DNA of 64,000 nucleotides from Symbiodinium sp. CCMP2592 (Eukaryota; Sar; Dinophyceae; Suessiales; Symbiodiniaceae), in contig CAJNDT010000967.1 of assembly GCA_905221615.1 (NCBI GenBank), positions 43,564 to 107,563 on the forward strand, in the 5' to 3' direction. Made by a program: the position numbers and the translations under genes. Below the pieces are notes generated by a model. The model was not told where the DNA came from. It did not search any database and was given only the letters and a program-made list of their open reading frames with translations. Numbering within the stretch: position 1 is the first letter of the stretch; every line of letters starts with the position of its first letter. Positions 1 to 64,000 of this stretch are shown here, piece after piece.

Positions 1-1500
1 ACTGCTGAGAATCAGACTTGGTTCCGACGCTTGCGCCTTCTGAGTTCCACGTGGTAGCTTGGCAGCAGCCCATGGATCCAAACCTGTAAAGGGCTCATAT
101 TGTGGTCTATCTAGGACCTAGATCTGTTCTCGGTAGACTGCACTTGTGCCTGACACCCAGGGATCCTCCTCCTGCTGGTGACGGGGTACAGACTTCCTGA
201 GTGAAGTCGGAGCCGTGTGACTATGTGGAACCGTGACAAGCCGAGTTGTGTCGTTGAGGATGCTCTCTCAGCTAGGATGGCACATGCTGGGAATGAGACT
301 TGGCTGGCCTTCCTTCGTCACAAGGCTTGGGCTCCGCAACGGCCGACCGCACCTTTGCTCAAACCAGCGGGATCTTGATGCGGACTCATGAGAACATGCT
401 GATCTGCCTCTCCGAAATCCGGGTGATTGCGCACGAGTCCATGCTGACAGAAACTGCCGTGCACCACGCTATGGAAACTGGCACCGCGCAGTTATACCCA
501 AGACTGTCCTCTAAGAAGGGTTCAGACAGTAAAAATACTGGACGACTGCACTGCATACGTAGCCTCGCCAGGCAGTCGAGGTCAGCACCAGAATCCGGAC
601 TTGCGGTTGCGCCGCATCTGATTGGCCTTGCGATTCACAGGTCTGCGTCCATGCGAATTTCGGCTACTGCGGATTGTTCAGTGAACTTCGATGCTGGATG
701 CCAGCACGAGGCCTGTGACTTCTTCAGGGAGATCCTGGCTCGAAGCGCACAAAGCCGCAGCACGCAGACTCAGAAGTTCAACGGTGTCTGCGATGCGCGA
801 TGGTGGCCACACTTTCGACCTGCAGCCCGACCCAAGAAACGGCCTTGAAACCGCACTGTATTCATGCCCTTGGGCAGAGATCTGTTTTTGCTCGCGAACA
901 TCATGTCAGAACGTGGGTCAGCTGAAACTCTGTCCTCGAGAGAAGCAAACCTTTACACGGCGCTCATGGCCTGCCCCGACTGTCTGCTGATTCCCTTGTC
1001 CTCTACGGACGCTGCCATCGCAGGCTCGATCCGAAGAAAGACGCAAGGAGCACAATGCCCGAAAATACCAACAGCAGTCTCGGGAGATTCTGCTTCGGCG
1101 GTTCGCGATCTTGTGCTTGCACTTGTTGGCCTCGGGTTTCTGCCTGCAGCGCAGATGGACAGCATTGGAGACCAGAACTTTCTCAACCCAACAGCGACAA
1201 CATGTGATGTCACAGAGCAGCTACTAGGAAACTAGGAATTCCCAAGCAGGCTTTGAGCATTGAAGCTTCTGAACCCCTAGCCCTAGCTTGACTCTTGCTT
1301 GCTTTGCTTCGTCGATGTTCCAGCTGGCTCGCATGCTCGCGAGCTTTGAAGACGGCCACCCTTCTTGTCGTCCCCACATGTTCTAACCCAACCCTCTTCG
1401 CAGTATGGACGCTTTCCGTTTCGTTATCGGCTGGTCATGTTAAATATGAAGAAGCTACTATAAGAGGGGCCAGCCGGTCGCCCCAGCGGTGCTACAAGCA
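1..1500. other. No convincing gene
   Basis: Mixed-composition host sequence. Open frames here are short, overlap on both strands, and none shows a recognisable domain or sustained protein-like composition. Part could be intron or 3' flank of the UBE2J-like gene that ends at 1579. Confidence 0.5.
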
Positions 1501-1516
1501 CTTACACGTTGCCATC

Positions 1517-1518
1517 AC

Positions 1519-1565
<47 letters not shown>
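1517..1565. repeat. (CA)n microsatellite
   Basis: Uninterrupted CA dinucleotides lie immediately 3' of the UBE2J-like stop codon. Open frames across it are low-complexity artefacts. Confidence 0.95.
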
Positions 1566-1570
<5 letters not shown>

Positions 1571-1578
1571 ACACGTTT

Positions 1579-2169
1579 CTACCGGCCGGCCTGATCCGTT
1601 GTTCCGGTAGTCTCGGATGCTTCTGCCGATGCAGTGGCATCTGCAGCCAGTGAAAAGCAACCATCCCCACTTCGCTTGCACTCATCACAAAACTCGGGGA
1701 AGAGTTGGCGGAATTCTGGCCGGGCAGTGTTGAACGCGAAGGATGCTCGGGCATAATCCCGACGCTTGCCTTCCGATGTATGCATGCCACCCGTTGTGCG
1801 TGGCTCACTTGGGTCCAGCATGAACGAGACCAGACCCACGAGAATTGATTCAATTCGCCAGGATGGATTCCAGCTCTCTGGGTGAAAATCCGACATGCTC
1901 AAACACAACCTCGTGTTGATATCAAATCTGCCAGATGGAGTGAGCATGTAAATGGCTGGCGGCTTGAGCGGATATTCTCGTGGGAACACTAGTTTCCCTT
2001 CGTAAACACCTCCACGGTAAGGTGTCTCCGCTGGCAGGTCATGCAAAACGAAATTCCACACCAAAATATTTGTTTCAGATGGCCTGGCGACAATATGCGG
2101 GATTTTAGGCGACTGCTGGATGATGGCATACTCACGCCGGAGTCGGGTCAGCGCTGCCTTCTCAGCCAT
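1579..2169 (-). CDS. Ubiquitin-conjugating enzyme E2, UBE2J/Ubc6-like
   Basis: Complete intronless frame of 196 residues. The N terminus (LRREYAIIQQSP) and the UBC core are typical of the J class of E2 enzymes. VWNFVLHDLPAETPYRGG is followed by VFPREYPLKPPAIYMLTPSG and then NTRLCLSMSDFHPESWNPSW. Cys89 in TRLCLS is the expected thioester cysteine. J-class enzymes use this SDFHPxxWNP signature instead of the usual HPN arrangement. In other eukaryotes the family passes ubiquitin to ER-associated degradation substrates and carries a C-terminal membrane anchor. Here the tail after the core is short, rich in Ala/Thr/Glu and lacks a hydrophobic anchor, so the protein may be soluble or truncated. The ATG at 2169 was chosen because family similarity begins within about 10 residues of it. 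Lack of introns fits retroposition, common in dinoflagellates. Confidence 0.9.
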   Translation of the reverse strand: MAEKAALTRLRREYAIIQQSPKIPHIVARPSETNILVWNFVLHDLPAETPYRGGVYEGKLVFPREYPLKPPAIYMLTPSGRFDINTRLCLSMSDFHPESWNPSWRIESILVGLVSFMLDPSEPRTTGGMHTSEGKRRDYARASFAFNTARPEFRQLFPEFCDECKRSGDGCFSLAADATASAEASETTGTTDQAGR

Positions 2170-5100
2170 GGCAACAGCAAGGAGTCAGTTGAGCTGGATG
2201 CAAGACAATGTGAGTAGGCTGCACTTGGAAGATCCGACTTCACCGCATTTTTCGCAGCCGTTGGGCAAGCTTGGGCACACACTTGGATACTGGGCTGGGC
2301 ATGTCTGGAAGAAAGAACTGGCACTGAAGCCAAAGCAGCCAGCACATAGAGTCCATGCAGAGCAAGCTCATGAAGCGTTTCGACACTTATTACGGGCATA
2401 GGCATAGATGCACCAAGTTTCTGAGCACCAAACTTCTCCTGTCTGACCGGCCTCCGAAATCAAGAGACCAAGTGGCCGAAGACAAATCGCATCATTGGCC
2501 TGTCAGCTCCTTCTGACGAATGAGCACCTGTGCATGACAAACGACTGGTTTTCGTGGTTGTGTGTTCGCGCGTGCACGCACGCGTTTTTCGGCAGAAACG
2601 GCAATGTGCTATGTGGCATCTTCCCTCTAGTCATCCAGCAAGTCGGCTTGAGCATAAGCCGTGTGCAAAGTCACATCATGTCAAACAGTCTCGCTCGACA
2701 TTGAAAGCCTCATCCTCTTCAGCATCGAGTCTTTCCTGAGCAACTTACAGGGTAAGTGAGGGTCACGTGCCTCATCGAGCGTGCTGGGGCAGGAGCCTGT
2801 AGGTCTTCAGGCCAAGCGCTACCTCGTTTTATCGAAACTGTGAGCTCATCTGTGCCCTCAGGCAGCGTCCTCTTGGATGCAGGCTTGAAGTCGCAGTGCT
2901 AACATCGCTGCTGCCACAGAAGATGGCCCGGCCCTAATCCAGACGACAAATGACAGACTCGCACGAAATCGCACAGCTCGCCGAGTTCAAAGGGCTGTGG
3001 TCTTTCTTCTTGCTTTCGACGGCTCTGAACTCACCGTGCCTATTGCCGTTCCCGTTTTGCCGGCTGCTTCAAGCAAGAAATCTGCTCAAACATGCTCAAA
3101 CCAAAAGACAATTAACTGGGGCCAACGCGTTCATTGGGCAAGATCCAGGCCTCCCTGGATCTGCGCTCGGGCGTGCCCCTCCGCTGTAGAGATATGTGCC
3201 CTCCTACTATGAATGGCAGAGCCACATGGCCGTACATCTTCTGCTTCCGAGGAGCGGAAGGGACAGCCAACCCGCGCAGGGCGTCCCTTTCCTTGCACGA
3301 ATCTGCCTCGTACTCGTTCCTTATTGCCCTTCCGTTGGTCATTCTTCGCATTGCTCTGGGGCAAGGAGAAGGGGCAGTCCGCCCTCTCCGCAAGGCTCGT
3401 CCGAGCGGCCCCATCCACGATTTTTGGCTGTACGAAGACTTGTTTGAGTTGCGCAACCAACAGGGGATCAGCTGAGCTTGTTTTTTTCCTGAGTCTCGCG
3501 GCCGGCGCCTTTCTGAGTGTTTTGTCAGGCCACCCCACACCCCAAGCCCTTTCTCCGAGCCAGTGCGCCCAGCTTAGCATCCGGGTGAGGCTCCGACGTT
3601 TCCGTTGGGCCAGAGTGCACCCGAGGCCACCCACTCACTGACTCACTGCGAGGGTTTAGGGGCGGTCTGAAGGCCTACGTTTAAGTGGCCCGCGCTCTCT
3701 TTTCCTCTCTGTGGGGTTGGCTCCATGCTCAGCCCTGCACCGTCTCAGCTGGGCGCAAGGCCGCAGCACCTCAAAATTACATCCGAGGAACTCCCGTCAC
3801 CAGGTACCGACCTTGTCTGAGCTTCTAAGCACCTCTGGGCACCTGACCGTCACCTTCCTCCTGTGTCCAATCAGCTTCATATTCAACCTCTATGTTGAAG
3901 CTCCTTGGGAAATGGGGCGAAGGCCGTAAGCAGCACACACATTGACATTGCAAGCGCATGCTGGCGCTGGCTTATTGGTTGCAGTTCTCGGGTATGCAGA
4001 ACAGCCCTGATTCTGATCAAAAAATCCCAGTACTCAGGCTCAGCCACACGATGCCGTGCATGAGCAGTGCGAAGCTGAGGAACAGTCGTGTTTTGTGCAG
4101 TGCCTTCCTGGGAAACAGCCGGTCTAAGAGTGCTTGGCTCAAAGAGAAGAACAGGCCGTGCAGATCATCACGAGGCACCAAAGCAGCAAGGGTCCTCTTC
4201 CTCTTTCACTGCTCGCATCCGGCTGCCAAGGTTTCCTTTCAGACCGCGAGACGTGTTTCTGCAAGCAGAAAGATACAGGAATTCCTTGCGAGACCATGCT
4301 TTGCTAAGCGATGCGCTGCGACTCCTCGGACGCTCCTCACAGAAGTAGACATGCCCATGGCAGATGGTAAGCTTTGATGCAAAAGCCTTGCCTGCGGATC
4401 GAAGGGAGCCAAAGATGTTTTCGGCACGCTTGCCAGTGTTGCGCCGGCAGCCTGGGAATAAGGATGGGGTCTGCCAGTGAAAAGCCTGTGCGTCTAAGGC
4501 TGAGGGTCCTACAAGCAGCTCCAGCTCAAGCAACATCTTGGCCTCATCTTCAGATAGTCCACGGCCTGGCCACTTATTTAATTACATAAACGTTCTGATA
4601 GAACGTTTAAGTAAAACTATATCGGCTGTCAAATCTTGACAGGTGCACAGTCCGTCATGGAAGAGGGCGAACAGTCAGTGAGCTTGTGACAGCTGCAGGA
4701 AGCGGAGCTTATTCAACCAAATCCCAGTGCAGCAAACCGTAGACATGTGTGTTTTTGCCCACGGCATGAAATTGTAGAATTCTTTGTCCTGACCAAGTCG
4801 TTATGTGCAGCCTTGTGAGTATGCTGGGGCAGCCGAGTTGACACTGCACATGGCACTCTCGCTTTTCCCGATGTCGCTCGGATCATCGAGACGTCGGCAC
4901 CGCCTGAATGTGGTAAGATCTGAAATGTTATGTGGCTCTAGATCTCTCGCAAATGTCGCAGGAGGTCCTGGTCAACGGAAATGAGAAGCATCGGTGAGGA
5001 TGGCTGTGACGGGCTGAAACAGGTCCTGTGGAAGCATGTAAGAGACGAGTGGTTTTGACAGATGCGGGTTGGGACGAGCGTCCAAATGGGTGCTGATCTT

Positions 5101-5560
5101 CGCTCATTGTGGAAACCAGCCTACATCATTGCCCTTGCATGCAGTACCAGACGACTGCAGCCAAGGTTCTCCGTCTTGACAGCCAAGCCCCGGGAGCGTG
5201 CTATCTCCTGGTCACAGTGTTTGCGATGCTCAGAACCTTTAGTTCATCTCGTCCCACTCTGGCTCCAAGCTTCCATCACAGAAAGTAATCTGCAAGGCCA
5301 GCGAGCTTTTTTGTTACCTCTTCAACCAGCGATGTCCCCACAAAACGCCACCTAACGACAGCAACTGAGCCATGACCAAACGAACCAGCCTCGCTTCAAG
5401 ACCCACACCTCGTCTGCGCTGCTATCACACTGCGCTTGGTTGGTACATGCTGCTCCTCGAAGTACGACACGGAGCCAAGCTGGCGCCTTTCTATATTGTC
5501 TGGCTCCTTAGAAGACACAACCGCTACTGGTATCTTGAAGCTGGTCAGCTGGCTTTCACT
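2170..5560. other. Host region without a resolved gene
   Basis: I see no conserved domain on either strand. Overlapping frames of 60-170 codons at 3.1-3.6 and 4.0-4.5 kb are present on both strands and look like chance frames. The part near 5.0-5.5 kb may contain terminal exons or 3' flank of the methyltransferase-like gene to its right. Confidence 0.4.
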
Positions 5561-5579
5561 GCACCAAGGAGCCATAAGA

Positions 5580-6671
5580 AGAGCAGGTCCGGCGAAGTGA
5601 ATGATCAGGTCCACGAGCCAAGCGACGACTTCCTTGTCATACCTGCTGCCGTTCTACATGTTTGGATGACCCTCTTTTTTGATGCAGGCTTGCTTGACCC
5701 TCTTAAAGGTGGAATCAAGAAAGGCAAGCCACAGAACGTCTGCCGCAGCTATCATGCCACCGAAGGGTGGTGGCCAGCTATCTTTGTCTGACCAATCGAA
5801 AGCTGCGGTGGTCCTGGCTTGTCGGATCAGATGGCGGCAGGTAGAGCCTTCGCGAGTAATATTTGCCTTACCAACTTCGGTCGAGGCACACCCTGTCTGC
5901 AACACCATTTCGTTGGGCAGACTGCTTCCTCATCAGCTATGCGCAAGAAGCAGGTGCATGCCGCATGCCCTCATTGACTCATGCCAAGACCTGATCCAGC
6001 CAAGCAGCGAAAGCTCCAAAACCTGATATGCAAAAGGATTCAGTTTGTGTGCGGAGCCTGCATCATCTCAACTATTCGCAGTGACTCGTAGTGCGAACAT
6101 GAGGCCAGCGAATCCCTGTCGCTGATCAGCACTTTGGGTGCCCCAAGCTTGGCAGCAGCAATGCCTGCCGCATCGTAGCTACGCGGTCGTGCTGATGTCG
6201 TCTTCCGTCGATCTCAAACCCGGCAAGCCACGATCCCCAGCAAAAACCATCCGTCATGGCGTGCACGTACCGTTGTGCAGAGTCGTTGCAAAACATTGGG
6301 AAATGCTTCTGGGGCTTCCTGCTCAATCGGAAACCTTACGGACTTGAGCATCTGTACGATCTGCATGTGCCGTAGAAGTGATACTGAAGCATGTGTGATG
6401 GCCAATGAGGCGCTCAGGTTATCAAGATGGCCTGCTAGCCCAAGTCCGGCTCCAATCTCACACAGGCCGCGCCCTTGCCAAAGCTCTTTCCTGCGTATGC
6501 ATGCAGGTGAAGATGCATCGCAGTTGGCTGGTGGCAACCGAGAAAAAGGATGGCAGACTGCCTCTGCAAGAGGATTTCTGCAAGAACTTGCTCTGCTGGC
6601 CTCAACACCACATTGAAGTCGTTTTGTCGAAGCTCTAGCCTTTCATGACTCAAATGCAGAGGTAGCGCCAC
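5580..6671 (-). CDS. Protein lysine/N-methyltransferase-like gene (Methyltransf_16/METTL21 type), multi-exon
   Basis: Minus-strand exon pieces join into a seven-beta-strand SAM-dependent methyltransferase. About 6671-6562 encodes LRPAEQVLAEILLQ, matching the helix before motif I. 6490-6432 encodes GRGLCEIGAGLGLAG, a clear motif I for SAM binding. About 6164-6060 encodes IAAAKLGAPKVLISDRD, motif post-I with its acidic residue. About 5825-5730 encodes FDWSDKDSWPPPFGGMIAAADVLW, which matches the D-W and (A/S)DV(L/V)(Y/W) segments. About 5650-5580 encodes YDKEVVAWLVDLIIHF. The junctions 6562/6490 and 6432/6164 keep the frame and both use GC donors (AG|GCAGTC and AG|GCCATC) with AG|G acceptors. 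Members of this family methylate lysines on chaperones, elongation factors and similar proteins; the substrate here is unknown. Start and last exon are not resolved, and an upstream exon may lie at 6643-7035. Confidence 0.7.
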
Positions 6672-7035
6672 ACGATGTCCGAAACAGTGCCGGCGCCAGC
6701 TTCAACTTCTCTTGTAAATCTGCTGATATCGAGGACCTGGTGTCGCTGAGATATTGTGCTTTCCAGCCGTGCATTAAACTTGAGGCCCAAGCATATGCTG
6801 GGATCACCAAATCTATGGCCGCTTCTCCGAGGCTAAACCTTTGCTCGGCTGTCTCGCTAAGGAGGACTTTCCTGGCATCGTTCATGGATGGGTCCTGCCA
6901 GGTTGGCGAAACCAAAACCTTAAGATACGCCAAGATAGCACATGTGTGCTCAAATCTTGTCCTTGCCCAGCCGTTGTTGCCTTCGTTGCTCCTCTCTTGA
7001 AACACGGCGCGTGCCGGCTGCAGGCGCTGCTCCAA
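6643..7035 (-). CDS. Possible 5' exon of the methyltransferase-like gene
   Basis: Open minus-strand frame with protein-like, low-bias composition (FEHTCAILAYLKVL, AAIDLVIPAYAWASSL) directly upstream of the methyltransferase exons and on the same strand. No domain is recognised. It could be the N-terminal part of that protein or an unrelated exon. Confidence 0.35.
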   Translation of the reverse strand: MEQRLQPARAVFQERSNEGNNGWARTRFEHTCAILAYLKVLVSPTWQDPSMNDARKVLLSETAEQRFSLGEAAIDLVIPAYAWASSLMHGWKAQYLSDTRSSISADLQEKLKLAPALFRTSCGATSAFES

Positions 7036-7139
7036 ACCCTTTTGCTCGGCCTTTCCTTGCTCACAGAAAGCTCATGTTCATGCACATTCATACAGGCATA
7101 CAGACATTCATGCATACACAGAGCTTGGGTATGTACATG

Positions 7140-9580
7140 TGCATAAAAAACTATATAACGGCTAGCATATAAGATTGTTGATGTATTAAACATAGACAGA
7201 GTGCATGCTGCCTACATGAAAAGAAAGCGGCCAGGCTGCTTGACCGGCTTTGAAGGTTTTGTTCTCGGAGGTCCAGGATCAAAACCGGCAGCTGCCCAAC
7301 CACAGCACGTCACTGCAGTCAACACACCGGCCTCAGTCAAATGGCACAATCACATCTTCCATCGTTATCAACCCTCCGAGTAACCGAGGCCATCACTGCC
7401 AATAGAAGGTTCCGTCGTCGCGGTATCATGCTAAAGTCTTTGTGCAGGAGCTGGTCAAAACAACAGTCACGTGAGATCCGGCGTTGAACAATCGTGCTAC
7501 AGTACACTGCTACGCCAGCATGCTGTGGAGGCGTCGCTGAATCTATTCTCGCACGTTCCAGTCTGCTCCCTATATGCAGGCAGCATCGCTGTAAGATTTA
7601 AGTTCATGAAGCACCAATCACTCACGATGTCCAATTCGAATCCGTTGATGCTTTGGCAGCTGCAATCACCCATGCATCAGTTCCAAAGCTTGCTTGCGAT
7701 GCAGAATGGCGGGACAGTCTCCTGTCATAACGGATCCGACGTCAATACCGCATCAGGCAGCTCGCACTTCTTTGCATACTTGGCCAGTAAGCTGCTCGGA
7801 AATGATCACACTGCATCACCCACCCAGCAGTAAACATCGCGACAAGCCAACGGACAAGCACAGAGATCTGTGACTCCGCAAGACGGCCAAGGATTTCGAC
7901 GTCCGTCCGTACCCGACCATGTGTTCATGTTGCATCCCCTTCATCTTTGTGCTTGAAGTTGGCACCCCGGTGCAACGAATTTAGCCTGTACAGTGGAGGC
8001 ACTCAGCCAAGGCCCGCAGCGCTGCAGGGTTCATAGCTTGGCTCCATGAGGTCAACCTCAAACAGGCAACACTGCGCGAGCACTTCTGCCTGGATGTGCA
8101 CCTGACAGTGCCAGCCTCCAGCGTCAAGCTTTTGACGCTTTCCAGAAGCATCCACGGAAGGATCCTGATCTGAGGCTTCGTACATAGGCCAAGCACGAAG
8201 ATTGTCCACACCGACCAGAATTACCCCGCCAGACCTGCATGGAGCGGTGTCTGGCCGTGTCCTGCCTGACCGAGGTTTTTCGGAAACAGCCAACCATCCC
8301 AAAGGAAAAGAAGCTAGTTGGATGTCACCGTGTGACCTGGCCTGGGGATCACCAGTTCCGGCTTTGCCTCATCGAACGATCTCTTTCTGTCTTTGGGGCT
8401 TGAAGGGCGGCGCATTGCTGCTTCCGCTGCCTCTGTCGCTCTCATCCCTTCGGAAATTCTAGTTACATGTCGACACTATCGCCGGCACAATGCAGGAGTT
8501 TCTCTGCGTTTCCACTACTAATAACTGTGATGCTTCCTGCTTCCAAATTCCTGCTTCCTGTTGATCTGCAGAGGAATCTGCAGTAATTCGCATGGGTTGC
8601 AACACAGAGAGCAATCCAAGATATTGCCACACAGCTTCTATCAGCGTGGCCTGGAAAGCCGAAGCAGCAATCGTCTGGGTGGCCAGGGCATCTCGCGGGA
8701 ATGCAGGCAGGCCACGCATGCCTTGCACATGCACCCGCTCGTCGCACTTGCAACCGAAAGCGAGATCATGCAATCGCTCGGGATGGTATGTCTATCACTG
8801 GAGTCACGGGAGCAGCCGGGCCTGCTGGGGGGACCGCTCGAAGTCTTTCTGCGGACAGGTCCTCGCTGCTCGCTGCGCCGAAGCACAGCGCTCGAAAATC
8901 TGTGGCAATGAGTCAACTATGTCAACTAGACGGCGGTGTTGCCTTGTTGCCGTGGTATTGAGTCCGTGGATGGCGATGCCTCTGAAGCTCCAGGGGCCAG
9001 GGAGGCCCTGATGCAATCTTTCGCGATATCAGACAAGGACGAGGCGAGAGAAAGGAGTATCCTTGAGCTTGCGGGCGGCCCCTGGCCGGACAGAGACTCC
9101 GCGGTCCAGAATCGGCCACCGGCTACTTCACCGTGAGCGTCAGAGCACGAGCCTTCTCACGTCGTCATCATCAGTAAGCCCGAAATCGATGCTGCTACTC
9201 CTGAGTTTCGACTGGATATGGGGCGTCAAGCTGTGGGACCTTGACGACAATCAAGCGCAACATGCAAGTGCAGCAGATTGCAATACCATGAAAAGCAACA
9301 ACAAGCCAGGGCTCTGCCCGTCGCTCTCTTCAACAGCTTCCTTGGCTTCCTTGGGTGCCTGGCGCGGAAGCATTGCAGGAGTCAATCTTTGACCCGATCC
9401 CCAGCTTTGACGACGAATCGCGTTCCCCCAAGGCAGTGGTCGTCTGCTGTTGCTTGGCTGAGCATCAAAGCGGTTGAGCGAATGACAAGCTTCGTTCAGC
9501 ATTGAAAGAGATGTTGCCATTGCTGTATGAAGTACGGCTTGCAGCGAGCAACCGGGCAGAACACTGTGGGCGTCTAGCCG
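7140..9580. other. Host region; possible isolated minus-strand exons
   Basis: No gene can be assembled. Two minus-strand stretches look more protein-like than their surroundings: 8003-8302 (GGVILVGVDNLRAWPMYEA, then VHIQAEVLAQCCLFEVDLM) and 8459-8773 (TIAASAFQATLIEAVWQYLG). Neither shows a recognisable family. They could be exons of one minus-strand gene. The remainder is featureless by eye. Confidence 0.3.
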
Positions 9581-9584
9581 CGGA

Positions 9585-9715
9585 ACCCAACCGAACCGAA
9601 CCGCAGGAACTGAACCGCGAACCCAACCCTTCACACAAACCGAACTGAACAGAATTATGCCACAAACCGCACCGCAACCGCCAGCACATCATGGGTGCGA
9701 GGGTCCCGATTGAAA
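9585..9715. repeat. AACCG-rich repeat flanking the satellite block (left)
   Basis: Irregular AACCGAACCG and CGAACCCAACC motifs. A similar AACCG-rich tract occurs on the other side of the satellite at 11275-11395, so the satellite is bracketed by related sequence. Confidence 0.5.
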
Positions 9716-9835
9716 CAAAAACCCGCAATGGTGGCATCCTCATGAGAAGGACCCTAAAATCAAAAGGAGGTCAGACCTGACAATGGGACTACGGTAACCT
9801 CGTGGCCTCATGACTTCCCGGCCTCACGGCCGAAA

Positions 9836-10265
9836 GGAAATAGACAATTTGAGAACAAGGAGCAAACCGCTCAAAAAGAACTAGACTTGAGAATACGAGA
9901 AAACGTGGCAAGCCAAACAAAACGAAGAGAAATTGATAGAAAGGAGCAAACCGCTCGAACGAGACTGAAAGAGACTAGAGTACTTGAGAACAAAAATCAA
10001 ACCGCTCACAGAAAATGGGAAATGTGAGAACACCGAGCAAACCACTCAAAACAGACTAGAGCATTTGAGAACAAGGAGCAAACCGCTCGATTAAGACTAG
10101 GGAATTTGAGAACATGGAGCAATCGCTCGAAAAAGGGTAGAGAATTTCAGAACAAGGCGCAAACCGCTCGAAAGGGACTAGACAACTGACTAGACAACGT
10201 GAGAACACCAAAAGCGAACTGCTCCAAAGAGGTTGGAACGATTGAGAACAAGGAGTAAAACGCTC
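9836..10265. repeat. About 50-bp satellite, left arm (forward orientation)
   Basis: Degenerate tandem copies of a unit containing GAGAACAAGGAGCAAACCGC followed by TCGAAAGAGACTAGAGAATT-like sequence. About eight copies read in this orientation before the strand flips near 10270. Confidence 0.85.
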
Positions 10266-10274
10266 CAAACACAA

Positions 10275-11215
10275 ATTCTCTATTCTCTTCGGAGCGGTTC
10301 GCTCCTGGTGCTCTCATGTTCTAGTCTTTTTCGAGCGGGTAGCTCCTGGTTCTCAAATTGTCCAGTCTCTTTCGAGTGGTTTGCTCCTGCTTCTCAAAAT
10401 ATCTAGTCTTTTTCGCGCGGTTTGCCCCGTTCTGATTCTCTAGTTTCTTTCGCGCAGTCAATTTCTCTAGTCTCTTTCAAGCGGTATTCAAGCCATTTGC
10501 TCCTTGTTCTCAAACTTTCTAGCCCCTTTCGAGCGGTTTGCTCCTTTGCTTCAGATTCTACAGTCGAAAGCTCTCTGTTCTCAATTTCTTGACTCACTTT
10601 CGAGCGGTTTGCTCCGTGTGCCCAAACACTGTAAGTTTTTTCAAGCGGTTTGCTCCTTGTCCTCAGATTCCCTTAGTCTCTTTTGAGTGGTTTGCTACTT
10701 TGCTCGAGTTCTTTGGTCCTTCTCGACCGGTTTGCGCCGTGTTCTCAACTTCTCCAATCTCTTTCGAGCGGCGTGCCCTTTGTTCGCGAAGTTCGTAGTC
10801 TCTTTCGAGCGGTTTGCTCCTTGTTCTCAGATTCCCTAGTTTCTTTCGGGCAGGCTCCTCCTTGGTGTCAAACTCTACAGTTTCTTTGGAGAGGTCTGCT
10901 CTTCGTGCTCTTAACTCTTCCACCTATTTTTCCAGCGGTTCTTGGTTTGGTTTCTCAAACCTTCTACGTAGTTTCTTTCGCTTGGTTTGCTCCTTGTTTT
11001 TGATTTCTGTACTCTCTTCCGCACGGTTTGCTCTTTTTGAAACCCATAAGTCGGTTTCGAACGGTTTGCTCTTTGTTCTGAAATTCTCTAGTCCCTTTCG
11101 AGCGGCTTGCTTCTTGTTATCGAATTCTCTGGTATGTTTGGAGCGGCTTTCTCGTTGTTCACAAATTCTCTAATTCGTCTCTTTCGAGCGGTTTGCTACT
11201 CTTTTGTATCTTGAG
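10275..11215. repeat. About 50-bp satellite, right arm (inverted orientation)
   Basis: The same unit continues as its reverse complement (AGTCTCTTTCGAGCGGTTTG then CTCCTTGTTCTCAAATTC) for roughly 18 copies. A short stretch at 11222-11265 returns to the forward orientation. Open frames here are by-products of the repeat. Confidence 0.85.
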
Positions 11216-11274
11216 TCATCAAAAACAAGGAGCAAACCAAGCGAACGAGACTTGTGAATTTGAGACAAGAGCGG

Positions 11275-11395
11275 TAAAAAAAACGCCACGGGGACCAACA
11301 ACAAAGCCAGCCCAACCGCGACTGTGCGAACCGAATCGCACACGAAGAGAACCGCCACGAACCGCCAACCAGTTCCAACCAGATCGCGCGAACAT
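11275..11395. repeat. AACCG-rich repeat flanking the satellite block (right)
   Basis: Tract rich in AACCGCCA and GCGAACCG-like words, similar to the tract at 9585-9715 on the opposite side of the satellite. Confidence 0.45.
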
Positions 11396-12204
11396 AGCCT
11401 AGCATCTGCCTAACATCTTGGACTCAGCAGGCTGGTATTCAGGAGTTGCAAACTTCAACAGCATGGGACAATGACTAGAATAATGACTCGAACCAGGAGC
11501 ACCCAACTGGAAAGTATCTGATTCCAACACATCTGGAAACGTCCACTTGCTAGAAAGCGTGGGGAGTCTAAAGACTCTGCAGGCAACTGAAACTGAATGT
11601 GCTTTCGGGCACGACATTTTACGATTGGAGGCCCGGTTTGAGACTAGTGCTGAACTCAAGACAGCATAGGCCATGAAAAAGTCATAACTCATAAAGTATA
11701 TAATCACAACACAGCACATCATATCAGAATCACAACAGTGGTACTCCCGGAGCTTTCGCCTCAGCCTTCGTGCGCCTCTCCGTAGCCAGGATGAGGCGAT
11801 CCACTGCTTTCTTGCGAAATGCCGTCAAGGCCTTGAGCGGATTTGTCAGGATGCAGTTTCGGGCTGACGGCCACTGTGGCAGCTATGGCTATGACCGTTT
11901 TGCTGATGAAGCTTGCAAAGAATTGCCAAAGTGCACATAAGCTTTCATTCACTCTCTCGCTCCTTTGCGGTTCTATTGGGCGAGATTGGCGTGAATCTCT
12001 TCAGGCGATTTTTGAGGGACACTGTAGCTGCAAACTGACTCTGGTTCGGGACATGCCAACCTAAGTTGAACGACGGTTGTCCAGAACAGTCCTCAAGGGC
12101 GTTTTCCACAGGGCTGGCAATCGTCCGTTTATCCCGACCGTATCCGCGGAATCAAGCAGGCACGCAGGCAGGAGGCAACACCCCTCGCCGGCAGGCGCCG
12201 TAGT

Positions 12205-12305
12205 GGAGACATGAGACGAACTTTGCGAGGAGGGGCTGCAGTGCACATGAGACGAACTTTTTGCATCAGGACTTGTGCAATCGCCTGAACACATGAGACG
12301 AACTA
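12205..12305. repeat. Three short direct repeats ACATGAGACGAACT
   Basis: The 14-base word occurs near 12210, 12246 and 12290, spaced about 36-44 bases apart in otherwise unique sequence. Function unknown; it could be remnant tandem duplication. Confidence 0.7.
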
Positions 12306-12609
12306 AAGGCCCTTTCCTTGACTTGGTGCACCTGTGTCGATGAGGCCATGCGACGCAGTCAACGATACCTTCCTACCCCATGCTGCAGCAGTCGTACCCC
12401 GAGTAATTTATCAAGAAGAGCTTGCTGAAGCCGACAACCTGCTTCCACAGGGCTAGGCCCCGCCGAAGCGGGCAACTTCCAGGCCGTGCGGGACGACGCG
12501 AAGCTTTCACAATCGAAGCGAATAACCCTGCAACAAGCGGTCGAGTGAAGCATTTTGTAGCAGAGCCGTTTGCATCTTTGGCACTGGTCTCCGAAGATTG
12601 CTTTCCGAC

Positions 12610-13041
12610 TTACAACATGCGAAAAGTTGTTTTCGTCAAGCATCGGAAACCCATGCCTCTTGGTTTCACACGTTTTCCATCAAGCATCCTCGAAGAACTG
12701 AGCAGTTGTTGCTTAACATTACCACTTCGAACATCAAAGGTGACACAAACAGCACGAGCTGAAGGCTGCTTCTCGAGTTTAGCAGCGTGCGCCCAATGTA
12801 ATCCCAAAAGGACGGCTCGGCCGCAGACTGGCACAAACTCTCGTGTTCTCTGCGAGAGGCTTCGGAGCGCCTGCATGATGCGGTGAATGCTCGGCGACTC
12901 GGCGATCAACAGCGCAGAGCGATGCAATCGAATGGGCCACGTGCTTCGAGCCTCCTCATCTGCTGTACGCGCGCCTAGACAGAGCTCCTTCTCTGCCTCT
13001 GCTGCGCTTGGTGCGCAGTACAGACATTGCATCATTCGCAA
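12610..13041 (-). CDS. Hypothetical open frame or exon
   Basis: 143-codon minus-strand frame with fairly balanced composition, including FVPVCGRAVLLGLHWAHAAK and ARAVCVTFDVRSGNVKQQLL. No family recognised and no neighbouring exons could be joined. It may be an exon of an unknown host gene or a chance frame. Confidence 0.25.
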   Translation of the reverse strand: MRMMQCLYCAPSAAEAEKELCLGARTADEEARSTWPIRLHRSALLIAESPSIHRIMQALRSLSQRTREFVPVCGRAVLLGLHWAHAAKLEKQPSARAVCVTFDVRSGNVKQQLLSSSRMLDGKRVKPRGMGFRCLTKTTFRML

Positions 13042-15641
13042 TAGCGGATCTCTTTCCGCCGCCTTAGATTGACAGTCGGGGACGCTGCCCGCAATTCAGT
13101 CTAATTGACTGCCAGAGCCACGAAGGCCGACTTGATTGATGGCCCTGAATCTGATCGGCTGGGCTCTCCTTGCAATCCTGGCAGGAGACAGCCCTGCCTA
13201 CAAACAGGTGCAGAGTGCTGGCTGCTCTCACGTCCTGTACCAGAGATCTGCGATGCTTGCTTGTTTCGGTCGGAGGTGACCAAGGACAACAGCGTCTGGT
13301 CGTCCCCACAGCCAGCGTCGCTTCGTGTCTCCTCTTCCTGCCGTGTCACAGTTTTCACGTAAGCAGCTTCTCGGAGAGCCCTTGCTCAATGCAATGTGAG
13401 AATCCACGTTTGCTTTGCTTGGCCTGCGCGAAGCGAACTCAGTCAGTGAGCGGGAAGTTCGTACTGAAATTCATGATTCCTGAGCCCTTGTCTTGGAACA
13501 TCCAGTACTTGCTGAAAATGTAGAAGTCGAAACCGTCTGCATTCTTCCGACCCGTGATAGGGCACTGCAATTCCTTCACATGCCCGAACTGGGGTGTCGC
13601 CACTGGCCGGCAGCTTTGGCGAGGTTGGCCACGCCTCCGTGGGCTGGGTGGTGTAATTTAAGTTTGACTCGGGCCATAAAGGCGATTACGAACCTGAGCT
13701 TGAGCATGATAGACACTTCGCGTGGATGCAGCCGCGAATCCGTGCGCACTGGTGGTCGTGCTCGTCTGCAAGCTCCTTCTTCACGACTACGTCTTCCAGC
13801 TTCACCTGTGAGGGCTCTTAAGTCTAACCTGACCACGGATACATGTTTCGAGACCGGCATCTTAACAGGATCCAGTGAAACTGGTTCAATTCAACTATCC
13901 GTACCGTATGCCTGAACGGATGGGTGTATGGGCCGACCCGACAGAATGGAAACGCTTGGAGAGCTGTTCACGCGCCTCCTCCTTTTTCAGCACTTTGATA
14001 GGCTTGCCTCGGAGTTCGGCCTGCCACTGAAGGAGCTCGAAGCAAACGCAGCACTACAAGACGCGGAATTTCGGACTGCGAAACCTTGTAGCTACCAAAG
14101 CCCGGCTTCTTTGAGGCGAGTGCTAACCCTGGAGTTGCGAACCGCGGCCCAGCCTTGACTTGGGATTTGATGGGCAGAAGGCGAGGAACCTGGATGTGAA
14201 CGACAGGGGTCGACTCCTGCTGCCGTCGCCACAAACTTGCCTTTCTCATGCTGGCAGCGCATCTTCCGGAGAACCGTCTGGGCAGTGTTGCTGGCTTGCG
14301 CCGCGCCTCAATTTCGAATTGCCGACGCGGGTCTTAGCAGCCGGTCGCAGTCTGTGCCTGACTCTTGTTCTTGAACATGCGCTGTCGCATACACTTCGCT
14401 TGCTCCCAAAGCCTTGGCAGTTTTTGGTGAACCATGAACTTCAGAAAGTTTGGGCTTTGCGACTGCTAGGGAAGTGCAAAGCACGGGCAGACAACTTGCG
14501 CGAGCAAGTGTAAGTGTTCAGCATGGCTCAGACCTTGCAGGCATGCCGCCCGAGTTGTTCCAGGCACGTTGCAGCCGCCGGAAGCGAAAGGGGAGGCCGG
14601 ATGTCTGCAGGGCTTCCAGAAAAGCCACCACAACGCTCTAGACCTCGAGAAAGGTGTTGGCAGGAAGGTTGCCGCTGGAAGCCGACGACAGCAAAAACAC
14701 GCGTGATGTTAAAACCAGCATGCATGCCACCAGCTGAGGTCAAGAGCGCAGTTTCAGTGCATCCAGATCCGTCACGCCAGCAGCGAGCAACCGGCGGAGC
14801 AACTGACGAGCGCCAAATACCATGTCCTCAAAGTGCGACATGCATGCTGCTCCAAATGCACCGGCATATAATTACAGGGCCGTCTTTCAACGCTGCCAGC
14901 GGGCCTTGGGATCGCGCCGCTTTTGAGCACGAAAGCACCAGGCAGCCAACGAAGATCGCATCCATCGGGGAAAAACTGCGACCCAAAGCTGGATTGTTAC
15001 TGTTTGCTCGTCTTGTGGCAGAGCTGCATGGCCGTACATTCCTTGAAAGATCGGCCAAATCGTCCCGAGCGAAGGCTGAGAACTTCAGTTTCTTGCTTCT
15101 CAGTCGCGTATGGCTCTGCCCACGGCCTGTACAAATGCACTGGGCGATGCCTCAGCCACACAGTGCCCACACACCCCCAGGTGACAATGCAGCATGCCAG
15201 ACCAAAACGAAACGCGACTCTGCACTTTTGGAAAGCTGCTGGCACATCGGCGAGATGAAGCCTTCGCACTGCCATGAAGCTTACGCCCTCGGAGCATTGC
15301 GCGGCGTCTGCAACAAGTACACCTGCAGCCGCTGAAAGGCAACCACGCGCAGTCATGCGCCATTTTCATCAACATGGTCTGGACACTTGTACCTCCAAGA
15401 CTCTGAGGTCACGGCGAAAGCGCTCCCCTCTAAGATTTGCCGGAGAGTTGAACCTTTCACAGAACGTGGCAGGTCACGAACACACCGAAGGAAGGCAATG
15501 ACGAGCGTGTCCAAGGGCCATGCTCGGCAAGCTCTTCCATTGTTGCAACGCCAAACTTGCTTCCGCCGCAAGACCGCTCCTGCAGACAAAAGCAAAAAGC
15601 CTCGTTTTTGTGCTTTCGCCCAATGGCAGTGCATAGGAGCT

Positions 15642-15646
15642 CAAAG
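15642..15646. other. Putative target-site duplication, left copy (CAAAG)
   Basis: CAAAG directly precedes the left inverted repeat at 15647. The same five bases directly follow the right inverted repeat at 47568-47572. Five bases can match by chance, so the evidence is the combination with the inverted repeats. Confidence 0.65.
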
Positions 15647-15709
15647 TGAGGGGAACGCAGAAGGGGGCAACGGTCTGTCAGGCAAAGGTTGACCCTTCGA
15701 CGAAGTTCG
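15647..15709 (+). repeat. Left terminal inverted repeat
   Basis: Pairs with 47503-47567 in reverse complement: 22 of the first 25 bases match, and GGCAA, GACCCTTCG and CGAAGTTCG are shared further in. Several TTCG/CGAA words follow internally up to about 15780 and may be binding sites for the mobilising enzyme (inference). Confidence 0.75.
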
Positions 15710-16460
15710 TTTTTTCAAAAACCCTTCGGCGAACTTCTGCGAACGTTTTGGGGGTTCGTGAGGGGTTCGTGGGTTGTTCGGTTACAAGATAAAGTTCTGA
15801 TATGTTGTTAAAATTCCCAAGTATATTAAAAGCTTCAATAAGAATTTACGACACTACACCCCGGATAGTCTGTGAAGTTTATATGTCAGCGAGATGAAAT
15901 GATGATGATTTGCCACGCCTTTTTCTCTGCATCTTGCAGGGATTTCCTGCGAATGTCTTTCCAAAAATACGGAGTTTCTTGCGTTACTCTGGCTCATTAG
16001 CAAAAATTCTTGCCAGGGCCCGACAGTCGTTCAGTGCAGGTCCAGGAAGTGCAGAATCCTGGCGGGCGGGAGTGTAAAATCACAAATGAGGTGCGTCAAA
16101 AGGCTTGTTGCTCTGGCAACCCGTTTTCTCTCTTGCGACTTCTGCGGCCAGTGACTAAGGCAGCGTTTTATCGCAAACGGCCCGGCAAGGCGGTTGATCG
16201 CCAAAACTTGCCAGGTTCAGCGGCCGAGGACTCGATTAAAATTTCTTGCCTTCAGAAACAGCGGCAGCGGAATTCGGCAGAGTCAGGCCGGGGCGCTCTT
16301 GAAATACTTCCCTGCTCTCTGACCTACAGTCTCGGAAGACTCAGAAGCAGGGGTAACCCGAGAACACAAAAGCATGTGACACCAACTTTCAGCGATGCAT
16401 TTTTTATGTTAAAAATAATAATGCTTCTTCTGTGTTCTTGCCCCTGAAACAATCTCAGTC
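15710..16460. other. Left subterminal region of the element
   Basis: Begins with repeated GTTCG/CGAAC words, then an AT-rich stretch at 15780-15900. I see no gene. GCAAGA sense words begin here at about 15935, so this already has the element's composition. Confidence 0.5.
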
Positions 16461-16464
16461 AAGC

Positions 16465-18286
16465 TTACTTTGGCGATCCTCGCCCTCCTGATGCTGGCGA
16501 CTTGATCGAGCTGACGGGCGATCCGGCGAGGGTCTTCGGACTCTTGCTAGGCGACGACTTGGAATTGATCTTGCGCTTCGGCGTCCGCGGGGGAGTGTTC
16601 TTGCCGTTCCCAGCTGCCGGTTGAAGCGCAGTCTCCGATTTCGCCTGCCACGATTTCGTCTTCTTGCCATCACCAGAACCGGCTTCGGGGGAGGAACCCG
16701 TCGGGCACTCCTTCAGAAAGAACGGGCTCTCGGGCAAGGTCTTGCCCTCGTTGATGTCGGAATTCAGGATCTTGCACACCGAGATGTCCACCAACCCAGC
16801 ACCTGACGGAATTGCTATGCAACGAACAACTGAGTTGGAAGAAGTGGTTTCAACATGTTCTGAATAGACGAGAGAACTAGAGAAGCGCGTGCTTAGATAA
16901 CTTGATCTGAAAGATTCGCACATTGCAGCTGAGAAACTCAAGGATGTGTTGAAGTTTCTTGCGCACATGACCTTGATGTTGTCGATGTTCTGCATCTCCG
17001 GCGGAAGCTTAAACATCAAGTCGGTCTGCATGTACCGCAACTGACTCTTGCCGTCGTCCTGCTTCTCCAGCCTCCAGTAGCTGCAGGAGGGATCGTCACA
17101 GAACTCCTTGAGAACGCGGACTCTTGGGCTTGGGTGAATTTAAGGCCAACCGATCCGACAAACAAGGCAACGGTTAAACCGAATTCATTCAACTTGAATT
17201 TTCACTGACTTGGACTCACGACCCCAGCCGCATGTTGGGCCTAAGAGGCTGAGCAATGAACAGGCGGCGGAAAATCACGATGTTGCAGCAGGATGCCTTA
17301 CTTAGGCGGGTTAAACGAGTAGGTCCTGGAAGGTCGTCTCTGGCCCCCGTGGCTCCCAGGTTTCTAGCCGGCTGCCGTAGTCTGTGAAGCGCTTCATCAT
17401 GAAGTCCTCAAGCGCGACCATGCTCTTGCTCGGCAACGCGCTGTTGACGTCGCAGTGAGTGATGAACCTACGGCGAGTGAGGTGTTTTGCACTTTTCTTG
17501 CTTCGGCAGAGGCAAAGAAGATTTGAATGAAAGATTGTTTTACATGTACTACTGATTCACAGCCAAGCTACGCGAGCAGGGTCGCCAGGAAAGCACGCTC
17601 TATCTTGCATCTGAAGTTCTTCTGCTGTTTGTCCAAGAACGACATCACTTTGGGAATCATCTTGCAAAGCAGCGGTCGCGTTTGCTCTTGCCCAAGCAAT
17701 CGGAACTTGTTCATGTAGGGCTTCAGCTTCTGCTCCGACGAGTCGTCGTCGCCCACGATCTTGCCGGAGTCCAGCGAATCAAAGCTTCCCATACCTTTAT
17801 GCCACGTGCGCTCTAAAGACAATGAATCACAGTCAGTCATTTCACTCAAGTTCAACTGAATTTAAAGAACCTAGCTCGCTAAAGCTTCACAGTACTATTT
17901 TTCTTTCCCAAACATACCCAAAAAAACGAAGAACTAAAATTCTCAGCGACTGAAGCCCCGATGGATGTGTTCCAGTGCTTTCGGCCGTAGGGCAAACCAC
18001 GCATCGAGCTCCTGCCTCATCGTGACCAGTCTGTTCTCTTGCGCTTCAAGATTCGCTTTCTGCTCTTTGCGCAAGGCTTCCTCCGCCTTGTCCTCAGTTC
18101 ACGAATATTCGGACATGTGATTAGCTTGATTGATGGGATCATATGTTTAAAGTTAAGGGGGGTCGGAAGGTTGAAGTGTAGACGCCTTGCTTGCAGACAA
18201 AACACTTTCAGCTTCTTCTCCTTCGAAAGCGCCTTCTCTTGCACTGCCTTGGTTTTTGACTGGATGCAGCTCTTCTTCGGGGCCAT
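16465..18286 (-). CDS. Element gene C: basic, coiled-coil-like protein of unknown function
   Basis: Start at 18286 (MAPKKSCIQSKTKAVQEKAL). The first exon (18206-18286, 27 codons) and the second (about 17948-18092, EALRKEQKANLEAQENRLV) join in phase 0 and predict a charged helix or coiled coil. Next come 17572-17812 (HKGMGSFDSLDSGKIVGDDD ... LLGQEQTRPLLCKMIPK) and 17317-17467 (FITHCDVNSALPSKSM ... KRFTDYGSRLETWEPRG). Their junction 17572/17467 keeps the frame with donor GC|GTAGC. A further exon at about 17136-16980 encodes FCDDPSCSYWRLEKQDDGK and LRYMQTDLMFKLPPEMQNID. The last part (16465 to about 16835) ends in a Ser/Pro/Lys tail (PPRTPKRKINSKSSPSKSPK) that resembles a nuclear or DNA-contacting tail. 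The 17136 and 16835 junctions are not resolved. No enzymatic motif is recognised. It is the most 3' gene in the element's transcription direction. Confidence 0.6.
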
Positions 18287-19348
18287 GGCTGCGCAAGCTC
18301 GGCCAGCAGGAAACAAAATTATCCAAGACTGAGATGCTTCAAGGCTTCTCTTACTTGCTATCGAGCCGGACATGTCACCGGCAGTGATGACGGCTGGGCC
18401 GGTGCAATTTCTCATCTCTCACAACCTCATCGCAAACAAACAGGCTTCCCTGCAGTGTCGTTTCTGAATCTGGCCGAAACAATCCAACAGGAGGCGGGCA
18501 GACCTTGCAAGCGACGTAGGTCTCTTGCAGGATAGACCGGTGGAACCGGCACCTGTTAGTGTCTGACTGTGTCTGATTGGATTGGTTTGGCTTACTATAC
18601 ATCAGAATGTGGAAACCAAGGACAATCGCAAAAGCTGCGAGCATCGATCCAGCGCAGGTGAGTTAATCATTTCAACTATTGACTTGAATAAGCATCCGCA
18701 CACCGTCTCTATGCTCGCAGATGCGTACAGGCGCAAGCGTGCATGTATGTTTACGTTTGCGTATGTGGGTGGGCGCTACTATACAACTTAATAGTTTATT
18801 AATAAATTGTGCGTGCATGCGGTTGTGACCGGTCGCACTCTGGGTTCGCGGCAGGAGGACTCTGGCCAGACCAGTGTAATCAGCAGGGCAGGAAACTCTC
18901 GCAGGAGTCTCCGCCTGCAAGCGTGGTGATATGCAAGACCCGGAAGCTTACTGTATTAAAAATTGTTATTATGAAATATGCATTCATTCGTTACTTCAAG
19001 ACAGTCAGGAGTAGTAGTCGTCGTCGTAGTAGTAGCACTAGTTATTAAGTACTAGTAGTAATAATAATCGTCGTTTACTAGCTAGTTTAGGGTTTGCTTT
19101 TGTGCTGAATCTGGGCAGAGGAACTTACGGAAGGTCTGGCTACGAGGGTGCCACTCCTTTACTTCCAAAGACTCAGATTTGCAGATTTGAGCAAAGAAGG
19201 AGAATCTTAACTGAGTCTTACTGGCCTTGTTTCGGTTGCAACTTTCGAGTAAATTACATTTATTACATTATGCCTGCAATTATTGCTTGGATGCATCTTG
19301 CGGATCTTATGGGTCTTGCGAGTGGGCGACTTAGGGGGGAGTGCCCAT

Positions 19349-19372
19349 ACCCTAAACCCTAAACCCTAAACC
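19349..19372. repeat. Interstitial telomere-like repeat, CCCTAAA x3
   Basis: Three consecutive CCCTAAA units. An inverted partner, TTTAGGG within AGGGTTTAGGGTT, lies at 19538-19551. TTTAGGG is the Arabidopsis-type telomere repeat also reported in dinoflagellates. Confidence 0.75.
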
Positions 19373-19562
19373 GGAATTATTATTAAATTACTGAAACAGA
19401 GCTTCAAGATCAGTCCCAAAGACCCCGAAACCAAACTTGAAAGCCCGGGAAAGAAGCCCAGCCCCTGAACGAACTATTGTAAGTGCATTGTATTAATGAT
19501 GTTTGCGCTCTTGCTTCTTACTTATGCTAATATTAATAGGGTTTAGGGTTCAGGGGTGTAGG

Positions 19563-19565
<3 letters not shown>

Positions 19566-19606
<41 letters not shown>

Positions 19607-19616
19607 GAGTGAGAGT

Positions 19617-19650
<34 letters not shown>
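19566..19650. repeat. (GA)n microsatellite with GTGA interruptions
   Basis: About 85 bases of GA with three GAGTGA interruptions near 19602-19623. It follows the TTTAGGG-like motif. Confidence 0.95.
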
Positions 19651-19653
<3 letters not shown>

Positions 19654-21177
19654 CCGCCGGGTCGATGTCGATGTGGAGTCCGCCAGTCCCAGCCGAACAC
19701 TCGGAATTGGTGTCGGCAGCTGCTAAGTAGACGAAGTCTCGCAGCCCGGCAGCCAGCAGATTACAAGGATCCACGAACGGATCCATGGAGGCCTTCTGCC
19801 AAGGGCATCCTCCAGCGAGACGCGAACCAGGTCCAATGTGAGGAGAAAGCCTTTTTGCCTGGGCGTCTTCTGGTAGCGGAAGTCAAACTTCCCGACCATG
19901 CGGTTGCACCAGGTCCGGTGGTCAAAACCGTTCTCCACGATGGAATTGGCATTGTACCCTCCAGTGCTTTCGGAGTGGGGCTAACTACGGTGTTCCCCTG
20001 GGCGGACAACCCTAGTATGTCTAGAGAAGAAAGGCCCGCCTAAGAAACCTTCCTCCGCCAAAGGGACCACCCCTATTTTAAAGGTTTCTTAAAACAACAC
20101 CCCCTACACTACACCCAATTCACCCAATGCCTTAGCCATTTAATTAGTTCGGAGGAGGCACGGTGGAGTCCTACACCGGGGATTCTATTTCAGGAGCCGG
20201 AAGGCGAAAACTGAAGCATCCCCAGGGTCGAAATGATACCCTCCGAATGTGAGTTCGGCCTCCTGAAGTGAAGAAACTGAAACATTAAATCAAGGCTTTC
20301 TGACAGGGCCCCATAATGCTTCGGCAAGGGAATCTTACGCAGTCGAGGTCCACCCTGAAACGGCTCCTGACATACCATTCGGCAACGGGTTGGGCCTTAG
20401 GGCGGGGGGCTTAGACTACAGCCTCCGAACTAATTAAACTCAACCACCTACCGTACACGCCAAGAGCGGGACGGAGCTGAGCGAACGGCGCCAGCGGCAG
20501 CAGCCGGGCAGCGCAGAAGGGTGGCCTGCGATTGGAGCTTCTGATTTTAAAACGCGGCATATAACGTAAATGCAGATCTAAAGCTTCATTTGTTGCAGAC
20601 TGCACAACGCCGTTTGGTGACATGCCTCTATCGGCATCGGCTCCCTCTGGCAAACGGCGTCTGGCACGGACTGGACCTGAGCGAGCGTCGGCAACGGTGG
20701 ATATGAGCAATCAATGTCGGCACTGCTGCGGCCAAGTGCTTGCCGCCACAACGGCAAGTGGCTTGTTTGTTCTTACATCCTCTTTTCACTTGCCTGTCAC
20801 CCTCCGAAAGAAGGCACTTCACAAAGCATCAAATTCATGACCCCGTGGCAGTAAAGTTCTGTTCTGAAGACAAAGACCCAAAATGACTTCCCCAGCTTTG
20901 GCAGTCTAGCCCCACTGAGCTCCAGGCGTGCCAAAGAAAACGGCCGCAGCAAAGTCCTAGCAAAAACGGGCGGTTCTATTTTAATGCGGCTCGCTAACAC
21001 CACTGCTCTGGGCCTGCGGACATTGATTGCTGCTTCTTTGAAAGTCTGTATCTGCCCAGCACCTCATCTAATAATATCGACACCGCACTTTTTTGGTCCT
21101 CGCATTCAATCATCGACGAGCAAGCACTGACGGCGACGATTCTTCTTGCCAGCGGCGCGGATTTTGCAGCTTCGACT

Positions 21178-24100
21178 TTAGTCGTGAATGGCATCGAAGT
21201 CGAAAGGACACTGAACACCGGGATGCAAATTCCCGTGTCTGGCCCAAACCGACTCGAGAAGGAATCTGACGGCGTGAGCGTCTCCCTTGCCTCCCCAGCT
21301 CCTGCTTTGCGACCAGCGAGATCGGCGGCAAGAGACTCGGAAACACTTGTTGAACATGTCCTTATAGCACTTGTAGTTCTCTGGCAGAAACTGCTGCATC
21401 TTTCTTGCGTCCCAGGTGTCAGAAGAACGGAAGGTGATGGGCTTCCTCTTGCCGTAGGGCTGCTCGGCTTTTGCCGCTTTCTTGCGAATTCGCCTGATGC
21501 TTTTGGCGATCTGTTTGAGCACCGGTGCGTTCTCCTCATCTTTCTCCGCAGCTTCTTCTGCAAGCTCTTGCGCCTCTTCGCCATCGCCATACTTGCGATC
21601 CTCTTCACCTCAGATCTAAATTGTAATTTGATTTATTTTCTGATGAATCAAGCAATAACTGACGAAGGCAGCAAAAGACAATGACAACAACTGAACGAGG
21701 AAGTGGAATCTAATCTAACAAGTTAAGGGGTTTTGGGTTCAGTGTCAACCTTGCTTGGCCAGGCTACCCAAAAGGTTCCCCAAAGAGTCTGCATTATTCT
21801 GGCACCGCCAGAACATGGATCTCTCCAAGGCTTGTGCCACGAGCTCCTCCGTGGTGGCCAAAGTTTGTCGGATGGATTCTTGCAGAAGCCCTGCAAAGTC
21901 ATCAGCCTCTTCAACGACGCCGTGCTCGTCCTGTGACATGAAGGATCAATGACACCGATATCAGTTCTGTCAACGTCACTGTTGCTGCATTGACAGAACT
22001 ATTTCACAGAATGAAGCGCTCTGAAATTCAAGACTTCAAGGAGTCAAATTTGTGAACTGAAGCTGTGCCAGCAGAAGTTCCTTGAGGAGGCGCTTCAGCA
22101 TGGACTCCGGGACGTTGAAGAATCCTTCTCTTGCGGAAAACTGCAGCAATGAGACCGATGTCTTGCTTCTTTCCCACAGCAAGCCAGGCAAGGGTGGTAC
22201 GACAAAGTTCTCCTGCCTTTGGTTTTTTTTTGGCGCCTTGTGTCTTCTTGTCACCGCGACAGTAAGCGGGGCAGCTGGAACTGCATCTAGCACAACCCAG
22301 TCGGAGAAGTTGATGACTGCCTCGAAATGCAGCACCACCGGGTCTTGCAGCTTCAAGAAGACGAAGGACTCTTGCTCGCACCTTTCCATTCTCAGTAATC
22401 CCACAGCCGTGTTTTGCGGCCAGGGCCCGAGACTGAGCCAAACCTTCGCTGTGTCGGTCTTCTTGCGGACGACCAGGCCAGCAGTGATGAAGGCGCTTCT
22501 CCAGGAGGACATCAAGGTGTTCATTCTGGCGGGGGGCGTGTTGACCATGAGGATTTGCTCCAAGAAGGTCGCGTGGTAACCCATGCTGCTCAAGTTTGGC
22601 CAAGAAGCTTTCCCCATGACCTCTTGCAGCTTCGGGTGCCCATCCATCTTGCGCGTGTGGTGCACTGCTTTGGGGATGGGCTCTTGCGCGGCCACAGTTT
22701 GCCCGTTCGTCTCGATCTCGGGGTAACCGAAAGAATGCAACACCTTCGACGTGCAAACTTGCGACCAGGAGTCTGCCGGGGCGAAATCGTGCATCTTGCC
22801 TTCTGCTGATTCGGCTTCCCTCATCTTGCCAAAGCCCTCCTCGTTGTAGGTGAAGATCATGGACCCGAAGCAATCTCTGAGATACTGGACCAGCTCTGGC
22901 GTGGCTTTCCAATCGTTTCTTGCCGCAAATCTTGCCAGGTCAGAGACCCATCGGAGGCGCATCGCAGATCTGGTAGCTGCAAGTTTGCACCAAGGGTTTT
23001 CTCTTATCAATTCGGTCACCTTCGCATCAGCTGCGGCAAAAACTTTCAGCTCTTGCAGGACCTTGTCCGCCGCCTCGACGCTCTCGCAGCCTCTTGCCAA
23101 AACCAGCGGGAAGCAGCCATGTGAAAGCCTGGGCGCATAGTTAAGTTAGGGTTACCGGAGCTGGGACTGGGGTCGGTTTATTTCATTCAGTCATCATAAT
23201 AATTTTAATTTAATGGGATCATATCCAAATTTGTAGTAGTAGTGTGAGTCTGACTCTGACTGACTGAAGTCTGCAGCATTCGAGGAACTTGAGCTAAGTC
23301 CGTCAACGATTGGTGTCCAAATTTACTTGTTCTCCAGTGACCATTGTCGACACATGGCCTGGTCATGCTTCCAAATCTTCAGGTCGCACAATCAAGGTTA
23401 GCCCAGAATCAATCAATGCTGCACATGTTCGACAAGCGACTCGAAGAGACAGTGGAATCTCATCATTGCGATCGCATAGCGGAAGAGCCGCTCGTAGAGG
23501 AAGTCTTGCCAAGTCAGTTCTGCGTCGTCTGGCTTCAGCGAGAAGTAGTACAAGGAGTTGCCAGCCGCCAACGCGTCAATGATGCCCATGCTGCGGTGGT
23601 TCTCTGGCAAAAGTGCCTCGTTGGCGATCTCTTGCACCTCATAATTCGACTCATGGTACTTGGCAGACAGACTAAAGTCGTACATTTTTTCTGTGGATGA
23701 ACATCGCTAAAATTATATTAGTAATTCAGCCAGAGTCACGACAGTTCGCCATCGCCCTTGTGCCTGCTCTGCCAAGTACCTCCACGAGCCCTCTCGTCCT
23801 CTTACGCTCTGGCGAATCCTGTTGAGTTCGCGGGATACCGGAACAGAGACGCAGTACCAAGCATTCACGTTTCCCAGGACCTCTGGGTCGCACACTAGGT
23901 GCATTATGGCCTGCAGCTTGTTTTTGAACTTCGACAAAGCTGCAGCCTGCTGCTTCTTGCTCTCCGCCAGGGTCTCCGCACCGCTGGCGATGGCATCTTG
24001 CATGCTCGACAACATTTCCAGTTGCCCACCATTCTGGCGCAGCCAGCCGTTCTTCAACCCGAAACTGACCAGAATGATGCCCAAAAGGCCTGCTTCTTGC

Positions 24101-26672
24101 CTGATGTTGTGCCAGGCTGAATGAAACTCATCCCAACGAGATGCATTTCCACTGCCGATGTGCTTCTTGCCGATGCTGCTGCCTTGCAAGAGGCGGATGA
24201 TGTCTGGCACACTGAGATCGTGCTCGGCGACACCAATTTCCATGGCCACGTGTGGAAGAAAGAACTTCATGATCTCCCATTCTGCAGAGGTCTCTTGCTG
24301 TCTTTGTTTCTTCTTCAGCGTCTCCAGAAAACTCGTAACTTCTTCTGCGACGATGCGCTTCCACTTCATGCCACCCCAGGGACCTCGTGTCCAGCTTATG
24401 AGCGCATTGGCCCATCTTGCGCTGTAGTTTCCATAGGTCTGCGCATTCTGCAGGACACGCTGTAGCTTGTGCCTGGGGTCGTAGATGAAGATGCTGCGGA
24501 GTCTTGCGTGGAACATGAGGAACATCTTGCAAGCTTGAGCATCAGTGCCGTGGTCTGTACAGCACACCAAGACTGGTGTCTTGCCCAACGGTTCAGCGTC
24601 TTGCATTTTCTCTTCCTCCTCATTTTCTGGCGCAAAAGCCACGAGTCCTCTGGCGTTGTTGGTGAGCTTGACGATGTGATCCAAAGCCAGCACTTGGTCG
24701 TACGTGCTTAGTCTGCAGGCGGGCTTCTTGCGGCTGGACAGAGTCTCGGCTTCAGCATCTTCCAAGTCTCGTTTGCGATCTTGCCCTCAGCTTCTTAAGC
24801 AAATGGTCGAGAGCAAGCATGCCAAACTAAACTGACCGCTTAGATCTACTTAGACGTAGTCTTTGGCGGACGTGTATCCAGCCTCTTACGTTGGTTTGCA
24901 AAAGAACGCCAACTCAGCTTGAATGTCTTCCATTGACAGCCCAAGGCTCGAAGGATCGACCTGACATCGATGGGCCCAATACCCGCAGTTTCTAGCGAGT
25001 CGTCTCTCTGGCCAGGAATCTGGTGGCCGGAGTCCTGGTGCACCTGAGGGAAGACAGAAGCGACTCCATTAGTTTAATGAGCCTTTTAACATTATTTATT
25101 AACTCTTTAATTAATATTAATGAATTTCTGGCTCTGATTGGCCTGCGGTGGTGCCCAGCCACACTCGCCACTTGCCAAGTTCATGCAGGCGTAGGACGTG
25201 ATCTTGCGACCACCGACGCGGGAGGAGTCGAAGCACACGTTCAGGTGTCTTGCGCCCCAGGTTGCCGCCAACAGAGTCTTGTAATAGGAGGCTCTCTCCA
25301 GGTCCTTGTCCTTTCTCGTCAGCAAGCTTCTTGCCACAATACTTCTTGCCTTGAGAGCTGCTTTTTGCTGCCTTGTGAGCTTGATTTTCTTGCGTTCACT
25401 CTCTTGAGCTTCATCTTGCCGCTTGCGTTTTTTTTTGTCTCTGGCATTCCATGCTTTCTGGCGCGCTTCCACGACGTTTCTCACACGCTGTACCGGATCT
25501 CGACGGTGACCTTGCTGCGCCATATCTGGCGTGCCGTCCTGCCAATCCACGAAAAACATCTGTTGCTCCATTGCAGCAGCAAGTTGCTCCAGAATCTGGC
25601 ACAAAAGCCATCGCATTTTTTCTTTCAATCGTATGTCTCTCAGAAACTGCAGAAGATCATGCTCTTTACTCAGGCGCAGTCCCTTGACGCTGATGTTTGA
25701 CCTCTTGCATGCTTTTGCCAGCTCTTCGAAGTGAACTCGACCCTGGACTACGGTGACCTCCACAGGTTCGTGGTCGGAAGGAGGTTGCAAAGTCAGCCTC
25801 ACTTCTGTTGCAACAGCGTTCATGACTTTGCTCAGCCAGTCACCGCAGGCCTTGCGCGTGGTCGCATCCTTGCCAGAAACCGCACCGGACAGAGTGACAA
25901 GGAGCACCAGAACTGTGCTTCCGCAGACTTCATGTGCTGCCATCTCTCCCGGCATGCCGTGGCGATCTTGCCGGGATCTGTCCGGCCACAGGAAATGCTT
26001 CTGGCTTCCCAGAATGGCAGAAGCCATCTCGGACCAACTCTTCTTGCACGTCCCAAGGAAGTTGTGAGGATTCTTGCCTTTCTGGAAGTTCTGTAAACGC
26101 CACCAGAAATGATACCCGTCCAGCGGCAAGGCAAACTGTAGCACAAACAGCGGCTGCTCTTGTTCGTGGACGCCCCGGAAGACCTGTCAGGGCACATTAT
26201 TTATTCACCAGGAACTGCAAGCCAAGGCCGATCGATTCATCACCCTAACTGTTTAACTGCATCTTAACGTCTTTGCTCTGACCTTGGCCTCGTGGTCATC
26301 TGGCGGGTAGAGGAGGAGACGATCCTCCTGAAAAGCAGTCAGCCACTTCAGTCTGACCCCGTCCACAGTCGACATCTTGGCAAAGAGCTCTTGCGAGGCC
26401 GCGTCTCGCCAGACGGACCAGGAAAAGACCTTGTTAAGCCACTCTGTGGTCTCGCCAATGCGAAGGTACGCCCAGCCGGTCTGGCGGCTCACACGTACGA
26501 TTGCCTGGGTGTTCTCTGGCTCATCGAAGAAGTGGCTTTCGCCAGTTAACGTGTTGCTGACTCTTGCCCGTCCGGCGTGCCTGAGGACACGGAAGGTCTC
26601 CGCGTCATGCTTCACGCTCAGGCAAGAGTCGGCATCGAATCTCGCGTCCGGGGGCCGCTGGCCTCTTTCCAT
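21178..26672 (-). CDS. Element gene B: candidate RNase H/DDE-fold transposase with basic C-terminal domain
   Basis: Eight exons join in continuous phase: 26283-26672, 25143-26183, 24890-25043, 23806-24785, 23423-23706, 22069-23128, 21750-21930, 21178-21608. They give 4521 nt, about 1506 residues and a stop at 21178. Donors are GT (four) or GC (three). Three introns are exactly 99 nt. Residues about 143-180 hold a Trp-rich stretch (YHFWWRL). Near residue 449 LNVCFDSSRVGG resembles strand 1 of an RNase H fold. Near 606-610 VLVCCTDHGTD resembles the second acidic strand, followed by IFIYDPRHKLQRVL. A third acidic residue is not certain. Exons 5-6 (FHCLFESLVEHV ... WVVLDAVPAAPL) match no named domain I can assign. 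The C terminus (RIRKKAAKAEQPYGKRKPI, then CFRVSCRRSRWSQSRSW and a helix) is basic and resembles an AP2-type DNA-binding module. The first exon may be internal if group Y (28.5-30.1 kb) is its 5' part. Exon 3 has a second plausible frame (MEDIQAELAFFCKPT). Confidence 0.6.
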
Positions 26673-26779
26673 GGCAGACGACAGCGTGATCTTGCTGACC
26701 GTTGTCAACGCAGTTGTGATTCCAAAGTTGTGGCGTTGCGGTTCTGCCACAGGCTGACTGACTGAGTCAAGGGTAATCA

Positions 26780-27175
26780 TGTGAAGAACTACCTGATAAT
26801 CGAAACTGCGAAGACTGCACGAGACATAAAAAGACGGCGTGGAACATCCCTAGGCGCCCCTCACTGGAAAGAAGTGCTGCAGCGGGACACTGCAGATCGT
26901 TCTTGGATGCACAACTTTATCTGCAACATGAACTGCACTTCTCTGGTATACACGGTCCTGAAACAGCCGCAATGCTGTCTTCGGTCGAAATGTCGGCAAA
27001 GCAGCAAACCTGACACGAAGAGATGTCATTGAAACAAGTCTGCTATACAAGCTAAGGTGCTCAGGCAGGAGACGCCTGCATAGTAAGGTTCAGAGCGTAA
27101 TTGTCGTAATTGCAAATAGCAGTGTAGTAAGAATAAATCAGGTAGAAATAGTAGTACAGTAATCATTGTAGCAGT
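26780..27175. other. Upstream region or intron of gene B
   Basis: No coding signal recognised. It lies between the first assigned exon of gene B and the AGT array. If group Y and gene B are one gene, this is part of a 1.7-kb intron. Confidence 0.4.
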
Positions 27176-27795
<620 letters not shown>

Positions 27796-27825
27796 GTGAC
27801 TACTACTACGATTGTTATTGCTCAG

Positions 27826-28295
<470 letters not shown>

Positions 28296-28509
28296 ACTAC
28301 CACGGGTATTAGTAGCAGTACTGGTACCAGTACTGGTACTAGTACTACCACTTGACGAGCACCTAAGGTCCTAGTTAAGTAGTCATCAGTAGTACCGTAC
28401 CAGTACTAGTACGAGCACGAGTAGCAGTGCACAAGTGCTCCTACTTGTACTAGTATTACTACTCACTGGCAACACTAGTAGTTAGTAATGATAGCACTTC
28501 TCCTTGTAG

Positions 28510-30100
28510 GAGTGTTGTCGTGCAGACTTACCAGACATTGAAAAGCCGCTGCTCCGACGCACCTTCGACGGCTCTGCCACACGCTGCAAGCTCTGCCTGG
28601 GCAAACGTAGCTGTGTAACAGGTCTGGCGAGGACAATTTCTGGGCCGGACTTCACCATGGCCGTGTTATCTCTTCTGACTCTTGCAGCATGCAAACAGCA
28701 CACAGCCAAAGTAAGTCTCTGCTCACTGGAGGGGGACAGTGAATGCGGAGTTGGGTTTCCGGCCTTTCAGTGAAGTGAAGAAGCCTGAGTCATGAGGTAG
28801 TTGGTTAATGACATGACTGACTCAGAGATGCACGCAATGTAGCAACTGAGAAGATGGGCGCATCCTTTTCCTCCATTGTCGTAGCTCTTACTGTTGAGAT
28901 GCTGATTCTGGCAGGATCTTTTCTGTACTCTTGCTGGCATCCAACAGGCTCTATTGCAGCTGCTGGCAGCCAGCGATCTTGCCGAATCAAAACAGCAGCT
29001 CCCAAGAACTATCAATCATGTGTTTCAAGCGCAAAACTGCGAGAACGTCCTGGCTGGCTGACTCCACGGTTCGCCACAGCTGCTCCAAGCTCTTGCCGGG
29101 TTCCAATATCGCCTTGTGTCTTGCAACCTGTAACACTGCGGAAAACCACTACGGATTCAAGGATTAGGGTGTTTTGCTAACAGCCCACCCAGCCTGGAGG
29201 AGGCCTTCCGACACTTGCTGCGTCATTCGCCACATGTCATGTCTCTCTCTTGCGCACTGCTCGATGTTCTCCAGAACACTGTGGAAAGGATAACCCTGCA
29301 CAAAAAGATGATCTGGCGTTTCTTGCAGCACCGGCGCTGAACCGGCGGGTTCGAAGAGCACGTTGTGCGCCAGCGACCACAGCAGACTGGTCAGAACAGA
29401 GATATCTTGCCGAATTTTCTGGCGGTCTTGTGTGAGTACCTTCAAGAGCAGTCGGAGCCAGGCGAGGATCAGGTCCAGCGGTCCCTCCACAAACATCTTG
29501 CGGTCCTCTGGCCAACGTGCGGTCTATAAGCGACTCAAAGTAAAAACTCGCAGCAAGCAGTCCTCGTGTTGCGGGAGACTGTTTTGCAAAGACTGGACCA
29601 GGTCTGGCAGCAAGGACATGGCAAGCGCCCGTGCTCCGCGGTCCATGGCGGGTCCTACGTGGCTGCCAAGTTTTCAAAACCACTCAATCTTTGGAAGCAA
29701 GCGTTGCAGCGGCATCCGGTTGATCTTGCGAGTTTCTTTCCACACGCAAAGTTCGGCTTGGATTCATGATTTGTTTTTATGGGGCATCCTATGCTACTCT
29801 CGGGTCTTGTAAAGCTCGTGCGTACCAAGGCAGCCTCAAGGCAAGCTCACTACTTTTGGACTGCTGCAAACATGACATGCTTCTCCTCTCTCAGGCACTG
29901 ACTCTTGCATCGGCCTGGCAAGGTCATCAGATGATACGACAAATCGCATGGCGCATGCACTTGCTGCTCCGACACTTACTTTTTCGGTTCCTTGCATTCT
30001 TCTTCGCGTCCCTTCTGGCCAACCAGGCGCAGCATCTTGCAACATTCATTAGGAGTCAGCACCGCTGGGCCCTGAACTCGATGGCTAATGACGTTCGCAG
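28510..30100 (-). CDS. Element exon group Y: helical protein of unknown function, possibly the 5' part of gene B
   Basis: Several minus-strand exons look coding. About 30050-29980 ends CKEPKK before a classical donor GTAAGTG. About 29645-29530 encodes RALAMSLLPDLVQSLQNSLP. 29164-29505 encodes MFVEGPLDLILAWLRLLLKV, then SVLTSLLWSLAHNVLFEPAG and ENIEQCARERHDMWRM. About 29130-28990 encodes VARHKAILEPGKSLEQLW and SASQDVLAVLRLKHMI. About 28709-28530 encodes NTAMVKSGPEIVLARPVTQL and ends at a GTAAGTC donor in phase 1. That donor can join gene B's first exon in frame at acceptor CAG|AA about 26725, across the AGT/ACT array. The predicted protein is mainly helical and soluble. GCAAGA is frequent in these exons. 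No family is recognised, and whether Y is separate, the start of B, or the end of X is unresolved. Confidence 0.5.
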
Positions 30101-30229
30101 CCAGAAAAGACATTCTATATGCACATCGAGGTAACAGCTGCAGGAGGACAAGTTGGAGCGCTAGACTTCCCAGAAGTGCTGGTGGTGATGGTGGCGGTAC
30201 TCATTCATGCTAGTGGTTGCAGTTGTGAT

Positions 30230-30295
30230 ACTAGTACTAGGAGCAGCAGTAGTAGTAGTCGTCGCAGTAGTATTAATTATAGTAGTTAAAGTAGC

Positions 30296-30328
<33 letters not shown>

Positions 30329-30360
30329 TGTTGTTGTTGTTGTACTCGTCCTAGTAGTAC

Positions 30361-30440
<80 letters not shown>

Positions 30441-30668
30441 CTAGTACTAGTACTAGTACTTGTACTAGTACTAGTACTAGTACTAGTACTAGTACTAGTA
30501 CTAGTAGTAGTAGTAGTACTAGTATTAGTGCAGTAGTAGTAGTAGTACTAGTAGTAGTCGTAGTAGTAGTAGGAGTAGTAGTAGTAGTAGTAGTAGGAGT
30601 GGTAGTAGTAGTAGTAGTACTACTACTACTACTAGTAGCAGTAGTAGTTGTTGTAGTAGTAATACTAT

Positions 30669-30708
<40 letters not shown>

Positions 30709-31054
30709 TGTTGTTGTTGTTGTTGTCGTGGTGCTGGTGGTGGTGGTAGTGGTAGTAGTAGTAATTTAATAGGAGCAGTAACTACCTGTAAGTTGTGTAG
30801 TAGTCGTAGTGGTCACAGCAGTAGCAGTAGTACTAGTAGTAGTAGTTGTAGTAGTTGTAGTAAAGTACTACTAGTACTAGTAGCGGTAGTAGTAGAATAC
30901 AGTTATATCTACTTGTAGTTGCAGCAGCGCCAGTGGTAATAGTAGCAGTAGTAGTAGTAGTAGTAGCAGCAGTAGTAGTAGTAGTAGTATTAGTAGTAGT
31001 GGTAGTAGTAGTAGTAGTAGTACTAGTAGTAGTGGTAGTAGTGGTAGTAGCAGC

Positions 31055-31088
<34 letters not shown>

Positions 31089-31105
31089 TAGTCGTGGTAG
31101 TAGTT
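30230..31105. repeat. (AGT)n-rich array with AGTACT interludes
   Basis: AGT units dominate, interrupted by ACTAGT palindromic runs (30438-30505), GTT runs and short unique words. The orientation flips to ACT after about 31130. Confidence 0.9.
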
Positions 31106-31189
31106 AGACAGACGTCCAGAACTTAAGTACGAGTACCAGTACTAGAATTGGTACTAGTACTGGTACTACTACTCTACTGCTACAGCAAC

Positions 31190-31215
31190 TACTACTAGTA
31201 CTACTACTAGACTAT

Positions 31216-31271
<56 letters not shown>

Positions 31272-31333
31272 GCTACTACTACTACTAACTACTAACTACT
31301 AACTACTAACTACTACTACTACTACCACTACTA

Positions 31334-31370
<37 letters not shown>

Positions 31371-31470
31371 GACTACAACTACGACTACGACTACGACTAC
31401 GACTACGACTACGACTACGACTACGACGACTACTACTACTACTACTACTAATTACTACTATTGCGACTGC
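31190..31470. repeat. (ACT)n-rich array, inverted relative to the preceding AGT array
   Basis: ACT units with a perfect CGACTA hexamer run at 31366-31425. With 30230-31105 it forms a second AGT-to-ACT inverted pair inside the element. Confidence 0.9.
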
Positions 31471-31479
31471 TCTGCAAAA

Positions 31480-32210
31480 TGCTTCTCGGTGGGTGGAGAC
31501 GCCTAGGACGACAAGCACGTTGACTACTGCTACGTTTGGTCACGTGCGGCTAATGTCAAGCATACATCAACGTGCATCCACTCTCACACGATACGTTGCA
31601 ACGTGTTTTGAGACCGTACTCCATCTTAGGCAGATTAAAAGAGGACAATCTAGAGCCGAAGTGGTGGCTGTTTGAGGTTCTAATCCATGTACGGCACCTT
31701 CTGATACGACAACAGGACTGTGCCAACGATCGTCACTGTTTATTTGCTTTGGGTGCTCGTGTTACATACGAACATACATGCATGCATGCATGCATATGTT
31801 TGGCAGACAGCCAGGCAGGCAGACAGACAGATGAACAGCATCAGTCTACAAGATACAGAGCATGTGCATGACTGTATACAAGGCTTTTCTGATTTCTGAA
31901 TTCCAGCCAACCAATGTCATGTGTCCAGGACCCTTGAAACATGAGCAACGCACAACCCAACCCGAATCCGAAAATGAAACACTTGTTGCTATTGCTACTC
32001 CTGGCAGCAGTAGTAGGACTGCCACTGCTGCTACTACTACTATCCTATACTCTTAGCATTACTTACTAGTAAGACACATACCTCACTAGTGCTACAACTA
32101 CTGATACAACGGCGAGTACTAGTCGTAGTACTAGTAAGTAATAGTACGACTAATATTATTACGCGTATTATTTGGCCGCAACAAGGAGCCCTACTACTAC
32201 TCCAAATACT
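31480..32210. other. Spacer between AGT/ACT array and assembly gap
   Basis: Contains short CATG/GCAT and CAGG/CAGA repeats at about 31780-31835. No coding exon is recognised. Probably intronic or intergenic. Confidence 0.4.
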
Positions 32211-32310
32211 NNNNNNNNNNNNNNNNNNNNNNNNNNNNNNNNNNNNNNNNNNNNNNNNNNNNNNNNNNNNNNNNNNNNNNNNNNNNNNNNNNNNNNNNNN
32301 NNNNNNNNNN
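32211..32310. other. Assembly gap (100 N)
   Basis: A run of exactly 100 N, the conventional size for a gap of unknown length. It lies next to ACT-rich sequence, so a collapsed trinucleotide array may be missing. The 31.9-kb element length is therefore approximate. Confidence 0.98.
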
Positions 32311-32519
32311 TTCCTTCAGTCAACTTAACTAACATTCTCCATTACATCATGTCATACAGAACTACAAATCAGCTCGATAAAAACTTCCGCCGCACTCCGT
32401 GCAGAAAAGATCTTGCCGCGAGGCCCGTCGCACGGGCTAAAAGATCTTGCAAGTCTGACAGCAGCTAGTACCAGCCGGGACGCCGGACACAGCTCATCAT
32501 ATTGTAACCGAGCGTTTCA

Positions 32520-33608
32520 AAAGCGTCCTCATGCTCTGGCGGTTCAGCTGGAGTCACTGCCATCGCCTTATTACTAATGGTGCACTTGCTTCATGAGAAC
32601 GTATGATGCAATACCCACTCGGGCTTCTGGCGGCCCGTCCTGCTGTGGCTCCAGGTCCCTGTCATAATCGAAGACGTCGTCGGGACCGTCTGGCTCGACC
32701 TCGTTGTCAGCTGTCTAAGCAACTTACTTACTTAGGCTACAGGCTACAGGGGTCCGGCACCTCGTCGGCGGCCAAGCGAATCTTGCCCTTCTCCGCCATG
32801 GCAGTCTCTCGCTCATCAACACCGTAGGAGGCTGCCTCTAACAGCTTCTTCCGCTGATCTTCTGTCGGGTGCCCGTCTCCTCCCTCATGTGGCTCTGGCG
32901 GTTGCGTCTTCTGGCTGCGTCTCGCCTTGGCAGCGGCTGCCATGTCATGCAGCTCTTGCGCCCGAATCTGCATGATGTCCTTATCTCACGGAAATAAGGA
33001 AAACATGTACCACTTAAAACAAAATTGTCTTGCCATGTCATGTCTGACATGAATTTGTTTGCTGCCGGGTGCCTCTGAGTTGGGTCTCTCATACGCCCTG
33101 CGACCAGGTTCCATTACCCACAATTGCCAGGCTTCTTTGATTTCAATTGCAGGTTCGGTCGGTGTCTTGCTGGACATCGGCGACTCTGTGTTGGACTCAT
33201 CGCATTCTGCTTCGTTTCTACCTGCATGCACTGCTGCTTGACCTGCATGCACTGCTGCTTGAAACTTCTTATTGGTTGCTGCCGGGATTCTGGTGACCCT
33301 CCGTCGCCTCGAAGCTCCTCAAGCAATGGCTAGCCATAAAGAGGTGCACGCTGCTCTCTATCCAAGTAAGTGAGTCAAACGACCACTGCTTCTTTTGGAC
33401 CAAGACTCATGCTGGGCTTCGTCTTCCTTCTTCTCGGAAGTGCCACCTCCGTGAGCCTTGCCAGTGCCGGACGTCGTGTCCTCGGACTGACAAAAACAGT
33501 TAAAGTTATGAACTATTATTTATATATGTTTATATTATGTTATATAATTATATTATATTATGTATATACACATATATATATATATATATATAGATAGATT
33601 ATATATAC

Positions 33609-33645
<37 letters not shown>

Positions 33646-36600
33646 TTTATAATATGTATTATATATATATATGTAAGTACGTATGTATGTATTATTAAAT
33701 ATTATGTATTACATCTGAGAAACTGCAACTGTAAGCAAAGAATCATGCTGGACTTCTCCATCTCCCCCGGAGGAGCCACCTTGCTGACTCTTGCCAGTGC
33801 TGGTTTCCGCCTCCTCGGAGTGAAAAAGTTGCAGGCCTAGCCAATGAAATATGCAACTTACAGCAGACAATGCTTGAGGATATAGCATGAGACGGAGCGT
33901 CATGCTTTCCTGCTTCGCCCCCTGAGGCTCTCTCCTTGGCGTTACACGGCTAACACTTAAACCCTGGCTCTGGATATCATCATCTTGCGTACCCAGCGTC
34001 AGCATGCAGGCCACTCTGTTGGCCTGAATTCCCGTCCTCGGAGATGGGCTGTTGCTTCTTAGGTTTACGTTTTACGTGCCACACCGTTTTGGAGAGCTCT
34101 GGAATCCTTTCGAAGATTCGGCTGAGCCCTGACGATCCTAGCTTTCATCCTCGGAGTGACATGCCGAATTGCAATTAAACGTGTTCTGATGCTGTTCTTG
34201 TAGCTTCCTGGCGTCCTACCGCAGACTCAGTCATGTGAGCCCTGACCAGACCAGGTTTCTGTCCAAGGTACAAGGGATGCCGAAGTTGAAAGGCTGACTT
34301 GTATTTTGGCCAACAACTGCTATTCGGAGCATGTTCTACTGAGCTCTTGAAACAAACGTAAGCAGTATTGTATAGAATATCCTCATGCATCTTCAGGCTA
34401 CCGAAGAAGATGGAGCTCTAGCTGGCGCAGTTCTTTCGGATTAACTGTCTGGCTCTGTAGCGGAACACTCCTGCCTGCTCTTGGAAACGATTCACGTTGG
34501 CCTCCTTTGCCGACTCGTGACGAGCCGTGCTGACGATTTCCGGGCTGGCAACTTACCAATAACGACCTTCCTAACCAGAAACTATCATCGTGACTGAGCC
34601 CGTGCGGACGAAGGAAGAATCTGAGAATCAGTAAGTAATAAATAGTAATAAGTATGATTTCTGCAGTTTTGAAATTTAGTTCCAGGACTGAACCTAATAC
34701 CTGCTCTTGCGAGCCAAGAATCATCAGTTTGGGGCTGCTCCTGCTCAAAGTCGTGCCACTTGCTTTCCTCGGAACATTAATAATTAACAATGATTGATTG
34801 TGTTGGTATTAAATATTGTTAAGTAGTTGCTTTCCGAATATTCATGAAACCTTGCCCCTGTGTACCAACCAAGAATCATCATAGCCTGGCCCTTGTCCCC
34901 ACGAGCTCTGGCTCCAGTCTTGCTGGCTCCAGCCTTGCTGGCTCCAGCCTTGCTGGCTCCAGTCTTGCTGGCTCCAGTCTCGCTGGCTCCAGTCTTGCTG
35001 GCTCCAGTCTTGCTGGCTCCAGTTTTGGTGCTGCCGGGAGTTGCACCAACCGCTGTCGGCCTGAGAATGAAATCATCTTGAATCAAGACACACTCAGCAC
35101 TAGTTGATTGCTCATCTTGTGTGTGTGTGGTAGAAGTCAGACAACGTCATTCGTCGTGCTAAATCAATCTGCTCCAGAAGCAGTATCCTGACCCAAGTTT
35201 ATTGCTTGCACCGGCAACAGGGATATGTGGCAAGCTTACTCCCGTTGACTCTCAATTGTCAATCCTGCAAGTTTGAACCAAGAATCCGCTTCCCAAGATT
35301 CATGGTAGCCTGGTAACTAACTAATTAAATTAGAATATACATACTAAGTGTCAATGTTAGCGATTGTAGATGTCCGAGTCATATTCAGGACCAAGAATAC
35401 GGGTCCTGCCTTGCCTGTGAGGGAGGGTAGTAGCTCTGAGATCCAGCCTCGCCAATACTTGGCAAGTATATGATATGATGACTGCTACATTAATTATATT
35501 GTGCTACATCGTCGAAATGAAGTCTTCCTCTCGCGGCACCCCATGCAAGGAATCAACCACATTTTAAATTTACATCACATCCAATCTAATCTACGAGAAC
35601 AAACCTGCGACATCTGGCCGGCACCTTTCGAACCCATTCTCACTTGCTCTTGCCGACAAGAATCGTCTTCGTGCGGCTTCTGACGCCCGTCGCCGGTGGT
35701 TGCATCCTCGGAAAAATATAATTAACAACAAAATCAAGCTCATCTTGGACGTCTGACATGTGGTGTTCTGACCTGCCCTTGCCGTCAAAGAGTCCTGGTG
35801 CCCGTGGCACACATCGTGCGGGGTTTCGTCCTCGGTTTAGACACGGTGCGATTCATTATTAATATATTTATTAACTGGCACTGACTGATGGCGCGGCAAA
35901 TCTGAGTTTGGACACGCACATGGACCCTATACTTACCTGGTTTTGCTTCCTGGTCTCAAGTGTTAGTTAACTCATTATTAATGTACTCTGTACGTATTAC
36001 ACGCTGAAGCTGCGAGATGTGACGCACACCGGATTCTAGCTGCTCTTGCCGTCAAAGAAACCTGGTGTCCGTGCTCTTGCCCATCCTCATCGCACGGCAC
36101 TTCGTCCTCAGAAACCGGCAATATAAGGGATTAAGTAGTTTTATATATAATAATGCCGCAGTGTAACTTCTGAAAAAAACTGACTGTCTGTGGACATGCG
36201 GCTGTTGCAGACAAAAACTCGTGTTCTTGCTCTGGCTGCTCCTCCTCGTGGTCCTCAAGGCCCACGGCTGTGTCCTCCGAATAGATAATTACTCACAAGG
36301 TTGTATATCTGACTTTGGACATATTAATGGCAGAAACCCTACTAGTCGTACCTGGTTCTGCCTCCTAGCCTTATTAAATTAAGGTTACACGCTAAAGCTG
36401 CGAAATGTGGCGTGCACCGTATTCTGACCTGCTCTTCCAAAGAGTCCTGCTGTTCGTGCCCGTCGCCCTGGTGCTCTTGCCCACCGCCCTGGTGTTCCTC
36501 CTGCTCATCGACCGGCATTTCGCCCTCGGGTTACGGCAACCGTTGAAGTTAAGGTGCTGAAACAGACCTGGACATGTGGCTCTTGCCGACCAAGACTCTT

Positions 36601-38051
36601 GGTGTTCTTGAGGGCCGGTTGCTGCGCCCTCGGAATAGCAGTGTCTCAAGTATGGCAAATCTGACCTTGGACATGTGGCGCACCCCCTGTTTTAACCTGC
36701 TTTTGCCTGCCAAGACTCGCCAGCCTCTTCTTCATCTGCTGGCCACTCTTCCTCGAGCCAGCGTTCTGAGCTGATGCTACTGTGCCAGCTGTTGACACTG
36801 TCATCAGCATCCTGAGTCGATATTTGCTTGGCCTTCCAAAACTAGCTCCGTCGAAATGTCTGTAGACCGGGGCGGGTGTTGTTTGTTCCTCAGAATCTAA
36901 TCTAAGTCTAAGTTGTTGTCTCTCGCTGGTGTAGCAAGCAAATCTGTTGGTTGCCGGCCAAGACTCGCCGTTGTCTTGATTTTCATCTTGCCAAGGTTTT
37001 TCAATATTATGATTTCAACACCAGACCGACTGCTATATCCGGCCGTACACATCTGAGAAACTGCAACGAGTCTCCTCGTCTGGCCCCACGATGTGGTCCT
37101 GCAGGTTGATGCGAGGCTGAAACTCTTTGCGAGACAAACAGAATCACTGTCCTCAGTTGGAGGTCGGGCTTTGCCAGGCTGATAGCTGCCCCAGGCATCA
37201 TAGCTTAGATCGTCCTTATAGCACGGTTGTTCAGAGCATGAGGCTCCAATGGACCATGTGTTTGTTGCCTGAGGAGGGAGCCATGGTCGGGAACTCTTGC
37301 TCTGAGGGCGTCTCTGGCTCCTGTACAGAGAGCAAATGGCTTCAGTGTAAACGAAAATTGCTCTGAATCCAGCCCAGCTGCGGTTGGCTCGTCTGGCACG
37401 GGTGGAGGACTTGCCTTCGGCTGTGCCGTCTTTTTTGGCGGAGGTTCTTTCATCTGAACCGCCTGATCAGGAATCGCCAACGCACAGCAATTCATCAATC
37501 TATGTTTCACAAGTCGCCTTGGCAGGGCCCGGCACCACCGCCGAACACTGCTTTACCTGAGCCGCAAGGGTTACTCGTTCAAATTGGAACTCATGACATT
37601 GTCGTGATTCGATTGGATTGTGCATTGCAGCGCAGGTCGCCTTGCTCCTGGATGTGGGCGGCTGTGCCTCGTGGATGGGGGCGGTGGTTGTGGCGACAAC
37701 TGCGCAGTACCCACAAGTAATTAATGACATTTCTTTCGCGTCTGAAAAATCATTATCTAATGCAAACGAAGTTGAATTCATTGTTGTTTATTACTTACTG
37801 CCTCTATTCACATAATAAGTACTGATGGTCAGAAGTATTTATTTACAACATTTATTCAACTAAATAAGTCAAATCAAACCTAATGTAAATTACTTATCTT
37901 TGAAAACCACTGTACTGTTGATATTTGCATTATCGTAATATTTTTTGTTAATTGCCATTCTCAGGCAAAACTTACATTGCAACGTAAGGCAGCGGTGAAA
38001 ATAATAACAATAATAAAGTAAATAAATAAATGAACAAATAAATAAATAAAC

Positions 38052-38083
<32 letters not shown>

Positions 38084-38104
38084 GATACTAATAATATATT
38101 AATA

Positions 38105-38177
<73 letters not shown>

Positions 38178-40893
38178 TTATATATTAAAAAATAATACTA
38201 ATTTTTAATACTAATACTAATATAATTATTAAATTATAATGATAATATACTGATAATAATATTATCATGCCAAGTCACGTCGGCCTTGTCTTGCTGGCCT
38301 GGAAAAATGTCCAGCAACGGTGGTGATGCCTGATCAGAGATGAGTTCTTGCAGCCACTGTTCAGTCGCTGCCGTCGCAGCGGCCGGCCAATTAATGCACA
38401 TGCACTGCAAGGCATTTGCGGTAGTTGTTCGGAACACTACAACACTACAACTAGACAGCATTCAACAAGAATTTTCCTGGATTCATTGACCACCGATCCA
38501 CAAACTCCCATGCGGTAATTGCATTACAAGTCGCGACGTTGGCGCCAGGAGTGATAGTAGGGGCCTCGTCATCAGCAGCGGCGATCAGTGACTAGTGCTG
38601 ACTGACTGAATTACCCTCGCAGTGAATAATGAGATTAGAAGCCTCATGAGTGAACGGCGGCGGGGCTTTTATTCTTTGCGCCTGATGCAACAACGGCCAG
38701 AATTACACTCGACCAACCCAGCCACTCAAACACTCTCACTCAAATTGCAGTTGTGAGCAGTGCAAGTCGCCTCTGGCTCTGGCGACGTTGTCCCCTGAGC
38801 AGCAGCACCGAAGCACGCAGTACTCAAATGAGAAACCGGTTTTCTTGCAAAGCAAGTCGCCGCCTGTTCCTCGGGAGCGGCGGTACGGGCCAGTTGTGGC
38901 TGTGACTGTATCACTGCCTGAACAGGTGCCACAGAAGAGCTCACACTCCCTCACGCTGCTGGGTTCTGGATTGCATGTTGTCTCGGCTTTTCCAGGCTGA
39001 TCTGATGGAGTCTGAGAAGCACTCACCGAATAAGAAACTCTGGTTTCTTGCAGAGCAAGTCGCCTTATTCTTGGGAGCGGCGGCTTTCTTCGCGGCGGGC
39101 GGCTGTGACGGCGCCTGAACAAGTGCCGCCATCACAGAAGAGCTCACACAGACACGCCGACACACTATTACTCTTTTAAGTCGTCTCGGCCTTTCCCGTG
39201 CCAGGCTGATCTGATGGCGCCTGAGCAGCAACAACGACAAGCACTCACCGAATAAGAAACTCGGGTTTCGTGCGGAGCAAGCAAGTCGCCTTGCCCTTGG
39301 GAGTGGCGGCTTTCTGCGCGGCGAGCGGCTGTGATGGCGCCTGAACAAGTGCCGCCGTCACAAAAGAGCTCATCCAGACGACGTGCTACAAAATAATTGT
39401 TGCCGCACAAGTCGTCTCGGCCTTTCCCGTGCCAGGCTGATCTGACGGCCCCTGAGCAGCAACGATGATCAATAGCAGGCACTCACCAAGCAAAATCTTG
39501 CAATGCAAGTCACCTTGTCATTGTCCTTAGGAGTGGTGGGCTGCTTTGGTCTTGCCTTTGCAGCGACAAGATTGTCATTGTCAGAATCGAGGAACACCAA
39601 TAATTAATACTGTACTTGCAGACCAAGTGGCTGCGTCTTGCTCTGACGACGCCTGAGCAGCGGCACTGGAGAAGTTTGGCTGCTGGGACACCACGTGAAC
39701 AGTGAAGTGAACAGTGGGGGCAATTTCCACAAATTGCATTGCAAGTTGCCTTGGCCTTCGCTTCCGCAGCCTGGTCTTGCGGCACCTGAATGGGGGGATG
39801 CTATAAATTGTTGCAAATGAGTCATTCTCTGACACACCAACACTGAAGAATATTGCCGCAGCCAGCTAGCTTCAATCACTGCCCTCAGGCGCCTGTGCAT
39901 TCGAACCGTAACCCCAGGGGGGACGACCCGCAGGCGGAGGTGGCTTCTTGCGGTACGGGTTTTCTTGCAAATAGCTCGGTTCCAGATCCGTCTGGACCGG
40001 CTTGTCCTCCTTCGGGACCCTGTACCACTCTGACTTGTCGTAGTTCCACTGCTGCGGGTGCCCCGCCACTTGGATCGCACAGGGTCAAAGCAAATCTGCA
40101 ACGTTATGCGCATACAAACACAGAGATCGGACTGACTGACGTGACTGTCTGACTGGCTGACTGGACACCACTACCATGTCTCTCTTGCGAAGAAGCTGCT
40201 GAGGAGGTAGTTTTTCTCATGCGCCCAGGCCACGCAAAATCTGAACACGTCTGGATAGACGTGTGCCTTGTTGAAGGCGAGCCAGTGGCCTCGCAGCAAT
40301 CAGTCAAGTCTGACTCTCACACTGCAGCCTGAAAAAACCTTACTGGCTAGATGAATCACGCTAAGTCTCGGAGCAACTTGTGCGTGAGCTCCTTGGCGAA
40401 CGCCTTCGCGCGCTTCTGGCAAGGGTGGGATCTTACCGCCAAGACCGCCTGGGATTGCGCAAGAAACATTCTCGCTTGAATTGCAATACAACTTTTTCAG
40501 CTCTTGCAGCCAAGGAACGGCCCACGCCGGCATATCTATCTGGAGTTGAAGCATCACCCATGCCAGATCCGGACTCAAAAACAGCAGCTCTTGCGTCACG
40601 AACTTATCGCACTCTTGCGCCGATTTGTAGTCTGGCAGTGGCCAACTGCTTGTCGGCCGGGTCGTTCGTGGGAGCTCATCCCAGTCTCAGTACGCAGGGA
40701 GAGAACGGTCGAGTCTTACAAATGTAGCAATCTGATATGTTGCAGTCGAGTTGCAGACCTCTAGCGCCTTCAAGAGCAGCCGGCCTTGTTCTCCATAAGG
40801 CGGCTTGAGGCCACCCAGGCAGTTGGCCAGTGTCTTGCGCCAGCGCCAGACCACGTCTGGCACCTTCTTCTTGGGCTCTGGCTCTTCGGCCAT
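32520..40893 (-). CDS. Element gene X: large micro-exon gene of unknown function
   Basis: The first exon, 40720-40893 (58 codons, MAEEPEPKKKVPDVVWRWRK), ends at GTAAGAC. Then come about 40640-40437 (FVTQELLFLSPDLAWVMLQL, AVPWLQELKKLYCNSSENV), about 40410-40355 (KRAKAFAKELTHKLLRDL), about 40285-40170 (HWLAFNKAHVYPDVFRFCVA) and about 40070-39895 (WNYDKSEWYRVPKEDKPV). These lead into two arrays of duplicated micro-exons at 37509-39785 and 33400-37010, described separately. Downstream exons are about 33215-33115 (SSKTPTEPAIEIKEAWQLW), about 32990-32745 (PTEDQRKKLLEAASYGVDER) and about 32700-32610 (NEVEPDGPDDVFDYDRDLEP). The protein would be acidic, rich in Gln, Glu, Pro and Trp, and largely disordered in the middle. 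No catalytic motif is recognised. Whether it ends near the gap or continues into group Y is unknown, and several junctions are unresolved. It may be two adjacent genes. Confidence 0.5.
33541..33680. repeat. (TA)n microsatellite
   Basis: AT/TATA-rich tract with long alternating TA runs, probably within an intron of gene X. Confidence 0.9.
34866..35060 (-). repeat. Coding 15-base minisatellite in gene X (QDWSQ repeats)
   Basis: Exon of 65 codons with acceptor CTCAG|GCC and donor GTACACAG. The body is about nine tandem copies of a 15-base unit encoding Q-(D/G/N)-W-S-Q, then YDDSWL at the exon end like the other exons of this array. Codon-preserving variation (GAC/GGC) fits a translated repeat. 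Expected protein features are low complexity with regularly spaced tryptophans. Confidence 0.75.
37200..37510 (-). CDS. Gene X exons between the two micro-exon arrays
   Basis: Two proline-rich minus-strand pieces lie here. About 37465-37360 encodes EPPPKKTAQPKASPPPVPDE. About 37320-37240 starts after acceptor GTACAG and encodes EPETPSEQEFPTMAPSSG. Both fit the disordered composition of the rest of gene X. Exact borders are uncertain. Confidence 0.4.
37509..39785 (-). repeat. Tandem micro-exon array 1 (K-A-T-C exons)
   Basis: Nine related exons end in GCG-ACT-TGC-NNT before a GCAAGA-like donor, and several begin GCG-CC(A/G)-TCA-CAG after acceptor TTCAG. Placed exons are 39738-39785, 39620-39652, 39502-39555, 39052-39114, 38849-38917, 38759-38794 and 37509-37556, with lengths 48, 33, 54, 63, 69, 36 and 48, all divisible by three and phase 0. 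39274-39340 (67) carries a four-base TTGC duplication and 37629-37699 (71) is out of phase. Conserved GTGAGTG sites about 25 bases downstream of some copies are a rival donor, but the GC sites keep the frame in most copies. The encoded unit is Ala/Pro/Lys-rich and ends (K/E)ATC. Each copy holds one cysteine or tryptophan at this position. Confidence 0.75.
37830..38270. repeat. AT-rich intron-like region with (TA)n
   Basis: Long AT-rich tract with TATATA runs at 38041-38180, between gene X exon clusters. No coding potential is seen. Confidence 0.8.
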
Positions 40894-41019
40894 GGCAGCG
40901 CGGGCGACTCTTCTTGCCCGCGGCTTCTGACACCCATTCACTTTCTTGCTTGAGATCAAAAATTCAAGGCCCACATGTCGCTCAAGACTCATGCATGCAT
41001 CCAGAAACTCAAAGCTGAC

Positions 41020-41520
41020 TGACTACTGCTTCTATGTGCAGGGCTGGCCTCCAAGTCGTCTCTTGCCGAGGATGTCTGTCACCTTGGGACAGTGACCGAA
41101 GAGCGGGGCTAATAAATGATTTGAAGCTGTCCCGCACCCTGCAGCCTGCGGCCTTGCCCGGTTCTGGCCTGCATGTCGGTGCCGAGCCAGCAGCGGCCCG
41201 AAGTGAAGAAGCTCCTGGAGTGGGTCGCTTGGCTTATTGGGCATGCTGCTTATGCTTCTTCGCTCTTGCTGATTGGGCCAACCAGAAAGACTCTAGCTCA
41301 TGGACGTTTAACAGCCTGGCAAGTGGCTTCGTTTTCCAGCTGCTGTCTGGAGATGTCTGGCGATCAGCAAAGCAGAGAAAATGAAAAGGACACCGGATGG
41401 AACCAAGGCGATGTCGTCACACGCGCCATAATTTTTAAACAAAACCATGTAGCATGAACCTTGGCTTGTCTTACTAACTATCTCAGCTAGCCTCGATTCT
41501 TGCGGTGTCCTTCTTGAATT
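41020..41520. other. Short spacer between genes A and X
   Basis: No convincing exon; two GCAAGA sense words are present. Probably the 3' flank of gene A and the 5' region of gene X. In a unidirectional cluster this would hold poly(A) and trans-splice acceptor signals, which I cannot identify with confidence. Confidence 0.35.
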
Positions 41521-41526
41521 GAATCT

Positions 41527-44655
<3,129 letters not shown>

Positions 44656-44699
44656 GGAAGCGGAGCTACTACGTGTCAGTGTCTACTCGTCTTCACTCA

Positions 44700-45450
44700 C
44701 TCTACGTTGTAAAAAATATAATTAATTAATTATGCTTCTGAGTCTGACTGAGACAACCTGGTCAACTGCGGACGCACTGTTCTTGCTGACTCAATTCAAC
44801 CTTGACGCAAATCTGACAAATGGTCAACAACCGCTGATTCGATTATTGATCTGATCAAAAGCCCACTGCAGAAAACCAAACCACCCGGGTCTCCTCCTGC
44901 TAGAAATCTGGCACGACGAGGCATGCGGAGGTCTGGCCTCGGTAGTCAATCTGGCAATTCACTTAGCATGAATTTTGTATATTATTATTAATTGATTTGA
45001 ATTTTGTATATTGATTGATTGCCTTGGGCAAGTCTCTAACTAATGTCTAACATTTTTTACAAATGTTCTTGCCTGTTTGGAGATTGGTCCCGGTTTAGGG
45101 CTCGGAGTTGGGTCTGAGGTCAGGCAGAGTTCAAGTCTGATGGCTTCGGGCAGCTAGCAAATCGGAATCTTGCGCGGGAGAGGGTGGTTCGGTTTACACT
45201 TACGACTTACATTCAAAGCTTGCGGAAGCTCCGTATTTATCAGGGGGCGTTCGTCATCGGTTCTTACGCTCTCGGCAGGGTTAGGTCTTGCCCTGAAATT
45301 CCCACATCAAGAAACACATCACAGTCTTATTATACACTGTAACACTGACTACTCAACCCAACAACCATCAACCAATGGCCAATAATATCAGTTCAATACG
45401 ACGTAACTAGTTGCTTGCTGGAAGAATAATCTTACTCTGCATTGACCCTC
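44700..45450. other. Upstream region of gene A
   Basis: No coding signal recognised. It contains two imperfect TTGATTTGAATTTTGTATAT-type repeats near 44965-45020. It would hold the promoter or trans-splicing acceptor of gene A, which I cannot point to. Confidence 0.35.
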
Positions 45451-45459
45451 CTTTCTAAT

Positions 45460-45765
45460 CTTGCGACCGCCCGGTCGGCATCCTATGGACGTCTGTTGAT
45501 CTTACACCTTACTCCCTACCGTCTCTCCATATAGTGACTTTGCTATCTCTTACTCGTACGACCTCACGGCCGGCGTCCAAATGGACGTCTTGCTAATTCT
45601 TGCCGTATTACGACTCGGCTTCCCAGCCGCTGTTCTTACGACCTCACGGCCGGCGTCCGATGGACGTCTTGCAAAAACGGGCGCGACCTCCCGGTCGACC
45701 CGGCTAGCGTAAATCTTACTCCTAGACCCGGGCACGACCTCACGGTCGGCCCATTAACTCCTAAC
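45460..45765. repeat. Right subterminal direct repeats (CGACCTCACGGCCGGC)
   Basis: Five copies of a motif CGACC(T/G)C(A/C)CGG(C/T)CG lie near 45464, 45560, 45639, 45684 and 45734. Three are followed by CC(N)ATGGACGTCTTG-like sequence. The motif is itself partly palindromic. Position near the right end of the element suggests a binding-site array (inference). Confidence 0.7.
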
Positions 45766-45773
45766 CCGAATCC

Positions 45774-46072
45774 TTAGGCGCTCACCCGGAAACCCTCACT
45801 GAGTACTTTGCCCGGGCTCCCAGCATCACCATGATCTTGTCCAAGACGTGAATGCTCTCTTGCTTGGGCTGGGCTTGCGGCTTCAGGAGGGCTGCATGGT
45901 GGGGTTGGTTTCTTTTCTTTCGGGTCTTTGGGAATAGGGTTCTTACAATGGACTCGGGCCAAACCCTGCAAGACTCGCAAACCCCAAACCCTCCCAACTG
46001 CAGCGAAGCCGAAGTCTTGCCCTGACTGAACCTTCCCCCCTTCCCAAAACAAAAAGACACAGCAGCACGCAT
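45774..46072 (-). CDS. Short hypothetical frame near the right end of the element
   Basis: Minus-strand frame with a Lys/Pro-rich middle and the C terminus SIHVLDKIMVMLGARAKYS. It contains sense-strand GCAAGA words like the other element exons. No domain is recognised. It may be an exon of a short gene or non-coding. Confidence 0.25.
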
Positions 46073-46099
46073 GATTATGATGACGATGATGATGGTGAG

Positions 46100-47440
46100 T
46101 ATCTATATGTGTTCATATTTGTTGTTGCTATTAACTACATTCTTTATGCTGCTAACAGTTAGTAACAATGTAATTGCCTAAGCCTCTGGCTACACTATTG
46201 TCAAGTTTGTTCTTTCGACTCAACTGTTGTTTATTCTTTCTGGTTACAAGCAGAGGGATGATCGTGATATTATTGTACTCAATCTTGCTGAAACCTGCTG
46301 ATTATAAAATAGTACTATTGTTCTTGTTAGCCAGTATTCAGTGTTACAACAGGCAAAACCACGAATAATCTAGCTAAGTCAAAGTGTGTATTTAATTATT
46401 CATCACTTATACGGCAGTATGTTTTGATTAGTGTTGACATCATATCATACACAAGTTCATAAAGCTGCTTAATTATTATACAGAACCACTCAAAGAAAAT
46501 AGATGCATATCCAGGACACACATGTTCTGCGTCCAAATTAAGCAATCAGGAAACTGAGTTTTTTTATTATTGATACTATTAGAATATGAATTGGGATCGT
46601 ACCGGTGATAGGCAGGCCCCTGTGAGAAATAGTGTGCTGATGATGAGTTATTTAAAAATTATTGTTTAAATTGTTACCACTAGCGATAGTATCACAAATT
46701 GAATAATAAGAAATAGCTAACAAACAATATACTTTATTGACAATGGCCTGTATGGACATTGATTATCAATTAGTAACTCTGAACAGCACACTAACAAGTA
46801 TTCTGCAAGTTAATTGTTCATGACAGGGTTCCCATATTATTCATCTATGACTAAGAATACAAGCCATTCAGGCTTCGAATGCAAATCTATTATACTATGA
46901 GCCATTCGTGATAAGGTTAAAGTATGCACATTATTGCTAATACTTTTTAGTTTATTAGTTTTTCACATTCATTGTAATTTCACCTTTGTATTTTTTGAAT
47001 ATAAATATTACTAAAATTATTAATATGAGACTTAATAAATATTTGTATTTAATACATCATTAATAATACTAGTATTAGTAATATTTAATTACTAATTTAA
47101 TTAGTGTATTAGTATTATTAGTTCTGTTGTTACAAATTATATTGAAATATCAGTATCATAAGTACTAGTATTTAAATAAATTTAAGTATAATAATAATTT
47201 ATGTAACATTAGTATTAGGATTTAATTAGTATTAGTATTAAACAAATTAGTATTAGCATTAATATTAGTATTAGTAGTTATTATTAGTAGTATTATTATA
47301 TTAGTATTAGTATTATTAGTATTATATTAGTATTCGTATTATTGATATTAATATTAATATTAATTATAATTAAATGAATATTAATTAGTTATTATTAGTA
47401 TTATTAGTATTAATTAATATTAATAATATTAGAATTTAAT
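46100..47440. other. AT-rich right subterminal region
   Basis: Very AT-rich, with dense TTAGTATTA/TAATACTAA-type simple sequence from 47030 to 47440 and no coding signal. The mirror region at the left end (15780-15900) is also AT-rich but far shorter. Confidence 0.6.
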
Positions 47441-47502
47441 AATAAAGGTTCGAAGGAGGGGAGGTGTTCGGCGAGGGTTCGGCGAACGCCGGCGGGGTTC
47501 GA

Positions 47503-47567
47503 CGAACTTCGGGCGAAGGGTCGGGTCTTGCCTTTCCAAAGTGTTGCCCCCTTCTGTGTTGCCCTGA
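47503..47567 (-). repeat. Right terminal inverted repeat
   Basis: Reverse complement of the left repeat with about 49 of 66 aligned positions shared. Internally it continues into CGAAC/GTTCG words (47450-47510), like the left end. Confidence 0.75.
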
Positions 47568-47572
47568 CAAAG
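47568..47572. other. Putative target-site duplication, right copy (CAAAG)
   Basis: Directly follows the right inverted repeat and matches 15642-15646. Confidence 0.65.
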
Positions 47573-48290
47573 AATTCCGCAGGCATCATGCAACGAGACC
47601 CGGAAAGCGATAAGGAATCATCATCGAAAGTGCCTGCAGATGCTCAACCAGAGCTTTCAGTCCAGAGCTATGCGCGACCAAGACCAAGGCCTGCCCGCAT
47701 CGCTCGCACATTGAGAGTGGTACCGACGAAACACCCTAAAGGCCCTAGAACCTAGCCGTGGCACGTCCCGACCTTCTCGGCATGCTGCACAATGTTTTCA
47801 GCAATAGCAAACAGCTTTGGAGCGCATGTCTCCATGTTTGCAAGGATGCGTGCCTGCAGGGTGCAGGGAGGCTGGCTCTTGGAACCTCTCGTGCATGAGT
47901 GTCCTTGCTGCCGCTTCGCCCGTCGTGCAGGCTGCCGAAGTGTACCTCAGCAAAAAACCGAGAAGCCAATGTCCCGCACTATCCGAAAACAACAGGTCAT
48001 TCGACTGGCAATGACTGGTCAACGAACCTTTCAATTGGACAGCATGTGCAGCAAACAGAAGCAACACAAAGTGCGGTGGTGCGCAATGAGTGAGGGCCAC
48101 GACCACGATCCCAAGAGCCAATGGAGGGCAGTTCGGAGCAGATGTCGCCACAAGCTGTGACTTTTCGCTGCACACTGCACACCCAGTAATGATGATCGCG
48201 CTCTAGCATCCCAGCTGCTTCATCACGTTTGCGAGGTCTGCTACATGCACAATCAGGTGCCGGGGTTCCAGCAAAAAAACATCTGAACCA
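47573..48290. other. Host flank without a resolved gene
   Basis: Mixed sequence with overlapping frames on both strands and no recognisable domain. The dense sense-strand GCAAGA of the element is absent here. Confidence 0.4.
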
Positions 48291-48299
48291 TGTCAATGA

Positions 48300-51200
48300 A
48301 TCACAATGCCAAGCTTCACATAGATTGCAAAAAGCACGAAGTCGCTTTTCAGGCAGCCCCTTCCTGAGCTGAAGGCACATGCATCTACATGCTGTCGCTG
48401 TTGCAAAGGTCTGGCTGGTCCGGTTGGCACTAGCAGACCCAAAGCTTCTAAAGGCAAGGCACACAAGTGTGAACACTGCAACGGATCCGGAGACCATAGT
48501 CACTTCTCACTCTAGGTGCTAGGCGTTGGCGTTGCCAAGCATCATTCTCTTGGCATCGTAGCGCTTCAAGGATTCCGCAGATAGCATGACCTTGCGATTC
48601 ATTGTCGTCATGAGCACAGAGTACCGCCTGGCGCATGTTGCTTTCCAGCCTTGTGCACCATTTGACGTCTCAATTTGGGCGTAAGGACGGCATCCGGCAC
48701 GCCTGGCAATCTTTACTCGGCGTGGCATCCTCGCTCCCTTACGTACGCCATGCAGGGCAGAACCTCGCTGCTGCCGATGCTATTACTAGTGACAGTCTCC
48801 CTCGCATGGGCGGAACACGTGTCTCCGCGTGTTCCAGATAGCCCAGACTGGACTGTCGCCTCTTCCCTCTACAAAAAAGACTGGTAATCGAGCAGTACTG
48901 GGGTTACTGGGGCTTCGGGCACTGCCAGCAAACTCGCGTGTAGCCGCTTCGACATGTGTTGCATTGCACTCGCTTAGAGGTGGCTGTTATCTTGTAGCAC
49001 CCTGGAACTTGAGCACAGGCAACCCAAACTGCCTCGTGGAAGGGATGTCCTGATCATGCAGGGATTCTCTGAACACACAGATTACACACCCCTGAGCCCG
49101 TGTGCACTAAGGCTGCTGTGGCCAAGGTTCGGAAAGAGGCCAACCTTTGTTGAGGCAGCGATCTTCCATCTCGGAGGATTGAGCTTGACAAGTCTCGCCA
49201 AGCAGCTGGACGCATAGGAAATGAGGAGAGGAAGCCACCATCGCCCGGAGGGGCAAATGCGCCCTTCACAATGTCCTGAGCTCTCAACCTTCATGTGACT
49301 CATGTATCTCCATAATGAGTAGCACTCCCAAGAGAAGATGACGACAAATTGCTGCAATGTGTCCAGGAGCTGTCTGCCCTCGCTTGCCTGTGGCAATGCA
49401 GGAAAGCAAGCGCTCGGTGCGTCGTTTCTCACAAGTCTCACGAGAGCACCTCGTTCAAGATGGGAGTTCCTGTGAACCCCACCAGCACCGAGCCGCGTGC
49501 CGTCGAGAGGAGGTTTCCTGGTCCCACATGTGCGGCGACTTGGGGCGTCTGTAGCATCCTTCGACGGCCAAGTCGCTAAGCCGTGCGAGTTGTTCACCGT
49601 ATTGGGTCTGCAGTCGGACCAGGTTGTGGACCTGTGCTGCAGTCAGGAGGTCGCTCTGTGGCTTCAACCGTTCGCGCATTTGTTCGGGCCTCGTCCATGA
49701 TGACGACCTGTCCCAAGTTCAACACATTCCATTCGACAACTGGTTGCCTACATGCAGCGGACCTTGTTCGAGTAAGCATTGCCAGCAGCTTGTGCGCGAT
49801 CAAACGCAACCTTCAGCAAAGCGCTCACGGGCCATCCATCCTTAGACTGCCACGGGAGGTCATGTGCCCTTTGGTACCACTGAGCTTGGAGAAATTTGAA
49901 TCTGCTTTGGAGTCTTGTCGCGCGGAGGGTGCTTCTGAATCCAAGCTTCCGGCCGAAGATCTGCCTTGCCAGATGCTTCAAGCTTGACGTCTTGTAGCGG
50001 CTTGTCTGCTAAAGCATGCTAAAGCCATCTAAGCTCCCAACATGACGACCGCCTGCTGACGTGTATCGCAGAGCCCGCAAGGGTGCAGCTGGGGCGACTT
50101 CGTCTGGGAAGCGAGTGCGGAATGCCTCCACGAATCAAGTCTGACCGTATTTCGGCTTGCGATCCACTGCTGCAAGGCTGCCTCTCTGCGCGAACGTCTC
50201 ATTCTGCCCATAAAGAACCTCGAATCAACAGCACCGTGTTTGCTACGGCATGACATGCGAAGCTTTGTCACATGACGTATCATCACGTGTTCGGAGGCTC
50301 CAAGGGGCCATCCCTTCATTTCCAGCACCTCCCGCATGTTGTAGCACAGCTCGTGCATGACAACACCAGACAGGTCCTCGTGCAATCGTGCCCACGAGAA
50401 CCGGAGATCTGCAAACGTGCACAAAGCTCAGTCGTTTCAGTACCAGGGCACGGCCAGGTCCCAGCGAAGCCTCCGTCGAGAGCGCCAGTCTGCACAACCG
50501 CTGGCTTTGGCTGCATCCTGCGGCCTTACAGGAAGCGATGTCTCCATCCTTCCTGAAACAATGACTCAATGAAAAGCGGTTGCCAACCGCAAGCGCTGGC
50601 ACAGGAAAACCTGGCTCCTGGCCTCAAACAGGCAAAGAAGTCCCGATACCTGCAAACAGGCCGAGAACACTGTCATACGCCCCAAAAGAAATTCTTGGGA
50701 ATCCACCGGCTCGGCCATCGAAGTAGTTCCATGTAGAAGTTACGACAGACCGGCTCCTGCATTTCTCGACGTGTGGGGTTGATGCATCGTGGCTCAAGCT
50801 TTGCGTCCTTGGGAAATATCGGCACCTTCGGTCGAGGGTCCAAGAAGTAGTTGTCCAAGACGCAAATCATTTCTCGAGTCTTGCCTAGAGCGGAGTATCT
50901 AACTGCTGTTGGCTTCATGGCTCTTTGATCAGAGGCCCTCCCTTCACTCACTCTGCTCTAAGGCATGACATGTCTTTGAACTGGTATCACCACTAGGCCT
51001 GTGCTCCCCAAGCCCTTAGGACTTCCTTGGACCCTCTGCAACACGACACGGACAGCCATTGCGACCATGCCTGCTAACCTCACAAGCTGACTGTGGCTGC
51101 AACTAGTTCAACCTACTACTTCTCTGAGTATTCCCTGCTGTTGCTGTTGTCTACATCGAGCATCAGTGGATCATTCGCGTGCCCCTGCCACTTCCCCCTG

Positions 51201-53400
51201 CCCCTGTTTACATGCGCTCAAACCAGTGCCTGAATTATGCTTGCCTCGGTCGCATCGCCCAATCTTGCACATTCAATAACACTTTTGCATGCATCGTTTG
51301 AAAGGTGTTCTTTGAATGAACGTCTCGGTGTCAGACCTCCCCGCCCGCCGGACAACACTGAGCAGGTGTTCCTGTCACTACCCTTCCGTGCTTGGCTCCA
51401 AGCTACTGAGCGTCCAGACAACATGGCCCTTCACAGGTCGCACACCACCTCAGCCCTAACACGCCGTCATTTAGTAGATGTTGCATCGTTAGTATCGTCA
51501 ACCCCAGCCATAGATCCGCTCTTAACCGCTTCATGGGAAGCTGTGCCAAGCGTGCTTGGGTCAAGCAGCATAGCCGCTCCCTCTACTTTCACATGGTACC
51601 ACGCTGCGCAAATCTCACGCTCAACCCCCTCCTCTGAAAACGCTGCACATTGCCGCCGCCGCCGCTCCCACACTGCACCCTCCCGAAGGTCTGACAGGCT
51701 TCTGTGCATGTCACTTTTGATTCGATGATGCTGATGTCGTTCTTGCCAACCCACATTTGGTCTTGCTTCGTCGGATCTCCCGCCCATTTCTCGGAAGAGT
51801 GATCCGCAGCATCAGCGACTGTGGTAGAGGCCTGATCCGGTAGGATGGTCCACCAGCCTGAGCTTCTCTCGTTTTCCTGCAACAGTCTGATCCATTGCGC
51901 GAGGCCCCGGCATTCGAGAGATGGGCGACTGCGGATGCAGCATAAATGCTACCGCCTCATGCATTCCAGCAACAGCCCATCTGGACTCAAAGCCGCTGCC
52001 TCAGCCTAAACTCTGCTTTGACCTCAGTGTGCAAGATGCCTCTTGATGTGGCTGGAGAGGTGGACATTCGCCTGTCTTCGCCCAAGGTCCAGCTGGAGGT
52101 GCGGTGTGACGCATCAGACTTGTTTGCTCGCCTTCGGCGCGCCGTCCCTTCAACTTCCTGCCAATTTTCGCATTCCACATCACTCGTGCCTGCAAAGGGA
52201 TGGAGCCATGGTTTCTGGTTTCTGAAGCGGCCATGGAGCTCGAGACCACAAGAGCGCTCACAACTCAGGAAGCCAAGCGGCAGCAAACCGATTGAAACCT
52301 GCACACAAGATGTTAACTTCGAGATGATCAGAGAACAGGAGGTCAGTGGTCAGTAGCGGTCAGCACCTGGCGACCCGAGGTCAGGAGCTCCCTCCCAATT
52401 TCCGGTATAGGAGGGATCCAGCGGAACGGGCTCCTGCAGAGTAAAAAGTCACGAGTCGAGGCTTTCCCAAAGCTCCCGTCGGGTCCTGGCTGATGATCAA
52501 GTCTTTTAGCCCTCCTGGAGTTCGCTTGGCCAAGTATCGCTGCCACAGTGGCAAACAGGTGGCAAAGCACGGACAGTTGAAAGCAGCAAGCTCCGAGTAC
52601 TTCCACTTCTCGGTCGACTTCTTCTTCACCATCGAGGTCAGATGCATCGGACATCTCCTGCAATCTGTGATGTGACGTTGATTATCCAGAAATTGGCAGA
52701 ACTCCACTCATGCTCGAAGATATCCAAGCACCTGCCAGCTATGCATCCTACTGAGCCTGCGCCACGTGGGGTTGGGGGTCTACACAATCAGCGTCTTCCT
52801 CTTAGCCCGGGGCTGGTACAAAATCCCATCTGTATGTCCTTGTCGTCAGCACTGCTCTCTGACGATGTGCTCTCGCTGCTCGATGCTTCACCATCGTCGA
52901 TAGCCTTCCAAGTCTTCTGCGTCACCCTTCATGGCAGAGGTTGTCTTAAATACCGGCATAGATCCGCCGCTACAACATACTCACCATCTTTCACTCGAGT
53001 ACCCTTGCGGTGTTATGCGGTGTTGCTTGCTACTCGACTACTCGCCAGACAGATTGATTCTCTCTCTTCATCCTTCCCTATCCCCTGCGGTGTGGTCAAG
53101 CCTTGATCGGGCCAGGCGCTTTTGATGTCATGTCCTTGGCCGTTGTGGTGCCCTTTCCAGCTGCATCTTCCTCCTCGTAACAACGGCGCTCTGCCAGGAA
53201 TCACAGTTCGACAAAGGACCGTCAACCATGTTCTATACTACTATATGCTGTATGTGCCACTGATAATCTTTAAGTCATCCTCCGAAGATGAACTGTCGGA
53301 AGAGGAGTCAGAGGAGGAGGACGACGAGGAAGAAGCAGCGCTGGAGCCATCATGCTGCACCTTGACATCAGCACTGTTTGGCTTCGAAGCTCCACGACTG
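48300..53400 (-). CDS. Probable multi-exon host gene of unknown function
   Basis: Several minus-strand stretches have convincing protein composition and may be exons of one gene. About 53345-53270 is a Ser/Asp/Glu-rich run ending SSSSEDDL. About 52930-52840 encodes KAIDDGEASSSES. About 52660-52590 encodes DASDLDGEEEVDREVEVL. 50673-50900 encodes EMICVLDNYFLDPRPKVPIF and CRNFYMELLRWPSRWIPKNF. About 50424-50280 encodes LHEDLSGVVMHELCYNMREV. About 49735-49685 encodes EWNVLNLGQVVIMDEAR. About 49679-49540 encodes SDLLTAAQVHNLVRLQTQYG. About 49380-49290 encodes LLDTLQQFVVIFSWECYSLW. No domain is recognised, junctions were not verified, and more than one gene is possible. Confidence 0.4.
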
Positions 53401-53789
53401 CTGTTGGCTCTGCCTGATCTTTCATCTTCCAGACCCTACCACGGTCGCCCTGGCTACGTACGAGCTGATCTGAACACGGCGGAACAACACGTTCGTCATG
53501 CTACGCTGAGAAAGTGCGCATGCTTTCATGCCGACAGTCTGAAAAAGCACATCTTCCGCAATCCTCGTCGCGGCCCTAAGGCTCGGCTGGCTGCAACGAC
53601 TCTACCACGGCATTTTTGCTCTTGCAGCACTGCGGGAAGGAAATCCGAAGCGCGTGCCAAGCTTGCTGAAATGCCACATGCCAAGCATCACCACTGCGCT
53701 CACTGCACCGGCACCCCAGGCCTGCAAATGAGCATTCTGACCCTGGTAAAGCTACCGCGCCCTACAAGTATCTAGACAAAACTCTTAGT

Positions 53790-54870
53790 TGTTGCTATGG
53801 CAGACCGTCCAACCTGGCTGGATTTCCATTTCTTGGCACGGAAATGCCGCTGGGTGTACGAGCTCCGGGCCTCATGCGCCACGTCACCGAAACAAGCCAG
53901 GCAAGGGTCGATTGATTTATGATGGGTACGGCCCCCATACCGTAACAGTCTATAATAGGGCTACTATAAAGGGCATGAAAGGCCGAAGTGAGTTCTGAGA
54001 ATACCACTTTGCGGAGCTGATTGGCAACGGAGATTTGCGCAGCCGCTGCACGCACCCTGAGCTGTCGCAGGCTGTTTGCAGCACATAAAACTGAAGAATG
54101 CACGTGAATCCATGAAGTACCTCTCCCCACCAGCACATGCACAATCAGCCTGAATGGAAAACGCGGGGTCTTGGATTTTTCGAGTTGCAGAAAACTAGGA
54201 AGCCTTCTTGAGGAGTCCTTACATGTGCCTGTTCTTTCGGAAATTTCAAATCAACCGCGGAATTCGTGAACGGGAGTACTGTATCGTTGAAAGTCACATC
54301 TTCTATAGTGCTCGCTTGAGGATCCGGGGAAGGCTTCAGTCTATCATTACGAAGCGACGCCAATCAGCAACCAAGAGCGGATTCTCACATCCTGTCTTAA
54401 CAAGTCCTGACCCTAGACCATCCTCGTCACAACCCAACGCCAGCTTGAAGCATCCCAAAACGGACACCAGGTCCTAAGCTTTGAAAGTTTTGACAGAGTT
54501 GTTGCTCCTAGGGCCTAGGATGCTTTCGTCTACGCTTCTAACTTCTAACTGTATTTCTTGTCACGGTGTGTGTCTTCATGTGTCTTCTTCATCCGGCACG
54601 CTCTTGAACGGTGGGGAGCTGGAGCTCGCAACCGTTGATGGATTCGGCAAGGGAGTGTGCGATGACGTTGGCGACCTCTCCTTCACAGATTCTGCACAGC
54701 TCGATTCACTTCTACACCGTAGCACGAGAACTGCGCAAGGTGGCTGTTGCTGGCGAGCTGCGCATGGCATTCGTCCGCTGGCCATTCACGAGCTTTGCAG
54801 CAGAAAGGTTTGCAAAAACAAACCGACACCTTGGACCGGTCCGGCATCATTGCTATTTTTTACTGCACCA
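53790..54870. other. Host intergenic region
   Basis: No gene recognised. Overlapping frames on both strands (53.8-54.1 and 54.5-54.9 kb) show no domain. Confidence 0.4.
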
Positions 54871-54880
54871 GCATGCCTCA

Positions 54881-55858
54881 CTATGGTCTAAAAGCGTCGC
54901 CAGGGAGCTGCAAAGCAAAAGTCGGACTGGACTCGTGCTTCTCATACTTCACACCGTGCTCAAAGCAGAAAGGCGATGTGAGGTAGAAACATCCCTTGGT
55001 CTGTTCAATGTCCCACAGCTCTTCCTTGTCATAAGCTTCAGGGTTCCATACGCTAATTTCATCACCAGAGCGCTTGCCTCTCCGGCGACTTTCTTGTGGC
55101 TTGTATTGCGAATGTCTCTCTCTAAAATGGCTGACTCTCAGGGTGCGAGCTCCTCCAAGGGTAACCCCCAAATGCAACAAGGCCGTCGCACCATCTGTGT
55201 GGGAGTCCATGGTTAAGTCTCCACCCTGCCAAATTTGTGCCTCCACGCCAGCAAACTGAGCTTTGTCCAAAAGGCAACGGCGGAAAACACGCACACTGTC
55301 ATGCAACTCCGACTCTTCAGCATCGGATGCCTCCTTCTCAAGTACAGACAATGCCTGGACCAGGCGCTGCCAGCAAGCGGATGAAGCTTCCCGGAAAGCA
55401 TCCAGGAAGGCTTGGATTCGCAGTGGGGCTGCGTGAGCCGGCAAGAAATCATCCGTACGGGGCACAAACACTCGAGCACTTTCAGCTCCCCAAAAGCTGT
55501 CAGCTTGCCAATCCGCCTTCAAAATAGTCTCGTCTTGCTCGTTTATGCTGTCTTCCTCAAAACCCCAAAGCTCTTGCAAGGTCGAGCTGGCTGCAGGGCC
55601 AGGCATGAAGGGCCCAGATGAGTCGCGTAGCAAATAATTCGTCAACTCCTCGGAGTTGGCCACTGCAAAGGCAAACGGGGCTCGCCCCATTGGTAATTGA
55701 ACACCATATGATATCGGATGGCGGCTGTCATAATGCTCGAAAGAAGGGCGCGTAGGCACGTTGGCCGAACCCTGACAGGCAGCGAGCATGCAGCACAGCA
55801 GAAACTGTCGCAAACGGAATGCGGGCATGAGAGCCCTTGCAGTCCAAATGTCGATCAT
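54881..55858 (-). CDS. 2-oxoglutarate/Fe(II) dioxygenase-like protein with signal peptide
   Basis: Single intronless frame of 325 residues. If translation starts at Met11, the N terminus PAFRLRQFLLCCMLAACQG is a good signal peptide, suggesting secretion or an endomembrane location. The C-terminal half fits a double-stranded beta-helix: GGDLTMDSHTDGATALLHLG supplies an H220-x-D222 pair and SPFCFEHGVKYEKHESSPTF supplies the distal His301. These are the three expected iron ligands. The charged stretch between them (HFRERHSQYKP to GDEISVWNPEAYD) would be a loop. Family members hydroxylate proteins, lipids or small molecules; the substrate here is not predictable. Lack of introns and a spliced-leader-like word about 15 bases upstream suggest retroposition. 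Met1 and Met11 are both possible starts. Confidence 0.65.
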   Translation of the reverse strand: MIDIWTARALMPAFRLRQFLLCCMLAACQGSANVPTRPSFEHYDSRHPISYGVQLPMGRAPFAFAVANSEELTNYLLRDSSGPFMPGPAASSTLQELWGFEEDSINEQDETILKADWQADSFWGAESARVFVPRTDDFLPAHAAPLRIQAFLDAFREASSACWQRLVQALSVLEKEASDAEESELHDSVRVFRRCLLDKAQFAGVEAQIWQGGDLTMDSHTDGATALLHLGVTLGGARTLRVSHFRERHSQYKPQESRRRGKRSGDEISVWNPEAYDKEELWDIEQTKGCFYLTSPFCFEHGVKYEKHESSPTFALQLPGDAFRP

Positions 55859-55871
55859 ATTGTCATACTAC

Positions 55872-55890
55872 CCCAAAACGGCTTTCTACT
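55872..55890 (-). other. Possible relic of dinoflagellate spliced leader
   Basis: Minus-strand AGCCGTTTTGGGGTAG lies just before the dioxygenase-like start. The dinoflagellate spliced leader contains AGCCATTTTGGCTCAAG, so AGCC-N-TTTTGG matches and the last bases do not. Such relics mark genes reinserted from mRNA. The match is short and may be chance. Confidence 0.35.
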
Positions 55891-55899
55891 CTAAACTTG

Positions 55900-56690
55900 C
55901 CTGCCGCGACATGCTGCTTGCTTTGGCTCCGATGTTCTCCTGCTTGCTTGCGCGTAGGAAAATCTGTTTCTACGTCTTTCGCAGTGACACTTCATAAGCA
56001 ACGGGGTTGAGCAAGCACCCATGGCTGCGGCACCAGAGGCACACGTACGCCCGTAGTGAAAAGCGCAAACCAGAAATACATTATCTACGTATTCTCAACA
56101 TCATGCGTTCTGCTGATTTGTGTCACCACGGGCTTCACCAGCAGTCACAACAGTAGAGTCAGTATAAGGGCGCCGCAGTTACAAAACACATCAATCGAAC
56201 TATGACTTCCGAACTCAAGTTGCTTCAAATAACATGCGATGGCAGCGAAATGCTGAAAGTTTTTAACCGGCGGCCCAATGTGAAGCATGGCAGCTGCAAC
56301 AAGCGGCCAAGATACACAAGCACAGCTGCATCTGAAATTCCTGAGTATGCACACGTTGAAGAGCATTTGTATTTCAAGAAGCGGGAAAAGTAGTCGTGGT
56401 AGTATTAGTATCTACTTACTCTGGAGGCCCGAAGCGACGTGCACTCGATGAGTACCTGCTTGCACTCACTGTTGGCCATCAGCAAGCGCTCAGACAAAGG
56501 TAAGCAAGCTGGGAGCAAACCGACTCTTTTTTTACCCACACACTCCTTTTTGCAACCACCCACGCGGTCCCAGTGCAACAAGGGCTCCGTCGGCGCAGCT
56601 CAGGCACGCACTACGCTACGCATGGCGGGAGGCAAGCGGAGGCGACTCGGAGGAGTCAGCGAGGACGTCGCTGATCAAAGGCCGCTCGCC
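55900..56690. other. Host region without a resolved gene
   Basis: No domain recognised on either strand. Confidence 0.4.
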
Positions 56691-57145
56691 ATATCAGTAC
56701 CCCCTTGTCGGGGGAAGGGGGGGGTTTGAGGCCCCCCCCGTTATAGGGCTGAATCCGCTTCAGCCACCCGCATGAAATAAAATACAGGCTTGGGGGGGGG
56801 TGAAGGTTCCATGAAATTTCAACAGGGTGCTCCAGGGTGTGGAGGGAGAGGTAGGTAGGCTTTTTTTTTTTAAGGCTTGGGTCCGCAGATTTGTCCATGC
56901 AGTGAAAATTTCGGCACTCGAAAATGTGCTTGAAGTACCTGGGGAAAGGGTTGGGCGGCAAGCAGGAAACTGCTGGGGGAAAGGGTTGTGGCCACTAGTA
57001 GCAGCCTAATAAAGGAAGCTACCATAGCCCCGCATAGTAGGAATTTAATGGATTTCTAATAAAAATATAGTAGCAGCCCAATAGAGGCCACCTAGCCTCG
57101 CATAGGAGGAATTTAGTTGATTTTTCATAGAAACAAAGTGGCAGC
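56690..57145. repeat. G/C homopolymer palindromes and a two-copy repeat
   Basis: 56700-56745 has opposed C and G runs (CCCCCTTGTCGGGGGAAGGG and GGCCCCCCCCG). 57000-57145 contains two imperfect copies of a roughly 70-base unit that includes GCATAGNAGGAATTTA and ATAGNAAC/AAAATATAG words. Both look like remnants of short non-autonomous elements. Confidence 0.55.
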
Positions 57146-57149
57146 CTTA

Positions 57150-58090
57150 AAAACGCGAGCACACGCACGCACTGCCCTCCCTTTGCAGCGTGCCGCGACA
57201 ATTGCAGCCTTCGTTGGGCGATGGTCGGGATTCGTGTCGGTTTCCGCAGCCCGGTCCTTCGCTACCAGCTTGCTCTCCTTTTTTTTTGCGTCTCTCCAAT
57301 ACCGCGAAGGCTGATGGCGAGATCACCCCCCTCTTTGTGGCTTGAAGCGGAGGGGGGGCGGGTGAGGCTCGGAAATATTTCAGGGCAGCTTCGGTCGAGG
57401 TGGGGGTTCAGACCTGCGGGGTGGGGGTCGGGCTTGAAAATTCAGGGCTGTCCTAGGATAGCGAGTCATGTTCCATTTCAAGAGAGTCGCCGTTCGCATC
57501 CGCAGGACACCGGCTTAGTGCGCTCTCAAGGGCTTTCAGACTAGCTTTGCAACACCATATGGCCATTCGGTGTTAGTAATTATTATAATCCCAGCTTCAG
57601 CACTCCAGCGTCCGCCGACCTCGATGCCGAGGACGACTAAGCGGCACTACGACGCCCGCCCGAATTCAGAGTAGGTGCGTTCCTTGTTTCGGCGTGCTTC
57701 ACGTCAGCAAGGGAAGCGCCGATGGTGGCGCCTCGGCTAAGAAGCCGGCCACCACTGTTGGGCAAACCCAAGCCTATGATAGCCTATGTATGAGAAACAC
57801 GGCGGCAACGTTCAATCCGAAGCCCAGCCATGCGTCAGCGCCACTTCCTCCCGAAGCTGAGGAAGATGGCTCGTTTGGCAGATGCTGAGAGCAGCTACCC
57901 AGCTCGCCGGGTCCAGGACGTAGTCATCCAGATCATGCGGGCGTGAAACATGCGCTCCTAAGGAGCACTCCTTGGCAAAGGGATGTAACGTTTCATCCTG
58001 CAGCTTTCCGTGCCTCAAGCAAATCAGGAAGCAGTTGTGCGACGAAGTGAAAGATCCGCCTCTGCATGTCTGCAGGTCTCGCGCCCATGA
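57150..58090. other. Host region without a resolved gene
   Basis: Frames on both strands, no recognisable domain. Confidence 0.35.
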
Positions 58091-58091
58091 A

Positions 58092-58092
<1 letters not shown>

Positions 58093-58134
<42 letters not shown>
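58093..58134. repeat. (GA)n microsatellite
   Basis: About 40 bases of GA with one GGGA interruption. Confidence 0.95.
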
Positions 58135-58137
<3 letters not shown>

Positions 58138-58139
58138 CG

Positions 58140-59730
58140 ACTCCTGGCAAGGAGACGGGCACCCGCGTTGTCTCCGCCCCGAGGGGTTAAGACGCAAACG
58201 GGGCATGGGGCTCCGCAAGCGTCATGGCCCCATGCGAAGCAGAGCAAATGCAGCAGCGGCAGCAGCAGGAAGACGATGGGAGTGTGCAATCAGCAATATG
58301 TGATTCGAAAGCCGTGGCTTGATGATATGTAAAGCAGGACATCCTCAGCCCACGGTGCGGACATTTTCCCTATCGTAGTGCAGCGGCGCTCCAGGCTGGG
58401 TGCACCGAGATTCCCACTCGGATGGCGGACAAAATCCGATGCCTCTGATAGAGTCATCCGGTGCCTGTGACTGCGTGTCGCATGTCTGAAGGCGGAAACT
58501 CTGTTGTGTCGCCCCCTTCACAGGGCGTTACGATGTAATCCATCCCTGCCTAGTTCAAAGCCCCGAAGCACCGTAACAGTGAGCTGCAGTACCCAACGAA
58601 ACAAGGAAAAAGCATTGCCAAACACAGTGAGTAGCACAGAAAAACCTTGCGAAATGACGAAGCTTCGCATTTCAGTAACCTGGAAATTCTCGAACGCAGA
58701 CAAACGTCGATACCTCGCTGCCCTTTGAACCCTGCTCCTCGGTAGCTTGTAGAAGTGAGTGTTGCCACAGCCGCTGCACAGGTCTCAAATGCATGAAACA
58801 TGAAAGAAGTGTAAATGGGTGCAGGACGACCGGACTTCCGCCCAGCGTAGCCTCGCGCTTAAATTAAAGCAGAGCGGAGAAGGCCTAAGAACCACGAACT
58901 AACCCAGCCCCGAGGAGAAAGGCAGCGATGGCAGTGCCACTCAGCATATAGCCATCGGCAGCCTGCAACTGGTTTCAGAACGCGCATGCTCGTATAGTAA
59001 GTCGGCTAGTGTAGCCTCACATGTGGCTAACGCTGGCAGCCGGACTCCGACAATCGACTGAAGACATCAGGACTGCACGCTGCTAGTAGTTTGAGCACAG
59101 CCAGGCGGCAACCCCCTGAAGTGCGTTTCTACGTTAGCGTCTGCCTGACCAGTCAGAGGCCTCGCCAACAGCCATTAAGACCGCGTTCCAAGCCACCATG
59201 CCGCGGCTCTCATGAGAGGGATTGCTTTGTAGCAAGCCCCAATTAGAAATAAGAAACCACTCGGCGTCTACATGGAGCCACCAAGCGCAATAAGAAAGTA
59301 TCTAGCAGTGACGGTTCCGCCGCAAGTGCGCGCCTACATCCAGCGATATAAAAGGGCTGCGGGAAGCGGGCGGGCCAGTTGTTGCGTGTGGCATCATTTC
59401 CATAGCTTGGTCGCTCAAGTGCCGGAGAGAACCCTAATACAACTGCTCCTCCAGCTGTGCAAACAAAAAAGCTCATGCGTAAGGAGCCGCAGTTTTGTTA
59501 AAGCAGCGCATGTCATGTCGTCGACTGGATTGCCAAGGTCTGTGTAGTGTCACTTCCCGTCGTGTCGAGCCGACGGACAATTTGTGCTGCGTCACTCTCT
59601 ACCGATGTCGAACCGTCACGAGGTCATCAGCCCATGTCGCCGTTCGTCGTCGAAACAGCAGTGCAGTAGGGCATAAAGCGGGTCGTCGTCTGAGTTGCAG
59701 GCCAGGTCCTGACAGTAGTGCACTGCAGTG
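58140..59730. other. Host region without a resolved gene
   Basis: No domain or repeat structure recognised. The stretch 58740-59240 has no long frame on either strand. Confidence 0.4.
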
Positions 59731-59734
59731 TTGA

Positions 59735-60211
59735 TCATGCGGTGGGGCGCCGTCTGAAGTGAAGTACTCCTAATGCGACTTGGGTATCTGCTTCCCCCCG
59801 TCGAGTCCAGTGACGAAGTCCATCCTGCAAAAGTTCTGCTACGTTGTCCACTTCAGCGAGAGCCCGCTCCGCACGAGAAAGGAGTACGGGGAAGGCGGTC
59901 CAGTTCCTGGGGAGTGCACGCTGGCACCAGCGCCTGACTCTCTGCCGATCGCCCGTCCTTGCACAAAACGTGTCTGTACCAGCTCCCGCATGTCGCTGTA
60001 GGCTCAACTGCGTCAAGTGAGTCAGGAGATTGCCTGGTGGCACAGGCAATCTGGCCGGGCGCCGCGGCATCGTTTGGAGGGCCGTGCGCCAAACTCCCCA
60101 ACAATCAGGACAAAGGGAAATCGCATCCAGTGCACCCGCATGGAGAAGCAGACGTCGGAAGGTCACTTTCGTTGGTTCTTTTTTTTGCGCACCTCTTTTA
60201 CGTCCGTCCAC
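59735..60211 (-). pseudogene. Possible 3' part of a retroelement frame
   Basis: 158-codon minus-strand frame rich in Arg, Ala and Leu (RRWCQRALPRNWTAFPVLLS, then RALAEVDNVAELLQDGLRHW). It lies directly 3' of the reverse transcriptase fragments on the same strand and could be their continuation. No motif is decisive. Confidence 0.3.
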
Positions 60212-60356
60212 CCGATCGCTCCGCCTCGTCGCCCAGCTCGGGCGACTTCGAGCCCAGCGTGCTCCTGCCGCTAGCTAGGGCTGCGCCGCTGGTGGTGTCT
60301 GCTAAGCGTTGCTCTGCATAGCACCCTTGCTGCAACGCTGCTTGGAATGCGATACA

Positions 60357-60761
60357 TCAATGGAGCCATGCCGCGCCTGGTTGCCAGCGCCCTGCGCTCG
60401 GGGACGTGCTGCACGACGCAGTCCCTCCCACCCCGAGCCGCCTGCTGTAGCTTGCAGTTGCACGGGGACCCGGACTTTCTTGGGCAGTCGTAAAAAGTGC
60501 GACAAAAAAGTCACTGCTCCCAAACACCTGTTGCAGATCCAAGTTGCCAAAACGGGCCCATTTGCCAGGACAAGCCTCGCTGTGTGGAACAGCTGTGCGA
60601 CGCGCCGCCGCCGCCGCCGCCGCCGCATGGAACGACCATGGAGTCCAGCCGAAACGTACCAAACAGGTTGAAGCTGGAGAGCGCCTTGTATGGCCCAACA
60701 GCATCAGGGCAACCTTGCGTTGGGGCATCAGATATGGAATGGCTGCCACAAGGAACCACAA
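60357..60761 (-). pseudogene. Fragment resembling the region after the reverse transcriptase domain
   Basis: The segment QRKVALMLLGHTRRSPAS followed by CLVRFGWTPW resembles the thumb/connection region (LLG-x(n)-ELGWLP-like) that follows the palm domain in dinoflagellate LINE-type elements. It continues in the direction set by 60862-61050. A GCC/CGC microsatellite at 60600-60630 interrupts it. Confidence 0.4.
60600..60630. repeat. (CCG)n microsatellite
   Basis: Run of CGC/GCC units giving poly-Ala or poly-Arg in different frames. Confidence 0.9.
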
Positions 60762-60861
60762 GAGTGGATCAATGTGTTGACACCATACTTATCAAGCAAT
60801 GACGCCGGAACCTATTGCAGCGCCCCCATTTTACAAACAAGCCAATCTTCCGCGCTTGTCT

Positions 60862-61050
60862 TCAAGATCCAACAAGGGAAAGGCCCACGCAACCAGCGGG
60901 CGTCAGAAGAGCGCCCAGGTACAGGTACCGATCGGTGCGAGGCAGAGGTTTTCCACGCAGCATGAGCCGCAGGTCAGCTGAGTTGGCCTTCATTACGACA
61001 ACAAATCTCTCGACGCCAAAGTTGAATGTCATGCGGATGCTCCTGCCCAA
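60862..61050 (-). pseudogene. Reverse transcriptase palm-end fragment (LINE-type)
   Basis: Minus-strand frame encodes MTFNFGVERFVVVMKANS and LRGKPLPRTDRYLYLGALLT. The pattern N-x(n)-K/R-x-VVV-x(n)-L-x-G-x-x-L-P-x-x-x-x-Y-x-YLG is the end of the reverse transcriptase domain of LINE-type retrotransposons. Upstream catalytic motifs (the FADD region) are not found in frame, so it is truncated. Confidence 0.6.
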
Positions 61051-61215
61051 TGCTCCGCAGCATCCAGAACTGTTTGTGCACGCGCCGGGCCTGCACTCAC
61101 CAAGGGTATATCATCCACATAGCCAGCTCCAGGGATTTTTTTTTCGCGCCTTTTTGCGTCCGCTCGAACTGTTCCAACGCCGTCTAAGCTACCTAGCTGT
61201 CTCTAGTGCGTCGCA

Positions 61216-62430
61216 CTATCGGAGCGGCAGCCGACTGGGGGCGCTCGCATTCGCAAGTTCAAGCACGTCGCCAAGTGGAAGCACGTCAGGCGCACCAGGC
61301 AGCGGCGGCATGGACCATACGCCAAGAACAGACCTGGCGACGGCTCGCTGCAGGGCTACCGACAGCACACTCCACCAGCGGCGTGCCCAGCCTTGGGCTG
61401 CGGAGGCTCGCAAGGGCGGCGGGGCTCTTTGGACCCGGAGCCGGGGCAAAGTACGGAGGAACTGCTGACACTCGTCGCTCCAGCGCCCCCCGACTTCAGC
61501 AGCGAGGACAAGGAGCCGTTGAGGCCCGCCACGGGTGAGCTCCGGGTATCGCGCGAGTTTGCGTCGTCGCGCCGCAGCAAGTGCGAATAAGTGCGACTCC
61601 CGCCCGCGCGTCAGCACCCGAGACGGGGCGACCAGCACGGGTAAGTGGGGACACCAGCGTGGCATCGCAGCACAAAGCCTCGCCAATAGTCGTCGCCGTA
61701 GACAACGAAATCGAGGCGGCGACGGTCGTCGGCGTGGACTTGCGGCGCAGTAGTGCGCGCAAGCCACTGTTGCGGGACAACCCGACATTCCGGGCCAACA
61801 GCCTCGCGAGCGACCTGCACCCATTGCAGGCTCACTCGACCACGAACCCGCGTCTTGGCAACCTGTGCGGCCTTCCGCGCCGCAGTGCCGGCCGGATATG
61901 GGCAAGCGCAGCCGCAGGCGACGCCTCAGCGCTAGGTGCATGAGGTCGGGCGTGAGTGTAGTCGCCGCATCAGAAGGGATGGCCGCCAGCCACATTCCCG
62001 CATGAGGACCGGACTGGGAGTGAAGGAAGGCACGAACTGAAGGAGTCAAGGCTGGGAGCAAGTCGCAGTCTCGAAAGGAAGTGTGACGTGCGAGAGCCGC
62101 TTGTGTTGGGGCCACGGCGCCTTGAACGCAGGCAGCCCAATCCGGTCTACGCGCCCAGCCAACGCCAGTGAGTTGGCGTGCTGCGTCGGCGACTGCAGGC
62201 AGGCACGGCGACACCGGCTCGCCCTCGAGTTCGCGCACGAGCCGGTCTGCTGCGTCGGGGTATCGTTGGTGCAACACCGGGAGTGCATCTGCCCACGCCC
62301 ATCGCTGTCCCACCACAGGTAAGTGGAGGTGCGCGCGTACATGGCTCGGGCAAATGGCATGAGCGGCGGGACGGACTCTCGTCCGCAACCCCGGGGGCAA
62401 ACTTATGTTTTGCAAGGATACGGTGCTCAT
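61216..62430 (-). pseudogene. Decayed LINE-type retrotransposon, C-terminal region
   Basis: The minus-strand frame begins with family-like sequence (HLHLPVVGQRWAWADAL) and contains RAFLHSQSGPHAGMWLAAIP, then DLMHLALRRRLRLRLPISGR and a Cys/His-rich segment. As I recall, this arrangement is common downstream of reverse transcriptase in dinoflagellate elements. The middle of the domain then moves between frames: VAREAVGPECRVVPQQWLA and LDFVVYGDDYW lie in the frame of 61835-61611, GEALCCDATLVSPLTRAGRP in the frame of 61798-61496, and YPELTRGGPQRLLVLAAEVG returns to the main frame. At least three frame changes make it non-functional. It lies 5' of a palm-end fragment on the same strand, so the two probably belong to different insertions in tandem. 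Confidence 0.7.
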
Positions 62431-62439
62431 GAATATGCG

Positions 62440-63290
62440 GTAAACGGCGCAAGCACACGACCGCCGGCCGGCGGACGACAGAAAGCAGATCGACCGTCCA
62501 AGAAAACGACTACGCAGCTCACCAGGTTTGCTGAGCGCATGCTCAGCAAATCTCCCGAAAAAACAACACTTACATCAGTGCCTTTACTACCACCCAGTTG
62601 CCAGGGGCATGCCTGAGCACGGATGGGTGGCCAAATGCGACGGAACAAGATCCTGTTTGAGGCCAAGTGGCATGAGCGAGATGGGCCTGTGGGACTCAAT
62701 CCGTTGCCGTGGTTTCCCTGGCGTCGTGAGCGGCAGAACAACAACAAAGCCCGAAGTGGTGCGCAAATGGTCCGTCAAAATGACAAGGTTCAGCAATCCA
62801 ATGAAGCATAGCAAGCCCGCAAAGCCTCCGACAGCAAGCCCGAAATAAGGAGGCAGACAAGGAGGCACTGTGGACCAACCGTGGTAGAAATCAAGAATGT
62901 GCTCCGGAGCAAGATCCCCTCACCCAAACGGTTTTGACAGGCCCCCCCTCGAATATACACTAACCGGCCGGGGGGAATGTATAATATTAGGGGGTTGGCA
63001 GGGTTCTCGTTTGCGACAGTTTTCGAAGTTCTCACAACTTCACACTGGCTTCACATGCACTCGTTCACACTGGCTTCGTGATGCCAGGGTGCTTGCAAGA
63101 CTTGACAGAGGAGGCTAGAGTTCTGTTGCTGCCGCACCGCCGCTACAACTTGGAAGCTGAACTTCTCCCCGGCAACGTTGGCTTCTACAGGCGGGTGGCC
63201 AGGGGAGTGCCAGGGGTCACGTGCGGTAGTGTTCTGCCGAAGAATTGCACACGACCTGAGATTGGAGCTGGCTCCAGCACTTATGGCATT
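62440..63290. other. Host region or 5' part of the retroelement remnant
   Basis: No recognisable domain. It may contain degraded upstream parts of the retroelement. Confidence 0.35.
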
Positions 63291-63299
63291 CTTTCCCAC

Positions 63300-63428
63300 C
63301 GAACCCTAAAAATTGGCCCTGAGGCAACCCCCCCTTCTCGGGGCCGAAAGGGGGGGCTTGGTGGACCCTAGAAATTGGCCCTGAGGCAACCCCCCCCTTC
63401 TCGGGGCCGAAAGGGGGGGGTTGGTGGC
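63300..63428. repeat. Two tandem copies of a 62-base unit with C7/G7 palindromes
   Basis: Each copy reads ATTGGCCCTGAGGCAACCCC, then C/T/TCTCGGGGCCGAAAGG, then a G run and CTTGGTGG or GTTGGTGG. The C-run and G-run can pair around TTCTCGGGGCCGAA. The copies differ by a few bases and one homopolymer length. Confidence 0.8.
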
Positions 63429-63429
63429 C

Positions 63430-64000
63430 GGGTTTGGGCCGTCGTACTGATATCCTGTACATGTGCTGCAAACCTAGCTCGGGCAGGCTGGACTGGCAAA
63501 CTCAGTCGGACTACTGGCTGGTGTTCCTGCACGAGGTCAGCGCGTTTCTGCAGCACGGTGATGCTGAGACGTTCCCAGGACCGCAGCCACAAAGCCAGCA
63601 CAGCACCGTAACACGTTCGTCTTTGGCTGCTGCTGCTGCTACTACTACTACTACTACGACTACTTCTTCTTCTACTACTACTGCTGTTGTCAGGCTTGTC
63701 ACGGGAGTCGCGGATGGAGCTCGTCCACGAGGATCCCATGTCCTTGTTGGTGAGATCAAGGTACAGACCGCTGGTGGAGCACATTTGGCAACATGAGCGG
63801 CAGGCTCTGCAGGACCGGTTGGGCGTGGCTGGGTGCAGTGCAAGCACTCTCCTGTAGCAGTGTTGATGTAGTGTTGATGTCTTCTCTGTCTCGTCATCCA
63901 CAACCAAAACTAGTGGGACATTCCACGATTGTGTCTTGTACCCAGTCAGCTACGAGAGCGTGTAGATACTATGAGTATATTATGTGTCGAGGTCGGGGAG
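63430..64000. other. Host region with a short (ACT)n tract
   Basis: A short ACT run at 63639-63680 gives Ser-rich and Val-rich frames. No real gene is supported. Confidence 0.4.

Follow-up and report, generated by a model that had tools for sequence, protein, structure and literature searches.

The segment 15647–47567 of the analysed window (64,000 nucleotides from Symbiodinium sp. CCMP2592) is a transposon: its ends are inverted repeats, and it is flanked by a duplicated 5-bp sequence, CAAAG. Giant in size at about 30–37 kb, this DNA transposon was active recently, and its end and gene B recur in dozens of near-identical copies. The most unusual part of the element is its hexamer bias: the word GCAAGA (below, the tag) occurs inside it 162 times on the minus strand, that of the genes, versus 6 times on the plus strand, while 32 kb of the flanks contain 23 occurrences on both strands together (11 and 12). 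The joint reading that we prefer, at a probability of about 0.6, is a transposon with gene B as its transposase and with the word probably serving as a family-specific mark of its messenger RNA.

Ends and copies of the element

The boundaries of the element and the interruption in its sequence are as follows.
15642–15646, no strand: left copy of the target-site duplication, CAAAG; paired copies of the element carry other 5-bp duplications
15647–15709, plus strand: left terminal inverted repeat, starting with TGAGGGGAACGC and followed by subterminal repeats rich in TTCG/CGAA
32211–32310, no strand: assembly gap, 100 N inside the element
47503–47567, minus strand: right terminal inverted repeat; its last 30 bases are the same in eight paired copies
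47568–47572, no strand: right copy of the target-site duplication, CAAAG

The left end reads TGAGGGGAACGCAGAAGGGGGCAAC..., and the right end, in the reverse complement, reads TCAGGGCAACACAGAAGGGGGCAAC.... The local alignment score of the 100-base ends is 33. Taken by itself, the inverted repeat is of moderate rarity: 4 of 20,000 random repeat-masked pairs from the same window score at least 33 (3 of 4,000 without masking). An 18-base core of the repeat has no second site in the window at up to three mismatches.

In the 1.1 Gb genome of the same organism, 40 left ends were scored, the window copy included, and all are identical at 154 of 154 bases. The right end was located within a 10 kb piece in 8 of 18 further copies and was not located in the other ten. 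Each of the eight paired copies, as well as the window copy, has its own 5-bp duplication, differing between copies. The paired copies span 29,279–36,697 bases as measured between their ends, the parts that were read; about 5 kb of N lie within the right piece of two of them, and the other six pieces contain no N. In the main aligned block, the right parts of the copies share 99.2–100% identity with the window; summed figures would include paralogous repeats.

The segment that best fits the density of TCTTGC, the tag in the reverse complement, is 15932–46283. It was fitted without the repeats. The actual ends are 15647 and 47567, so that in this window the element can be delimited from tag density alone with an error of no more than about 1.3 kb on each side. 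Since the limits set by tag density lie close to the ends, and the same ends recur throughout the genome with their own duplications, the reality of the element is settled. The size of the window copy is approximate because of the 100 N gap.

Hence the inverted copies flanked by CAAAG, described in the earlier note, are confirmed, and its suggestion of a multigene mobile element is supported by the recurrence of paired ends with their own duplications and by several coding stretches on one strand. The search for paired terminal repeats in the genome yields distances of about 29–37 kb for all eight located pairs. The possibility, also raised there, that the repeats are mainly the ends of short elements finds no example among the eight of eighteen copies whose right end was located.

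Gene B and other coding stretches

The product of gene B is a protein of about 1,590 residues, encoded by spliced exons (derived from open frames and homology) and containing D...D-x-G motifs. All its features are on the minus strand.
26256–26849, minus: inferred exon E1, 3 tags; the true start is inside the open stretch
25122–26186, minus: exon E2, 10 tags; homologue P0005, 41% identity
codon at about 25227–25229 (E2), minus: candidate for the first catalytic Asp, within CFDSSRVGGRK; families 2, 3 and 4 keep the motif
24894–25040, minus: exon E3 (HQDSGH...), no GCAAGA, one GCCAGA; the same exon start is readable in P0005
23736–24786, minus: exon E4, 12 tags; homologues P0001–P0004
codon at about 24553–24555 (E4), minus: candidate second Asp, in TDHGTDA, then YDPRHK
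23434–23640, minus: exon E5, 2 tags; the counterpart is continuous with E4 in P0001–P0004
22045–23130, minus: exon E6, 14 tags; counterparts in families 2, 3 and 4
21751–21930, minus: inferred exon E7, 1 tag
21181–21609, minus: inferred last exon E8, 4 tags; the stop is just below 21181

The main exon, E4, has 57 full-length places in the same genome at 98–100% identity. Five homologues of the protein, P0001–P0005, were found, and FD[AS]SRVGG and D-x-G are kept across gene-B families 1–4. Neither the Pfam search with gene B nor the comparison of gene-B profiles with PDB sequences yielded a match, and relatives sought in viral contigs and prokaryote genomes were not found. An AlphaFold model of a part of gene B (P0001 and four relatives) has a mean pLDDT of only 42.8 and was set aside for fold comparison. 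Judging by the conserved motifs and the copy number, gene B is most likely a DDE transposase that would cut at the terminal repeats and join with a 5-bp stagger. Thus, of the earlier proposal of gene B as a transposase candidate, the multi-copy, recently amplified gene and the D...D-x-G pattern stand, and the catalytic identity is putative.

The other coding stretches lie on the same strand.
16468–17798, minus: gene A, 13 tags, coding at about 17798–17567, 17499–17314 and 17139–16468; no known domain
15937–16441, minus: stretch past the stop of gene A, 6 tags; possibly untranslated or further exons
29191–29520, minus: coding stretch of gene N, 4 tags; no known domain
40400–41022, minus: coding stretches of gene C (MAEEPEPKKKVPDVVWRWRK...); no known domain
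41526–41924, minus: lysine/serine-rich basic protein, exon VSLQEDRAREEL...SSRRTPSPSL; Med19-like Pfam match below cut-off
42887–44364, minus: Gln/Pro-rich repetitive coding stretches

The one-strand gene orientation seen earlier is borne out for the coding stretches that could be supported. No Pfam family was found at E 0.1 in the three minus frames of 17572–47567 (about 30 kb, stops as X), and no Pfam domain was accepted in the open frames or minus frames of the element or in family-4 gene B; matches to UFD1_N1, HWE_HK, Med19, DUF2663 and PIG-Y were rejected, all being below the cut-off. Rfam and tRNA searches gave no match, and no spliced-leader relic was seen with up to six mismatches allowed. 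A 14-base core pattern matching at least 120 stretches in viral contigs was regarded as chance and was not used.

The GCAAGA tag and the words of related families

The hexamer bias of the enclosed sequence, noted earlier, is borne out by the counts given above. The tags are distributed as follows.
15932–46288, minus: tag-bearing stretch with 161 of the 162 minus-strand GCAAGA; the remaining one, at 47531, belongs to the right inverted repeat

In coding sequence GCAAGA (also GCCAGA) occurs on the sense strand at about 10 per kb, in all three frames. Thirteen inferred coding stretches, one of which (A2) has a stop near its end, contain 66 tags in 6,462 nt (frames 30/23/13), whereas synonymous-codon shuffling gives 20.8 on average and 28 at most (300 shuffles). 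By contrast, the seven gaps between the exons of gene B contain no tags in 910 nt (9.3 expected at exon density, P = 9e-5), which fits a mark read in RNA. Tag density climbs with the length of the open frame, from 1.5 to 8.9 per kb. Compared to words of the same letters, the tag prefers open frames to a modest degree (median lengths of 149 vs 133 codons, P = 0.017; the simple-repeat mask removed 30 of the 162 tags in this test). An interpretation of GCAAGA as a 5' splice site was dropped, since the word falls inside open frames.

In E4, residues coded by tags agree with the homologues at 27 of 121 comparisons, against 545 of 1,206 for all other residues; the former are less conserved, and therefore the tags lie at sites where the protein can vary freely. 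This pattern is not repeated in E2, where the identity of tag-coded residues is not lower (9/18 vs 104/259). The spacing of GC[AC]AGA in gene B is more regular than chance, with CV of 0.69 vs 0.97 for random placement (a fraction of 0.0025 of 2,000 sets is as even); for GCAAGA only, CV is 0.74 and the fraction of random sets as even is 0.0265.

In the same genome, two or more related families carry, in the copy read, a sense-strand word different from that of the element; one copy each was read for families 2–5. The sense/antisense counts in coding sequence are 38/1 for GCAAGA in family 1, that of the element (E2, E4, E5 and E6 only), and 4/1, 5/3 and 1/2 in families 2–4; 58/1 for GNGTCA in family 2 and 1/1, 4/1 and 2/0 in families 1, 3 and 4; and 35/0 for YCCGAG in family 4 and 2/1, 0/0 and 3/1 in families 1–3. 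Synonymous shuffles (200) reach at most 29 vs 58 in family 2 and at most 19 vs 35 in family 4; the frame and shuffle figures for family 1 are those of the 13-stretch set, not of the four-exon concatenation, which is out of frame with 4 stops. One of the three frames holds 1 of the 35 YCCGAG words of family 4. The words of families 2 and 4 are seen again upstream of gene B. A tag boundary in family 2 was withdrawn, as the stretch with zero words consists of N.

In family 3, TCGYCTT (28/2 over 9 kb) has z of 4.53, and in family 5, GYCCYT (24/2 in 3.2 kb) has z of 4.31, both below the control maximum of 4.84 in the degenerate-word test with 20 controls (10 windows, each in both orientations). A different word scores best in the 4 kb upstream of family 3. 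Since families 3 and 5 stay within the control windows, the word rule is firm for three families only.

If the word is a family-specific RNA mark, it would be read in messenger RNA, or else in the exons of a transcript whose splicing is still under way. The marked message may be coated by an RNA-binding protein, encoded by the host or by the element, and would then be spliced, exported, kept or translated as self; alternatively, the mark may cause the proteins of each family to act only on their own products. The reader and the word would co-evolve, giving dialects. To a broader version we give slightly less than even odds: a superfamily of giant transposons would use family hexamer codes in its mRNAs, with a cognate factor distinguishing the transcripts of its own family from host and rival ones, a self/non-self barcode that diverges into dialects.

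The word could instead be an exonic splicing enhancer, cognate in each family and acting via a splicing factor of the host or of the element, which we consider unlikely. The tags of gene B are exon-limited, as the empty gaps show; family 2 has two words in the roughly delimited first intron stretch (891 nt, a short exon included) and one further word at 3688–3960 (numbering not that of the window), in total three per about 1,160 nt vs about 20 at exon density; and the element encodes the Lys/Ser-rich basic protein with the SRRTPSPS tail. However, family-4 gene B is a single open frame of 1,414 aa without introns, and still has 35 words in 4,050 nt; therefore its words cannot serve splicing of that gene. 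Moreover, the words are scattered across 1-kb exons and do not cluster at splice sites.

Likewise improbable is a strand-oriented DNA site, of the Chi or DNA-uptake type, used for example by the transposase, in repair or in gene conversion between copies. The word is short, dense, dispersed and strictly oriented, with family dialects like those of DNA-uptake sequences, and the near-identical copies suggest exchange or a recent burst. Such sites are expected in introns and spacers too, yet the tag is absent from the gene-B gaps and from 46283–47526, before the right repeat, though G+C there is only 27%.

It is very improbable that a host-wide exon word, reflecting a codon or splicing preference of the genome, surfaces in the element. 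Clusters of GCAAGA do occur elsewhere in the genome, and therefore the word is not unique to family 1, but the adjoining host UBC6/UBE2J2-like gene, with a GC-AG intron, has no GCAAGA in 720 nt of spliced coding sequence (P = 6e-4 at the density of the element, for this one intron-bearing host gene), the count reaches only 2 in 1,703 nt when a second host-like open frame is added, and families 2 and 4 of the same genome use other words. The genome-wide cluster pattern is not discriminating, with 2,691 matches vs 1,629 for the reversed pattern. Many of the matches listed with their letters, a minority of the places, are low-complexity repeats.

Finally, the repeats might have been paired by chance, or the unit might be an artefact of scaffolding over the N gap, as the 100 N and a repeat score that alone is not extreme could suggest. 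This is in practice refuted by the eight other copies that pair the same ends 29–37 kb apart with exact 5-bp duplications, six of them without N in the right piece. Tags also flank the gap, with 85 on one side and 77 on the other.

Comparison with known systems

The element represents a new, recently active family of giant transposons. Its transposase candidate is unclassified, and little is known of the mobile DNA of this group of genomes. Of greater consequence than the element itself would be the tags: we know of no eukaryotic gene set with one exact hexamer at about 10 per kb, in sense orientation, in coding sequence and differing between sister families. They open to experiment the questions of whether mobile elements mark the transcripts they produce, what would read such a mark, and how the code and the reader co-evolve; in addition, tag density is a tool to outline the element.

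Inverted ends with a duplication of fixed length at independent sites place the element in class II. It resembles Polinton/Maverick and other giant transposons with terminal inverted repeats in its size of tens of kb, inverted repeats, target duplication and several genes. However, the hallmarks of Polinton/Maverick are a protein-primed DNA polymerase, a retroviral-type integrase and capsid genes, and neither these domains nor an ATPase were recognised in the minus frames of the element, in line with the Pfam result above; moreover, Polintons make a 6 bp target duplication, compared to 5 bp here. No transposase domain of CACTA, hAT, MULE, P, KDZ or other named superfamilies with Pfam models was found in the frames scanned; the duplications of these five (3, 8, 9, 8 and 8 bp, respectively) also differ from 5. 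Transib makes a 5-bp duplication and has CAC ends and a RAG1-like transposase: the duplication length fits, but the ends are TGAGGG/TCAGGG and there is no Pfam match. The giant Starship-type elements of fungi have a tyrosine-recombinase captain gene, and no Pfam match was seen in the minus frames scanned.

Chi sites and DNA-uptake sequences are DNA sites of whole bacterial genomes, and uptake sequences have lineage dialects. The likeness is in dense, oriented short words and, for uptake sequences, in dialects, whereas the word of the element is concentrated in the sense coding sequence of a eukaryotic transposon. A literature search for a family-specific exonic word in transposons found none, most subscription papers and preprints being outside its coverage.

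The adenosine-rich coding sequence of L1 and Tigger is reported to be bound by SAFB, leading to suppression by the host, and the bias is broad and GAAGAA-like (PMC10901741). The similarity would be in transposon coding sequence tuned, nucleotide by nucleotide, to an RNA-binding protein and in purine-rich, enhancer-like words; the element differs in having one short word per family, and GNGTCA and YCCGAG are neither purine-rich nor A-rich.

Introners of Amoebophrya and others are reported to create introns and to lack transposase genes (PMC7789003, PMC9860276). Like the element, they are mobile, belong to relatives of dinoflagellates and have inverted repeats and duplications, whereas the element here is multigene and encodes a transposase candidate.

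Ends, copies and mobility of the element

The earlier note claimed inverted ends bordered by CAAAG for the element at 15647–47567, and re-examination of both ends bears this out. The inverted repeat taken alone is only moderately unusual (its score is equalled by 4 of 20,000 random masked pairs drawn from the window), and the whole-genome copies are stronger evidence for a transposon than the terminal repeat itself. The copies were sought in the assembly containing the window (1,098,105,373 bases; the window is at 43564–107563 of contig 967). Its size, the GC–AG introns and its overall style mark this genome as probably that of a dinoflagellate. Searching with the element's leftmost 154 bases gave 68 candidates, 40 of which were scored, including the window's own, and every one of these was identical at 154/154 positions. 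Among 28 left-end loci compared (27 places, one taken twice), 150 bases are identical in all 28; there are 24 distinct 30-base left flanks, hence in a few cases separate contigs may represent one site assembled in different versions.

For 18 copies, 10 kb was fetched around the expected position of the right end. The end was located in eight and was absent from the fetched 10 kb in ten, which may differ in length in either direction or carry a truncation or a gap. In all eight paired copies the five bases outside the two ends match each other (CTATT, TACCT, ATAAG, TATAT, TTATT, GAAAT, TAATC, ATACA), and these duplications vary from copy to copy, the window copy having CAAAG. The search for paired terminal repeats 10–60 kb apart, proposed in the earlier note, gave eight pairs with their own duplications, of 29,279 to 36,697 bases. 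The right parts of the paired copies have 0 to 17 mismatches with the window across 2.3–4.7 kb (main aligned block). The element is a giant transposon, active recently, and its identity as a transposon is practically certain. The copy-size range of 29–37 kb may come mainly from trinucleotide tracts, the first of the following features.

27176–28300, 30232–31460, 42303–42894: TAG/CTA/ACT tracts of several hundred bases, in the window all within the element
19350–19370: short CCCTAAA telomere-type repeat run, within the element
19509–21144: nearby stretch free of GCAAGA, with an (AG)n run; perhaps this region is a nested insertion or filler DNA
38700–39600 and 33400–37000, minus strand: short exon-like units resembling one another, arranged in series, which suggests exon duplication in the element's remaining genes
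9967–11197, left flank: 41-bp repeat arrays (GAGCGGTTTGCTCC...) in both orientations

Gene B and its relatives

Gene B, the DDE-transposase candidate, is read as eight inferred exon stretches (E1–E8) on the minus strand, from 26849 down to 21181, about 1,586 codons in total. The end of E2 may be read with a GC–AG type donor; GC–AG introns are among those described for dinoflagellates in PMC5029490. E4 and E5 match homologues P0001–P0004, and E2 and E3 match P0005, all from other public records. The Pfam and PDB sequence libraries yielded no match to gene B, and structure prediction gave no usable fold. E4, the main exon, has 116 scored places in the genome, 57 of them full-length at 98–100% (the window's counted), four of the 57 with stops. 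Besides the element's own family 1, there are four diverged families, a single copy of each having been read.

Family 2: 43% versus E4; 2 places in the genome
Family 3: 34% versus E4; same genome
Family 4: 31–32% versus E4; 19 places, mutually 99–100%, with open frames of between 1,036 and 1,612 aa
Family 5: diverged gene-B relative; same genome

FD[AS]SRVGG is retained in the sampled copies, the family 5 version being MDGGRAGG, and a D-x-G motif is present in the order expected of a DDE enzyme. Gene B is predicted, with good confidence, to be a transposase. The family 4 relative at L177 635–4876 (G000:C5114), one of the 19 near-identical places, is an intronless gene of 1,414 aa, unlike the same gene in families 1–3, which appears to bear introns.

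The GCAAGA tag and coding sequence

The hexamer bias noted earlier for the enclosed sequence also held. GCAAGA, the tag, is the element's most strand-asymmetric hexamer, with 162 copies on the gene strand versus 6 on the opposite one, and 11 and 12 on the two strands in 32 kb of flanks. The tag-density segment fit is 15932–46283. No wider sequence context of the tags was found. Weaker variants are GCCAGA (68/9, gene strand/other) and GTAAGA (20/2); 7 of the 20 minus-strand GTAAGA copies are concentrated at 45200–45950, with repeated units like GTCCAT...GACGCCGGCCGTGAGGTCGT at the upstream end of the array. Genome-wide, the GCAAGA-cluster pattern has 2,691 matches versus 1,629 for the reversed pattern; clusters exist outside family 1 also, and low-complexity repeats make up many of the matches whose letters were displayed.

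Thirteen inferred coding stretches contain 66 tags in 6,462 nt (frames 30/23/13). Since synonymous-codon shuffling (300 trials) gives a mean of 20.8 and a maximum of 28, selection acts at the nucleotide level. Amino-acid pairs are shifted (AR 21 vs RA 5, QD 13 vs DQ 1, QE 19 vs EQ 11), except SK (10 vs 11.3 expected). The seven gaps between gene-B exons have no tags in 910 nt, and tag density across the whole element rises from 1.5/kb with short open frames only to 8.9/kb with frames above 150 codons, the long-frame preference being modest relative to other same-letter words (P 0.017). Tag spacing is more even than random. In E4, 27 of 121 tag-coded residues are shared with homologues versus 545 of 1,206 elsewhere; E2 shows no lower identity at such residues (9/18 vs 104/259). 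One host gene and one host-like open frame served for comparison.

1001–2169, minus strand: host UBC6/UBE2J2-like gene next to the element, with a 447-nt GC–AG intron between the catalytic part and the membrane-anchor exon; 0 tags in 720 nt
54884–55867, minus strand: host-like open frame, 328 aa, possible signal peptide, without a Pfam match; 2 tags in 984 nt

As far as tested on these two, the tag is not a host habit.

Words of the sister families and their reading

No word was presupposed for families 2 and 4; theirs proved to be the hexamers with the strongest strand asymmetry at each locus.

Coding-stretch counts, sense/antisense, listed in the order family 1, 2, 3, 4
GCAAGA: 38/1, 4/1, 5/3, 1/2
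GNGTCA (family 2): 1/1, 58/1, 4/1, 2/0
YCCGAG (family 4): 2/1, 0/0, 3/1, 35/0

Upstream of gene B, the next 5 kb in family 2 has GNGTCA 45/1 and AGNGTC 51/0, and the next 8 kb in family 4 has NCCGAG 44/5. The z scores of families 1, 2 and 4 (6.93, 7.88 and 6.01) exceed all controls (ten windows of the same genome, both orientations; maximum 4.84); those of families 3 (TCGYCTT, 4.53) and 5 (GYCCYT, 4.31) are within the control range, hence these words are suggestions only. Family-specific words are very probably real in at least three families.

The approximate introns of family 2 are word-poor (2 in 891 nt, plus 1 at 3688–3960). Since gene B of family 4 has no introns, YCCGAG cannot serve its splicing; the words there avoid one frame (1/35). 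The sense strand, the concentration in coding sequence, the occurrence in both spliced and intronless genes and the tolerance of protein changes point to a mark on mRNA, and we put the probability that the family words act at the RNA level at roughly 0.6. Such a mark is compatible alike with export, stability, translation, cis-preference or protection, and the difference of words between families points to a reader that distinguishes them.
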